From NCBI GenBank assembly GCA_963971425.1, contig OZ020514.1, positions 22,045,406 through 22,109,405 on the forward strand: a stretch of DNA of 64,000 bases, read 5' to 3'. Positions 1-64,000 of the stretch are shown in pieces. Both the position numbers and the translations under genes were made by a program. The notes beneath the pieces were generated by a model. That model saw only the letters and a list, made by a program, of their open reading frames with translations. It was not told the DNA's origin and searched no databases. This DNA is from Bryoerythrophyllum caledonicum. Taxonomy: Eukaryota > Streptophyta > Bryopsida > Pottiales > Pottiaceae. Positions within the stretch are counted from its first letter, which is position 1, and the number at the start of each line of letters is the position of its first letter.

Positions 1-318
1 TATACCTTAAATCCTACAACTTCGAACACTATACCATGAAGCTAAAATCATGAACCTCAGTCCTAAACCTTGAACTTTGAACCCTAAATTCTGAAGCTAA
101 AACCTTGAGCCTAGGACCCTAAACCTACCACCATGAACCCCAAACCCTGAAGCTAAAAACTCCAAACCTAGAACTCTAATCCTAGAAACCTGAATCCTAA
201 ACCCTAAAGCTAAAACCCCAAATCTAAAATCCTACACTTAGAATCCTAAACCTGAAAGCCTGAGATTGTAACCTGGTACCTAAAACCCTGAACCTAGAAC
301 TCAGAACTTTAAACCTAG
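1..318. repeat. Degenerate telomere-like repeat tract
   Basis: The tract is made of loosely repeated words such as CCTAAACC, CCCTAAACCC and CCTGAAGCTAAAACC. They resemble the plant telomere unit CCCTAAA but are heavily mutated and mixed with CCTGAA units. Perfect consecutive units are rare, so this is an interstitial, telomere-like degenerate satellite rather than a chromosome end. It stops near base 318 and may continue to the left of the window. Confidence 0.6.
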
Positions 319-364
319 TCTAATAGGTGAATGATTGTAATCATGATAAATCATCGTAAGTTCA

Positions 365-425
365 TGATTAAAACTGAAATACCATCATAAGTTATGAAGA
401 TCATAAGGTATTTCAGTTTTAATCA
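365..425. repeat. Perfect 19-bp inverted repeat (hairpin) with 23-nt loop
   Basis: The arm TGATTAAAACTGAAATACC at 365-383 is matched exactly by its reverse complement at 407-425, with a 23-base loop. Flanking bases extend the pairing weakly. It has the geometry of a small MITE or a small-RNA-type hairpin. There is no coding potential here. It is unrelated in sequence to the dispersed palindrome families found elsewhere in the window. Confidence 0.75.
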
Positions 426-1366
426 AGAATAATTTTACTAATATATTTTATCTTGTCTTCGTCAATATCATTTTCCCTCTTTGAAATAATTACATCAGAA
501 TGGCACTTGTATAATTCTTTAGCTCCTTGAAAATGATTGTGATTCTAACCCCGCCACAGATTCAACCACTTCTTGATATATTTTCCGCTTTCTTTACACC
601 AAGATGAGGTTGCTCTGCTTTTAATATTCAAGCATTACGAGTTCATTTACAGCAGAGTTGAGTTTGAGAGCGTTTTATTTGCCCAAGAACTAAGAGCATT
701 GTATTTGTTTTTAAGACACTTGGAGCGTGAGAGCGTTAGTAGAGCATCATAGTCTTTGTGTTTAATTGAGCTTGGGCTTCAGCTACTACTTCTCTTCTTC
801 GTTGTGTTCTGTCGAGCTTGGGTTGTGAGCTTTAAACTGTAAGCTCAACTTAACCTTCACATCACTATGAGCGTGACCTTTACGTCGATCTGAGCTTCAC
901 CTTCAAGTCGTTCTCAACTTCTCCTTCAGGTCAATTTGAGCTTCACTTTCACGTTGATCGTGAGCTTCATTGTTGCCGCGCTGTTAGTAGTGATTCATTT
1001 CTCTCCCGTTCTTATACAATCTACGGTACTATCTCCTTCCTCCACTTTGTATACTTTGGTGTTTTGAAATATTTTGGGAATGCAAATGCTGCGGTGGTTT
1101 TCAGAGTTGATGCTATTGTAAGTAAGTCAGAAGCATAGTTTCTAAACTAACTTTGATTGTCAAAGTGTTGCGGTGGTTTGTAGAGTTTTTGCTATTTCAA
1201 GTTAGTCTATATCATATTTTGTAAACTACGTATACTTGTGGTAGAAGCATCTGTTGCCGTGCTTAAATCAATTTGTTCAATAGCTATTATTGTGTTCTTA
1301 AATATACGTTTTGTACAGTCATGACGTGGACAAATGCAAGCTTCAATGCAACAGAAAAAATTGGAT
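426..1366. other. No gene seen; a short imperfect duplication
   Basis: Nothing coding can be supported here. Two similar about 60-base stretches, near 1091-1150 and 1167-1230, share GCGGTGGTTT, AGAGTT, TGCTATT and GTAAACTA-like words and look like an old local duplication. The region from about 840 to 970 repeats GAGCTTCACCTTCA-like words several times. Confidence 0.45.
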
Positions 1367-1923
1367 GATTGTAGGATATTACTATCTTTGAGGATCGATC
1401 ATGAGTGATGTAAAGATCGTAAGATCTTTTGATCTCTTTGGTGGTGGATGAATAAGGACTTTGGGTGCAGCCAAGTACTTTGGAAGATTGTAGGATCTTA
1501 CTATCATGGACGATCAATCGGGGATTCTCAAATGATCGTAAGATCTTAGGATCTCTTTGGTTGGTGACCAAATGAGGACTTTGGACGTAGCAGAAAATCT
1601 CCGAAGATCGTAGGATCATACTATCCCCGAGGATCAATCAAGAGTTACCGAACGAGTGTAGGATCTTACAATCGCTTTGGTGATGCTTTGGAGTGATCGT
1701 AGAACCGCGGAATCAGGGTGTCCATAAAATCACGGTTCATGATAGGATCTTACGATCTAGTGTCATGAAGCCTGATCTATAGATTGTAGTATCTTACGAT
1801 TTTTTCTTCCTCAAGTGAAACGAAGAGCAGGGCTGATTGAAGGAGTATAGGATCCTTCTACCTCTGGTACCCTTTGATGTCTTCAAGTTGCGGATCAAAC
1901 AATGAGTTCACTGATCTTACGAG
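1367..1923. repeat. Palindrome family C, left cluster
   Basis: About eleven copies of a 20-bp palindrome with consensus GATCGTAGGATCCTACGATC lie here, starting near 1367, 1415, 1486, 1534, 1606, 1654, 1695, 1738, 1782, 1843 and 1904. Each has substitutions but keeps the centre GGATC and flanking TAC/GTA. Spacing is uneven (roughly 40-80 bp). This is not a simple tandem array, because the bases between copies differ. The open reading frame on the minus strand across this cluster is a by-product of the repeats. Confidence 0.75.
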
Positions 1924-1975
1924 CGGTCACCCTGATGATGACGCCAATGACAGGTGAAACCAATTTGAACCGGAC

Positions 1976-4495
1976 ATGAGTGCTTTCCTTTGCTACCCTG
2001 GCCATGGCATTGTTGGACATGCCATTGTCATTGAAGCCATTCCTACTAGATGTTGGCTTGGCGTCAACATTGATCACATCTTTGCGGAGTTGACTCTTCT
2101 TCGGCATATTGAAATACATGCAATGGCGCAAAGTCTTCTCATTCACCCAATGCAAGAGAGCATTTCTATCTTGGCTGAATCGATTGGTAGAACAATTCTT
2201 TGGGAGATAGCAAGCCTTGTCCTGACTTCGGACTTAGGCAAAACTTATGGGTCCACAAACACTCCTCCTTTTGAACGTCACGTAGAGTGGGTGGGTGAGG
2301 TTGTGAAGCTCTTAAACGGGGATGGGGATCTTCTAGCCTCTAGTCGCGTTAATTCCGTCTGTCTCGATGAGCCGTTCAAAAATAGTACTTTGGAGGAGGG
2401 GAACTTTGGCATCACAATATTTGACATTTTCCTCAGAGATCCTAGTGACATCATGAGTCATTAAAAGTGGCCCATTGCCGACTGTACATCCAAAGGAAGA
2501 CATAGTCTTAGCAATATGCTCGACCATTTCAATCGCCTTACTAAAGTTGCAGACGCGAATGCGGACCTTGGTAGCCGACTGAAGCAAACATACCGGTTTG
2601 TTTGTCGCAAGAAGCAGACTAAGAAGAAGCTAAACGCATTTGCTAAGAAGAGTATGCCGGAAGAAATTCAAGCAATGAGTTCGCAATAATGTTGTTCTGA
2701 CCAATGCGTCCGCTTAATCAGACACCAGGGTACCCTCTTCATTTGGCAGAAGTTCTGGCTGAAGGACTTTGAGGAACGCCGGGACCAACAAGGACTGTGT
2801 GTGGACAATTACGTTATTTGGGCAATAATCGGAAACAAAAGTATGTCACTGTACTGTGTCTGAATATTTGCGCTACAACGTGGTACAAATTCCATGGCAT
2901 ACCGAAATCAACGTTTTACAAATATATGGACAATACAAGAAGGGCGTCGTTTCCACTATGCACAAGAACAAAGACGTCAAACGACCTTGCCTTGGAACCG
3001 TGCAAGGACTTGGTACAATTATGGCTATCATCAATGAGACTACTAATCACATGCCTAATCACATGAATCAGGTTGAATTTTTCGTCACGAGCCGGCCAAT
3101 TCTTTCTTTTAAGCAATGCTCAGAGGGAAGTTTAGATGTAATCACCTCTTACCTCTGATAACAATTAACTCGACTGTACATGTCTCCCTTCCACAAAAGT
3201 TATATTTGCAAGTGGACAACTGTGCAAAAGACAACAAGAACTAGTTTCTCATGGCGTTCTTATTGATGTTGACTTATCAAAGGGTGTTAAAAGAAATCCA
3301 AGTTGGTTTCTTATTAGTGGGGCACATGCATGACGATTTTTATGCTTACTTTAGCCACTTATCTAAGACCTTGAAGAGTCAAAGTACTTATATTGTTGCG
3401 GATTTGATGATGTCCTTCATGCAATCGCAAGACTTAGGTTTTATGCCCAAGGTTGTTCAAGAGGTTGTTGATTTCAAATCTTTCGTCCAAGGTTATATTC
3501 GTGATGGTGCTGACAAACTTGTTGGCTAGGGAGAGATGCACCTCTTTAAATTCTTCGTAGATGAAGAAGGGTGGCCCGTCATGCAATTTAAGGAACTTGC
3601 AGTTCATGCGCACTTGCTACCTAGGGTCAAGCGTGCTATTCGTCTTTAGAGAGAGGATGCTAATGGAAAACCGATGATACCTTCCGGTCTCCCAAATCTA
3701 GTACCTTTCAGGTGGTTGTGGGGCGATGAGGTTTGTTCTTCCAGAGGAAATCTAGACAAGGCAAGAGAAAAGGTTTCCAAAGCTTTGGATGGGAGGTTGT
3801 TTATCAAGTGTGGAATTCGAGGTTATACAAAATTTTGCGAACAGGGGATGCTTGAAAGATTGGGCTTGCGAAAGGAATTTCCACCTTATATTGAATATTG
3901 TAATGGGATACTTGCAGAACTAGAGAAACCTCTTCCTCCTACTCGTGCAACCTTGGTAGATGGCTTTTGGCGAGTTCATGATTGGAGAGTCAGAGATCCA
4001 GCTCCATTATGCCTCGTTACCAGCATTGATGTCACACCTGAAGATGACAAATCTGAACTTTACTACGGCCCAAGGAAAGAGAAATCGAAGGACGCCTTGA
4101 ATCCATGGCAAGATGTTGGAGCGGGATCATGGGTCCTGCCCCGTCCTTCACACCCTAAAATATATATCCCATTTGGTTAGGAAGAGCATATTCATGCGTC
4201 AATTGTGAAAGAAGACATGCGGAATATAGGAAGTTCATTATCCAATTCTAGGAGCCAAAAAATCAATTTAAAAACCACAAGAAGAAGTATGAAGATTGTT
4301 GGGCAGCAACGTGGGTTCCTAAAAAATGACGTCCACTTCAAGTTTATCTTGATGCCATCGTATTTGTCTCTGTGTGAGGAAGAACGAACCCTAAGACTCG
4401 GACAATTCCAAAGAGGGACCAAATTGCAGCATTGGCTAACCTTGAAGCTACAAACGTGGCGGATCCTTGAACGAAATAGGGTTCACTAGTGACAT
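1976..4495 (+). pseudogene. DUF8039/DUF7869-type element protein, copy 1 (decayed)
   Basis: Reading along the plus strand gives the parts in order. A DUF8039-like module (about 1990-2190) ends in ILAESIGRTILW. A Cys-rich stretch lies near 2690-2720 (CCSDQC). A helical segment with GIPKSTFYKYM lies at 2895-2930. The DUF7869 core has DNCAKDNKN near 3210 and GFLLVGHMHDDF near 3310. The C-terminal part (3674-4180) contains VDGFWRVHDW. Compared with copies 2 and 3, about 0.6 kb between about 3060 and 3180 is missing, including the HDKMD segment. There is a frame change near 2930 and several in-frame TAG codons (for example just after DNKN and after VG), so the locus is dead. The function is unknown; I infer a transposase-like role from the repeated element context and the spaced acidic residues. 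The family name is from memory. Confidence 0.6.
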
Positions 4496-5281
4496 CGTAG
4501 AATCTTGCGACTTAGACCTCCTCGAAACTTAGCTATGACTTCCCACAACACGACTGATGACTTAGTAGAAGTCTTCCAGGAAGATAGCATGGTACTTCCA
4601 TCACTCGTCTTTTTCTTCAACTCTTCTAGCGAGATAGTAGGATCCTACAATCCTGCTACTTCTTGCTGCATATGATAAATTTTTACACCTATTGTAATTA
4701 TAATGCATTCAATTTGGCGTTTTCTTTAGTTGTTGAAAATGTATGAGCACTCTTCAAATACTTTTGATCCTACCCTTAAATGCTGATATGCTACATTACT
4801 TTCCTGTCATTTGATGTAATTTTTATTGTACTCTATTCTGATGATTTTTTTAAAACTATTCCACCAAGATAGCAAGATCCTACGATCGTGCTTCTTCTAG
4901 CTGCCTATGAAAGATGCTCACATGTTTGATAACTTTTATACATATACTTAGGCAATGTCATAATTTCTTTACAATGTATTAGCCCTCCTCACATACTTCT
5001 ATTTCTTATGGAACTGCTTACATGCAACGTATGTTTCTCACTGTAGATGCAATATATACATTATTCTTCTCACTTCTACTACCACCAACAAATGGAGATA
5101 GTAGGATCTTCCTATCTTGTGATGCAAAGTCGGTTCTCACTTCTACTATGATGATCTTCATATCCTTAAAGGTCACTTCCTACATCACACATTCCTACAA
5201 TTTATCAATTGTTTTTCTTGTGAAGCTTCTAACTTTCAGAATATATTCACCATCTTTGTTAGATCATAGGATCTTACGAAG
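4494..5281. repeat. Palindrome family C, right cluster
   Basis: Five further copies of the C palindrome lie near 4494, 4633, 4868, 5097 and 5262. The copy at 4633-4652 (GATAGTAGGATCCTACAATC) is one of the best. They resume within a few bases of the end of the copy 1 coding remains and stop at 5281, so the family brackets this one gene. The sequence between them is AT-rich and non-coding. Confidence 0.7.
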
Positions 5282-5289
5282 CACCTCCA

Positions 5290-6838
5290 TATCATATTTT
5301 GTTGGATTTTCCTTGACTAAATCTGGACTTTGACCAATCTAGACTTTCAAAAGTACGGATTTACTTAAATGTGGCATCTTAGCTATGTTGAGTAAATTAT
5401 CCCCAAGGACTAATGTAAAACTTAAAAAATAACTTTGAAATTGCAGTTGTTGTTTTATAATTGATGGAAAATAACTACTAGAACATATCCAAAAACTAGG
5501 GTGTGCCCTATAAAGCTTGCTCCATTGTGAACGTACTATTTCAAAACATAAATACAAGTTACTGTGATATTGTTTTAATCTCTGAATTTCCATGACAATG
5601 TCCATCAAAAACTAGTCTAAAATTACCAATATTAAAAAGAGGCACAAAGTTCACATTTTCAAGTGACATTTTGGACTTTTAACCATGAAAACGGACTCAT
5701 ACGAATAAGTCATAATTTTTTGATAGCAACCCATTGCATGGATATAAAGATTTTAGCATTTGAAGTGCAAAAAATAGTATTTTTCCTCCCATTGCCTGGC
5801 AAGATCAATCCAATTTGACTTAGCAATCTTCGAACTATCACACTAATGTGTCTTTAAAACCATTACAAATATGATCCACATGGTGTTATTAATTATTGTG
5901 TGCAAGATTAAGTGTCTAATCAAGGGATTAAATAACTAGAAATAATTACATTAGTAAAATGGGGTATAAAACTATTTGAATGAGTACAAAAGTAATAAGA
6001 ACTTTCCCGCTACTTAAAATTTCATAAAGTAGCAAATCCAAGCAGCTCATATGTGCAATTTCTATTTCCACTTATATTTAAAAATATATCTTTTAAAAAC
6101 AGTAAAATCTCTAATTTTCTCTAATTTATTGCATTCTTCAAGCATTATGGAGGAGGGCAAGGCTTGAAATTGAAGACCCTTCATGAAATAAAGGGCCACA
6201 TCTTTCAACCACTCCCCAAGAAGTCAAGGTCTTCTAAGATTTGACTTCAAGTCAAAAACCATTTTTTAATCTATTTATTACTAGTCTATAGTTCTTGGAC
6301 TTTGTGAGGGGATCACCATGCACTAAAGAACTTCCATAATTCAAGCTAATTTATCCATCCTCGACCCTGTCATAGCTCCTGCTCACAACTCTTCTTTGAC
6401 ACTTGTGTTTCATTGATTCACAAGGGTGCCTATGCTGCCTAGCGTCCTTATTTTTGGCCTTTAGTGCTACTAACTTTCAAACCATGAATCCAAATTTAAT
6501 ATAAAATAGACCTTCACAAGGCTTTACTAAAGAAAAATCTAAGATAAATTTTTTTATTTTGTTTTATTTCATTTTATTCAAATTTCAGAGACTTGTCAAA
6601 ATTGAAAATTGTCTCTTAAAGGTCCTTAAAAAATATATCCTTTGGTGTTGAGTATAACCGGTAAGACCTAAGAGGTTCTATGACCGTGAGAGCATGGAGA
6701 ACATAAAAAATACATTTGATATTTATCACCACGTCAATAATTCACGGAAATCACTATAGTTCAATAAAGCCAACATCATTGGTCTTGTTAGAATCATTGT
6801 AACTTGGACTACGTCCGTTGTAAAGAATGACTTCATTA
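5290..6838. repeat. AT-rich non-coding stretch, diverged relative of 37.1-38.5 kb
   Basis: No gene is visible. Two blocks match the other region at perhaps two bases in three by eye. One is around 5740-5815 (AAAGATTTTAG then TTTGAAG, a C/T-rich run and GATCAA). The other is around 6474-6550 (TACTAACTTTC, AACCA, CACAA, GC then TTAC and AAAATCTA), matching 38309-38395. The order is the same in both. Each copy lies just right of a palindrome cloud (C here, A there), so it may be a terminal region shared by two related elements. Confidence 0.4.
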
Positions 6839-7410
6839 AGGTTCAAAAGAAGTAGAGAAATGATTGCTTAAGCAAAGGAAATACACACAATATTACAAAC
6901 AATGCTTGGAACGAGATGGTGCCTTCTTTCAAAACCCTTTACTTATACTACCACTTAGTGGCGTCTCATGGACCTTGCAAGTGGCTTCTCAAGCATCTTA
7001 CAAGTGCCTTCTAAAGTATTTTACAAGTTGCTTCTCAAGCTACTTGCAAGTCCCTCTATGCGAACTCATGGGCCACATAGCCACCCACTTGTCCTTGCTT
7101 ATCGCATGCAAGACATGTGGGTTGGTCCTACCTCTTTGACTTTGCGTCATGCCTGTAAGAAGGGTACTAATGGGCTTGCACTCCTCCATGTTGAAGCGCT
7201 TGAGCACTTCCTCAACGTACATTTTTTGGCTCATAGTGATAGTACGTGCCAAGCGGTCTCTCACAAATTCCACACCAAGACAATACTTTAACTCACCAAG
7301 ATTGCTCATCTCAAACATCGTGTTGAGCTTACCTTCGAGCCACGCCAACCTAAAAAGCTAGCCAAGATGATCAAGTCATCCACATAAATGAGGACTATCA
7401 ACAAGTACTG
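6839..7410 (-). mobile_element. Ty1/copia fossil, 3' part of reverse transcriptase
   Basis: On the minus strand a YVDD-box stretch (LIYVDDLIIL, about 7365-7400) is followed by copia reverse transcriptase sequence with LGELKYCLGVEFV and EVLKRFNMEECKP (about 7170-7330). Further downstream the minus strand is non-coding and similar to 45.24-45.53 kb. The fragment continues in sense exactly where the larger copia piece at 10.88-14.06 kb stops, so I read both as one old element split by a later insertion. It is broken in many places. Confidence 0.75.
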
Positions 7411-7749
7411 TCAAAATCTGGTTTTGCAATAGTTGCTAATCTAGTATAGTTCTCATGCTAAAAAGATGTTTTTCTTTGAAAAAATAAAAAATAGATCCTT
7501 CTTTTAAAGGTAGTTTTATTAAAACTCTCTAAATATCTTGTTAACAAAATGGTAAGTATAAACTCGTAAAAAAATGATTCGAATATGAGGAACCCAAACC
7601 AAGTCCTAACAGTTGGAATCCGACCGGAATCAGATCAAAGGGTCATAATCAAAATTGAATCAGGGTAATGATTACCAAATGGCTAATAATTAGTCAGCCC
7701 GGAAGAGTCTTCTCTCATCTTTATTAGTGCAGGTTTATGTGGGATAGTA

Positions 7750-9722
7750 GTGAAAGAAGGAAGGAATAGAGATCAAGGATTGAGCGTGAGGAATCCGCGG
7801 ATAGGGTTTCATCCAGCTGCGGGTTCGGATACAAATTGGGGATTGGTTTTAGGATTTTGGGTGAGAGTGAGGATTTGGTTGCAGATCTTGTGGTGTATGT
7901 CCATTCGAAGGTGCAGCCATGGGGAAGACGTCTACGAGCAACGCAATCGTGGAAGTTGTCTTAAACCTGAAGACAGTGATTCCGGTGGTGCCTGAACTTG
8001 AGAAGGACCGGAAAGTGCTAGATGCGGATCTAATGAGAATGGGTTGCATGGGATTGAGGAAGCAGTGGTGGACTTTCCGCGACGATGTTACTATGTGGGA
8101 ATTAATGGTAGGGCAATCTAACCAATAGGACTACATCTACGAGCGGATGCAGAGAAGTAGACGGCAGAGGTTTGGAGCGCATTTTACGAATTCTCGACAG
8201 AAGGAGAAGGTATGTGTTCACGCTGTAAGTCGTTCACGGAAGGAAAATCCACACAAAAAGCTGATACGAAAAATGGGCTGACCGTGGCGGATTGTAAGGA
8301 TTCGAGAGTGAAGAGAGTAATGGAGTTTATGCTTCCAATCTTGTATCCGGATCGCCTTGCTAAGACTAATATTAAATAAGCAAACGCCATGTGTGGATCC
8401 TATACGGGTGAGCGGCCTGTAGCGTTTGGGGAAGTAGTTGAAAAATTAGTGGCGAAGTAGCATACCAGATTGGGAAAGTTGCAACCTACCTCTTTCTTGT
8501 ACGCCCTCTACCACCACTACGACCTTCAACGTGACAATAAGGAGACCAGCTACGAGAGTGCGAGGGTGTTGGCTAGCCATGACTAGATCGATAACAAGGA
8601 TCAGGATCAGGATCAGGATCATGAACCGCATTCTTCCAAAGATGATGTCAGATCCACGTCGGCCAACGAAAAGAAGAGAGGGAAGCAGACTAAGCGTTCC
8701 GACACTACACCTTCAACTCAAAAGAAGAAAAGCAACAACGAGGCAGATGAAAAGAATCCGTTTGTCACCATTGCCACGGGATATGAGACGGAGAGAGAGA
8801 ACTATGAGCACATAGAGGCCATTCTCGCCCAAGCGTGCCGGATTGCACGAGAGGTAAGTTCCGAGGAGCTTTGCGGCTAGTTGATAAAAAGCTCTAGTCC
8901 TAGAACGTACTTAAGTTGGAAGCTCGGCTCATCTCTTGAAAATTGGAACTGGAAAGCCAAGGCGATGGCGGAGAAGAAAGGAGAGGAGGCTACTACGTCA
9001 GGCGCAAAAGTTAACAAATACACGTTAGCGGTTAGCCCTAGCCCAAGTCACCAAATTTGTGCAACATCAGGGCGACGTGTTGATGAAAGCAAGGCTCTTC
9101 GACGAGGGATTCGACAAAGTCCGAAAGCTGTCCGGAGCGGTGGCCAAGAAATTTGTTGGGGTATGAGTGGAATACCACTTGAAGATGGAGAAAGTGTTGG
9201 AAGAGTGCCGAAAGATCAATGTGAGGATCTTTTGGGATCTTGGGAAAGGTAAGAGGAAGGTCTCTTCCAACTGAAAGCTAGATATTCCGGAATAAGATGG
9301 GAAACCGGATTCTGAACCTAGATCCGGTACTAAAGTAGTGCAAGGATGAGCGGCTCCCGAAGGCTAAACTGAGGGATGAAGGCAAGAAGAAAGAGATGAA
9401 TAGAAATGAGGACCCCACCCCGGATTCCAAGGTTTCCAAGAGGCAAACCTCGGTAGGGCAAGAGAAGTCGACGCCTTTAATGCATCAAACTTGGTCGGTG
9501 TCACGCAATGTGGCTTGGAACTCTGCAGAGAAGACACCTGTGAGCAAGAGAGTCGAAGTGCTGCAGGTGGTCATTAAAGAAGATGAAGAAGGGGCAAGAT
9601 TGTTGCTAGTAGAGACTTCGACGGGCAGAGGACCGGATTTGTCGGAGGAGGAAGAAGACTAGGAGCATCATGACAATGATTAGGTGAAGACGTGCAAATT
9701 TACAGTCCAAGGAAACTAGCCG
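7750..9722 (+). pseudogene. Repeat-associated bryophyte-type protein remnant, function unknown
   Basis: A plus-strand relic starts near the ATG at 7919. It contains MRMGCMGLRKQWWTFRDD (about 8035-8090), then VSRSRKENPHKK (about 8226), DCKDSRVKRVMEFMLPILYP (about 8290-8350) and SYTGERPVAFGEVVEKL (about 8395-8445). A low-complexity charged region with DQDQDQD follows (about 8600). The WWxFRDD and ILYP...ERPV blocks match a large family I recall among predicted proteins of the liverwort Marchantia, where copies are dispersed and often broken; I know no function for it. The locus here carries several breaks and is surely not translated whole. It may belong to a non-LTR or an LTR-type element, which I could not decide. 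Confidence 0.45.
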
Positions 9723-10880
9723 TAGAGGCTAGGATTAGAGATAGCATTAAGCAGTTACGGTGATGATCTGATAAGTTAGGGTTTGCAACCCGAAGCGGCT
9801 CTGTGATTTGTGGGTTTGATTCGTGACTTCTGGATCTGGTTGATAGTTGTTGGAAAGATGGTTGTTTTCAGCCGTTGGAAGCTGTTTTTGGCTGAAAATG
9901 AGATGTTTTCGGCTATTAGGTGGGCATCCTGGGAAGAGAAACCTACGATGCACATTGTGGGTTTCTTGGGTTTTGCTCCCAAGGAAGGGTATTTAGTGGT
10001 TAGTTGTAAGGTTGTTTGGATCTTGTGAACTCATCTACTCTTGAAGGTATTGGGGGACTTTTGACCCAGTTTCCACTTGGATTTTGGCAAATGGGTTGGA
10101 AGCGTTGATCGGTCGCAACTATATCGAGAATCCGGATTTTGTTATCTTAGTGTTAGAGAGGGTTTAGCAAGCACCTACTGTCCGACAACGTTTTCTACAG
10201 CAATTAGAGATGCGCTACCCTATTTTCTATCAAGTTTGTGTCTTTATTCTTAATACCTTCCAACTTCCGTTTGTTTATGCACCAAAGTAACCCTGACACA
10301 GTGACACCCCGTTAGGTAATGTATGAGACGCCTTTGGATGTCCAAATTGTTGTATGATGAAGAGGTTACGAACTCGATTTTTTTTGGGATTCCAGAAATG
10401 GATTAAAGGCCTTGACTAGTCTTAATCGATCTGGATTTTTAACTAAAGTCATCATTGTAGTAAACAAAGGGTTGGAATACTTCTTGCATGACCGGCTGTT
10501 TGGCTGTTGGCAGCGTCTTTTTAGTTGCGAGAAAGTAGACACCACCCTGGTGCATGTATGTGTAGTGTTTAAAAGTGGTTAGGGTTGATAGTGGAGTCTT
10601 TTGCCACTCAAATTTACAAGAGGAGAGTTTTGTACACCGTCCCATTCCCAATAGGGTGCGTCCATTGATAGCAAACATTACCAGGGAAAACTAGAGCTGG
10701 ATAACAGTGGTTTGATATTCCTAGATCTGGAATCATAACCAAAAACACGAATAAAGAAAGGACATTCCAAATAACGAGAAGAGTGAGGTAATCGGAATGT
10801 GTCTGATTCAAAGGCAAATAAGGAGAAGCGTAGATAGAAGTGAATGATCCGATTAGCTTGAAAATTGGCTTACTTCACCT
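9723..10880. other. No gene seen
   Basis: This is the right part of the insertion in the copia fossil. Short open frames on both strands at 9.75-10.0 kb overlap each other, have no recognisable content and look like chance. A GGCTGAAAATGAG/TTTTCGGCT patch near 9890 forms a small imperfect inverted repeat. Confidence 0.4.
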
Positions 10881-13800
10881 GAATCCTTAGAGCAATACAT
10901 GAGTCACTACTTGGAATGCTTTAGCACTCAAAACACTCAAGGGAATGCATTCACAACGACCGTGTTCCGACAAGCACATACCCGTTTGCTTCATGTACAA
11001 GAAATGGTCTACTTGGCGGCTTGAAAAACCTTCTTTGGTAAAGAAAGCATCAATGCCTTGGTACCATGCTCTTGGTAATTGCTTCACTCAATACAATGAT
11101 TTCTTAAGCTTGCACACAAGATGATCAAAGTCTTCTTGTATATAACCTTGCGGTTGGTCCATTTAAATGTCCTCCTCCACCTCACCTTTTAAAAATTTGG
11201 TCCAAGTCCAAGGCCACTACAAGTACAAGAATGGACCGAATGGTGGTGAACTTGGCAATGGGAGCAAATGACTCAAGAAAGTCTACTCCCGCAACTTGGG
11301 AGTACCCCTTGGCAACTAATCTTGCCTTGTGGCGCACCACTCGTTTCGAAGCATCCTTCTTCGAACGAAACACCCACTTGCATACAACGCTCTTACAATC
11401 CTTCGAAGGAGGAGCCAACTTACACGTGTCATTTGCCATGAGCAAAACGTGCTCCACTTGCATGGCCGACTCCCACTTGCTCGCATCCTTCGATTGCATA
11501 GCCTCACACATGTTTAAAGGATCCTCCAATGACGCCACATTGGCATGCTCTATTTCATGTTGAAGCAAAATCAAGCTCTTCCACCATTTACCGAGCAGGC
11601 GACGCTCTCTTCTTGATTTTTGGCTCTTGCAAGATTTCTAAATCCTCATTACTTGGTGTAAGTGATGATGAAGATGCTACACCTTCTTCTTTTGCATCCA
11701 ATTGCTCTTCTTTCTTGGTATCGCCATTGCAATCTTTCAAAGGGTGGTGGTTTGGAAGATTCGTCCACCAACGTAGGAGTCTCACTTCTCTCACTTGGAC
11801 TCATTTCCAAAACATTACCAATGCTAGTGGTATCTTCAACAAATACTACATCACAATTATTAATGATCTTCTTTGTCTCAAAGCTCATGAGTCGATATGC
11901 CTTGGTGCCCTCACAATAGCCAACAAACAAACGCTTTGTGCCTTTTGCATCAAGCTTATCCGACTTTGTATCCGGCACCATTACATATGCAATGCATCCA
12001 AACACACGCATATGCACAATGCATGGCTTGCGGCCACTTCTCAAGGCATTCTCCCTTTGTCTTCAAGATGTACACCCACACCCTCCTAAAAAAGTCATCA
12101 GTGAAGGTTACAAAATACCTTGCACCACCTATGGAAGTGGTACTTATGGAGTTTCTCACATTCAAATGCACAATTTTTAAAGGCTTTGTTGAATGTCTCG
12201 CTCCATCCTTCGGAAATGGTGCCCAATGTTGTTTGCCTTGCACGCACCCTTCACAAAATGACATTGATAATTCATCTTTGCCAAGAGTCGTGCCACTTGT
12301 GATGCTTTCAAACAAATGCACACTTCTCACGTTTAAATGACCAAGTTGACTGTCAAAGCTCCAATGCACCACTCTTTGTTCATGATTGTGCCATGTTGGG
12401 CGCATCTGCCTCAAACACTTTCATGAAAGTTGCTTGATACAAATTGCCTTCACAAGGTGCTACCACAAGAACATCTTTGTTTGGTGCCCTCAACTCACAT
12501 CCATCCACGTTGAATTGCACCTTCATTCCACTTGTCACAAGTTTGCTCACCAAGAGAAAGTTGGCTTGCAACTTGGACACACAAAGAACGTCCTTGATTC
12601 TAAAACTTATAGAGCAACCTTTCACAAGTACTTCGACAACAATAGATTTGATGCCAATGGCGTCCACAATACTATCATCACCCAAATGCACATTCCATGG
12701 AATAAGTACCTCATACGTGTCAAATGCCGCCTTTCAAGGTGTCATGTGTTTTGTGGCGCTCGAATCCATGATCCACTTATACAATGTAATCCACCTTGGG
12801 TTGCAAATGCGTAGTCATCATCCTCCTTTGCATGATTGGCATTCTCCTTCTCCTTTGCTTGGTTCACGTTGTCCCGCTCCTAATTCTTTGGCTTGAAGTA
12901 ATTTTGTACAATGTGGCCCGGTTTGACACAATTGTAAGATACCTTGGGCTCGCCACATGTTGAAGAAGAGCCTCCCCTCTTGTTTTGTTTTGACACCAAG
13001 GCCGCATCGTCGCCATTGGGCTCCTTCTCCTTGCGCTTGGACACTTTGTACATCAACTGCGTCGTTACAAACTCCATGGTGAGCTCTTTCATTGCCAAGG
13101 TCTCCAAGGCAGTAATCAAGTGTTTTTATGAAGGCAGCAAACTCTCAAACAAGGTCATGACCACATGTTCATCTCTCACTGGGACATCCAAGCAAGCAAG
13201 TTTATCAGCAAGTGTCTTCACTTCTTTGACATGATTCGACAAATCATCTCTCTCTTGCATCTTGATTGTGAAGGATTTGTTGCAAATGAAGAGGATGATG
13301 GACAAGCTCCTCGTTACATGGATGCTGTACAACGTCTTTCATACTTCTACGAATCTACTAGAACTCTTGACGTGGGCAAGTTGGTTGTCTACCAAGCTGA
13401 GGCCAATGACGGACATGGTCTTCAGCACACGCCGATTATTGCCCTTCTTCACCTTTGGATCATCGTTATCGGATAGAGGCTCCTCGGAGTCATCTACAAT
13501 CTCCCAAAGGTCCATGGATGCCAACATCATCTCCATCTTAAACTTCCAAAGATTGTCATTTTCACTTTTAAACTTGTCAATGACTCTAGCACTCTCGCCA
13601 TCACATGTTGCCATACTTGCAGTCCAACACTAACTTCTAACTTCCAATGTGCACTAGTGCACCTCAATTACTTGATTGAACCATTTTTAGGCTCTAATGT
13701 GAACTAATGCACCTACAACACTCAAATTTCAGGGCTATCCATACGGATTGTGTACGATGTGTAAGGGCAAAGTCCAAAGGTGCAAATGTAAAGTTGACAC

Positions 13801-14060
13801 CCTTGTATGTGCACCTTCAGTGCACCTAGAAACTCCTTGGGCCAACTTCAATCACGTCCAATGCTTTGAACGACCTTGAATTAAAACTTTTGCACCTCCG
13901 ATGCTTCAAATTAACCTTGTGCACCTCGAACGCTCAAAAACTTACAACATTTCCTTCTAACCAATTTGCACCAAATCTCTACACATGCAATTCACATGAG
14001 TAGGCCCATAACCTATTGAGGTTCAAAAGGAATAGAGAAATGATTGCACAAGCAAATAAC
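10881..14060 (-). mobile_element. Ty1/copia fossil, gag to reverse transcriptase
   Basis: The minus strand carries the parts of a copia element in order. The gag start has LWKFKMEMMLASMDLW and DNQLAHVKSS (13.34-13.61 kb). More gag follows (13.13-13.33 kb), then a zinc knuckle with YNCVKPGHIVQNYF (12.9 kb) and a protease region with DVLCVSKL (12.5-12.6 kb). Next come pre-integrase and integrase with FCEGCVQGKQH (12.2 kb), integrase C-terminal FGCIAYVMVPD (12.0 kb), and reverse transcriptase with CKWVFRSKKDASKR and ARLVAKGYSQ (11.3-11.4 kb), ending near 10.98 kb. The leader and possible LTR remains lie at 13.62-14.06 kb. A stretch of about 38 bases at 14,018-14,055 recurs at 6,839-6,876. The element is old and broken many times. 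No intact LTR pair or primer-binding site was found. Confidence 0.88.
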
Positions 14061-14383
14061 ACCATATTCATTAAAATGAGACAAATCATGAGATTTGAGA
14101 GTAAAAGGTTATTACTTCGGACACAAATATCGAGAAAAGTTGTTGCAAACGAAGGCATACATCATGCAACATACAAGAAACATCCCAAATCCAACAATAA
14201 ACAACATGATCATTGCGATGCTCCAAAATAACATTACACAAGACATACTATTAATAGGTCGTCATAGAGAAAAAAATTCCATCCATAGTCAAAGAGGAGT
14301 GAGTAAAATGGAAAATAATAATACTAAAACTTTATTTTCATGACATTGTTTATCAACATAGATAATCACAAGTTAATTTCTAT

Positions 14384-15277
14384 TTATAGTAGTCTAGGAT
14401 CTATACTATCGTCTCTACAACAAAACAAGGAAGGACTCCTAAAGCATATAAAACTGTTCTTACTTAGGAGTTCCCCCTCACTAGAAGGAATGGTTGGACC
14501 ACCTCCTCGTGTCTGGAGAAGCAAGGCGTCATGTGCTTTCACTTTCGCATACCCAATCATAATTTCCTTCCTCCGAGAATAGGGTTTATAGTAATCATCC
14601 ACTTCCAAATAATTCATGGATTTTCACAGAGGTGAGTGACGTGATAGATGGCACCAACCACTATCAGCCTTAGAACCACCACCTCCACTCAAGCATAGTG
14701 AGTTACGACAAAACTGTGAAGATGCGGATCTGCAAGAACTAGGTTTAAAACCGAGAGATTCAGTATGCAATCCCGTTGAACGGGAGGGAGGATTACTAAC
14801 TCCAAGAATACCTTCAGATCTTGAACTAGGACGTCGCCTCCATTTGGCAGGGGTAGGAGAATGCTGGACAAGAATAAACGAAGGCGGAATAATCAAATTG
14901 GAAGAGATAGGCTCAGACTCCTTCACCTTGTTAACATCAATTGCTCCATTTGCATAGAGCTGCCGTTTAGGAGTGCAATCGCCAACAGGCTCTACAGAAG
15001 CACACATCTGCTTGAGTGGCGAAGGAGATTCCACACAAGAAATTCCAGCCCTCCGCTCAAGAGGGCTATCAACAACACCATCATCGACCTTTTGTGTAGA
15101 AAAGTCCATGATAGCAGAGGCAACATCGGTTGCAGTGTACGTAAGAAACGACTTTGAATGGTGGGATTTGGGAAAACCTCCAGGAAGAGACCCAAAGTAC
15201 TCAGAAAATGAGCCACAATTGGAGGGTGGTTTACTACGATAACTCCTACAAAGAGGAGGGATGGTAGCCTTCACAAC
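14384..15277 (-). pseudogene. 3' exon of element B left-arm gene, unknown protein
   Basis: A minus-strand exon starts just after a clean acceptor (TTTTGCAG, 15,278-15,285) with the residues VVKATIPPLCRSYRS and runs to 14,384. It crosses one in-frame TGA at about 14,624 and continues in the same frame with VDDYYKPYSRRKEIMIGYAK. The product is Ser/Pro/Arg-rich and looks disordered. I recognise no domain. It follows the NIF-like exon on the same strand and may be the C-terminal part of the same gene. The copia fossil begins about 320 bp beyond its end. Confidence 0.4.
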
Positions 15278-15637
15278 CTGCAAAAGACACACGAGGTAAA
15301 AGAAGCGATGAGTAGGACATAACAACATTCACAGCAATCCAACGCATGCTCAACCCGAGGATAAATATGAAAGTCCAAAGGAAAAAAGTTTACCTTGAAT
15401 CCATAATATAAACAAAAAGCTCGACCAGAGGATAAACAATTATACTGAAAACAATGATAAATCCTAGAACCGACCGAATGATGAATAGAAAAACATAGGA
15501 AACAAAAAACACAAGACAATGGCAATAAGTTACAAAAAAACATGTAGTTGAAAAAATAAATATATATTCAAAATGTATAATGGTGTTTACAATGTCGATA
15601 CTAAATATCTACTTTATTACAAAATAGAAGTCTGAAA
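15278..15637 (-). other. Intron-like gap with two weak family B palindromes
   Basis: This gap separates the NIF-like exon from the next exon of the minus strand. It ends in a good polypyrimidine tract plus CAG acceptor. Two half-decayed B palindromes lie at about 15,346-15,364 (CTCAACCCGAGGATA) and 15,418-15,436 (CTCGACCAGAGGATA). The stop codon TAG at 15,638 argues that the upstream exon may instead be terminal, so whether this is intron or intergenic is open. Confidence 0.4.
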
Positions 15638-16617
15638 CTATAAATCTGATGAAGTAGAACCATCTGGAATATCATAGACAAAACCAACGTTCTTGTTTGA
15701 AAGCGCCATCCCATCTACAATATATCTCATGAAAGGGCTACTACGTGCCAATGGTTGAACCCCAATACGATTGTTATTAACAAAATCATGTAATCGTCCA
15801 ACGGGGCATTCGGAAACCAAACGTTGCAGCCAAGGTACAAGTTCCTGAGTAAGGAACTGGTCATCACAAGCCGCATGTCTCCAAGGACAAAGAAAAATGG
15901 CATTTTCAGTATGATTACAGACGCTCTTCTCCGGGTTGTCGTCGATGAGAAGAGTGTTATCTGAATCTAAGACCATCGACTCAACTTGGCGCCTAAACAA
16001 AATTGATGACAGGGTTTTCAAGAAGATCATCTTGTTTGCATTATTCGAGTCCATCAAGAACTTATTGGGCGAGGTTTCAATTCTCTCACAGCTCTCCTGA
16101 CCAAGAACCAAAGGTGGAGAAGCCATGTCCGAAAAAATATACTTCGCAATTTCAACTAGAGTGGACTTCTTCATAGAGCTCTAGACGACAATAGAGTTCG
16201 TAATGTTTCTGATTTCCGCCAGAAACGCACGAACTCCTGGGCGAGTATATACAGCTTTGGGACTTATGTACGCAGGGATGGTGCAAGAATACACTGCTCG
16301 ACTCCCGGAGCCTCTCGACAACCCGGGGGCATGTTCTGTCTCGCACATGATGCCATTAATATCCAGAACGATATTAAGCCACTTGAGTGGCGGCCGGTTG
16401 AGGACAACGGACAAACTCCTCGGCAAACAGTCTTGGGACAGGAAGAACAAACGGTAAGGACAATGGAAATTACCTGATGAAATGCACATTCAGAAATATG
16501 CAAAGGAAGTGTCACAGATTGCATCAATTCTCCCCAACATAGCGACTTCTGTAAATCATTCCCAATCCGAGGCTTCAATGCAAGAGGTCGGTGAACAATA
16601 TCATCCATTCTCATCTG
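15638..16617 (-). pseudogene. FCP1/NIF-like (HAD phosphatase family) protein, element B left arm
   Basis: The exon begins after an acceptor (TTTTCTCAG) with MRMDDIVHRPLALKP. A frame change near 16,450 leads into the NIF domain. IVLDINGIMC (about 16,370) is the phosphatase signature in its plant DxN variant. TRPGVRAFLAEI follows (about 16,230), and the VVWSS-type strand is interrupted by a TAG at 16,178. Next come FLKTLSSILF, LIDDNPEKSVCN (about 15,935) and NAIFLCPW. NIF proteins remove phosphate from phosphoserine, classically on the RNA polymerase II tail. Here the first Asp is kept but the second is Asn, as in the plant DLNG-type subgroup. The stop and the frame change make it a probable pseudogene. 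The same domain recurs three times in element A and once near 55.4 kb. Confidence 0.65.
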
Positions 16618-16844
16618 AGAAAACAATTGAGGAAAATTGAGTTGTTAAACAATTCCATAAATTATAAACAAATTGGTATTACAAATATGTACACTCCGCC
16701 TAATGCACATTAAAACTCATATGGATTTGATGCCTGCAAGGCCAACACACCAATATAAGACCTATTGGAGACTAGGAGTAGACATCAAAAAACTACACGG
16801 CAATTGCTGGTGGGATAAGAAAAAAATAGAGGAAAAAACTAGCC
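16618..16844 (-). other. Intron
   Basis: The donor GTTGGC follows the residues EPNK at 16,845. The acceptor TTTTCTCAG precedes MRMDD at 16,617. It is about 227 bp, AT-rich, with no palindrome of any family and no competing coding signal. Its borders connect the disordered exon upstream with the NIF-like exon downstream on the minus strand. Confidence 0.45.
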
Positions 16845-18457
16845 AACCTTGTTAGGTTCAGACATGCCCTGGTCGACATTTTCCGGAGACGGCTCGTAAT
16901 CCACTCGATCCTCTTCCACCGCACATAAAACATCCGCAACCACAGGATGGTCGACAACGCGAGCCCCAACATCGCACTCTTCGGACTGATGAAGAGTTAT
17001 TGGGAATTGATGTGGTGAGGAATCAGGAACAGAGGAGGCACCATGATCACGATGAATCTCATTCTGGGGAGGGATTATGGTGTCATTGCACTTCGGTGGA
17101 CTTTGCTGAGGACTAACAAGCATTCTATCCTCCGGCCGAGGATAATCCACTGCGGTTCTATCCTTGGGTCGAGAATAATCCACAGCCATTACTTGGGACG
17201 AAGACGGTCCTTCATGAACAACAAGAGAACTAGCCGGGGAAGCATGCTCATGACCAACAGAGTCTGGCACGTTCACCGTAATGGTCTGGTAGGGAGTCGA
17301 CAAACCAGAACTAGAGTTATCTTTGATGCGAGGATGAACTGCGGACTCTAGCAATATAGACTGTGAAGGACCAGATGAAGCAGCACCTGTGGAGAGAGAG
17401 GCTGAGGACATCATCTGTGCCAGGTCTGCCTTCATCTACAGGTGAAGCTCAGCCCGGATAGTGGCCAAAATCCGCTCTTTGTCCAGAGCAAACTCCAACT
17501 TCTGCTTCTCAAACCGAGCCTCCATCTCAGCCTGCTTGCGCCTAGACGCCTCCAACTGCTCCTGGATATCCTGATTCACCTTCTCCTCCAAAGCGCATCT
17601 GATTGCCATGTGCTCGAAATAATCAGCACCTAGTTCATACTTCACAACGACTCCAGGAGCAGGCGCTTCTTCGGCAGCATTGATGCATATCTCTGGAACG
17701 TTGGGTCTCCCGTCTTCATCGATACTAGAATCAGAGAGCAAGATAACGGAGTCAATCGGCGTTGAAGCTCTAGATGTCACTGGAGTTTCAGGATTCTAGG
17801 TCTCTAAAATCGCTGTAGATTCATCTAGCAATCTAGGAGAGCGCAAAGGATTTACAATATCTTGAAGCCTTTCATTGTCATCTCCAGCAACAGGAGTTGC
17901 TGATCGAGGTGATTCATATGTTGATGAGGGCCCGGCGTCACGAAGTCCAAGCATTGACAGGTCTACACCTTCATTACTCCCATACGGATTAAACTCAAAG
18001 ACGTAGTCATGTTCATTATCTGGAGGGTTTGAAGGAGGAGGGGATGGCCGCAAGTGTGGAGGGTCAACGTCCTCCGCAAACTCTTGAGGGACCAGTGATT
18101 CAATACGGAATCGAGAATCACTGAGATCACTTCGTCCTTGGAGAGTTGAATCAATGTCCACATATGCCCTGGCCTAAGCACGTGTACGAAAAGGCGTAGC
18201 TTGAGAGGTCGAGGCTGTCTCTGCTGCTGCTCGAGTAGGCCTCTGATCAGCTCTAGCTGATGAAGTGTCAAGCCTCCGGACAGAGTTGAAAGAGGCTTAG
18301 CATACGCACAATCCTTGTAGATAAAATCCTTGATGTCATACATGTGAATCTTCCTAGAATTCTCTTTGTATAACTTCCGAAAGGTCTTATCCACCAGACC
18401 GTAAAATGACATTCCAGAAATGTGCGAAAGATATGACGAATCAATTTTAGTAGTCAA
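16845..18457 (-). pseudogene. Disordered and coiled-coil exon(s), element B left arm
   Basis: A long minus-strand stretch is mostly in one frame. It starts with a short folded-looking piece (MSFYGLVDKTFRKLYKENSR, about 18,350-18,410), then changes frame near 18,300. Ser/Pro/Asp-rich disordered sequence follows (17.6-18.2 kb). A strong heptad-like coiled coil lies at about 17,445-17,610 (QEQLEASRRKQAEMEARFEK), then more disordered sequence. In-frame TAG codons lie near 18,174, 17,796 and 17,436, at places where Gln would fit. Two family B palindromes at 17,126 and 17,159 lie inside the coding frame and produce a duplicated VDYxRPxDR motif. No enzyme domain is recognised; it would suit a scaffold or N-terminal regulatory part of the NIF-like protein. 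Confidence 0.4.
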
Positions 18458-18651
18458 AATTGCGTTATTACATATAATACTACGTTGAAGTAATACAACA
18501 TGGTAAGAAAATCAACAATGCAAGACAGTGGGATAAAATTTTATCAAAATGCGGGGGTTCATAGTAGACATAGATTTCAACAAAACAAACAATGGATCAA
18601 TGATTATCCTCGGGTTGAGGATAAAAATAGAAATCGATTGTGATTTCTTAC
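18458..18651 (-). other. Intron-like stretch carrying a family B palindrome
   Basis: The donor GTAAGAAATC begins at 18,651 directly after the residues LLLANK. The B palindrome TATCCTCGGGTTGAGGATA lies at about 18,605-18,623, roughly 30 bases into the intron. The downstream acceptor is not clear; CAACGTAG near 18,487 is one candidate but does not keep the frame. Confidence 0.5.
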
Positions 18652-19970
18652 CTTATTGGCGAGCAATAACTTTGAGCCGGAATATATTCCAAACACTCGG
18701 CTCATGGGCTTGCTGAAGTCCGTCAGGAGGTCGAGGTAGAACTCCATCCTAAGTTCTTAGCCATGGACCGCGAAGCAGGCTTCTAAATACTTGTTTCTCT
18801 CCATGTAATATGGAGTATCAACAGCAGAGCAGTTCAGCTTCACTTTCTCAAGCAAAGCGGCTAATTCAGGAAGGTCGGCTTTAATGAGGAATAAAAGGTA
18901 AACCTCATAACACTTTGACCTTGATGTTCCTAAATTCAGCTGCTCGTATGCGGAGGGAATGTATGCTGAGTAAAGACTATTGTACTTTGGCAACCTTCTT
19001 TCAGCATACTTCTCTGTTTGCATGGCCCGCTCCTCAGTAGAGGTGATCTACACCCAGACGGCAGGGAAGTTCAGGTTAGGAATGCTTCGTTGTGTCTTCA
19101 GGGTTTTCAGATACGCTGAAAAGTAGGGCTCGTTGGAGGAGTCGTCTTTCAAGGCCCACCCAGGGACCTGTCGAAGGTCAAGAAGTCTGAGGGACCACAC
19201 TTTCTCAGCAGGTGGGTCAAAATATGAACAGAACTCCATCTTCTCCCCGTCGAAGTCACGAAGCTTAGAAGGCCCATCGATGGGATCGATATGGCTCTTC
19301 ATATACAAGAACTTCCAAAAAAACGGAAGAACATTGGGAAACTTTTCCACTAAGTGGGACGCGCGCTTGAGTTTCCCTGCGTTCGTCAACCTCATGGAGA
19401 AGAACTCTTTGTCCGGTCGGATAAGGAGCATATTGTACGTGGCGGACGATACGCAATGTTTTTGCTTCCACGCTTTCCACACTGGGTCGTTTGTGGACCC
19501 GTCTGGCATTAAAAAATGCAATGACGGATCAATCGCCACCAATTCCTGCAAGACGATGCGCTTTCTCTTACGCCGATCTGCCCACTCCTCGTAGTGATAG
19601 CAAGACCCATGAACCTGCTCGTTTTACGGAGCGTGACTTTGGGGTATCCATATGCTCTGTCACTGTCAACCAGGTAGTGGAATAGATCCCTCAAGTCCTT
19701 ATTGGAGAAATGACCCAATCTCTTAAAGAACTCCCGATGAATTGGTGAAGCTCTGAACCCTCTTGCCTCCTTGTAAGGACTCAAGGTTTCGGGGTTGATG
19801 ATCTCGCCTTTGGTATGTCGATCGAGAAAGTCTTCCCACATCTTGAAAATGTCATCAGGAAGCGTAATCACCTTGATCTCATTGGTGATGTCTGACGACT
19901 TGGTCACTTGCTTTCCTTCCTTAGTAGGATCGATGTTTTGAAAGCGGGTAACAATAAGTTCGGAAAATAA
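18652..19970 (-). pseudogene. Unrecognised large exon, element B left arm
   Basis: The exon begins after a good acceptor (TTGAATTGCAG) with LFSELIVTRFQNIDP. It reads about 115 codons to VTLRKTSRFMGL, then shifts frame near 19,600 and continues with WADRRKRKRIVLQELVAIDP, VWKAWKQKHCVSS and PVLPFFWKFLYMKSH-like sequence. It ends at LLLANK next to a GTAAGA donor. In-frame stops occur at about 19,048 and 18,757, where Gln would fit. The sequence is well mixed and folded-looking, rich in aromatic residues and charged helices, but I recognise no family. It lies in the position that the ParB/methyltransferase-like gene occupies in element A. Confidence 0.45.
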
Positions 19971-20222
19971 CTGCAATTCAATAGAATGAACATACATTAG
20001 TCAGAACACAAAACCTTATCAATCAAAAGGCTGATGAGATGATCGCGGGCATGGATACAGATCATAGTGTATTGCAAAGATTATCCTCGACCCGAGGATA
20101 CAAGACAGAATGAAACACACAATGATTATACTAGACAGGTCTATAAATGATACTGATACCAAACATAGTGTGTTGATTGGATTATCCTTGACCCGAGGAT
20201 ATACTTCATAGGGAGAGCTTAC
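19971..20222 (-). other. 252-bp intron with two family B palindromes
   Basis: The borders are clear. The donor GTAAGCTCTCCC follows the residues DQEKYP, and the acceptor TTGCAG precedes LFSELIV. Two B palindromes lie inside, at 20,081-20,100 (TATCCTCGACCCGAGGATA) and 20,182-20,201. The second begins about 20 bases after the donor. Removing the intron joins the two exons in phase 0. Confidence 0.7.
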
Positions 20223-21263
20223 TGGGTACTTTTCTTGGTCAAACACGGCACCATTATTTCGGGATGCGGCCTCGCCTTGTTGATAACTTGGACGTTCCGA
20301 GTTTAGCCAGATTCTCCTGCAACTCGAGATCTGGTTACCCCATGTTGGTTGTGCATGGTCCAGGTAATTTGTGTCATTGTAAAACTTAGATATCCTCTAC
20401 AGCATCAGAGGATCTCTAGACCATACTACATGAGCATTGCACTCCTCCCAGAAAAGCAGTTGTGACTCCGTGATCTTCTGGAAGTCAACTTGGGGATCGC
20501 TTCGCGCCTTATTTGGAGTGACCGCCCGCATTACAGTGGAGGCCGAGCTTCCTTTGGCAATTGCTTTCCTCCTTTTCGTTGATGGTTCGCCAGCCGTTGT
20601 GGCCGTAGTTGTTGGTCGCCTTGGAGGAGGACGGCTTGATGTTCTTGGAATGGATGAACCCGACGGATTCGCCACATTTGCTGTACTTGCTCGAGGACGA
20701 CGTCGTTGCGTGCCTTCTATTGGAGCTTGACGAGCTTCAAATGCAGACAATAACTGGTGAACTCAAACCAACCGCCTATTGACCTTCACCGCGTCATTGT
20801 TGTCCCAGGGAAGGTACTTCTCCAACGCCGCTTTAAGAGACCCCTGACCGTTCCTCACCATGCATTCAAGTAATTCTTGGAAATCAAATTGCCCGTAAGA
20901 AGTTCCCACTTTGACTACAACGGAGTGGCAGTGTTGAAGATCATCTCCATCCTCATTGACAGCCTGGACTCCAAGTACGATGAACTCCATTTGTTGCTGC
21001 TCAATGAATGAAACTCTTTCATTTCGGTTCAGCGGTACAAACGGAACGTTGTCGTTAACTTTGACCGTGATTTGGATACACTTCCCAGCTTTAGCGAGTG
21101 ACCAGCTCTTAACGACATCCTTGAATGCCCATAGACTTCCATAGTTTTCCATGACTTCCTCTATAAAGAGAGACGGGGCCATTGGATTCACGAACCGCTC
21201 GATGAAATACTCAGCGGATGAGTAGTCGTAGTTGTCATCCCAATCCATTTCGGTTGTCGCCAT
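20223..21263 (-). pseudogene. Unrecognised N-terminal exon, element B left arm
   Basis: This is a 1,041-bp exon of exactly 347 codons. It starts with MATTEMDWDDNYDYSSAEYF right after an acceptor (GATATTTCAG) and ends at a GTAAGC donor. The first half is acidic and folded-looking (FIVLGVQAVNEDGDD, FQELLECMVRNGQGS). The second half holds a basic Pro/Ser/Arg stretch (KRRKAIAKGSS) like a nuclear localisation region, then ESQLLFWEECNAHVVW. Two in-frame stops lie at about 20,763 and 20,397 (TGA and TAG). The ELLECM...QGS segment resembles ELVECFMQAKDQS in the large element A gene (28.6 kb), which suggests homologous N-termini. No domain name can be given. Confidence 0.5.
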
Positions 21264-21820
21264 CTGAAATATCAAAATAAAACTCAATTAAATAGCACAT
21301 TATCCGGCTTATCCTCGGCTTGAGGTTAAGTCACCCTGTAATCAATCAGCGTATTTTTTTGGCAGGCATATTTTTTTTATTCTATTACATTTGTTTAACT
21401 GCTTCACCTGTACGCAATTGTTTGATCTAAGTGCATATCGTTGTAGATTTCGTTTAATCTATCTTCGGCTCAAGAATACTATTTTAATATCTGGTATATT
21501 GTTACTTTGGTTAAGGATGACCCCTGGAAAATCAAAAAGAAGACAATCGTCATGATGCCGAATATTAAGGAAGGATGAAAACACTATACCGTCGGCTGCC
21601 AGCCGACGGAGCATAACAACGCACATGACCATCATAAGAGATGAAGTAGGGACATGTGATAAAGGCAATACATACACCCAGGAAAGCTGGAATTTGAAAA
21701 TATATCATAAAGTTGCAAAAATTAAGAAATTACAAGGTAAGGAAGCATCAATTTTTGATTGTCAATAGCAGTAGAGAGGAATAGAAACTCGAAAAAGCCC
21801 ATTCGAGAATAAATGGATAC
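21264..21820. other. Junction zone between element B and element A
   Basis: No gene is seen. Family B palindromes occur at 21,309-21,329 and, decayed, at 21,460-21,478. The first family A palindrome lies at 21,591-21,607 (GTCGGCTGCCAGCCGAC within CC...GG). From here to 36.96 kb only family A occurs, so the left border of element A should lie between about 21,480 and 21,590. I cannot identify terminal inverted repeats. Confidence 0.45.
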
Positions 21821-23020
21821 TTAGTTCGAGTAGGTTATTAACAACTTCGATTCAACTTCATCGGGACAGTATGGCGCGTCGAAATCCAAGGCGTGGGGAT
21901 AGATGACCTCCCTGTACTTTTGATGTTGAAACGACCCAGGGTAAAGTCGAGAAGTTTCAAATTTCAAATTTGCATGGCAGTACTCCTGAACATTGACTCG
22001 AGACTTCAAAAGTCCCGAGAGAAAGGGAACTAACGCACTCAATAGATAAGGTTGCATCCCGGGAACTGAGATCTCTGGAATATTATACTTAAATAGAGAA
22101 GGATGAACAGCATTATAGGGGCTATTGAGGATATTCTCGAGAGGAAAGGGATCAACGAGAAGCATGTTCCGCTCATTTGCATCACGCCCGATTAAAAAGC
22201 GTCTATCAGAAAACATACGGGCCAACCTCTTCAACAGCAGCGCAACTAAAGTCGAGGGATTTTTGGCCGCAAAGGAATCACAGTAGGTAGTGCCCAACAC
22301 TTTTGTGTCCTTTTGCAAGTCGGGGAAAACATCAAACAAGTGATCCATGTGTCGATGGATCTCTCTAAAATTATCGGTTGACCAAAAGGCCAACGAAAAG
22401 GACAACTGGAAAAAAGTAAGGAACTCTCGAAGCCCAGGCCTAGATTTCTGATAAAAGCTCTTCGTCTTAGCATTGCCACGACAAACAAAACTTTCGGCGA
22501 AGAGAAGCCCCCTTAGTTCAAGGACGAGGTAGTAGCTTGAAGGACCCACCTAAATGTTCCTGGGAACCACATCAGAGCTGAGGTCGGCAGCGAAAACTGA
22601 AGTAGACGAAGGTGTCGGCTGGGAGCCGACGACATTGACACCGAAAGGACAAGCACCATCCGAAACTAAATCATCGATGTCTACCTCCGCGATGTGACAG
22701 CGCGTGGAGTAGGAAGCCACAACGACATTCTCAGGACGCATCGGTGACACGATCTCAACTACAACAGCAGGTTTAATTACATCTACAGGCTCCCCGACAC
22801 GCTGAAGTGAATATTGGCCAAAATCAACATTCAATCCAAGACCGCAAGAGGCACCAGGGAATTCTTGATGCTCCAGTCTCTCGTAATCTCCCAATTGTGC
22901 GTGAAAGCCGCTGAAGCGCGGGGAGATATCCGTCAAGTCAATGTCTCCCAGATCAGTCGCAACGGCGAATTGGTGGGAAATATCCCCAGGAACTCCGACT
23001 TTAAGGAATGAATTTTGCAT
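21821..23020 (-). pseudogene. FCP1/NIF-like unit 3, element A left arm
   Basis: The exon starts after an acceptor (TGACTTCAG) with MQNSFLKVGVPGDISHQF. An acidic disordered region of about 155 codons follows, then the NIF-like domain. This has YYLVLELRGLLF (about 22,530), RPGLREFLTFF and LAFWSTDNFREI (about 22,370-22,430), and LLVDPFPLENILNSPYNAVH (about 22,090-22,150). The domain start is separated from the N-terminal part by one in-frame TAG at 22,550; the related unit 1 reads Gln at that place. The phosphatase signature DxDx is ExRx here, so catalysis is unlikely even if expressed. A family A palindrome at 22,614-22,630 lies in the coding frame. It is the last of three tandem related units. 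Confidence 0.55.
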
Positions 23021-23186
23021 CTGAAGTCAATAAAGCAGACATGCATGGATTCAGTGAGGCACCAATCACAAATGATTGTTCAAAAAGCAAAAGAGCTTTA
23101 TTACCAAAAAATTGTATTTACAGCAAGTCAATAAAGGTCTGACAATGAACATTCGAGGGCGTCGGCTGCCAGCCGACGCTACAATC

Positions 23187-23897
23187 CTAAGAAGAAATAC
23201 TGAGACGCATCGAGCTGGGGTAAGCTTTGACGTATTCTGCCCACTTTGGCTCATCGGGCCAAAGACGAGGATATCTGATCGAATCGATTTTCTCACAGAC
23301 ATACTCAAGAACAAGCAATCCCGATGAAACCAAATCGGAAAGGAACTGAACGACACTAGGAAGAACGACATTCTTCAAGGTCTCCTTCAAAGTCAGATCG
23401 AATGTCAGTGGATGCATGACATTTAGGGGACTGTTCCGGACATTAGCAAAACGACAGCAGTCGAGTAGAAGAGTGTTTAGGCTATTTTCTCAAGTGCCTA
23501 ACATGCCGGACGGATGCAAAAATAGAGTAGAAAGCCTTCGAATATATAAAGTCTGACCGTTGAACGATGTTGTCACTGTGTCGTAGAAACTGTTGTGGAA
23601 ACGATGTCTAATTTCTCTAACGATGCCACACTGTCCCTCGAGAGCTATCATTTGTGACTTTAGAAAAGAGCTGGATTGGTCACTCCAAACTGCCACAGTG
23701 AATTTGGAAACACAGAACTCAAGAAACTCTTTCAGCATCGGCCGGAAGATGGTATGCCATTTCCTGTCCACTAAAATACCTTGCGCCATCAAGAGACCTT
23801 TCAAAGATAGGACAAGGAAGTACTTATTGACCTTCTCAGATGGTCCGGCGCGGAGCGATAAAGACCACTCACTTGCGTCGCCAACTCCAAAGTTAAC
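23187..23897 (-). pseudogene. FCP1/NIF-like unit 2, element A left arm
   Basis: The exon opens after an acceptor (TTTCTCCAG) with VNFGVGDASEWSLSL. It carries a NIF-like domain: KYFLVLSLKGLLMAQG (about 23,810), FRPMLKEFLEFCV and TVAVWSDQSSSF (about 23,680-23,750), then NSPLNVMHPLTF (about 23,400) and YPRLWPDEPKWAEYV near the end. One in-frame TGA lies at about 23,490. The nucleophile Asp is replaced by Ser (SLKG). The C-terminal PRLWPDEP...W motif matches PRLFPGEPEWEQF in unit 1. The stop TAG at 23,187 is followed 9 bases later by a family A palindrome. No start codon is obvious for this exon on its own. Confidence 0.55.
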
Positions 23898-24109
23898 CTG
23901 GAGAAATGAATGGATGACGATGCATGAATTAAGAACCCATCAAGTGCATAGGAAGATGAGATAATTACAATTGATGTTTATTGTGGGTAAACATTCACAC
24001 AAAGATAATATCAATGTGCAAACTTAAAAATAAAATTCCATAGTCATGACGAATTTCACGAAAAGAAATGGAATGGATTTCAGCGTCGGCTGGCAGCCGA
24101 CGGATTGAT

Positions 24110-25931
24110 CTAACGTCTACTTGGAAGTGACCTTGGACGCTTCTCGCTTGGAAAGGACCAAACAAACTGCTCCCACTCGGGTTCTCCAGGAAACAATCGA
24201 GGGTTCCCCGGGGCGGCTATGAGCCGAGTCTTACAAGGGTCGACACGCTTAGTTTCAAGGAAGGTCACCTTGCGGCTGAGAGGCACATCAGGGACGACGA
24301 CAGCATCAGGCAAGACCGTATATACACTCGCTGAGAGCTCATCATTTAACTCTGGATTCGCAACTTGAGGACGAGGACGACGAGGTTTGTCACTTTGAAA
24401 GGGCAAGGCAAACATCTTCATCAAGATAAGGTGGTCCACAGTTGAGGTGTACTCGGGTACAGTCCAACCCACTTCCTTCATCAAACTCAGAAAGGAAGTT
24501 ATCACCGAGAGAGCTTCCGAACTCTCTTTGGCAGTCTCAATTGAAGTGAGAGTGTAGGGTATGGGATGAATGGCGTTATATGGAGAATTCTTGATGTTCG
24601 AGTATGGATGAACGTCAATCAAGGGGGTGTTGGCGCTATTGGCTCCTTTCCCTATCAAATCCCCATAACTAAGAAATAACGTTGATAGCCTCTTGAGGTA
24701 GAATTTCTTGCCATCGACGGTATACCGAGCTACATTGCAAAGGGTATTATCAAAGACATGTTTGATTCTTTGAAGAATGTATTTGAACTGATCTTGCAGG
24801 TCGTTAAGAAGAGTCCCCACTCCAGCCGGACTTTCGGAACTCCAAATCACGACAGTAAAATTATCAACACAGTACTTGAGAAATTCTTGGGTGTGAGGCC
24901 GGAACTTTGTAACACGGTCAGCGCCATGCGTGAGAACCAAACCATTCAATTCAAGTAGAAGGAAGTAATCTTTGAGGGGTGTCAAACCCACCTGAACCAT
25001 GTGCTCAAACGCTTCGGATTCCCGATCAGCACCAACCTGCTCCACTGCACCAGAAGCAGCAAGTACATGAGTACTAGTCCCTTGATCAGCTGATTTAAAG
25101 AAAGACCAATTACAGGACATTAGATCCTTGGTCGGCTGCCAGCCGACAAACCGACTTAGAAGATTAGACAAGGTCAGAGAATAGTTCATAAAGACAAACA
25201 TAAAATTAGCAGTGTACCCCAGCACAGAATCATGATGGATTTATAAATATTTCAGAAAAATAGTTGCACGCTAGGTCACTAAATTCTGAACCTACAGTAA
25301 GCTAATTAACAGACTAACCTACAGATGGATTGCTTGCGCGATCCACGACCGGAGACAGGGTCTCGTTTGGGAGATCTTCGCCATCGGGGGTCATTGGGAT
25401 GCTCGGTCTGGAAGAAGAATTGCTTCTTGAACCGCGCTTTGTAGCAGAACCCTTCGTCTTTGCCGATGGAGACGTCGCCCGCTTCTTCCCAGAAGTTTTG
25501 CTGGTAGTCTTTGCCTTCTTTGCTTTAGGACTTCCAATAGGGACGTCAGTACTCGTGGAAATCACGGGAACTTCATTCCGAGGTCCTGGCGGGACGACTC
25601 GAGAATCCGGAATAATCGATCTTTGAGCAGTAGGGACCTTTGCGAGATTCGGAGGATGGACAGTCTTTGCATTAGTACCTGCTACAGATGTGCGGCCAGT
25701 CCGGACAACTGTTTCAACTTGCGGTTGCTCGGCCAAATTGATGACCAAAGAACCGGAAGGCATCTCCTCTTCCACTATTGTTGGCAACACAACCGGCACA
25801 GTTGGCTGAAGTCCTTGGTCGATAGGGGAAATCAGATGGTCCAGACTGGTCTTCTCTTCATTTAACCCAACATCACGATCAGAAATCTGGTCGTCCGATA
25901 AATCATACACTTCCAACAAATTTCGTGACAT
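24110..25931 (-). CDS. FCP1/NIF-like unit 1, two exons, open reading frame intact
   Basis: Exon 1 (25,931-25,319) starts at ATG with MSRNLLEVYDLSDDQ. It encodes an acidic, then Lys/Ser-rich disordered region with KAKKAKTTSKTSGKKR, a likely nuclear localisation stretch. Exon 2 (25,089-24,110) carries the NIF-like domain: DYFLLLELNGLVL, KFRPHTQEFLKYCVDNFTV and VIWSSES, then TPLIDVHPYSNIKNSPYNAI, and a C-terminal tail ending PSRR. The 229-bp intron (25,090-25,318) has a GTTAGT donor and ATCAG acceptor, keeps the frame and contains the A palindrome at 25,131-25,147. The product is about 530 aa. The DxDx signature is ExNx, so it is probably a catalytically dead relative. It is the only long gene here with no internal stop. 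A family A palindrome follows the stop by 8 bases. Confidence 0.6.
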
Positions 25932-26233
25932 GGATGCTTAGGTAGATTGACCACAAACTCTTCCACTACCTTTAGAGCAGCACGAGAAAATTCATCGTCT
26001 TCCACAACCTTCGTGGGTGGCGCTAAATTCTCTCCAAGCTCGATAACCCCAAATGTCGAATCCGACGACTAAGGCCAAGTGATTCGATTAGGAACTCGAG
26101 ACGGCTGCGGGAGAAATGACATGTTCTTAACGCGCTCCTTCGCGATAGCAATGTCAGCTTCCTCGCGCACAAACTCAATCACAGTTGCTTTACCCCGCTA
26201 AGCACAAATACGAGAAGATAAGTCAGAAACCCG

Positions 26234-26336
26234 CTGCAAAAAACTGTCGACTGCCAGCCGACGAGATGCAATGACATGAATCGGTATATGCAGGACTAAA
26301 AACAAAAGCAAGCACGACAAGGGGTAAGGAAACCAA
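26234..26336 (-). other. 103-bp intron with family A palindrome next to its acceptor
   Basis: The donor GTTGGT follows the residues TALAL. The acceptor TTTTTTGCAG precedes RVSDLSSR. The A-family palindrome at 26,246-26,262 (GTCGACTGCCAGCCGAC on the plus strand) ends about 10 bases before the acceptor. The frame is kept in phase 0. Confidence 0.6.
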
Positions 26337-27624
26337 CCAAGGCCAAAGCTGTGACATTCCCACCATCACAGGCATTGAAGACAATCAGGTTTGATTCCTT
26401 CACCGCTAAGATGGGACTCAAAATTGCCGTGAGCAAATCCATGCATGGATTGCACACATCTCCACACCAGCTCTCGGTCGAGGACGAAGCAGCGTCGTCA
26501 TAGACAGGATTAAGAGGCTTCCTCAATCCCGTCACCTTCTTGAATTGGCTGAATCTCTCACGCTCATCACTCGGTTTGTTGTACAGGATTCCGACGTTAG
26601 CCAGAGGTCTGTCGTGCATGGCCGACACCTTGAACTTCCGGCTACTGTCAGGGAGGTAGCGAATTGTGTGGACGGGACAAACCCCAGTCGAACTCCGACA
26701 TTCCGGCTCAATTTGGAAACTCGAGTTGTCGTCAGTAATAAGAACTGTAGGAGCAAAAATCTCAAACTGTTCATCATCACTCACTCGCAGCACCCTCTAC
26801 ACAACTACTTTGAGCCCGTCTCTGCCTATAAAGATCAATTCCCCGGCTTCGTCGAATCCAAACACAACGAACATCTCGCGAGCTCCTTTCTTGAGTTGCA
26901 CGTCTCCTTTGTCGTCAATCTTCTTCACCAGTTCGACAAGCCCCTTCGCAACACGAACATCAAAGCGAATGGCGAACTCATCAACAAGATCCTCATCACA
27001 AAGAACAGCGTACTTCTTCACTGCCAACCAGAACTCGGGCGGGGCCTCATTAGTCGTTGGAGTAATCCCGTTGTTCCTACCCTTTAAGAATGTTGTGCCA
27101 GCATCAAATTGCTCCAATTTGCGTCAGATGTTATCAAGGGTTTTATCGTTGATACCCTTCTCAGCGGCAAGCAACCTAAACTGCTTATACGCCCACGGGA
27201 CATATGCGAACTCTCCAGGCTTCTTCAGGGGATAATCGCGGTACTTCAGCATCAATTTGTTCTTGATGATGTAGTTCATCTTCACATCCTTTACCCACGA
27301 CTTCATCGACACACCAACAACCCCCTTTTCCTTTCCTACGTTAACCTTAATATACACTTTCTTATCTAGGATTGCCTCAGCCTGCTTCATGGAGTCCTCA
27401 TCACGTAGGTTGACGAGGTACAAAAGGTCCGTGTGCATGATGTCCCGCTGCGGAATTCGTGGAATCTGAAGAGGAGGTTGTCCGTTCTCCCCAATTAATT
27501 GACCCATCTGCCAAGCGGTGAAAACCACTTATCACTTGTTGTAGAGATCATCGGGAACGAAAACAAGGGGTAGCTTCTGGGTCTCCACATCTTTAGCCTT
27601 ACTCATAATGACAGTGAGGTGATT

Positions 27625-27765
27625 CTTGCAAAAATCCCGCAACAATCACAATGAATAGAGTCAGGTTCCAACACATGTCAGGCCGTTGACTGGCAGCCGA
27701 CGGTCAGATACACTGAAGCCACACTACACGAATAGCATGAACAAACAAGTGAGCATTAAAAGTAC
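27625..27765 (-). other. 141-bp intron with family A palindrome
   Basis: The donor GTACTT follows the residues QDHAAWK. The acceptor TTTTTGCAAG precedes NHLTVIMSKAKD. The palindrome variant GTTGACTGGCAGCCGAC lies at 27,685-27,701, about 64 bases after the donor. The frame is kept in phase 0. Confidence 0.55.
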
Positions 27766-29115
27766 CTTCCAAGCAGCATGGTCTTGAAGCTTGTCAACGC
27801 GACCAAGCTCAATCCACCTCTACCTCATTCTACGAAGCTGGGGAACGTAGGTCTCTTCCGCTTTCTTCTCGGCAACATCAACGTTCAAGAGGTTTGAAAT
27901 TTTCACCAGGTCGTCTTGAGTATTCGACCAAAGAACAATAATGTCCGACTCCATGAAATCCTTAGCTCTCGAAGATTCGGGGTCCTCCATCTCTCCGAGC
28001 TCTTTATACACAGAGTATGTGTGCTGCCCACCAATGATGAACCAATGACAATTTGGTTCTTCATACCACCTGTACGTCTGACCGCCAAAATGAACTTGGT
28101 CCTCCATCAATTTAAGCACGCCCCTGCGAAGAAGTTCCATACCTTTTAACTCCTTGCCATCTTGAGCAGAATCTGGTAGAGCACGCAGAGGAACGCAGTA
28201 TAGTGGCGGTTTTCCCCGACAAGGACCAACAGTTTTCTAGATGACCCGAAGTTGGTCGAGGCGCCTTTCGACGAGTTCACGGTAAACCACTCCATGGGGC
28301 GCAAGGTGGATCTTTGACGAATGAATCTTAACTGGCAGAACCTGCTGCCCAAACGGATAACAACGCCCTAATCCTTTCTCAACCGTGTTGTACATCTCCT
28401 CGACCTCCTTACTGTTGATACTGGATGAGAGGTTGTTCAGACATACCAGTGCTTCAGCCACAGTCTTCACCTTTGCAGTTTTCTTAAATGCCCGCTTCTT
28501 TGGAGCCGGATCAGGTGCCACAGCAACAACAGTCAGTGCTGAACTGCTAGCCTTTTTTGAGGCTCTAGGCTTCTTTGTAGCTTTACATCTGCCATTCCCC
28601 TCGAATCCGCCATTGAAAGCCACACTCTGGTCCTTCGCCTGCATAAAGCACTCCACCAATTCTGTGCGGTTCTCTGGGTGGACGTCGGTAAATTGCATGC
28701 CCACCTCCTGTGCCGACGTGCAGAGCTCTCGTGAGCAGAGGGCCCAACAAATTTGAGCAGCATATGACTCCGGGTCGTCGTCGGCTACTCGAACCTTCAC
28801 CTTTAGTAGGAGTCGAATACATTTGTCGTCGTCAGGATCTTCCATAATATCCATTAGGGCGACAAGGTTTCCACCAATAAAACTCTTGCCCAAGTGCTTC
28901 CCGTTGATTCCCATTTCAGTCACCTCCCCTAGCCTCCAGGTAATGCCCCATTTGGTCAATTCGGGACGAGCCTCGAATGTAGCTTTCGGTACTTGATTAT
29001 CCAGCCAGACCGCCTCGTCCTCACTAATACAAGGCCCAAACAACCACTTCAGCTTACTCAACCAGCGCAACAAATCAGCGAGCATTGCTTGTGAGCCACG
29101 TCCGTGTCGTATGTC

Positions 29116-29282
29116 GTCGGCTGGCAGCCGACCCAAGAAATTTCCGTCGGTTGACAGCCGACACTTATGATTACCATTGGCACGCAACACAATTGCTACA
29201 ATATATTACATTACTACATTCGATGGAATTAAGAAATGGAAAATCAACAATATATACAGCTTGCCGTCGGCTGGCAGCCGAC
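29116..29282. repeat. Three family A palindromes upstream of the ParB/methyltransferase-like start
   Basis: Copies lie at 29,116-29,132, 29,146-29,162 and 29,266-29,282. The last is the full 21-bp form CCGTCGGCTGGCAGCCGACGG. On the minus strand a small candidate first exon (ATGTCATCAGTCGATAG then the donor GTATGT) lies just upstream at about 29,303-29,319, so this stretch may be a 5' intron. Decayed halves occur at 29,341 and 29,440. The plus-strand open frame across this region, with repeated RRLAAD motifs, is a by-product of the palindromes. Confidence 0.65.
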
Positions 29283-29319
29283 GGTGAAAGAGAAACATAC
29301 CTATCGACTGATGACATTT

Positions 29320-30800
29320 TGTCAGCTGCTGGAAAAAACCCGTCGGCTGGTGACTTTGACTCTAGCGCTGGAGCTTCTCCGCCTCGTTCCGCCTGCTGGG
29401 TGCTCCTCCACTACTTTCTTCAACTTCCGGAAACACTATATCGGCTGGCCGCGGACGGATTCAGTCCTAAACTAGGAAAAGTCTTACAACCTAATCCTGA
29501 AGCTGCTTAACTAAACCAGGAAGAGTGGATTGCAAATGACCCGGTTTGGTGGAAGCCTGACCTTTTATACGTCGTCGAATCTGAACGCTGCAACCGTTCG
29601 ATCAACTTTCGTCCTTAATCGAAACGCCATCGAAGAGTCTCGATAGTCTGATTGTCTGATAGTCTCGGTAGTCTGACAGTTTTCATCCAACCGGCAGGAT
29701 TTATAGTTGGCATTTTCAATTTCATTTTAAATCATTTTTTAATTTCCAATATTCAAATTTACTTAACGTTTTTGTGATCTGATGTAACTTTCTTTTTAAT
29801 ATTCTAATTTAGATTTTCTTAAATATCTCTTTTATATATTCTTTGATTTTTTGAAATTTCTTTTCAGTTTGGCTTTCGGATTCGACTCATTCATCCTCGT
29901 CATTTATATTTTGTTTTTGATTCTCTAGAAAATCTTTTCGAATTTCGCAAGGAAGTTTTGTATTGAATTTTCACATTCGATTCCGTTCGAATTTGAATTT
30001 GAAGTCCAAGAATGAACGCGCGCGAATTTCTGGGCGCGAATCCACGAAGGTGTTTTTGGTGCAAAATTTCAAAATCGACTTCCGCGCACATTGTTCAGCT
30101 GAGAGAGGGATATCAACGCATCTACTGCGAATCCTCTGTCATTTTTTGTCTGCTTCTCTTTATTGCACCTGCTCTCACACGCTCTCGTGTAGTATAGTTA
30201 TTGTCTCAGCTTAGATCGTCCGCTTTGCACTGTTCTGCACTGGCTATTTTTAGCATTCAAGTATTCTTCTTGTTGCACGTTGACAAACACTTTCTGGAAG
30301 TAGGTGTTCATTTATGGTGTAGGCGATCATTTGATGTGCAATTCTGTTCAATGCTTTCTCCAATTAGAGCTTAGATTCCATGTTAAGTAAAATCGTACTT
30401 CATCACTGTGAAATCCAATAGGGTGTCCAGGTATTTCCCAAGTGGAACTACTCTCGGAAGATATCTGCTCAATCCCTGTATTGTCCTGTAGCTTTCCAAA
30501 TTTTGAGTCGCAATTTGATACTGTGTAAGTCGACCTTGTAGCTTCACCTTAACGTTGTATCTGCGTTGATCACCTGACTACCTGAAGTCTTGATATTCTA
30601 AACCCTAGAAACCGGTTACCAAATGTGTGCACAAAAGTGCTCCTTCCCAGTTTGTTTCTACATTCCATGAAATCACGAACATGCTCTTTCCGAATCACGA
30701 ATTCCCAAGTCTCATGCAAAAGCAGTGAAATCCTTTGGAAGTTCACCCGAAACTTGAAACCCTAATCTTGAACCCTAATCCAAAAACCTAAAGCATCAGT
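29320..30800. promoter_or_regulatory. Divergent promoter zone between the two arms of element A
   Basis: This is about 1.5 kb between the minus-strand left arm and the plus-strand right arm with no supported coding sequence. It contains an AT-rich core (29.7-29.95 kb), a CG-rich island-like patch (AACGCGCGCGAATTTCTGGGCGCG near 30,010-30,035) and a pyrimidine-rich stretch near 30,120-30,200 like a 5' untranslated leader. No exact TATA position or start site can be fixed. One transcription zone serving both arms is inferred only from gene direction. Confidence 0.35.
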
Positions 30801-32766
30801 TTTGACTCTATGACGCATGCATTCGCATACACCCTATTTGTGAGCCGTTCTCGAGCTGGATGCATGATCCTTAGGTTGATTTTATCGACAAATTTTGTTG
30901 GCTCCCAGCCGACAAGCCCAGTTGGCATTCTGGATCATGGATTGGGGACCCATTTTATCGTTCATGAAGAACAGAAAATCAGGTCGATGGAAGCCCCGTA
31001 AAGGTGTTCAAGTTGCCCTAACTCACTCAGGCCTCTACTTTGCTGGTCGCGCAGTTGTTCAAAAAATCATTCTGAGGGATCCATGGATTATTTGTGTCAA
31101 GGTGATCGATGTTTTCGATTCGATGGAAATGCCCATTCCGTTCTCAATTGATGGACTATCCATGCTACACGAATGTTGTGGCCGGTCAATCAATTGGGAG
31201 GCGGCTGACCTTCGGCCATTCGCTATCATCGACGAACTCATTGAGGATCCACCGGAATCCATATTGCAACCCGTTGAGGATATCAAACCAATTCTGTCGT
31301 TTCTAAACCTTCGTGACGGAATGAAGGTTGCCCTCGTTGTTGATGTCATGGGTCACAACTGTTGTGCAGGCGTTGGAGTTATTGATGAGTGCTCACCAAA
31401 GGGATCGTAGGAAGGGTTCCTAATTCCTCACAGCTTCTTTTTGGTTGTCCAAGTCCAGACAGTAAATGTCAAGTTTCTCAGTCATATCGCATATTGCGAG
31501 CTCCCTGAGGTGAGCACGCTTGGTGACACGGTGGATAACCTTGTTCTTTGGAGTGGCTATCGAGTTTGCCCCATGCGAGTCCGTAACGACACTGGATATG
31601 CCTCAACTAATGAATCTTCAGTGAGTGAGATGTCAGGCGCTTTGGATGACGACAATCGCGGGGACAGGATCTATGATGTCAGCACTATTCAAGTGTCGTT
31701 ACGGACTCGCATGGGGCAAACTCAATATCCAGTCATTGACACGGGATTCAACACGGATTCAGGAAGCGACTCTGAAGCATGTCGAGAGCGATATGAGGAC
31801 GTTCCGTTGGCTGGCAGTCGACGTTCAACTGATCAACCACCAATTGAAGCAACCTTCCTTTCAGGGGTCAATTGTGATCAATTTCAATATTCGGATCGAC
31901 AACAATGGAGGAACAAGTACTGCCATTTGCTCGACAATAATTTCGCATTAGTTGGGCGGGCGATGATTCAAGTTTGTCTCCCGTATGAGGCATGTGATGC
32001 GGACGTATTGGGTGACACTGACGTAGGCGTACTCGTTGTTTCTGAGCATGAGGATCTTCAGATGATGATACTACGCTGGAAGATTTTGCACACGTGCCTG
32101 GAAGGTGGTCCACTGCTGTCTGAGTGCCTCATCTACTGCTCTGAGCACAATCATGCCACATGTAAAGATGACGGGCTTGAGGGAGTGGCCAAGGATCCAT
32201 ACACAGGTATGAAACGGAAGCTTAAGCAGAAGAGCGATGTTTCTGTTACCAAGTTTCGACGCCTCCAATCCAAAGTTTCTTGTCAGCTTGTTAGTTCGAA
32301 AAAGTGTTGTTCGAGACGATGCTATTAGATATTTCTTTGGGCGGACACTTGTAAAATCCGCTTGCAGCTCTACTCCTCAAGCTTCAAACAACGGCGTGAA
32401 ACTGCGTACGCTGTTCAGGGCCAGCTCCACGAAGTTCCTGGCTTCCAAAAACCCTTCATAACTCTGCATGGCGTCGACGTTTGCGAAGTTGCGTGGTTTC
32501 GCATTCATGGCGTCTCTAAGTCTGCATACTACAAATATAAATCGGATTCATTGAACGGACGCGTAAACGGTGGTCATGGAAATGCTGGAATTCTGCGCCC
32601 CAGGTCTCAGACTGTTCAGGCTCGTGGGACCATTTCCAGAATCATCATCGATAATGCAGACCACATGCCAAATGAGTTTCGAGTCATCGGCAACAAGAGG
32701 GTTGCATCTCTTATGGTTCTACCGGCTGTGATGAACTGGAATCATCTCCGTGACATGTCCAATCTG

Positions 32767-32907
32767 GTATGGTTCAACATTCTTCCTACTTGCACAATTG
32801 ACTTGCTCATGTAACCCATGGTGTCGGCTGGTAGCCGATGCATGTCTATTTTTGCATCTCTCTAATTCTACATCATTAGTCTTGATCGCTCTCTCTGTCG
32901 ATTCCAG
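32767..32907 (+). other. 141-bp intron in copy 2 with family A palindrome
   Basis: The donor GTATGG follows LRDMSNL. The acceptor CGATTCCAG precedes VNSECCVKP. The palindrome GTCGGCTGGTAGCCGAT lies at 32,823-32,839. Copy 3 reads straight through the same place (VLPKVNDVNSRFGLKP, 42.64-42.69 kb) without an intron, which supports the borders. Confidence 0.75.
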
Positions 32908-34007
32908 GTGAACTCTGAATGTTGTGTCAAGCCGATTTTGCAATCTGTTGTTAATCGATTGAAACGGAAGTTTTTTTGGAACGTTGAGGTAAAGACCGTT
33001 GGTAGCAACTTTTCAAGATGTACCGAGTGTGACTATCTGGTTGAGTTTCTAGCCAAATATCCTCGTGGGTCCGACGAATGGCAAGCACTGCATGATGATC
33101 GGGCGAGGCATCTCAACTACCAAAGTGCTTGCTGTGATGTGTATTCAGGATGGACATCTCAATCTATTAATTACCCGTCTGAGTTTCTCTGCATTATTCA
33201 CGACAAGATGGACACTTCAAAGACGGCCATTCCAAGAATGCAGCGGATTACGAAGGCGACCGCGGGTCTTGGACAGATTCCTATTTCATGTACTGGCATG
33301 CTTACTCACGGTCACGGCAACGGTGCATATGCGCATTACTCGACGTCATTATGGCCTGGGAACTCCAATTTCACAATCTCGTCTATCTGCCGTGTTCTTC
33401 GGGCTTTAGAGCGCCGACCTGTACGAGAGTCTAAGCAATTTTTTACATGTCCACCTCAGAATCCGTTCTTTGAAGCTCTACTCCGTGGTAAATCCAGATG
33501 TAGTTCGTTGATTCCAGAAGCTAAAGGCGATCCCCTTCCAGTTTCTTCGCTCGCTCAACCGGAAGCTGTATCTCCAACTTGATAACTCTGCAAAGGATAA
33601 CAAGAACAGGTTCGTGATGGCATTCTGTCAGCTTCTCAGAGTTAGACAAATTTTTAAGGAAGTGACTGTGGGATTCTTGATTGTCGGCCACACTCATGAG
33701 GACATTGACGCGCATTTTAGTTACCTTACAAATTTCATCAAACGGAAAAATACATACTGCTTAGCTGACCTCATGAAATCTTTCATGGACTCTCATAAGA
33801 CAATAGCCTTTATTCCTGAACTTGTTCAAGAGGTTGCTGATTTTAAAAGTTACATTGCTGATTACCATCACGACGGCAAAAATAAGCTTGTCGGTCTTGG
33901 TGAGATGCACCTTTTTAAATTTTACGTTGAAGAGGAAGGTGAAGATGCAGGATGGCCGGTCATGAGATACAAGAGAAGTGCAACGGATTCATCTTGGCCC
34001 CCTCCGG

Positions 34008-34185
34008 GTGAGGCTCATTTGTTTTTCGTCATCGTTCTGTTTGTATTCATTTTCTGCCGATTCTCTTGCTACTTATCCGTCGGCTGCCAACCAACGGATT
34101 TTACCTTTGTGCTTCTTACGTCCTCCTCTCCTTCCATTTCATTGCTTTCTTGTTTTTGTCTAACTTTTTTGTATATTGCAATCAG
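34008..34185 (+). other. 178-bp intron in copy 2 with decayed family A palindrome
   Basis: The donor GTGAGG follows SSWPPPG. A T-rich tract with acceptor TTGCAATCAG precedes DKPVKMW. The palindrome relic GTCGGCTGCCAACCAAC lies at 34,079-34,095. Splicing keeps the frame (G plus AT gives Asp) and matches LWKMTADG-type sequence in copy 3, which has no intron there. Confidence 0.7.
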
Positions 34186-35077
34186 ATAAGCCTGTGAAGA
34201 TGTGGACGGCAGATCAATTCGGGAATCCTAACCTTCCGATCGGTGGTCCGAAACCAATACCCTTCAAGCCGCTTTGGGGTGACGTTCATGTCAACGATTC
34301 GAAGCGAAACAAGGAGAAGGAGGTAGCAAGAGCCACTCGAAACAGCGAGAAGCAGTCCTTTATCAAAAACGGTATTGCAAAGTATATTGAGTTCTGGAGG
34401 ACGGGCATGGCTCGAGACAAAAGATATGCCGCGGATATGGAACCTTTCATTTCTTATTGGGAGCGTCTTTTACAACTTATTTCAAGTCCTCTACCTCCAA
34501 ATCCCAACTGTCTGCATGAAGGATTTTGGCCGAAATCGGACTAGATGCGTGATCATGCTCGCGCAGCGTCACTGCCCGATGCAATTATTTCCGGCTCGGA
34601 TGTCACACCAAAAGATGAACCCAACCCTTACCCTTTCTGCGGCCCAGAGATGAGCCGTCCAATATTATCCTTCAATCCGTTTCATGATGTTCTTCTTGGT
34701 GATTTTGTACTTTGCCGACCTTGCACTGGGCATTACCTTCGTGTCTGGATGGGCCGGGTACTGGAGTGCGTCAACCACAATCCTCGGAATTCCTACAGTA
34801 ACTTTAAGGTTGAATGGTGGGTTCCACTCACGACCAAGAAAGATTCTAAGAAGATCATCGGAAAGGAGTGCTAGAATAGGCGATGGGAGCGGGAACAAAG
34901 GGATCCATATGTTTAGAACTGCAGTATCGTTCTCTTCTCGCATCGCTACCCGTCGCATAGTAAGCGTGGGCCTCCAAAGATCCACCGTATCCCGCCTGAA
35001 GCAGCGAGCGCTGCAATGGCTTGTTTGCAGGCAGGTGGCATCGCTGTTCATGGCAGTGGCGAATGATTGCTTTTCTG

Positions 35078-35261
35078 GTCGGCTGCCAGCCGACGGATTG
35101 ATGTTTTCTGCAATGTAATTTGTTCATCATTTATTGATTTAAATGCTGCCTGGAAGAGTAGTATCTGCCGATCTTCGGCCATTGATACTTTTTTCAAGTA
35201 ACTCATGTGACAAGATCTCAATTTGAGTAGTTGGTGTTTTTCTTGTCGGCTGCCAGCCGAT
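35078..35261. repeat. Two family A palindromes downstream of copy 2
   Basis: GTCGGCTGCCAGCCGAC at 35,078-35,094 is perfect. The second, at 35,245-35,261, differs by one base at its right edge. They lie between the C-terminal remains of copy 2 and the acidic exon at 35.52 kb, in a stretch that is either a last intron or 3' untranslated sequence. Confidence 0.65.
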
Positions 35262-35518
35262 AGCCTCTGTATTTTGCATATGTAGTTCGATCTATTTTTT
35301 GTGGTCAAAGTCTTCGTGCATGTGAAGGAGGGACTGAAATCTGTGGCACGTATGTTGCTCGTTATCATTATGATGAGTAGATGGGTAGTTGTACATGAAT
35401 AATTATTCTTGATGCGCAATTTGCGGCAAGTGATTTATAAATTCACGGATTCACTGTGTGTGAAGTATCTCATTGTGTTCACTTGTTTTTGTGTATCTTG
35501 ACTATTATTTGCTACAGG

Positions 35519-36003
35519 TTGGAGTGGTTTCCCCTTTTCCTAGTCTAATTCTGTTTCTAACCGACGACATGGATGAGACTCGTAGTATGGCGCTTGTTAG
35601 GAGAGCGAGAGAGGAAAGGGGGGAGAGGGAGGCAAATGAGGCCAGAGTTGCCAGGGAGGCAGAGTCTAAGAATAGTTTAGTATATGAAAACTCTGTGGAT
35701 AGCACTGTTCCGTCGAGTGACGTTCATGAGGAGAACTGGAACGAGGAAGATGACAAAGCGGAGTCCAACAACGATGACGATTCTGACGACGATGGCGGTC
35801 AGCATGTCAATGCTCAGTTGGGATGCTCTCATGAGGAAGACCGCTACAGCAATGGATCGAAAGAGGTGGACTTGTGGGCTACCGGAAACTTTGACAACGA
35901 TTCCTTTTCAAGCTTTTCGGGTAATCCATATGAAATCAGATGCGACACCAGTTCGGACGTGGACTCCGATATGTATGCTCCTGCATGGCACAAGAACTGG
36001 TAG
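35519..36003 (+). CDS. Acidic, disordered exon downstream of copy 2
   Basis: The exon begins after a good acceptor (TTTGCTACAG) with VGVVSPFPSLILFL and runs 161 codons to a TAG at 36,003. An internal ATG at 35,570 would give MDETRSMALVRRARE. The sequence has a basic/acidic repeat part (RRAREERGEREANEARVARE), a long acidic run (DDDSDDDGG) and a Ser/Asp-rich tail. There are no internal stops. It could be the last exon of the DUF7869 gene or a separate small gene. I recognise no domain; its composition suggests a chromatin- or nucleic-acid-protein-contacting tail. Confidence 0.45.
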
Positions 36004-36958
36004 ATGTTAAGTGTAGTTCAGCTTGTAAATAGTCCCTTGCAGTTGCTTTTCTCTAATCAATTTTCCAGTCTGTTGCCATCTATGGGGCACCTCCAAATGT
36101 AACATTCATTTTGACTAAAATATCGTGCTCTTTTCCGATCTTATCATTGGTGTACTTCTTTTAAGTCAAGCTTGTTTTTACCTTTCTGTTTTGATGTTGT
36201 GCGTGGTAGAATCCTGTGTGTCATATGACTTCAACAGACTTTTGTTCATGTGTTGTCTTCTGTCTTCTGACAGTGTGTTGTCTTGTATAGTAATTTTGTT
36301 ATCAATGTATTATATTGATGGACATTTATGGATGTTCAATATTTTACGTGCTGCCAATTGGCAGTCATCTTTTTATGAAACCCGCTTCCTCTTCCTTGTT
36401 TTTGTCTTCAGATTGATCACCTGTATTTCTTTACCCACTTTGCCGGACTTTTTTTATGGATGTTTTTTTCACAACATTCTGTTGGTAGGATTTCATTCTT
36501 ATTCATTGAAGTTCTTCTTGTCGGCTGCCATTCGACAACCTTTTTTTATTTCGAGTTTGGAGATCATTTGTTTGCCCTACTTACTCGGGCCTTTACTCTC
36601 TAAGTGTTTCCCTAATTTTTCAGAAAATCATTCTGCCATCTACTACTACTTCTACGAGCTGCCTACCAGGAGCCTTCTTTGTTTGAAGTCCACTAAACTC
36701 TTTGTTGTCCGTCGGCTGCCGGCCGACGTCTGTACTCGTAGGACAAACCACGTTCTTCATTTTCATGTTGACCACCTCTCATGGCTTCATATTTTTGGTT
36801 TAATTTCCAAATTATCACCTTATTTTTCATCCCATTTTTTGAATAAATTGTTTGATCATTGGAGTATTTTTTATCACCTTTTTTGATCATGAGATTTCTT
36901 CTATAAATATATTTGGTGATTCTGATTCCTCCTCATTCTTTGTCGGCTGGCCCCCGAC
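36004..36958. other. T-rich region with three family A palindromes; right edge of element A
   Basis: Palindromes lie at 36,520-36,536 (decayed), 36,711-36,727 (GTCGGCTGCCGGCCGAC) and 36,942-36,958. A 253-codon open frame on the plus strand covers most of this stretch. Its hydrophobic composition simply reflects T-richness, so I do not call it a gene. No family A copy occurs to the right of 36,958. Confidence 0.5.
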
Positions 36959-39388
36959 CTTTAATTCTGTCTTCGGGAATCCTTAGGGCATATGGAGATT
37001 CTTTAGGGTTCAAGGGGAATATTTAGGGTCAAGGAGAATCTGTAGGTTTTTGGAGTATCTTTAGATTTTGTAAATTAACGGCCAACGCTTAAAGTTGAGG
37101 ATTCTATTGGTTTTGAAAAGACTTCATAATGATATGGAACAGTTATTATAGTTTCGTGTGGGACAATGTTTGGTGGAACGCAATTTCCAATGTATATCCT
37201 TAGGATTTAGCCCATATTTTCTTGTTTTTTTGTGTGAAGTAGGAAATGAAATCCAAGTCTAAGTTTTTTTTTGGTCCATAATTGATCGATTTGTCCATAT
37301 TTAGTTAAATATCCATTTGAATTGTTTTAGGAGATAATTTTTCATATAGACACTTCAAAACTGTTATTCAACGCAAATTTGACGAGTTTTTGTAGTGCTT
37401 GGATTGTTTGAGATTAATTTAGCATTCAACACGTATACTTTGCTGAACTTTTACTTACTCAAAGTAAGTTTTAATGTCAACTATCTCCTGCCTAATCAAC
37501 CTTTGTTGAACCACTTAAGGTGTACAAAATACTTCAATACTACTTAATCCCAATATAAGTTCCTGATCAATTTCACACCCAAATTACTTCTAAACTGTTG
37601 ATTCGAGTGCAATGAGTAACAAAAGAAACAAGTACTTTTATTTCTAAATTTTACCATAGGATCTTAAAAAATACTTACCAAATAATCAACTTACAAAACT
37701 TCATTGACATTGACCGGACGGATTGAAAGATTTTAGTGTTTGAAGAAGGAAAATGGTTAAATTTCTTCCCTGCGTTGAGTGGATCAACAAACTTTCACTT
37801 CACTTAATGTTATACACTTGCACTATTCATGAGATTCTAAATGCATTACCATTATGTTTAGCATGATTCTAGTTCCTTGTACACCAATACTTAAAGGTAA
37901 AGGAGTGTAGCATATTCAAAAACAGTCTGCAAAGATTTGGAATTCATAAAAGGTCATTTATTCACGTTTTGTGGTTTTTTTGAACTAAATATGATTTAGA
38001 ATATTGTTCCAGACAGTCACTAGTAAGGTTAACTTCACATATCGTTGTAGATTAAATAAAAATGGAAAATTGTGCGGATCTATATGGTTTATGAGGAAAA
38101 GAAGATGCTTTTGTGTTCCTTGATAAATAATGTGTGAAACTGTTTGACTTGGGTAAAAAATATTTTGATAATCAAAAACAAATTTTGTATTTGTACATCT
38201 GTAAACAAGGAAATATTCTTACTATGTCAGAAAAATCTAAATGTCAATAGAAACTTCTATGAACAATATGGAGCTGTGCAGAGTCTATATTTTTAATTTT
38301 CAGTGGTACTAACTTTCGAACCACAAACCAAGAAACATAATGAAAACACCTCCACAAAGCATTGACCAAGGAAAATCTAGTATAAAATTTTAAAACACAA
38401 AATATAGATATTTTGTATCATAGGTAATTGCCCAAACTCAAGAAATCTCCTCCAAGGAGATTTTTTTTCTTTAGGGGTTAAGTATATATTTCCTACAAGA
38501 GCTAAAACAAGCTACAAAGTTTAATTTCATCTAATATTTTATAAAATCATTTCAGTAAAGTTTTTATATAAGTAGTATGAAATATACATTTTTAAAAGCA
38601 TGGAATGATTCAACAACAATTGGTTGATTTTTAAATCAAGTCTATAACAATATGATATTTAGTAATACTGATATCATTTTATAGTTAAACTCTATCTTGG
38701 TATAGAAAAGAGTACAATGTAAGTTCAGTGAGTTTGAAATAAATATTTTTGTTTCAAAAATTTGCATGTGATATTATGCTTCCATAAATTTTTTATTTTT
38801 CTAACGTTTAATTTTTTCATTCATTGATAATTTGATATATCCAATTCATTGGTGTTCTTTTATACCATTCTTGTGAAGATATATTGTAGAGGCTTGGTGT
38901 AGATTCTACAACAGTTTCAACCAACATTTAAACAATAATTTAAGTTCTATTCAACATTGATTTTTGTTTAAAAATAAATGAATATCGTATTGAATTTTCC
39001 TTATTACCTAATTTATAAAGTTTGTGAACAAAAATCTTGGCATAAACTCGGTGGACATGGACTTAATGGTGGAACAAACAATCACTTTATTCACGCCGGC
39101 CCTTTAAACCGGAGTTCTTCTTCTACTTGTGTGTGACAGAAAACATTTATCATCTTACTTAAAAGTGATCAAAATTTGAGAAAAGTCTGATTTTTTTATT
39201 AATGAAACATATAGTGCTTTAATGAAAATATAATACTTTTATCCTAAATCAATTTAAATTTTCTTCAATTCTTATTTGAAAACAATACTAAACCAAATGA
39301 TGTGGATTAAAACTTTTAATATTCTAAGAGTTATTTTCTTTAAATCGATTCAAATTTTACTACGCTTATCATACTACTAAATCATAAT
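36959..39388. other. AT-rich non-coding stretch, partly related to 5.3-6.6 kb
   Basis: There is no gene. A few TTTAGGGT(TC)AAGG(G/A)GAAT words repeat at 36,990-37,060. Blocks at about 37,710-37,800 and 38,300-38,400 align in the same order with 5.74-5.82 and 6.47-6.55 kb. The rest shows only AT-rich sequence. This may be the right terminal region of element A. Confidence 0.4.
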
Positions 39389-39500
39389 CCGCACGGTGAA
39401 CCACACAGCCATAAACCACGCAGTCAATCGTGCAGTGAACTATAGGAACAGTGCAGTCAACCGCGCAGTTAATTGCGCAGCCAACCGCGCAATGAATCAT
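39389..39500. repeat. Short tandem tract of CGCAGTCAACC-like units
   Basis: About eight degenerate 11-14 bp units of the form GCGCAGTCAACC occur in a row (ACCACGCAGTCAATCG, TGCAGTGAAC, GTGCAGTCAACCG, CGCAGTTAATTG, CGCAGCCAACCG, CGCAATGAATC). It is a GC-richer island in an AT-rich stretch with no coding sense. It looks like a decayed microsatellite or the hairpin-rich end of a small transposon. Confidence 0.6.
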
Positions 39501-39527
39501 GTTATAATTTTTTTAATATAGTTTGTA

Positions 39528-39796
39528 AAATAAAAACTTCATTAAAATGGTTGGACGAATGTAATGCAAAGCACTAGCTTGAGTATTTGGGTGTGTGAAA
39601 TTTGCATTTCTGTGTTGCAATTTGTGTTTATCCAAAATATATTTGTAACTCTTGATTACAAATTTTACGTTCATAACATATTTATATTTTATATAGATTG
39701 TTGATACCATTGTTTTTTATATTTTGTGATATGAAAACTACATTAAAATGGATGAACGAATGCATTGCAAAGCAAGCGCCAACTGCTAGTTTTTAG
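39528..39796 (+). mobile_element. Pair of related Helitron-like 3' ends (tentative)
   Basis: Two about 45-base stretches (39,532-39,578 and 39,732-39,793) share AAAACT, CATTAAAATGG, TGxACGAATG and TGCAAAGCA. Each has a small hairpin TTGCAAAGCAA followed by CTAG. The second ends CTGCTAGT, the CTRRT-type terminus of plant Helitrons. No 5' TC end or Rep/helicase gene is present, so these would be non-autonomous remnants. Chance resemblance remains possible. Confidence 0.35.
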
Positions 39797-39823
39797 TTAA
39801 AATTCTAATTCTAATTGGAATAG

Positions 39824-41585
39824 CTATCCTCGAATCAAGGATAGTCTATAATTAGAAAGTAATCAAAATACATGAATTAGCTCGAAAGACTACTGTAATT
39901 TTCCGCAAAAACTCTCAAAATTCTAATACTCTCTCAATATAATGAATATGATAATAATTTATTATATTTGATTCTTATCATTTGAACTAGTTTACAAATA
40001 TACTATTTGTTACAATATTTAAACGTTAATTTTTTTTTTTAAATCAAATTTTTGAAGACTTTTAGCAGATTTTTGTTAATTTTAATTACTTTTTTACATA
40101 TAAACCAAATATAACTTTCAATTTTTCATTCATTAGAAAATCCGATTTTGTCAAAACGAATCTCATTTTGTTTAATTTGGGTTTGTCGTATTCCTAAATT
40201 GAAGTGACTCGAAAACTTGAAAAGGTCACCTCAAAAGTTGAGACAAAAGTACATTATTTTCCCGCCCAAAAATGTTGCCATTGGAAAAAGTCTTTCCCGC
40301 CCAACTCCGTTTTTTGGGCACTGGAGTTCATCTCGACATTCATACTTCCCGTGGAATTTCTCATTTCGAACTCTTTCCTCTCTGTGCCTCGCCTCCGCTT
40401 CCACTTCTGTGTTTCAGCTCTTGCCTCTACAGTAAGATACTGAACTAAGGTTTATATTGGTCTAGGTCTTTTTTGGAGACACGAATGTCTTGGATAGGTT
40501 TTTGGGGAAGGAGTGTAAGTGTGGTTGTATTTCTTATGTTGTTGTATTTCTTGCACGTTGGTTTAAGTCATTTTCATTTTCTTTTTGCCTGTGTCGCACC
40601 TATCATTTCAATGTTTTCTCCTCTACTTTATGTGCAAGAGTAAAGGTCGACTTCCCCATCCCAAGTTATTAAGTGTTGTTGACCATTGAGCATTGCAGCG
40701 GTTCTTGTTCGCACTTAAACTTAATCTCTATCTGTGACACTCTGCATATGACGGAATCACTCTAGCACTGTTATCCTCGTGTCGAGGATAACCTAAACTG
40801 ATATAATCAGATGAGATGAATAATTAAATAACCAAAAATGACTTATCCATGACTCGAAGATAAAACAAAGGAATATAGTGCTTTCGAACTTTAAGTGTAA
40901 AGTATTGTACGAATACGGCGATAATTTTTTTAAATTATATTTATCCTCAAGTCGAAGATAATGGATGAAAACTTGTTGAATTTCAATGATAATATAATGA
41001 GTATAATGCATGAGATCATTGGTTGGATCAGGGTTTGATGTCTTGTCAGTCTTTCCCATTATTGGTTGTTTATCCCTCCACGGTGTTAACCTCGAGTCGA
41101 GGATATCCGAGGTAAGGTACTTAATATTTCGATATCAAAATTTATGATAGTTATTCTTGAATCGAGGATAATTGACTTTGAGTTTGATGTCATCTAAGGC
41201 GTATGTTGAATGTTAACTGTCAAATATCAGATTTATGTTTTTTGGTAAATTGCCAATGTTATGCTCTCAAATCTTCGATAAATGTTTTGGAGTTCTATCC
41301 TCGGTTCGAGGATATCTCACTGAGGCTTCATGCAATATATTTTTTAAATCATATCTTGATTGGTTCCTGGCAAATTTAAATTTAAAGAGATAATTTTCTA
41401 GTTCTGAATTTGATTGATTAATCTTTGAATGCTTCTCTTTGTTCGGAGTGATGTGTATATTTGGTGTGTTTCTTCGAGTTCAAATCATTAGTGAGTTGTT
41501 AAACCTCATTGTGGATTTAATGAATGATCTCTTAATTCAGTATTTAAATTTTTTATATCTGCAATTATCCTCATATCGAGGATAA
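39824..41585. repeat. Palindrome family B, right cluster
   Basis: Nine copies of TATCCTCGANTCGAGGATA-type palindromes begin near 39,824, 40,771, 40,843, 40,941, 41,086, 41,151, 41,296 and 41,565, one with a decayed neighbour. The best are 40,771-40,791 (TATCCTCGTGTCGAGGATA) and 41,296-41,314 (TATCCTCGGTTCGAGGATA). The middle base or bases vary while the arms are conserved. They lie upstream of copy 3 coding sequence, in what should be its promoter, leader and 5' intron. Confidence 0.78.
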
Positions 41586-41691
41586 GCGTATCTTCTCTGT
41601 TTCATTCTCCTCTCATTGAAGCTGTTCTTTACAATTATGATGATATAAGTGAATGACTCACCCCCTGTCTTTTTCATTGTGATATCTTGAA
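40200..41691 (+). promoter_or_regulatory. Likely leader and 5' intron of the element B right-arm gene
   Basis: A pyrimidine-rich stretch at 40,370-40,435 ends in a good donor (CTCTACA then GTAAGATAC at 40,431). It is followed by about 1.25 kb with the B palindromes and then TCTTGAAG|ATGGAAGATCGC at 41,692. Short open frames at 40.2-40.45 kb carry no recognisable protein. This arrangement (leader, palindrome-rich intron, coding sequence) mirrors 30.1-30.9 kb of element A. Confidence 0.4.
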
Positions 41692-44457
41692 GATGGAAGA
41701 TCGCTCATACGATGGTATTGTCCGAGTTCCACCTACCTTGCCTCCAGGTGTTGCTGCATGTGATGGAATTCCTCGCGCGTTGTGGTTCTCAAAGCGCGTG
41801 ATCCTTAGAACACATCTAGGGCTGATGTTGGAATTGGACTTTGCCAGAGTGTTGATTCTGGATTTGTTCCTGAAACTCGTGGTCGGCCAATTGGAGATGA
41901 TCATGTTGCGATTAGAATCGCAGAATGCTTAGACGAGACTGAAATTCCATTGAATTGGATGTTTGCCCTTCGAGCGTGGCCAACTCGACAGGTCTTTTTT
42001 TCCAACGTCAGTTTGTATGACCAAGAGTAAACTAGCATTTATAATGCAGCTCTAAAAGTATTTCGTCGTGGTCCTAGAGTAGGCGTTCGACAGTACGAAA
42101 CCACTCATCAGAGAGTAGAGGGTCCTTCCCCACGAAAGAAGGAAGTACTTCTTACTTCACAATCGATCAACTCTGTTGCGAGCACCGTCTGTTGTCCAGA
42201 AAATTGTACTCAACGATTTCCACAGTGTTCAATTTTTGTGCTTCGCTCCCAAGTTTACCGTGACATTGGAGGTGTTTTCTTTCAGAAACATGTCTAGCTT
42301 GATGTACACATACAGATCCACATGGATTCCAATGGCAACAATGTGGTGACGCTTGATGGAATTGATGTATGCCAAAATGCATGGTGTACTATTATGGGGG
42401 TTAGCCGAGCCACATTCTACCGGTACAAACGAGAGGCAAAGGACGGGATGCGGGCGGGAGCACACGGCAATACTGGTACAAAGGAACCCCGGACTCATAC
42501 TCTACAGGCAATTGCTACTCTGCATGATATACTTGATGATGATGCTGATCACAGTCCTAATAAAACTACTACACTTGGCACTGGGGAGAAGGTGGTCTCG
42601 AAACACTTGCCTGCCTCTTTTCAATGGAGTGGAGTGTTGCCCAAAGTGAATGACGTGAATTCAAGATTTGGCCTCAAACCAATATCTTTGTCTCGTCTTA
42701 GTCGAATTCGGAGCTCTGAATTTGAACAATACTCTACTAAGAAGCCTGGTGACAACTTTGCTCGCTGCGGAAGATGCGACCAACTCAAGTAATTAAAGAA
42801 GGCTTGTACAAGGGGGTCTTCCGCATACAAAATGTGGGAAGTCAAGCTGCAGTTACATCGGGCCTCTCAACAGACTCATTGTATTTTATATTATGGGAAC
42901 CGGAAGAAGTTGGAAGAAAAACCTAATGAGGTTGTGTGCGTCACCCATGATAAAATGGATCATAGCAAAACCGCATCTCCTCATTTTTCTCACAAGAATA
43001 AAGCAACGGAGTCCTTCATGAAACTGGTTGTGGCCGTAACTCGAATGATTGCGCATGGACATGAAGATGTTCGTTATGCCCATTATAGTCTTGACATCTT
43101 CCCCACTGACTTGAACCACATTGTTGGATCCATCCCGAAGTTACTTCGGGACTTAGAGAGTCCACCGGTGTATTCTTCTCGTGAATTATTTACGGGAGGA
43201 AGAGCTTCTCCTCTCTCTTAGGCTGTGCTTGCGGATGCTAACGTGTGTCTTGGATCCCTTGCTGCTCCACTGGTTGAGCATGTTCTTGCGAAACAATTAC
43301 CACCAGTTCTTCAAATGTAGTTGGATAATGCCACAAGGGACAATAAAAATAGATTTGTGTTTGCTTTTTTTTCCCTCCTCATTCATATGGGTATTTTCCG
43401 TGAAGTGTATGTCAACTTCTTACTTGTTAGTCATACACACGAGGATATTGATGCAATGTTTGGGAGATGGAGTTCCAAACTCAAGTCAAATAGCTATCCA
43501 ACAATTCCACTCTTGATGAAATCATTCATGGATGCTGAGAAAATGCCAGTTATTCCACACCTCATTGAAGAGGTGCTCGATTTCAAGGGCTTTTAAGAAG
43601 GATATTTGTGCATTGGCAAAGAGGCCCTTACGGGTCACACAAAGGGCCAACAATTCAAGTTTTACAAGGGCTCAGATGGATTGCCAAAGATGCAGTACAA
43701 AATTCTTTGTACAGATAGGGATTGGTTGCCCGAGGAGGATGGAGGAATCCAACTGTGGAAAATGACAGCAGATGGTATGCCAATTTTGCCTCGTGGTCAG
43801 TCGCTTCCTCTCATTCCGCGACGTCATGAGAATTATAATGAGGTTTTGAAGGGTATCTCTGGGTTTCTAAGTCTTTGGGAATCTATGGCTAACGAGGATC
43901 TCTCGGATGAATATAGGAGGAAGAACGAGCATATTATGTATTATTGGAGAGGTGTTAAGGCTGCCCTTGAGGGGCCTTTGGAAGAATCGTCTCTCCTACG
44001 AGAGGGATTATAGCCACTATCTAGATATGCTCCATCTATGGTGGATGAATATGAGATTGATGGGTCATTGAGGGAGGAGTGTACAGAGGACCCTCCATTC
44101 ATTGGACAACGACATCATTGTCCTCCTCCATCGTTTCGGGTTGGTAGAGATGTATACGAGGGCTATATACTTGCGGTGCGTTCTGCTGATGGGGATTTGC
44201 GCCCATTTTGGATTGCCTTGGCGTTGACTTATCCACATCCGGATCGTGAACATTCTCATGAGATTAAAGTGCAATACTTCAAACATGCATCCCAACGTCA
44301 TGTGGACTTGGAAACGTACCAAGTGTGGGATTCTAATCATGGGAATAATTGGGTTGAAGAAACTGAATCTAAACCAATTTGGGTGTATACAGATTGTATT
44401 TTAACGGCTTGGAAGCCTAGGTTGCGTGGAAACACGAGCTCCTCTAGGGGGTGCATG
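41692..44457 (+). pseudogene. DUF8039/DUF7869-type element protein, copy 3 (element B right arm)
   Basis: Start at MEDRSYDGIVRVPPTLPPGV. A frame change near 41,810 leads into a DUF8039-like module (ADVGIGL to LNWMFALRAWP, 41.82-41.99 kb). From 42,190 to 44,457 one reading frame runs through the whole protein: a Cys-rich segment, DGIDVCQNAWCTIMGVSRAT (42.36 kb), FARCGRCDQLK (42.78 kb), VTHDKMDHSKTASPHFS (42.94 kb), LDNATRDNKNRFVFAF (43.32 kb), VSHTHEDIDAMFGRW (43.43 kb) and PTIPLLMKSFMDAEK, then LREGL near 44,010 and the C-terminal domain to about 44,457, where a GTACTT donor fits. It is broken only by six or so stop codons (TAG/TAA near 42,295, 42,790, 43,219, 43,318, 43,594, 44,011). At 43,318 the other copies read Gln and at 44,011 Trp. 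No introns occur where copy 2 has them. It is the most complete copy. Confidence 0.7.
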
Positions 44458-44619
44458 TACTTATTTGATTTCTTGTTCTTCCGTACTGGATATTCTATTA
44501 AGTATGTACATGATGGAATTGTAGACTTTGATTGTGCGTATAGCATATTAAATGTAGATAGAATTAGATTAGTGTTTGTAGTTCCATATAGTGATGTCAT
44601 GTGTTGCTTTTGATATTAT

Positions 44620-45240
44620 ACAACGGAGCCGGGAGTTTTGTTATAGTATTGATGTATATATGGCGGTCCACATTGTGAGTGTCATTAATTGTATATTTAT
44701 CTTTGATGCATCGATACTTTCTATTGATAGCAATTATTGAATGGATTGCTACAACACATGCTAACTTTTCAATGCTAGGTATGTCAACGACCTTGTTGTT
44801 TGGAAATAGTATAACCTCCTGAATTTGGTAATTATTTCTCTTCCTATTGAAAATGTATGCATTTAGGTGGAATTTAAATGAGTGTGTATGTGTATACCAA
44901 ACCAATTTTGTTCCCCTCAGAGGGGTTATCAAATTTACAGCCGCTTATATTTATATGGAGTAATTTTATCCTTGCAATGGTTTTTTATCGGATGTTCTAG
45001 TTTTTTTTTAGGTAATATGCTCCAAATCTTGGTACATTTTAAGATTTTCACTATTTTCGTTACACACCCAATTAAATATGATATTCAATTTCATACAAAA
45101 TGAATTCAACAATCCATGATTTGGCGCGATTATTTAGCATTTTCAATCGAGATTGAGTCTCAATTTAGTACATAGTCTCAAATTAATGAATTCAATAATT
45201 GACTAAAATTAGACACCATGATAAATAGAGACTCCAAAAT
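44620..45240. other. No gene seen
   Basis: AT-rich sequence with only short chance open frames. No palindrome of families A, B or C occurs here, and I could not find the right end of element B. Confidence 0.4.
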
Positions 45241-45535
45241 GTCCCATTTTAATGAATATGGTATTAAATGTAACGCATACAATATAACAAACAATGCTTG
45301 GAGTCAGATGTTGCCGTCTTTCAAAGGCCTTTACTAATACTACGACTTAGAGGCATCTCCTGCATTTTGCAAATGGCTTCTCAAGCAACTTGCAAGTCCC
45401 TCTTTGCCAACTTATGGGCCACATGGCCACCCCCTTGTCCTTGCTTATCCCATGCAAGACATGTGAGTTGTTTCTACCTTTTTGACCTTGCGTCATGTGT
45501 GTACCTCTCAAGTTCCTTTCATCTCTCCAACTTTT
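45241..45535 (-). mobile_element. Copia-related scrap
   Basis: About 250 bases here match 6.89-7.16 kb closely by eye, sharing ACAAACAATGCTTGGA, TGGCTTCTCAAGC, ACTTGCAAGTCCCTCT, CATGGGCCACAT-like and GCAAGACATGTG words in the same order. In the first copy this sequence abuts copia reverse transcriptase, so this is a detached piece of the same or a related fossil. It contains no coding block itself. It is old and truncated. Confidence 0.55.
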
Positions 45536-45559
45536 CTGCTCCATTTACTTGCCGCTTTA

Positions 45560-46068
45560 AATCTACCTTAATAAATATTTACAATGCCGTTATTACTACA
45601 AGCAACTCTTAATTTCAACAATGTTAGCCCTCGTTTTTTTTCACTGCAAATGTGTGTTTTCACCCCCCTTGAGACCACATTTGGGCCTTTTTGGCTCTGA
45701 AGGATTAAAGTCGTTTGCATGTCCGCCATAATCACCTTATTCTAACTCAATAGTCCAATCCAAAATTATTTTGATGTCTTTCATAAGCTATCTTTTTTTT
45801 TCTTTTTTTTCTAAAAGACATCTTGCCTTTAATCTTTATGTGGCTAAAGTCCTTCAACAATTGCAGCGGGATCAAGTCATGATTCAAGATGAAAGTCCAC
45901 GTCATACTATAAATAATACAATTCAACATAAACCTAGAGTCAGAAAGAATGGAAAATTTGAAAAAGAAAACAATATTATTACCTAACACCCAATACAATA
46001 AACCCCATATAATAAATCCCATACAAATAAAAATCTGCTCGGATTACCTATATTCTAAAGTAAGATGT
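45560..46068. other. No gene seen
   Basis: AT- and T-rich sequence (T-run near 45,790-45,815) with no coding support and no recognised repeat. Confidence 0.4.
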
Positions 46069-47963
46069 CTATAACCTACCTCCCCAACCATGACCTACCC
46101 TACAACAAGACCCTCTTTGAAGCGGATCCATTTTGTTGCACACCTTCAAATGCCTTTTGCTTCGATTTTCCTCGTTTATATGGAATAAGAGCTTCAATGA
46201 TAGGTGAAGCACTCTAACGTATGGCCTAACCTTTATGGTTAGAAGCTTCTTTTTAAATTCTTGAGCGCATGCCACATTGTGAGGAAGGCAATCCGCATTC
46301 ATTGTAGCGAACCTCACCACCTCAGCAAGCTCGTTTTGTAGATTGGCCATCTATTCTCTAGAATCTTAGATTCTACTTCTATTGGACCTCTGACCTTTGT
46401 GACATTTGGTCTTCTTTCGTGTCATGGACAAGGTCCAAGCCAGTTGGTGTTGCACCAACCACAATTGTTACTTGAAGTGATCAACCATAACAAATAGGCG
46501 CAGCGTAATGAATGTCTTAATTGATCATCTTGAAGAACTTCACCTTATGCTTGCATACTTTGCCTCACAAACGTAACAGAGAGGAACATTTTTCCCAGTC
46601 AATGCCTAGATTCATAACGACTCTTATTGTAGGAAAATTGATTTGACTAGCCAAGGAGGCCACGTCATTAGTACTACGGATGAAAACATGTTCATCAAGA
46701 ATTTGTCTTCCTTGTATGACTGCGCTAACCATTATTTCTTTTGCCTTCCCATTTGTAATGAAGCTATACAATTTGAACTGCACAACATAACAATAGTCGG
46801 TCAATACATCTTTTGCTAGATGGTAAATGAGCCAATCGACACAATCACCGCCAAACCTTTGTCTTGATCTGGTCAAGATAGACTTCAAGTTCATGTTGTA
46901 GCTTTTGATCGCTCCATTTGTCTTATGGTTTGCGTATGCGATACCCTGGAAATTAGTCACCTACGTCTCCAACTTAGGGATCCACGTCTTCTAGAAGTAA
47001 TTGAAGAGTGTCTTAGCTACGGCGTATTTTGTCTTCATTTGGTGGACCCTGTTCCGCAACACCCGTATCGCAGCATTCCCTTCCATAAATTCACTTCTAT
47101 ACATCAAATGAGCCTATTATTGCAGAACAAGGACTTGGATGTAGTTCCATTTGGTTTTTTGAGTGGCATTCTCCAACCATGCTTTCTAGAGTTGCTATAG
47201 ACAGAGAGAAATTTTCACATTTAGTACATTAGGCCAGACCGCCCTAAACAATAGAAAACCGTACCTAAACTCAATGCCATAGTAGCTTAATCCACAAATA
47301 TAGGACACGTGATTAAAAAGGGCTAGCAATATATTTTAAGAATGTTTTTGGACATGACATTAACTACTTTCAATTAGCTTGGTCTAGTCATTATTGACAA
47401 CAACATTAGGCCAATCAATCAAGTTGAAACATATTGCAAAGGTTCCTCAAATTCTGTAGCCAAACACTATAGGCCTTCCAAGACGTTCTCTGGATGGTAA
47501 ATGCCACATGAATGCCTTGATCCCAACTGACAAACACCGTCTTGGTATATAGTAGATCTTGTTGGGCAAGTTCATAGAGAAATAAGAAGTATCCGTAGTA
47601 AAAATAGAAGGAACGCATGACATATCATTATTGCTGTACCTTTGGCTCATTAATTCCAAACAAGACATTGCCCGTCTATTGCCATGCTTCGCCATTGTGT
47701 CTAGTTGCCAATTGATTTGAATAGCAATGTAGAAGAGATCGTCATTGGCCGAGGCTTCATTGAGGTCAATGTTCCCATACTCATTGTAGTGTAGAAGCCA
47801 TCTGGATTCATAATTGTCCACATGCGCAGGCTTAGGGCATCCCGTGGACGCTTCTCCCATATTTGCTTTGCCAACTTGTTGGCAATATCATGAAAATCAC
47901 TAGGAAGCACAAATGTGTCCTCAATTGTTGGCAAGTCAATCTAGTACATCTAAGGACTTCAAA
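46069..47963 (-). pseudogene. MULE-type transposase / SWIM-protein relic
   Basis: On the minus strand, an N-terminal part has TFVLPSDFHDIANKLAKQIW and DALSLRMW (about 47,820-47,920). A catalytic-region part has GNIDLNEASANDDLFYIAIQ and MAKHGNRRAMSCLE (about 47,620-47,790). A later part has YANHKTNGAIKSYNMNLKSI, GDCVDWLIYHLAKDVLTDY and KAKEIMVSAVIQGRQI (about 46,700-46,950). A C-terminal part has NELAEVVRFATMNADCLPHN (46.3 kb). This order matches plant SWIM-zinc-finger proteins related to Mutator-like (MULE) transposases, which cut and paste DNA transposons or are domesticated as regulators. The CxCxxxC/H SWIM finger expected near 46.5 kb is not intact. Several stops and frame changes make it a relic. 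No terminal inverted repeats were identified. Confidence 0.6.
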
Positions 47964-48940
47964 CTTGTGCTCAGCCATGATCTCTATCGACGCATTCACA
48001 CTTTTCAATGACGCTCGTAGTTTTTTATTGACAAACTACAGTGTTCAATTACAATTGTCAAACGCTCGTAGTTGTTAATTGACTAATAATTAAACCTCTT
48101 CACACACAATCCAGGGTGACTTACTTGATTTCTTTGATGACTAATTCAAATCGGACTTATATATTGTCCTCTTTGCGATGGAAACAAAGGGTGTTTTCCT
48201 CATCAAATGTAAACAAAAATAGCCTTGTCGATAATTCATCCTTCATAAGTCTTCAAGACGGCTTTATCAAATTCTCGCTTTGTTCATGGGTTTTCTTCCT
48301 CCTCCTTCATTAATTCTTTTGTCCCATTTAAAATGTGTCTTGTCAAATGGACTACGTGGCATTCTTTGGATAGATTCACAAACTTTGTGGATTACTATTC
48401 ACCATGATTCCTACTTCACAATTTTACAAGGGCTGCATTGTCAAATTGCCCAAGGCAACCATTATTTTTAGGGCAAGAGGTGTTCTCATGCTCCTTCTCC
48501 ATCTCTATTGTGCATAAAATACTTCCTTTGCACCCACCCGAGCGAGGTCAAAAGATTTTTACTAGCAAGCGACAATTTATTGATATGGAGACCACTTACC
48601 GCGAGGGTTTGTTTGTGCCCGCGGAACATCAAGCGTGAGCGGACTTTTGGGAAGGTGAAAGTCAGTAAGCTCACGTACATGTGTGAGGATGAGCCGACAT
48701 TGGGGCTTCAACGATTGGTAATGGGCCCCACTAAACAAAAGGCAAATTTGGATGAAATTTTAAAAATTCAAATTGGTTTCTAGTGTAAATGTGTTGGGAA
48801 ATCTTTGGAGACAGGAGAAGACGCGTAGGGACCGATGGGGAACTGTAGTAGGATAAATAGATAGTTATTTTTCAAAATGGTAGAATTTTTGGTTGTAATG
48901 CATAGATTTACGGATAGGATGGATAATTTTGATACAAATA
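47964..48940. other. No gene seen
   Basis: The AGTTTTTTATTGACAAACTAC and GTAGTTGTTAATTGACTAAT words near 48,015-48,090, with ACGCTCGTAG twice (48,011 and 48,063), form a short local duplication. A plus-strand open frame at 48.44-48.78 kb has no recognisable content. Confidence 0.35.
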
Positions 48941-48944
48941 GCCA

Positions 48945-50260
48945 CAATTGATTGGCCGTTTACCAAATGGCTAGTTAGTAAGATACTTACAGATAGGACA
49001 GTTGGTTAAGAGTGATTCGATTGGATGGTGAAAGTGTGAGGACGAAAAGGCACAACCGATGGAAGAGGTATAAGGGTTAGGAAGGAACCGATTGGAAGTT
49101 AATATTGTGCCAGCACCACCAAAGCTCCTTCCCGGTTTGAGGAAGTTTTGGCTTTGTTGATGTTTATGTTTGTTTTGTGAATAATTAGGAGAATTTCCGA
49201 AGTATAAATATATTATAATTAAAGTTACAATTGGAGTAACTGTGTGGATTCAGTGAATTGTGTGCATGTGCATGAATTGGTGAAAGAGTCTTTATGCCAA
49301 TTGGTGAGGAATTGTTCCATAGTTTGAAGTTGATTTTGAACCATTGGTAAAAGTGAGATTGTGTTGGAAGTTTATGAACATGAGTGTTTGTCGGTCCAAT
49401 TAGAGAATTGTGCCCTCACAACAATGATACCAATTGGAGTATGAGAATTTTGATGCAGTGGTGAACAGGGTGTGAGTTTGAGTGCACACCAATTGGAGAA
49501 TTCAAATTTCAATGTGTGAAATTGAGCATAGTCTCTGAGTTGAGAAAATCAAGATTAAGAGTTGTTGTACCTGGATGTGTGGTTGATGGTCTTTGGCTCA
49601 TTTATGCATGCACAAATTTGATAAGGAGAGATTGAGAATATTCATTTACCAATTGGAGGTTAGGAATTATTGGTGTTATGAACTGTGGAGCGTGTTGTAG
49701 TTTCTACGACGTGGAGTGAATTTCCTATTGGTTATTATTGTGTGTGTAATAGTTATTGGAAAGTATGTGATAGTTGTGATGATGTGAAAGAACTGGGTAG
49801 GATACAAAATCTGAACCTGGAAAGAGATGGTGTAAATTGCAAATTTTGGAAATTACCGAGTTGGGAAAAGCTTGTGACTTGGAGTTAGTGGAAAAGCCAA
49901 TAGATGAGAAAATTAGTGAATCCGCTTGGATATTGATGCGATTGGAGAATGTGTGGAATTGAATGAATAATTAAGTAGTGTACTGAACATTGTAATTCCG
50001 ATTGGTTTTACTAGAACCTAAATATAATAAATCAATTGGGGAATAAATTACAGTGCATTAAGAAGGGATGTGGTTGTAGGGCTGAAAAGTGTTAATTCCA
50101 TTGGTTGTTAGTGATTTAGGAACTGGAATTGTAGTAAAGGATTTCGTTACTGATTGGAAAGGATTATTGGAAGTCGTGAATGGATCATTCTTGCAGAATA
50201 TTACCGATTGGTGAATATGCCTGGAAGGCGGATATCTGATAGACATCTATTGGAGAAATT
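48945..50260 (+). repeat. Stretch dense in ATTGG / CCAATTGG words
   Basis: About twenty ATTGG pentamers occur on the plus strand in 1.3 kb, for example near 48,951, 49,020, 49,089, 49,216, 49,300, 49,431, 49,491, 49,655, 49,942, 50,000, 50,035, 50,153, 50,206 and 50,249. Several are in the form CCAATTGG(A/T)G. Random sequence would give one or two. Spacing is irregular (30-130 bp) and the bases between differ, so this is not a plain tandem repeat. A short open frame at 50.15-50.43 kb ends in this tract and is unrecognised. Confidence 0.55.
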
Positions 50261-50429
50261 AAGAACCTTATTGAAGTTAAAATACGGCAAATCACATTAT
50301 TTAGGAGGGATCACAAAGTATGTCAGTTTAAAAACTAAAAAGCAAATATGTGAGGAGATTTATATCTTATTAAAAACCAATCGTGATACTCCAATCCGTG
50401 TTGTGTTAAGAGAGGAAGATTATTAATGG

Positions 50430-51410
50430 CTAATTAAGTATAAGCCTGAATATTCTTGGACTGGAATTATGCGAGAACCCTGTAGTGTTGAGGCTGCTAT
50501 GTATTGACAGCTTGGTGAATATCATGGAAATGAAGAACTCAATTTGGAGCTACAAGAGTTATCAATTATTGAAGACTAATTGCTTGTAGGTTAGTTGATT
50601 GTAGTTTTTGTACATACTATGATGTTGTAAATAAGGCCATCAATCCATGAGAAATATGAAACGGGAATTAAAAGACTAAATTGTGACATTCTAAAGTATT
50701 CAAGAATTCCCTACTTCCTCGAGAACGAATCTGTACGGTGGGTTGTAAAAAGCCAATCGTAAAAAAACCCCTTCTTCAAGAATGTTGGGAACACACTTAG
50801 GAACATGGTGGGGAACACTAAAGAGTTTGAGTGCACACCAATAATTGATAACTCATTGGGAACGCATTGGAAACATCGCGATTGTCCGGGCAGTCATCAT
50901 CGGATATCCATGCGTGCACTTTGTGATCATCGGCGATGTCTACAATACTACTGTATGTTTAGTGTCCATGATGCACTGTTCACCCTGAATCTCCAAACCT
51001 TGTCCAGAACCGGCTGAACAACTAAAACATCAAGCATAGACCACTCGAGACCGTCAATCGAGTCCTAAACCGCTTATCCGGATCCTAAACCCGCTGAACA
51101 CCGTATTCTGCACCCCGAACGTAGTCGACCCCGTGATCATCGCACACCACAATCCCTGTCCAGAATGTAACAGAATACAAAGCAGCTTCAAACATGTCCT
51201 ATGCATGTGAAGAAAACAACGAGGTTACGCAATAAACACACGACACACAAACCGCATGAGCAAAAACCACAAAAAACAAACCAAGTATGAGCACAAGAAA
51301 CATACCAATAAAGTTTTGCATGAAACCGCCGCAAAAGAATGCACCCTCAAGAAACACAAGAACGTCTAGGAAGAAAGCAAGAACAAAATGAATAATTAAC
51401 AAGCACTCAA
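50430..51410. other. No gene seen
   Basis: Mixed-composition sequence. ACCG...AACC-type words (CCTAAACCGCTTATCCGGATCC, CCTAAACCCGCTGAACACC) repeat a few times near 51,060-51,110. No coding region is supported. Confidence 0.35.
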
Positions 51411-52640
51411 AACCCTAACATTGTGAATGGATTTATATTTGGCTTATTTTTCTTTAAGGTGAAGGTAGTCGAACCAAGCACATTCAAGCACATTGACAGG
51501 GCCACGATTTGCCAGGCGGATGAGAATTGAAGGCGGTAGAGAAGGAACTGGCAAGCGAGCGGGTGTGAGGAGGTGGGCTGCACCAGCTTCACGCGGGGAG
51601 GGGGGCCAGCGAGTTGGCCGGAAAACATAGTCGTAGGCAACGGGCAAGGGACGGGGACCAAGTAAAGAGTTGCACCAAACCTCATGTCTAGTGCAACGCT
51701 CGACTGAGGTCAATAATGTGATCCGGAACCGTCCATATCGTTTCAGTCGGGGTTGTTGCTCGAGGCTCTACCTAAACCATCGACTGGAGGTTCATCAGGA
51801 CCGTAGATTTGGGTTTTATGAAGACTATTGAGCAAGGTTCGACTGGGACTAATTAGTCCTACTTTATCTCGTCCGTTCGTTTGCGGTAAATTAAGACTGT
51901 CCTTTCAACTAGAGTTGACACCAAATTAATCCTCTGAAGACAACTATCAATCTTCTGAAGAAATGCCACTAATTACTAGTTAAACATAGAAGAGTTCACT
52001 CGGTCATGGACGACTCCATTCACTTCAGAAGTGGTTGTAGCAGTCTAACTTGATGATCCCCCTGTTGCAAACCTTGAACATTTGCTGCTCTAATTAGCAC
52101 TACAAGATTTAGGGGGTGTAAACAACATTTTGAAAGCAACGTCTTCGTCACAAACAACGTTTCCTGAATTTCCTTAGGCCCTTCAATGGCCTGTGATGGA
52201 AAAATCAACATTCTCCGTTCCCAGGTGCATTGCCACAGGACATTTTCAGTTCCATATGGATGTTTCACAAACCCATGCGGTTAACTACAGAAGAAAGAAG
52301 ATGTGGCAATTCAGCAGGTGGTATTTCCCCGAGGATTCCAACGTCGCAATCCGCTTCGGCGTTAGAGAGTACATGGTGGGCTGTTATTCTATATTTTGTT
52401 ACAGCCAGCTACCACTACGCGTGCCTAGTCATCACTCCCGTGGATGCACTACCCGATTCAACCTCTACCTGGTATGTTTGGTTCAGTGCCCTTGAGTTCC
52501 TTCCACATTGCTGTATATGGGATTCTCGCTCACAACACCGTAAGGTGAACTCTCAGCTTCAACGTTTCAGGTGTTTGACATGCATATAACCTTCGTGATT
52601 ATGCACTAGTTACTAAATTAGAAAGGTAGGGTAATTTAAT
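51411..52640. other. GC-richer stretch with unrecognised short open frames
   Basis: 51.4-51.7 kb has overlapping open frames on the minus strand, and 52.19-52.59 kb has two on the plus strand (one with WQFSRWYFPEDSNVAIRFG). Both pairs overlap in alternative frames and neither shows a family I know. The second could be one exon of a broken gene, because its composition is not that of the AT-rich surroundings. Confidence 0.25.
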
Positions 52641-53097
52641 AGAATCGACCATGTTTTGGTTATCGTGTTTATTGCCTTGTGAGTTTTGTGCATCCTCCAA
52701 AGCGTCTTGACATGTCCTGTGTCACTTGTGCACATCCAAAATTGACAAATGACAACAAAAATTCAAAACTCATTTCAATGTTTGCATGACTATTTGAATT
52801 TGTTAATGTCATTGTAAAATATCTTTTTCTTTAAGAACAGCAGTTCCGTGGAATACATAAAAGTGCGCATACAAATTTCAGTACACAACATTAAACACGA
52901 CCAAACATACAATCCTCATACAAATGTGTACATTGGTTCACTGAGAAATCACAAATGTGATATAACAATTTGAGAAGAAGCTTGATGTACACAATACTCA
53001 CTTCAACAAGTTCGTATCTACAATCAAACAGGTGTATGCGATATTTAAGTGAAAATGGACTTTAGAATGAAATGAGCACTTTGAAATCCGGACTTTA

Positions 53098-53420
53098 CTA
53101 CGAGACCTAGAGAGCTTCCGATTAGGTTACGTCGAGAGCTAGAGATATATTCTCATATAAAGAAATAGGTGGTCCCTAACCACGTTATGTCCAGACCAAG
53201 CAAGCTCCCGATCCAAGTTACCGCGTGGACTGGCGAGGGCCTTGTCCAAGTGACGCTGAAACCGGGCAATCTTCCAATCAAGATTACGTCGTAGCCCGGG
53301 AATGTCTTCATCATGATTAAGTCTGAACTGGACAAGCTCTTAATCAAGTTACGTCCTGACTCGAGAAGGTCCTCATCGAGGATACGTCTAGACCGGGCAA
53401 GCTCAAGATCCAGGATTTCA
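53098..53420. repeat. Degenerate minisatellite, unit about 33 bp
   Basis: Units resembling AAGTTACGTC, TGACC, GGGCAAGCTC and TTGATC follow each other about every 33 bases, roughly eight to ten times. The clearest run is 53,280-53,410: ATTACGTCGTAGCCCGGGAA, ATTAAGTCTGAACTGGACAA, AGTTACGTCCTGACTCGAGA and GGATACGTCTAGACCGGGCA. Because 33 is divisible by three, the minus strand stays open with an 11-residue repeat (TWxxSLxGLDI-like). That open frame is a repeat artefact or an exapted repeat peptide. Confidence 0.7.
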
Positions 53421-55146
53421 AAGAGAAAAAATAGGCATGTGTTGCAACAATTTGAAGACCAATAACGAATTGAAAATTTAAAAGAAAAAAATAGCCATAC
53501 ATGTGTGCAACAATTTAAAGAACAATAAGGAATTGAAAACCTATTCACATAATACTGGAATGTACAACATTGGAAACAAAAATTGGAGAGAAACTTAAAA
53601 GGACTAATGTACCTTCTTAAGGCACGAGAGATCCTTGGGGTTTAGACTTTGTTTGTGGATCCCTTAAGAACCTGCACTGTCTAGACCAATTCAGCCCTAT
53701 AGTGTTCTTAAGTTTTTGTCTTTAAGACTTCCAGAACCGGGAGTGCATCTCACTAAATGCAAATGTTGTCCCGTATTTTCACTCACACACACCTTTAAGT
53801 CCAAGCCTTTAAACTTAAAGGTCTCCTGGTACTTAAGGTCTCAACCTTCATAAGTTTATGTATCCAAACTTGGACTTAAGATTCTTAAGTTTCTATGTTT
53901 TCTTCTTAAGTCTTTCTTTGGGATTTGTTCTTTATTTTCTCTCTTATGATAGATTCTTAAATACTCACAACTTAGCCTACCTCAGATAATCCCTTCTATT
54001 AAGGCTAGACTTAATGCTAATTTTTTGTATGCATAATATGACACTCTTGCCATGTATCAAGGTATGCCACTCTTGATGTTTATTGCATAAATTGCATTAA
54101 CGTGAATAAGATCTCCACTCTTATTCTTATGATACTCAAGTTATGCTCACTCACACTTGAGATTTTCTTAAGTACTTATGCTTCACACACCCTGTGCACT
54201 AAGTCACTTAATTTCACATTATCTCCATTAATCTTCACACTCATGATTAATGCTCCAACACACACAAGGTCATACACACGACCTTAGTAGTAAAGGTATT
54301 TCCCTAACTTATTCCATGAAGATTAAATATACAATGCATTCATGCATAGGAATTTTATCCACAATTAATATCTAATGCATGCACTTGCATTTACAACACA
54401 CAATGTCAAGTTTATTCAATGAAGTTCACATATTATTGCAATTATACATATGACTGAAGTCACAAACAAGACTCTACACATGCAAATTCAATAGTAATTA
54501 TATATTCATATATAAAATGAAATACTCTTACAACATTAAGAGTCATCAACTAGCTTTTTCACCTAAAGCTAGGGCTCACTCCAATCTTCCTCCAAAGAAT
54601 TTCTATGGTAATGGCCAAGAATGCTAAAAATTCAAGCTAGTCATTCTACTCAACATCCAAGAGGTACACCTCTTGGCAAGAGATTTTCCCTAGTATTAAC
54701 CATTAAGATTAATTCCACTAAATCTTCACATCTCTTCATATCTATTCATGAAAAGGTACACCCTACCCAAAAGGTGCGAGTTCAACCCTTTTCCCATTAT
54801 TTCCTAATTCTCGGATATGAATAGGTACTTTCCATTTAATTAACTACTTTGTGTAAACTTAATCATTAATTTTTTAATTCTTCATATATCTACAACCCTT
54901 TTTACACTTAATTTTCCGAAAAAATCTATTTTTGTCATTTTGGCTCTGCAAGAGTACCCATCTATATCAGGTTACCTCTACATGTTCAAAATAACACTCA
55001 CAAAGAATCTCCTAGGCTCTCAGGTTCTTTCGAAATAGTCTCGATTGAGGGCTCACACAATTCCGCATTCTAGATAACGTTCACCTCTGATCTAGCAGTC
55101 CCAATCGAGTGATCTTACAAACTCAAAGGCCGAGATTGCATCACCT
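53421..55146. other. AT-rich non-coding stretch with many CTTAAG words
   Basis: No gene is seen. CTTAAG occurs about eight times between 53,610 and 54,175 (for example 53,617, 53,665, 53,858, 53,880, 53,931 and 54,168), often extended to TTCTTAAGT or GACTTAAG. It may be an old, eroded repeat. Confidence 0.35.
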
Positions 55147-55784
55147 CTACCTGCTTTTATGTTGTTCGTCATATTGCCATAGTTGACATAGTCTCCGTTT
55201 ACACAATCCATCCATATCATGTGTCTGAAGACACTCTTTTACAAATGCACAAGTACAAAGTGGTAGGATGAACGGAAGCAATGTTGTTGCAATGTCGGGT
55301 ATAATTTTCCTTGCATTGGATAAGGTCATCTCCCCATGCCATGACTTTAGAAAGAAGCATACCAAGTTTCTGTTCATCAAATCCACCATTTGAAATCGTC
55401 AACCATCAATACTTGGTCTTTTATGCAGAACTTATTTGTTTCTTTGTCCTGAGAGAGCCTCATCAGATTTTTCATGCATGAAAGATACCTCTCCGGCCAA
55501 GAACACTTATTTTGTCCACAAACAAAAAAAGGTTTTGTCCTTATATCATCAGGGAGGATGACTTGAAGAACCTTTTTCAGGCTCTTGGCTTCCATGAACG
55601 ACCACGTATCCACACGAAAGGATCTTAAGAGGATTTTGAAGAATTCTACGAGACTAATCCGAACTATTATGTTCTTTAGATCAAAGCGTTGTATTTTGTG
55701 ATCATGGCGTCGTCGTTTGTGATTATGGCTCAAAACAAAGCAATCTGTTGACAGACAGTACGACAACATCCTTCGAGTAGACAT
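55147..55784 (-). pseudogene. FCP1/NIF-like remnant outside elements A and B
   Basis: On the minus strand a 135-codon open frame reads KIQRFDLKNIIVRISLVEFF, then VDTWSFMEAKSLKKVLQVIL, an FFVCGQNKC segment and KDQVLMVDDFKWWI. A second frame continues with LSKVMAWGDDLIQCKENYTRHC. The order (a hydrophobic strand, a W-S strand like VWSS, a Cys-containing strand, then LMVDD) matches the second half of plant NIF/FCP1-like domains, where LLxDDSP follows KALxFKDL. The nucleophile half is missing. It is truncated and broken by a frame change near 55,380. It indicates that NIF-like genes occur in this genome outside the palindrome-marked elements. Confidence 0.4.
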
Positions 55785-55799
55785 GACGTTGTTGTGAAC

Positions 55800-56480
55800 A
55801 CATCAATAGAAAGTATGTTATATATAATATAAGAGGTATTGTACAAAAATTTTAGGGCAATCATAACAAAATAGCTTTGACATGGCGCTCATAGTAGCGT
55901 AAAAGAGCGTTACACGCTGGGCTCATAAACAAAAATCGGCGTGGTCAAATTAAAAACTATCAAACCACTTTTATTCACAACGAAGACGATTTAGGTGAAA
56001 TAAATCTACAAGTTTGTTGATTCCATGATTGAGAGCATCCTTTCACTATACATTCACCTATTTTAGAGTGTCTAAGAATAGAACCATCAGTAGATCCAGG
56101 AAGGGAATTGGCCTGCACATATTCAAGTACAAGACAACGTGATGCTATCATACGAGACAACTATGGACGCGGGTTGAGGTGGAGGAAGTTGTCATCCATA
56201 TCACCAGTCTACGTAGGAGGGTGCCTAACATTGACCTCCTCATTCCAAAAATTCTTCTTTGGACTATCGTCAACAGGGTTGTCTATTGTGCCGTGATGGT
56301 GACCAAATTTGTCACAATGTCACAATGTCACGACAAAATGTCATGCCCTCATTATGACGGATCGTGACAGTACCGTGACGGGGTTTTTTTTACGTCCAAA
56401 TGATCAATATTTACATTTACCTCAAAAGAGACACGTCGGAATCTGTGTGCCACCTGTGATGGCATATCATCAACCAGATT
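55800..56480. other. No gene seen; short GTCACAAT tandem
   Basis: TGTCACAATGTCACAATGTCACGAC at about 56,308-56,333 is a three-unit tandem of a 10-base word. GTGACAG and GTGACGG follow closely. An imperfect inverted repeat lies near 55,885-55,925 (GCTCATAGTAGCGT and ACGCTGGGCTC). No coding region is supported. Confidence 0.35.
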
Positions 56481-56499
56481 AATTCCATGCGCGGTAATT

Positions 56500-56625
56500 T
56501 ACCGCATTGTCCGCAATCTCCGTCCGCGCCCTGTCCAAGCATTGTGCTTGCCATCCGCTCCCCATCCGGACCCCATCCGCACAGCATCCGCGGCCCATCT
56601 GCGGCCCATCTACGCACGTCAATAT
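56500..56625. repeat. CCATCCGC-rich cluster, left, inverted relative to 60.5-60.7 kb
   Basis: CCATCCGCTCCCCATCCGG, CCCCATCCGCA and GCGGCCCATCTGCGGCCC follow each other. The reverse complements (GCGGATGGG, GGATGGAGCGCGG, GGGCCGCAGATGGGCCC) are packed at 60,480-60,680. The two GC-rich clusters are therefore inverted copies about 4 kb apart and bracket the hAT transposase remains. Subterminal clusters of short motifs are typical transposase-binding regions of hAT and CACTA elements. Confidence 0.55.
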
Positions 56626-57700
56626 CAAAGTATGGAGTAACGATAATTAGTCATGGTTGGGACAACGTTAGGAATTGGTCATTGCTAAATGTTGTCCAGT
56701 CAAGCACAAAAGGGGATGTTTTCCTGGGCACCATCGATACATCGGGAAATTATAAGGACCACTTCTCCGTTGCTTCTCAAATCCGACTATTTTTGCAATT
56801 AATTGGGCCCCAAAATGTTGTTCACGTATGCACTGATAATGCTCCGGTCATGGCGTTTGCATGCCGTGATACATGCAAGCCATTCTCCACCTCTATGTTA
56901 AAAAATGCGCTGCTCATTGCTTGGATCTTTTACTGGACGATTGGGGCAAAGAAAATTGGGTGAAAAGGATCGTGAGGAAGGCTAGGGTTATTTGTTTACT
57001 CATCAAGAACCACCACACTCCACAAGCAATCTTCCGAAGGCTACCACCAGATCTTGCTATTCGTATGCCCAATGTGACACAATTTGCAACCAACTTCATC
57101 ATGATTGAATGCCACCTCCAAGTTTGCCAAGCCCTAGAGAGAATGGTGGTTGATGACGCATGGCATGCTTTCTTGGTGGAGTTGCAGACAAAAGCCCCAT
57201 CTACACATACAAAAGGTTTGTTTGCACGGCAGGTGATACGCCCCAACGGGTTTTGGGATACATGTGTGAATTTTGAGTACATGGTGTTGCCGGTGGTACG
57301 TACCCTTCGTGTATTTGACAACAATGCTCCTGCTATGGGCGTTGCCTGGAAGGTTATGTATGATTTGGAAATCCATGTTCAAGGGTTTGTCGAAGCCCCG
57401 TTCCAATTGGGGCAAGAATTGACAACACGAGCACTAGATGCCTTTAACGCGAGGTGGTGGCTTATGGTAATTGACCTTCATTGGGCGAGAGCTATGTTAA
57501 ACCCTTCTTTGTGAGGATGGGCCCCTTTACATGAGAATGATTATTCAAGACCAATCTTATATCAAGTCCTACTAAAGCTAGTTCCCCGTGAGGAAGATTT
57601 TGGAAGGGTCCTCAACGAGTACCACGATTTCATTGAAAACAAAGCTCTAGCAACGGGGATGATCCTGACGATACAAATGAGGAAGGACGTTATTCTATCG
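56625..57700 (+). pseudogene. hAT-family transposase relic (DUF659 type)
   Basis: The plus strand reads GVTIISHGWDNVRNWSLLNV (about 56,635-56,695), FLGTIDTSGNYKDH (56,725), then VHVCTDNAPVMAFACRD (56,825). After a frame change near 56,875 it continues HCLDLLLDDWGKENWVKRI (56,915), KARVICLLIKNHHTP, FATNFIMIECHLQVCQALER (57,085) and PVVRTLRVFDNNAPAMG (57,290), then DLHWARAMLNPSL and DYSRPILYQVLLKL (57,540). These are the DUF659 and downstream helices of plant hAT transposases, which move DNA by cut and paste. The N-terminal BED finger and the C-terminal dimerisation domain are not seen. A TGA near 57,512 and the frame change make it dead. Confidence 0.75.
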
Positions 57701-57741
57701 AGAATGACAAAGAAGGTAATCTTGACATAGACGAAGACAAT

Positions 57742-58269
57742 TTGGATATGGATAGTGGAGATTTCAATGATGGCGGTGGTGGTGGTCGTTGTGTAGGCGA
57801 CGACGTGTGGGACTCAGATGGTCAAAACTCTGATGGTGATGGTGGAGGTGGAGATATAGGGGTTTTTTATTTCAACGAAGGCAATGCAGCACAACATGTT
57901 CAAGGTCCATTGAACCCGAGTGGAGATGATGATGGGCCGTCTTTTGGACAACTTTCTGTTGGTCAGGGACTTTGGCCTGACTACAAAGGGGGCCTTCACA
58001 ACTTGGCGGTCCCTGAAAACATTGACTTGCCTTCCCAACCTCAAAGTGATTTGCTATCATTTGGTGATGAAAGGCAACATATCCTGAATCATAAGGAAGA
58101 GAAGGTTCCTACAACGGCTGGTTGTAAGTCTTTGACGTCGTCGAAGTTGGTTTGCAATTGCAATTCAAGTCCACAATGTAATTCGACTTCAATCATAGGA
58201 AGGGTATCCGTGTCCCTTGATGAAGTTATGAAGAATGTCGGAATATCAGAGATCAAAGCGTCGTCCTGA
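57742..58269 (+). other. Acidic, Gly/Asp-rich open frame after the hAT relic
   Basis: A 175-codon open frame begins MDMDSGDFNDGGGGG. It is Asp/Gly-rich for about 40 residues and then of mixed composition (GLWPDYKGGLHNLAVP). It is in the same direction as the hAT relic and probably part of its degenerate 3' coding region. The hAT dimerisation motif does not appear. Real coding origin is likely because acidic low-complexity linkers are common there, but function cannot be stated. A second small basic open frame lies at 58,534-58,722. Confidence 0.35.
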
Positions 58270-58729
58270 GTTCAAATACCACATCGGTCGGTGACCCGTA
58301 GTCATGTAATTGCGGGTAGAACCGGTACAATAACTACACGGGGGATTGGAGCTTCATTGGTAGCCCTTCAGAACAATTGTCTCAACAATGGAATGGGATG
58401 AAATCGTCATCAAGCCAATAGGCTTAGTAGCATTCAACTTCCTAGCGTGAGAAGGCAACCTCGTGCTTGTCGAAATCAACAAGGTGACGTCATGCGAAGT
58501 GGTGGGAGGGGGTCTGGAATAGTATTATGAGGGATGACTTCCTCCTCAAATGCAGACCTCAATGCGGTTGTCCACGTACCTACAGTTCTTCCACATTGCG
58601 GAGAAGCTTCCACTAGCACCCTAAGCAATAATGGACGGCGGAGGACTACACGAAGAACAAAGAGACGTCGGAGGAATCAAGGTAGTACAATTCCATTTAT
58701 TGGTGAAGATTACGACCAATAAGACGGAA

Positions 58730-60460
58730 GATCCAATTAGGATGATGATGGATTATGTGACGTTGAGGGATCTTGTCCAACAAGGAGGTTGGTCATTACT
58801 AGGGACAACAACTTACAATTGAGAAGTCGTACTCCTCAATCCGACGACAAAGAGAGCACAGACAAGTCCGATGTGGATCGAGATGCATAGAAGAAAACGA
58901 TCCCATAGTTCGAGTGCAAACTTAAGTCCTACTGGGATGTCTAAATTTTCCAATACACGTACGACAAGGTCTATTTATAACATTTTAAATTATAATCAAA
59001 AGGGTGTTTAGCAATTTATTAGTATAGATGTTTAAGGTGTACGTTGCTAGATTATGTGGTAGTATATTTTATTGATTTAATGATGTTCATAACCATTCCG
59101 ATTTGCATTATTTACATCCAATATTTGCATTGATTTCAGCTTTGTATGATTACAAAGCTTTATCTACATATGTTTTTAGAGACGTTTGTAATCCCGTTTA
59201 TTTTTAATATGAAATTCATACAAAATGTCGGTTAACTGGTCTTTTTAACCATTCAAATTATCCTTCCTCATTTCTTATTTTTACGAATTCGTATTTTCTA
59301 TGAGCTTTAAGCTCAATATTTTTTTGAGAGGTATTCAAAATTGTATAACTGATGAAGTTTGATTCATTTGTCAAATTGACATACTCTATCAAGCACATAC
59401 CAACAAAACCTCTTCTTTCCCATATAAAACTCCAAGGTCTTCATGTCTTTTTTTAAAAAATTTCTTTTTCCTAAATTGTGCAAGGTCTTGGATTCTTATT
59501 CTTGAACCTTGAGTTTATGCACCATTGTTTTGAAATACTGTAATGACATATTATCTCCAATGCACTAACATTACAAAAATAAACATGAACAACTTCTTGA
59601 TGAAGCGGTCCCAGGCCTAGCATACGACGCGGTCCTTGCACGTGTGAAGGACCGTCACAAACGCAAGCACTTGCTCGAGGATCTCGCATGGGAACCTACT
59701 CCAGATGGCAACCTCCATGTCTATGTTTTATTAACACCGAAATCACCATATTGTCAACCCAACCTCATCCCTCTACTTTCAAAGAGTATATATCATACGT
59801 GGTGACAATTGAACCAGGAACCAAATGATTTGACAATGGAGCTAGAAAACTAAAAGCTATGGAAGTCAAAGCATTAGAGACCTTTACACACATGAGCATG
59901 ACTCTTGAAACATGGCACTATATTAGAAGATGAAAAATGCTTTGTGCATTCAAAAATTGAGATAGTCAAGAGGAGGTGGTCACAGAACGAACTTGAGGAA
60001 ATTAACCACATGCCTAGTCAATGGAATCAGTTTGCCAAAATTATTGCCTAGAAATGGTTGTTTGTTATATATATATATATCGATTATTGAAGTGATTAGT
60101 TGTTTCACATGTTTTTTGAGGAGTATGATGTTTAAGGTGCCTTGATGGGATGTGAGGAAATTCATTGCTTGTCGGCAAGCTTTTGCCGGTGGTATTTACC
60201 CCTTTGTGTCATCTACGGCAATTCTCATGCTATGTGCATTGCCTAGAAGATGATACATGATTTGTTGACTAATAAATTAGTCTTATTCACAACCATTCGG
60301 TGTTGAATTTGTTACTTCCTAATTTGCCATCTTTACATAATGGAAGAGCTTTATTTGCGTATGCTTAGGGAGATGATAATGGTTCAAACTTTTAAATATG
60401 TTATTCATACTAAGGTACTAGATAAGCGATCTTTTACCGTTCGGGATTTCAGTCTTCATT
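58730..60460. other. No gene seen; short TA microsatellite
   Basis: AT-rich sequence between the hAT remains and the right GC-rich cluster. (TA) repeats lie at about 60,067-60,081. There are no supported genes. Confidence 0.4.
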
Positions 60461-60462
60461 TC

Positions 60463-60690
60463 TTATGCGGACGAGGTGCGGATAGGTAGCGGATGGGGAG
60501 CGAATGGGGGCGTACGATTGCGTATGGTTTGGGACGGGCCGCGATGGGCACGGATGGGAAATGGATGGGTGGCAGATGGGGAGCGGATGGAGCGCGGATG
60601 GAGGGCAAATGGGGCGCGTACGGTTTGGGATGGGCCGCAGATGGGCCCTGGACCAGTGCGGACAGATCGTAGATGATGGGCCGCAGTTGG
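60463..60690. repeat. GCGGATGGG-rich cluster, right
   Basis: About ten GCGGATGGG/GGATGGGG-like words follow in 220 bases, with two similar longer halves: TACGATTGCGTATGGTTTGGGA to GGGCCGCGATGGGC, and TACGGTTTGGGATGGGCCGCAGATGGGC. It is the inverted partner of 56.50-56.62 kb. Open frames on both strands in this cluster are artefacts of the repeats. Confidence 0.6.
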
Positions 60691-60692
60691 TG

Positions 60693-60745
60693 TATAAAAA
60701 GGAGGATGAAGTAAAACGACGTTACTCTTTTCCACTTTCTCAGGT
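60693..60745 (+). promoter_or_regulatory. TATA box next to the GC-rich cluster, ahead of the RING-H2 gene
   Basis: TATAAAAA at 60,693-60,700 lies directly after the GCGGATGGG cluster. It is followed about 30 bases later by a pyrimidine-rich stretch (TTACTCTTTTCCACTTTCTCAG) suited to a transcription start and leader. It is the only such arrangement upstream of the RING-H2 gene. The promoter role is inferred. Confidence 0.4.
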
Positions 60746-61125
60746 GCTGTGACGCACTTGCCTCTTTTTTTACGGCGAGTGTGCGGGGTTTCCAAGTGGG
60801 AAAGTGGTCCTTTTGGGGACATTGATTCCCTCAAGGGGGAATTTGTCCTCAAAGGCAACAATACAGGTACCAAAGACGTCAGAGATGTGTTGAAGGCCGC
60901 TTTTTAAAAATATTTCTTTATACTCCTACGCAACACTATTTTGAAGTGCATGCTTGGGGGTTATTTTAAGACTATTTTGAAGTGCAATTATTTTAAGGGT
61001 GTTTATAGGAGTTTAGTTACAGCTAGGATTATCATATTAGAATAGTTAGTTTACCGGCTTAGCCATTCAGTATAGGATAGCCAGTAGAAGCATTTCGTGG
61101 TGGTGGTGATTTTGGTGCAAAAAAA

Positions 61126-63263
61126 ATGGCAATGCAAGGTCGTGGTGGAGATGATGCGGGCCGAATGAGGCCAAATGCGCCAAGCGCGGAAGCGAGTACC
61201 TCAAAGAAACAAAAGAAAGGGGCGCCTTTGGAGTTGGATATTTTTAGAAACACCACTCTGTTGGCGTACAATGGATGGAGAGATGTGCCAGAGCCATGGA
61301 CATGTCAGCAGGCGTCCGACCTTGTTGGTTTCGCGCATCTCAATCGGTGGTACCCGAGGTTTATCACAAGGAACATTGCCGCAACACACAACTCTCATGG
61401 AATGCCATTACAAATGTGGATTTGAAGTGGAGGTTCTTGGAGATTTGACGAGCCATCTCTCACCAAGGACGTTGGCCCAAAAATAGCATCCCGAGGAGGA
61501 TAGAAGCAATGGTATATGCGGAGTGTGTGTTGCACAAGCGGGTTTGTTGGTCAACAATTCACCAACTGGTGACCGCGGGTGGCAATGTTGGGAAGTTTTT
61601 TGGCCCGCTACTTTCTGCAAAGAAGCCCATCATGGACATTTCGAGGAACACGGTTCTAGAATGGTTCCACACCAACAGTAGCTTGGTTGATCCACCGGAC
61701 CAACCGTTGCGACTGGGGAGAGAATTGCCAAAGAGACGAGCTACTGCAACAAGAGCTCGAGAGGTGGCGATTTTATCATTCGAATTATGTGACGAACTTG
61801 GCATCCACAACACCGATGCAATGGATGTGGAGTCGAACAAGCCAATTAGTGGTGGATGCCAAGTTCCACATTTGTCTTGGGCTTGGACAAATGGTGGTAA
61901 TGGGACATGGAATCGAGCGCATCAATTTAACAGATGGCACGGTACAACAATAGCAAGAATTAAAGACAGAATTTATGCGTACAAGGCGTTGATGTAAGAG
62001 CGTGCAAGAGAAGCGACGATGAAAAACATTGACTTTGGAAGCAGAGATGAACGAATTGGTTGCCAACATGGCCCATTTACGCATCGAGTTATAAGAAGCA
62101 AACATTCAAAAATCAAAATACGAGGCGAATGTTACAAAATTGCAACGCGATGTTAGCAAACCCCACAATGAGTGGAAAACCATGATGCTAGGCATGGTGT
62201 TAGCTTCAACAAAGGCAAAACAATACGAGGCAGAGTTGGCAAAGATTTTTGCTGAGTGGACAACCAAAAATAGGCTAAGAACATTATTACTCACGTCTTG
62301 GCCAACGTTAGAAGATATGTATCCAAGCAATTGTGAAGACATAGATCCACCGGAGTTTTAGGCCAATGATAGCATTGACTGGGGGCATATTGTCGAAGAG
62401 GATCACCGATGGAATATTCATGAGACGGTTGGTGGCATCGGAGATGTCCATAATATATGGCGACACGTGGATGAGAAGACCAATGATGGATTGCGGTGTG
62501 CCATTTGCCAAAGTCCGTGGGGCCCAAAAGTGTGCTTCACGCTTGGATCATGTGGTCACTCGTACCACCCTCAATGTCTAATCGAGGATATGATCCGAAA
62601 GCATACATGCACTATTTGCAAAACGCCTTATCAAGCCCGCTTGTATCTTCAACTTGGCCTTCGAGATTTCATGCCAAGCCATTGGGTGTATCGCCAAGAA
62701 GACTTCCCACATTTTGACATTGGCGCTAATGTCGAACAACCTGTCAAGTGGAGTTGGAGATACAACGTCTCATCCGCACAACTTATTACAACAAATGAGG
62801 AAGCTGGCACATTAAATGATCTAGAGAATTTAATGAAGGCGGCAGAGGGCATGTATCCAAATCAACCACCGGATTTCGGCTTGAAGATGTTTTTCTACGA
62901 CGTAATGGGGTGGCACTACGATCGAGAGAGAATGAGGTTATTGCCGAGAATGGGAGACGGACCGCATTACAACTCATCGGGAGAGTTGGCGCTCACCACC
63001 GCACAATTCAATCGATTATATCGGCGTTTGGATGGTATCCAAGAAGCTCGTAGTGCAGAAGAGAACTTGCTTGCAGAAAGAACGTACCATCAAGCATGAC
63101 TGAGGGCCGCGGCATTAGACATCATATTAAATGATCTTTCCCCAGAAGTTAAGGTTTGGCAAGAACGTGAGAGAAACCTACAGAGACGTGGAATGGAAGT
63201 GCTCCATGCTTCTCATGGATACCAAACCCACGGTAATGATGCATCCTCGTCGCAACCAAGATA
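61126..63263 (+). pseudogene. RING-H2 protein with coiled coil, several in-frame stops
   Basis: Parts in order: a basic N-terminus (MAMQGRGGDDAGRMRPN, 61,126), DVPEPWTCQQASDLVGFAHL (61,290), CVLHKRVCWSTIHQLVT (61,525), and a region with TKARATATRAREVAI-type Arg/Ala repeats. Then a coiled coil (MNELVANMAHLRIEL, EANVTKLQRDV, 62,050-62,250) and a RING-H2 finger with CAIC (62,499), CGHSYHPQC (62,545) and CTIC (62,609). The long C-terminal region has MFFYDVMGWHYDRERMRLLP. RING-H2 proteins act as E3 ubiquitin ligases through two zinc ions. All eight ligands can be placed (C, C, C, C-x-H, H, C, C, C). In-frame stops near 62,092, 62,359 and 63,100 and frame changes near 61,420 and 61,500 suggest decay, unless introns remove some. 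It ends DASSSQPR at 63,263. Confidence 0.55.
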
Positions 63264-63660
63264 AATAATGCCTTGAGATGCAGCGTATGTGAATCTTAAT
63301 GCGGATAGCAAACAATAAAGTGCCTATAGTCCCAACATCAATTATATATTTAGGAAAACGATAGATGTTATTTTCTGAATTTTTTTTGGTACAACGTTGC
63401 AATGAATATATCTACCTGTCATATTCTCTGAAAAATCATGTGTCATTTTGTTGTTTGAAGGTATTGATCCAAAGGCTTCTTTTGGTGCATTAATCTCATT
63501 GGTGCATTAATTTGTATTGCAAAGAAATGTATGTCTTGTGCGTAACCACAACTACCTTCAATAGATTCAACATAGCAAAAGTACTTGTGTATTTTCAGAA
63601 TAAATTCGACCTTCTCTTCTTCTTTATTTGTGTTTTTGGTTTAAAATAGCATAATATTTT

Positions 63661-63717
63661 ACTCCCCTCCCTCTCCCTCTTCCTCTCCCTCTCTCTCTCC
63701 CTCTCCCTCTCCCTCCT
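63661..63717. repeat. CTCCCT microsatellite
   Basis: A nearly pure run of CTCCCT and CTCTCC units about 55 bases long lies just beyond the RING-H2 gene. Confidence 0.9.
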
Positions 63718-64000
63718 CATTGGAATTTATTGTCTATGGCACTGGGATTCCATGTCCTCGTCATTGGAACAAGAATTGAGGATGGGTGGAAAGTGGAGTT
63801 TATTTGGATTCCTTGCTGGACAATGTGTAGTAATGTGTGAATTTTTTTTTTACTAGGATAAAATGCAATTTTCTACTAAAGACAAATAGTTTTGCAACGA
63901 TGTAAAAAGAAATAATATTACTAGTTAGTAGTGAAAATCTCAAATCTACTAGAGTGTCTTAGAAAATTATGATTGTCTCTATGTATTTCTTTCTTTGTCC
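63718..64000. other. No gene seen
   Basis: AT-rich sequence to the window end with no coding support. Confidence 0.4.

Follow-up and report, generated by a model that had tools for sequence, protein, structure and literature searches.

Within a stretch of 64 kb of the genome of the moss Bryoerythrophyllum caledonicum (the window), three DUF7869 genes lie among dispersed palindromes that differ from one gene to the next. The question raised by this locus is what these palindromes are and why each gene has a set of its own. The first-pass annotation had proposed three unrelated palindromes at the three loci, in about 19 (family A), 17 (family B) and 16 copies (family C). A scan of the window with position weight matrices (PWM) revealed 20 copies of family A (CGTCGGCTGSCAGCCGACG) at 21590-36959, 17 copies of family B (TTATCCTCGANTCGAGGATAA), nine at 15344-21479 and eight at 39824-41585, and 13 copies of family C (AGATCGTAGGATCCTACGATCT), nine at 1366-1863 and four at 4632-5282, all listed without strand. 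The number of B sites agreed with that annotation, A had one copy more and C had fewer. The PWM threshold was higher than the top score of each of eight Markov shuffles, each matrix having been refined on its own matches, and no stray member of A, B or C was found elsewhere in the 64 kb.

Counts of the words with up to three mismatches gave the same picture, with 20 A, 14 B and 5 C sites against shuffle means of 0.03, 0.01 and 0.00, respectively. A de novo palindrome-family finder recovered 20, 15 and 8 members, whereas in five shuffles per region the largest family had 2-5; at 47000-64000 it yielded families of four at most. The A, B and C words are mutually unrelated and, within the window, each is confined to its DUF7869 element, as had been proposed. 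Copy 1 of the DUF7869 gene is bracketed by C sites (nine upstream and four downstream) and copy 2 sits amid A sites, also as annotated. Family C is the weakest of the three, since it is degenerate, is known from one element and lies partly in a tandem triplication with a unit of 119-120 bp.

The limits of the elements were determined by comparison with second copies in the same genome. Element A (15.8 kb, genes on both strands) has a copy, A2, at about C1:24.694-24.709 Mb that is 91% identical over window positions 21513-37314, after which the sequences part at both ends. The copy of element B, B2 (L040+L041, about C1:20.527-20.544 Mb), matches the window in pieces, at 14050-21206 (67-75% identity) and 37681-42754 (70-82%). 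By this comparison, element A is inserted in element B, between the minus-strand genes of B and its DUF7869 gene. The left part of B (14050-21512, left end approximate) carries minus-strand ORFs that include a NIF-like gene and an XY-like gene, and the right part (37315-44613, right limit provisional, no strand) consists of a divergent intergenic region and the DUF7869 gene; both parts are assigned by homology to B2. Because element A is nested in element B, B palindromes flank A on both sides. The claim that family B precedes copy 3 is therefore correct for the nine left-hand copies but incomplete, as B brackets the nested element and has eight more sites to its right. With up to three mismatches, A2 contained 18 A, no B and no C sites, and B2 contained 18 B, no A and no C sites; A2 and B2 had been chosen for their site clusters, so these numbers test purity and homology, not frequency. 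About 0.65-2 kb past the end of A2, the sequence L039 showed 71-74% identity to window positions 14056-15207, in the left part of element B, indicating that A and B elements adjoin there too.

The DUF7869 gene of element A (copy 2, 30936-35063, plus strand, exon limits set by hand) matched PF25273 at 33614-34189 (E 2.5e-22, 79.8 bits against a cut-off of 26). Copy 1 (element C, 1958-4486) and copy 3 (element B, 41690-44613), both degenerate and on the plus strand, are classed as DUF7869 by homology to the other copies; the three are 40-52% identical among themselves. On the minus strand, element A carries three paralogs of the NIF (FCP1-like HAD) type at 21821-25090, one matching PF03031 at E 2.9e-10, another at 2.1e-4, just under the cut-off, and the third assigned by paralogy, and gene XY (26335-29100, limits set by hand), which has a GGQHTY motif. 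A divergent layout, with NIF-like genes, a low-complexity protein and XY on one strand and the DUF7869 gene on the other, is common to A and the related elements A' described below, and the NIF-like and DUF7869 genes of element B are arranged as in A. Comparison of A with A2 gave windows of low dN/dS (0.03-0.44) across all main genes, including DUF7869 copy 2; only windows below 0.45 were printed, some of them on the wrong strand, so the values show past selection and not its extent.

The distribution of the words was determined in the whole assembly (437 Mb, 894 contigs). With up to two mismatches, the A word occurred 2725 times against 10 for the reversed-pattern control, and the B word 4604 times against 3. 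The A and B words are therefore a property of element families and not of single loci; the genome-wide counts cover A and B, family C having been seen in one element. The proposal that each family is private to one locus holds within the window, but A and B recur in clusters throughout the genome. Over the first 30 Mb of C1, all 52 exact A sites were more than 15 kb away from any of the exact B sites listed. A search with the DUF7869 domain of element A (150 of 2975 candidates scored) showed that 9 of 10 matches with an identity of 88% or more (counting the window copy) were within 15 kb of an exact A site among those listed for the same 30 Mb, compared with 3 of 14 matches of at most 84% identity and 2.7% of random positions. 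The exceptions were three distant matches (80-81%) near exact A sites and one 89% match that was not.

The first-pass annotation also expected every DUF7869 locus to have its own palindrome family. From the 3601 first-look candidates for a DUF7869 profile, 150 were scored. Every one of these matched, and their open frames measured 247-1092 aa; the 30 taken as loci formed a clade (clade I) whose identity to the window copies is 23-40%. Two clade I regions, L036+L017+L037 (17 kb, both flanks) and L035+L013 (the gene and its downstream side, without the 5' flank), contained no palindrome set like A, B or C, only AT-rich sets of six, which exceeded their own five shuffles (2-4) and resembled AT-rich sets of 6-9 in A2, B and B2. 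When the proteins of A' were compared with these regions, the transposase alone matched, a result informative only for L036+L017+L037. On the other hand, clade II loci picked by protein alone had a family in five of six long ones (P1, P2, L046-L049), of the G:C type described below, and sites in all five short ones; the exception among the long ones, L048, showed no palindrome family. The rule for all DUF7869 loci thus fails. The open frames of the clade I loci (L005-L034) reached 1087 aa and several loci had equal scores; these are possibly a recently active family.

The relationship between word and element was analyzed in relatives of element A. P1 and P2, two loci of 84% identity without exact A sites, carry GTCGGCGGSCCGCCGAC, the A palindrome with G:C instead of T:A at the seventh pair on both arms; set side by side, the words of the A' and A copies are GTCGGCGGSCCGCCGAC and GTCGGCTGSCAGCCGAC. 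The G:C word was also present in three of four loci of 75-80% identity, L046 (5 members), L047 (4) and L049 (11). T was found in 37 of 40 half-sites of A and 33 of 34 of A2, and G in 19/24 of P1, 31/44 of P2, 9/14 of L046, 5/8 of L047 and 18/20 of L049. Pooled, A and A2 had 70 T and 3 G, compared with 21 T and 82 G in the five relatives; for the Fisher test on these half-sites, A and C bases were dropped (1 of 74 in A and A2, 7 of 110 in the others), related copies were treated as independent, and L048 (2 G, 3 A, 3 T) and L050-L054 were excluded. In 2.6 kb pieces taken from five further copies, every site found was T:A in L050, L052, L053 and L054 (2, 3, 2 and 3 sites) and G:C in L051 (3 sites).

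A FastTree phylogeny of the transposase separated A, A2, L050, L052, L053 and L054 from the rest with support of 0.999. By the majority of half-sites, all six members of this clade are T-type and six of the seven relatives are G-type, the seventh (L048) being decayed. The state of the word thus follows the transposase tree in these comparisons, and most of the sites have changed in concert and symmetrically in one clade. The outgroup fell among the G:C copies, weakly suggesting that G:C is ancestral (support for the placement 0.35-0.59). P2 mixes the two half-site types (31 G and 11 T), and just 10 of its 22 sites have G:C on both arms.

Retention of the sites in place was examined in an alignment of A, A2, P1 and P2, in which 14 of the 20 A sites had a P2 partner at most 60 columns away. 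At 13 partnered sites, A2 and P2 were identical at 167 of 182 core positions (92%) but at only 263 of 650 flanking positions (40%, best of five shifts), random pairs giving 36%; site 29146 was left out, since it lies 30 bp from 29116 and its partner is ambiguous. The partners were picked by motif match and core identity is partly built in, so the weight of this evidence is on the presence of a site at the homologous place in DNA that can no longer be aligned. Partners were absent for 29440, 35245, 36520, 36711 and 36942, and 35078 had only a partner with four mismatches. Similarly, 14 pairs of B and B2 sites were identical at 217 of 266 positions and their flanks at 43%, with two window sites sharing one B2 partner and one partner having five mismatches. 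Palindromes at 19 of the 20 A sites (323 positions) showed hardly more conservation between the close copies A and A2 than the remaining sequence did (92.6% and 91.3%). Only 2 of the 20 A sites lie in coding sequence, which makes up 64.5% of element A (P 6.6e-7, with gene limits set by hand).

The observations to be explained are the sites, their link to element families, their retention in place, their avoidance of coding sequence and the concerted symmetric switch in one clade. Long palindromes that stay in place in non-coding DNA, with both arms altered symmetrically in one clade, are consistent with a dimeric protein that has acquired a new specificity. We therefore regard the palindromes as probably the sites of a dimeric DNA-binding protein encoded by the elements and co-diverging with them, as first proposed. 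On the side of the sites this proposal is borne out, since they change with the element, by one symmetric base pair and in agreement with the transposase tree; the protein, its dimeric binding and its job are the parts that we infer. A, B and C would be multi-gene DNA transposons of about 15 kb, and the putative dimer would bind sites in introns, flanks and intergenic parts, thereby marking its own element and no other.

The palindromes could instead be RNA hairpins that act in transcript ends, processing or stability, the symmetric change being covariation of the stem. The switch preserves pairing on both arms, sites 24085 and 35078 are close to ORF ends, and the three central bases of the B word are weakly conserved (0.66, 0.29 and 0.66 bits), as in a loop. 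Polyadenylation in giant viruses, which follows a hairpin rule, is an analogue. However, 36 of the 37 A and A2 sites have C or G as their central base and the adjacent pair is also conserved, positions that an RNA loop would leave free, and in 13 of 14 sites the C word retains an even AT centre, although the scan pattern itself favours this centre. Sites also occur in introns, upstream regions and coding sequence. Unlike arms were seen at 29 sites of A, A2, P1, P2, L046, L047 and L049; 21 of these are T:C or G:A and only three are G:U-compatible. Taken together, these results make the hairpin reading improbable.

Binding of a host factor of transcription, replication or chromatin that the elements exploit is no likelier. 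The mostly non-coding position of the sites would agree with it, and motifs of host factors are often short palindromes. Against it, one nucleus contains three unrelated words and a switched version, all tied to the relationship of the elements. A shared host factor would not be expected to follow the element tree, and an element-encoded binder is thus the likelier of the two.

A functionless origin, in which tiny palindromes that are mobile or arose by slippage multiplied within the elements, is very unlikely. The tandem triplication in part of family C and the sites present in just one of A and A' are in favour of such spread. On the other hand, palindromes that had spread recently would sit at new places and share their flanks, whereas for most A sites P2 has a partner at the homologous place, between flanks that match little better than chance, and most of these changed in parallel. 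Chance, mutation or misassembly can practically be dismissed, since the shuffles and reversed controls were almost free of sites and the switch is a transversion and therefore not CpG deamination. For A and B, chance and artefact are already refuted; family C rests on one element.

The job of the element-encoded binder that we prefer can be approached from known systems. Several palindromic or repeated sites per cognate protein are found in ParB/parS and plasmid iterons, where they are clustered and serve partition or replication; the likeness here lies in the several palindromic sites and the putative single cognate protein. The present elements are most like VANDAL transposons with their VANC proteins and CACTA elements with their subterminal motifs. 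The first-pass statement that no described eukaryotic transposon group with such element-specific internal palindromes is known is too strong, as element-specific motif sets have been described for both of these (PMC5735166, PMC2613891). In the VANDAL (MULE) transposons of Arabidopsis, motifs and VANC anti-silencing proteins are described as diverging together between related families (PMC5735166, PMC10398659). These family-specific short motifs lie in introns, intergenic and terminal non-coding parts, and that of VANC21 is 9 bp long and occurs in one orientation in high-density arrays, often as tandem repeats (PMC5735166). An element-specific motif enriched in non-coding parts is also present here, coding avoidance having been measured on A. 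In contrast, the palindromes in this genome are 17-20 bp long, mostly single and dispersed over 15 kb, with only part of C in tandem, and the transposase-like protein is DUF7869.

In the soybean CACTA elements Tgmt* (20.5 kb), the subterminal repeats include stem-loops, differ between subfamilies of one species, are presumed to be bound by TNPA-type proteins encoded by the element and may co-evolve with them (PMC2613891). These repeats are near the ends (4 within 159 bp and 24 within 732 bp; PMC2613891), whereas the sites described here run through the whole element, and the ends of P2 are AACGGATATTTAAC, not CACTA. The new features are that the motifs are palindromes dispersed over the whole element, that the protein is DUF7869 and that the switch is symmetric. 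Searches of the open-licence literature found nothing on these features; no paper on DUF7869 turned up, and none of the papers listed for palindromes in moss was relevant by title.

By analogy, self-recognition against host silencing, as in VANDAL/VANC, is the most likely job of the putative binder, although we hold it tentatively; recognition of subterminal sites in a transpososome, as for TNPA of CACTA, is possible but comes second, and repression of the element's own genes is rather unlikely. A more specific model, which we consider evenly poised, is an element-wide palindromic code in which a dimeric protein of the element binds about 20 dispersed sites and so defines the element as self, a new specificity arising by rewriting the sites half-site by half-site with the same symmetric substitution. 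If so, the A/A' pair with the hybrid sites of P2 catches a specificity switch part-way. The joint change in specificity of a DNA-binding protein and its numerous sites is an open problem. This one genome contains three unrelated words, a symmetric switch of one base pair at no fewer than 13 homologous sites, hybrid sites and numerous copies, some of which have long open frames, so that co-evolution can be tested on few proteins. Outside the Arabidopsis VANDALs, it also provides a system for asking by what means transposons mark themselves and avoid being silenced.

Gene XY is the first candidate for the binder, with the NIF-like proteins and a helix-turn-helix (HTH)-like segment of the B transposase (PF20432, E 0.004, below the cut-off) as alternatives. 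XY has matches in A2, P1, P2, L046 and L049 (homologs P0020-P0031), and its link to element B consists of one weak match in B2 (E 0.004) and the motif, seen by eye. Pieces of XY gave no informative match in Pfam, NCBIfam or PDB sequences (for one of the PDB searches, among 60 of 127 weak matches), a homolog search with exon X found nothing, and the model of the XY homolog P0029 (pLDDT 34) was unusable. Assignment of XY to ParB was rejected, since the likeness (GGQHTY) is by eye only and no ParB family matched in the same three collections. Matches of XY to influenza HA2 in PDB sequences (best E 0.012, among those listed) were judged to be chance.

A model of the clade I relative P0001 (pLDDT 54) had, by eye, an RNase H-like order of strands and helices; Foldseek with this model gave no match at 1e-3 or better, Argonaute/PIWI being among the top weak matches, and no MULE domain was detected in the subset of window ORFs scanned. 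The ends of P2 are inverted, with a 28/29 bp match of terminal inverted repeats (TIR) and ATAC on both sides by eye (one copy). Element A shares its ends between two copies and has no clear TIR or target site duplication, a search for both being not above shuffles. Over their last 45-48 bp, A and P2 share 92-93% identity, compared with 64-78% in the aligned interiors (L044+L045, reverse strand, about 15452-15506), as expected of an end bound by transposase.

Several NIF/FCP1-like genes are kept per transposon (three in A at 21821-25090, about four in P2; another in the window is at 15638-16489), and their catalytic aspartate motif looks degenerate when judged by eye. Three stretches of 3 kb (L001-L003) consist of AT-rich repeats, mostly 95-97% alike, with A-type palindromes extended to 25 bp. 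At one end they match the P2 terminal region, L001 with 78% identity over 65 bp, and nothing in these 3 kb matched the genes of A, A2 or P2. They are possibly non-autonomous partners, and, given A sites in 3 kb without such a match, the sites may matter in trans. The flank of another A copy (L004, 1-957) is 87-93% identical to window positions around 53591-54110. Positions 1-330 of the window, at 22 Mb inside a 65 Mb contig, contain degenerate CCCTAAA-like repeats, which we take to resemble plant telomere sequence, and positions 6874-7157 and 45266-45503 form a related repeat pair of 82-85% identity.
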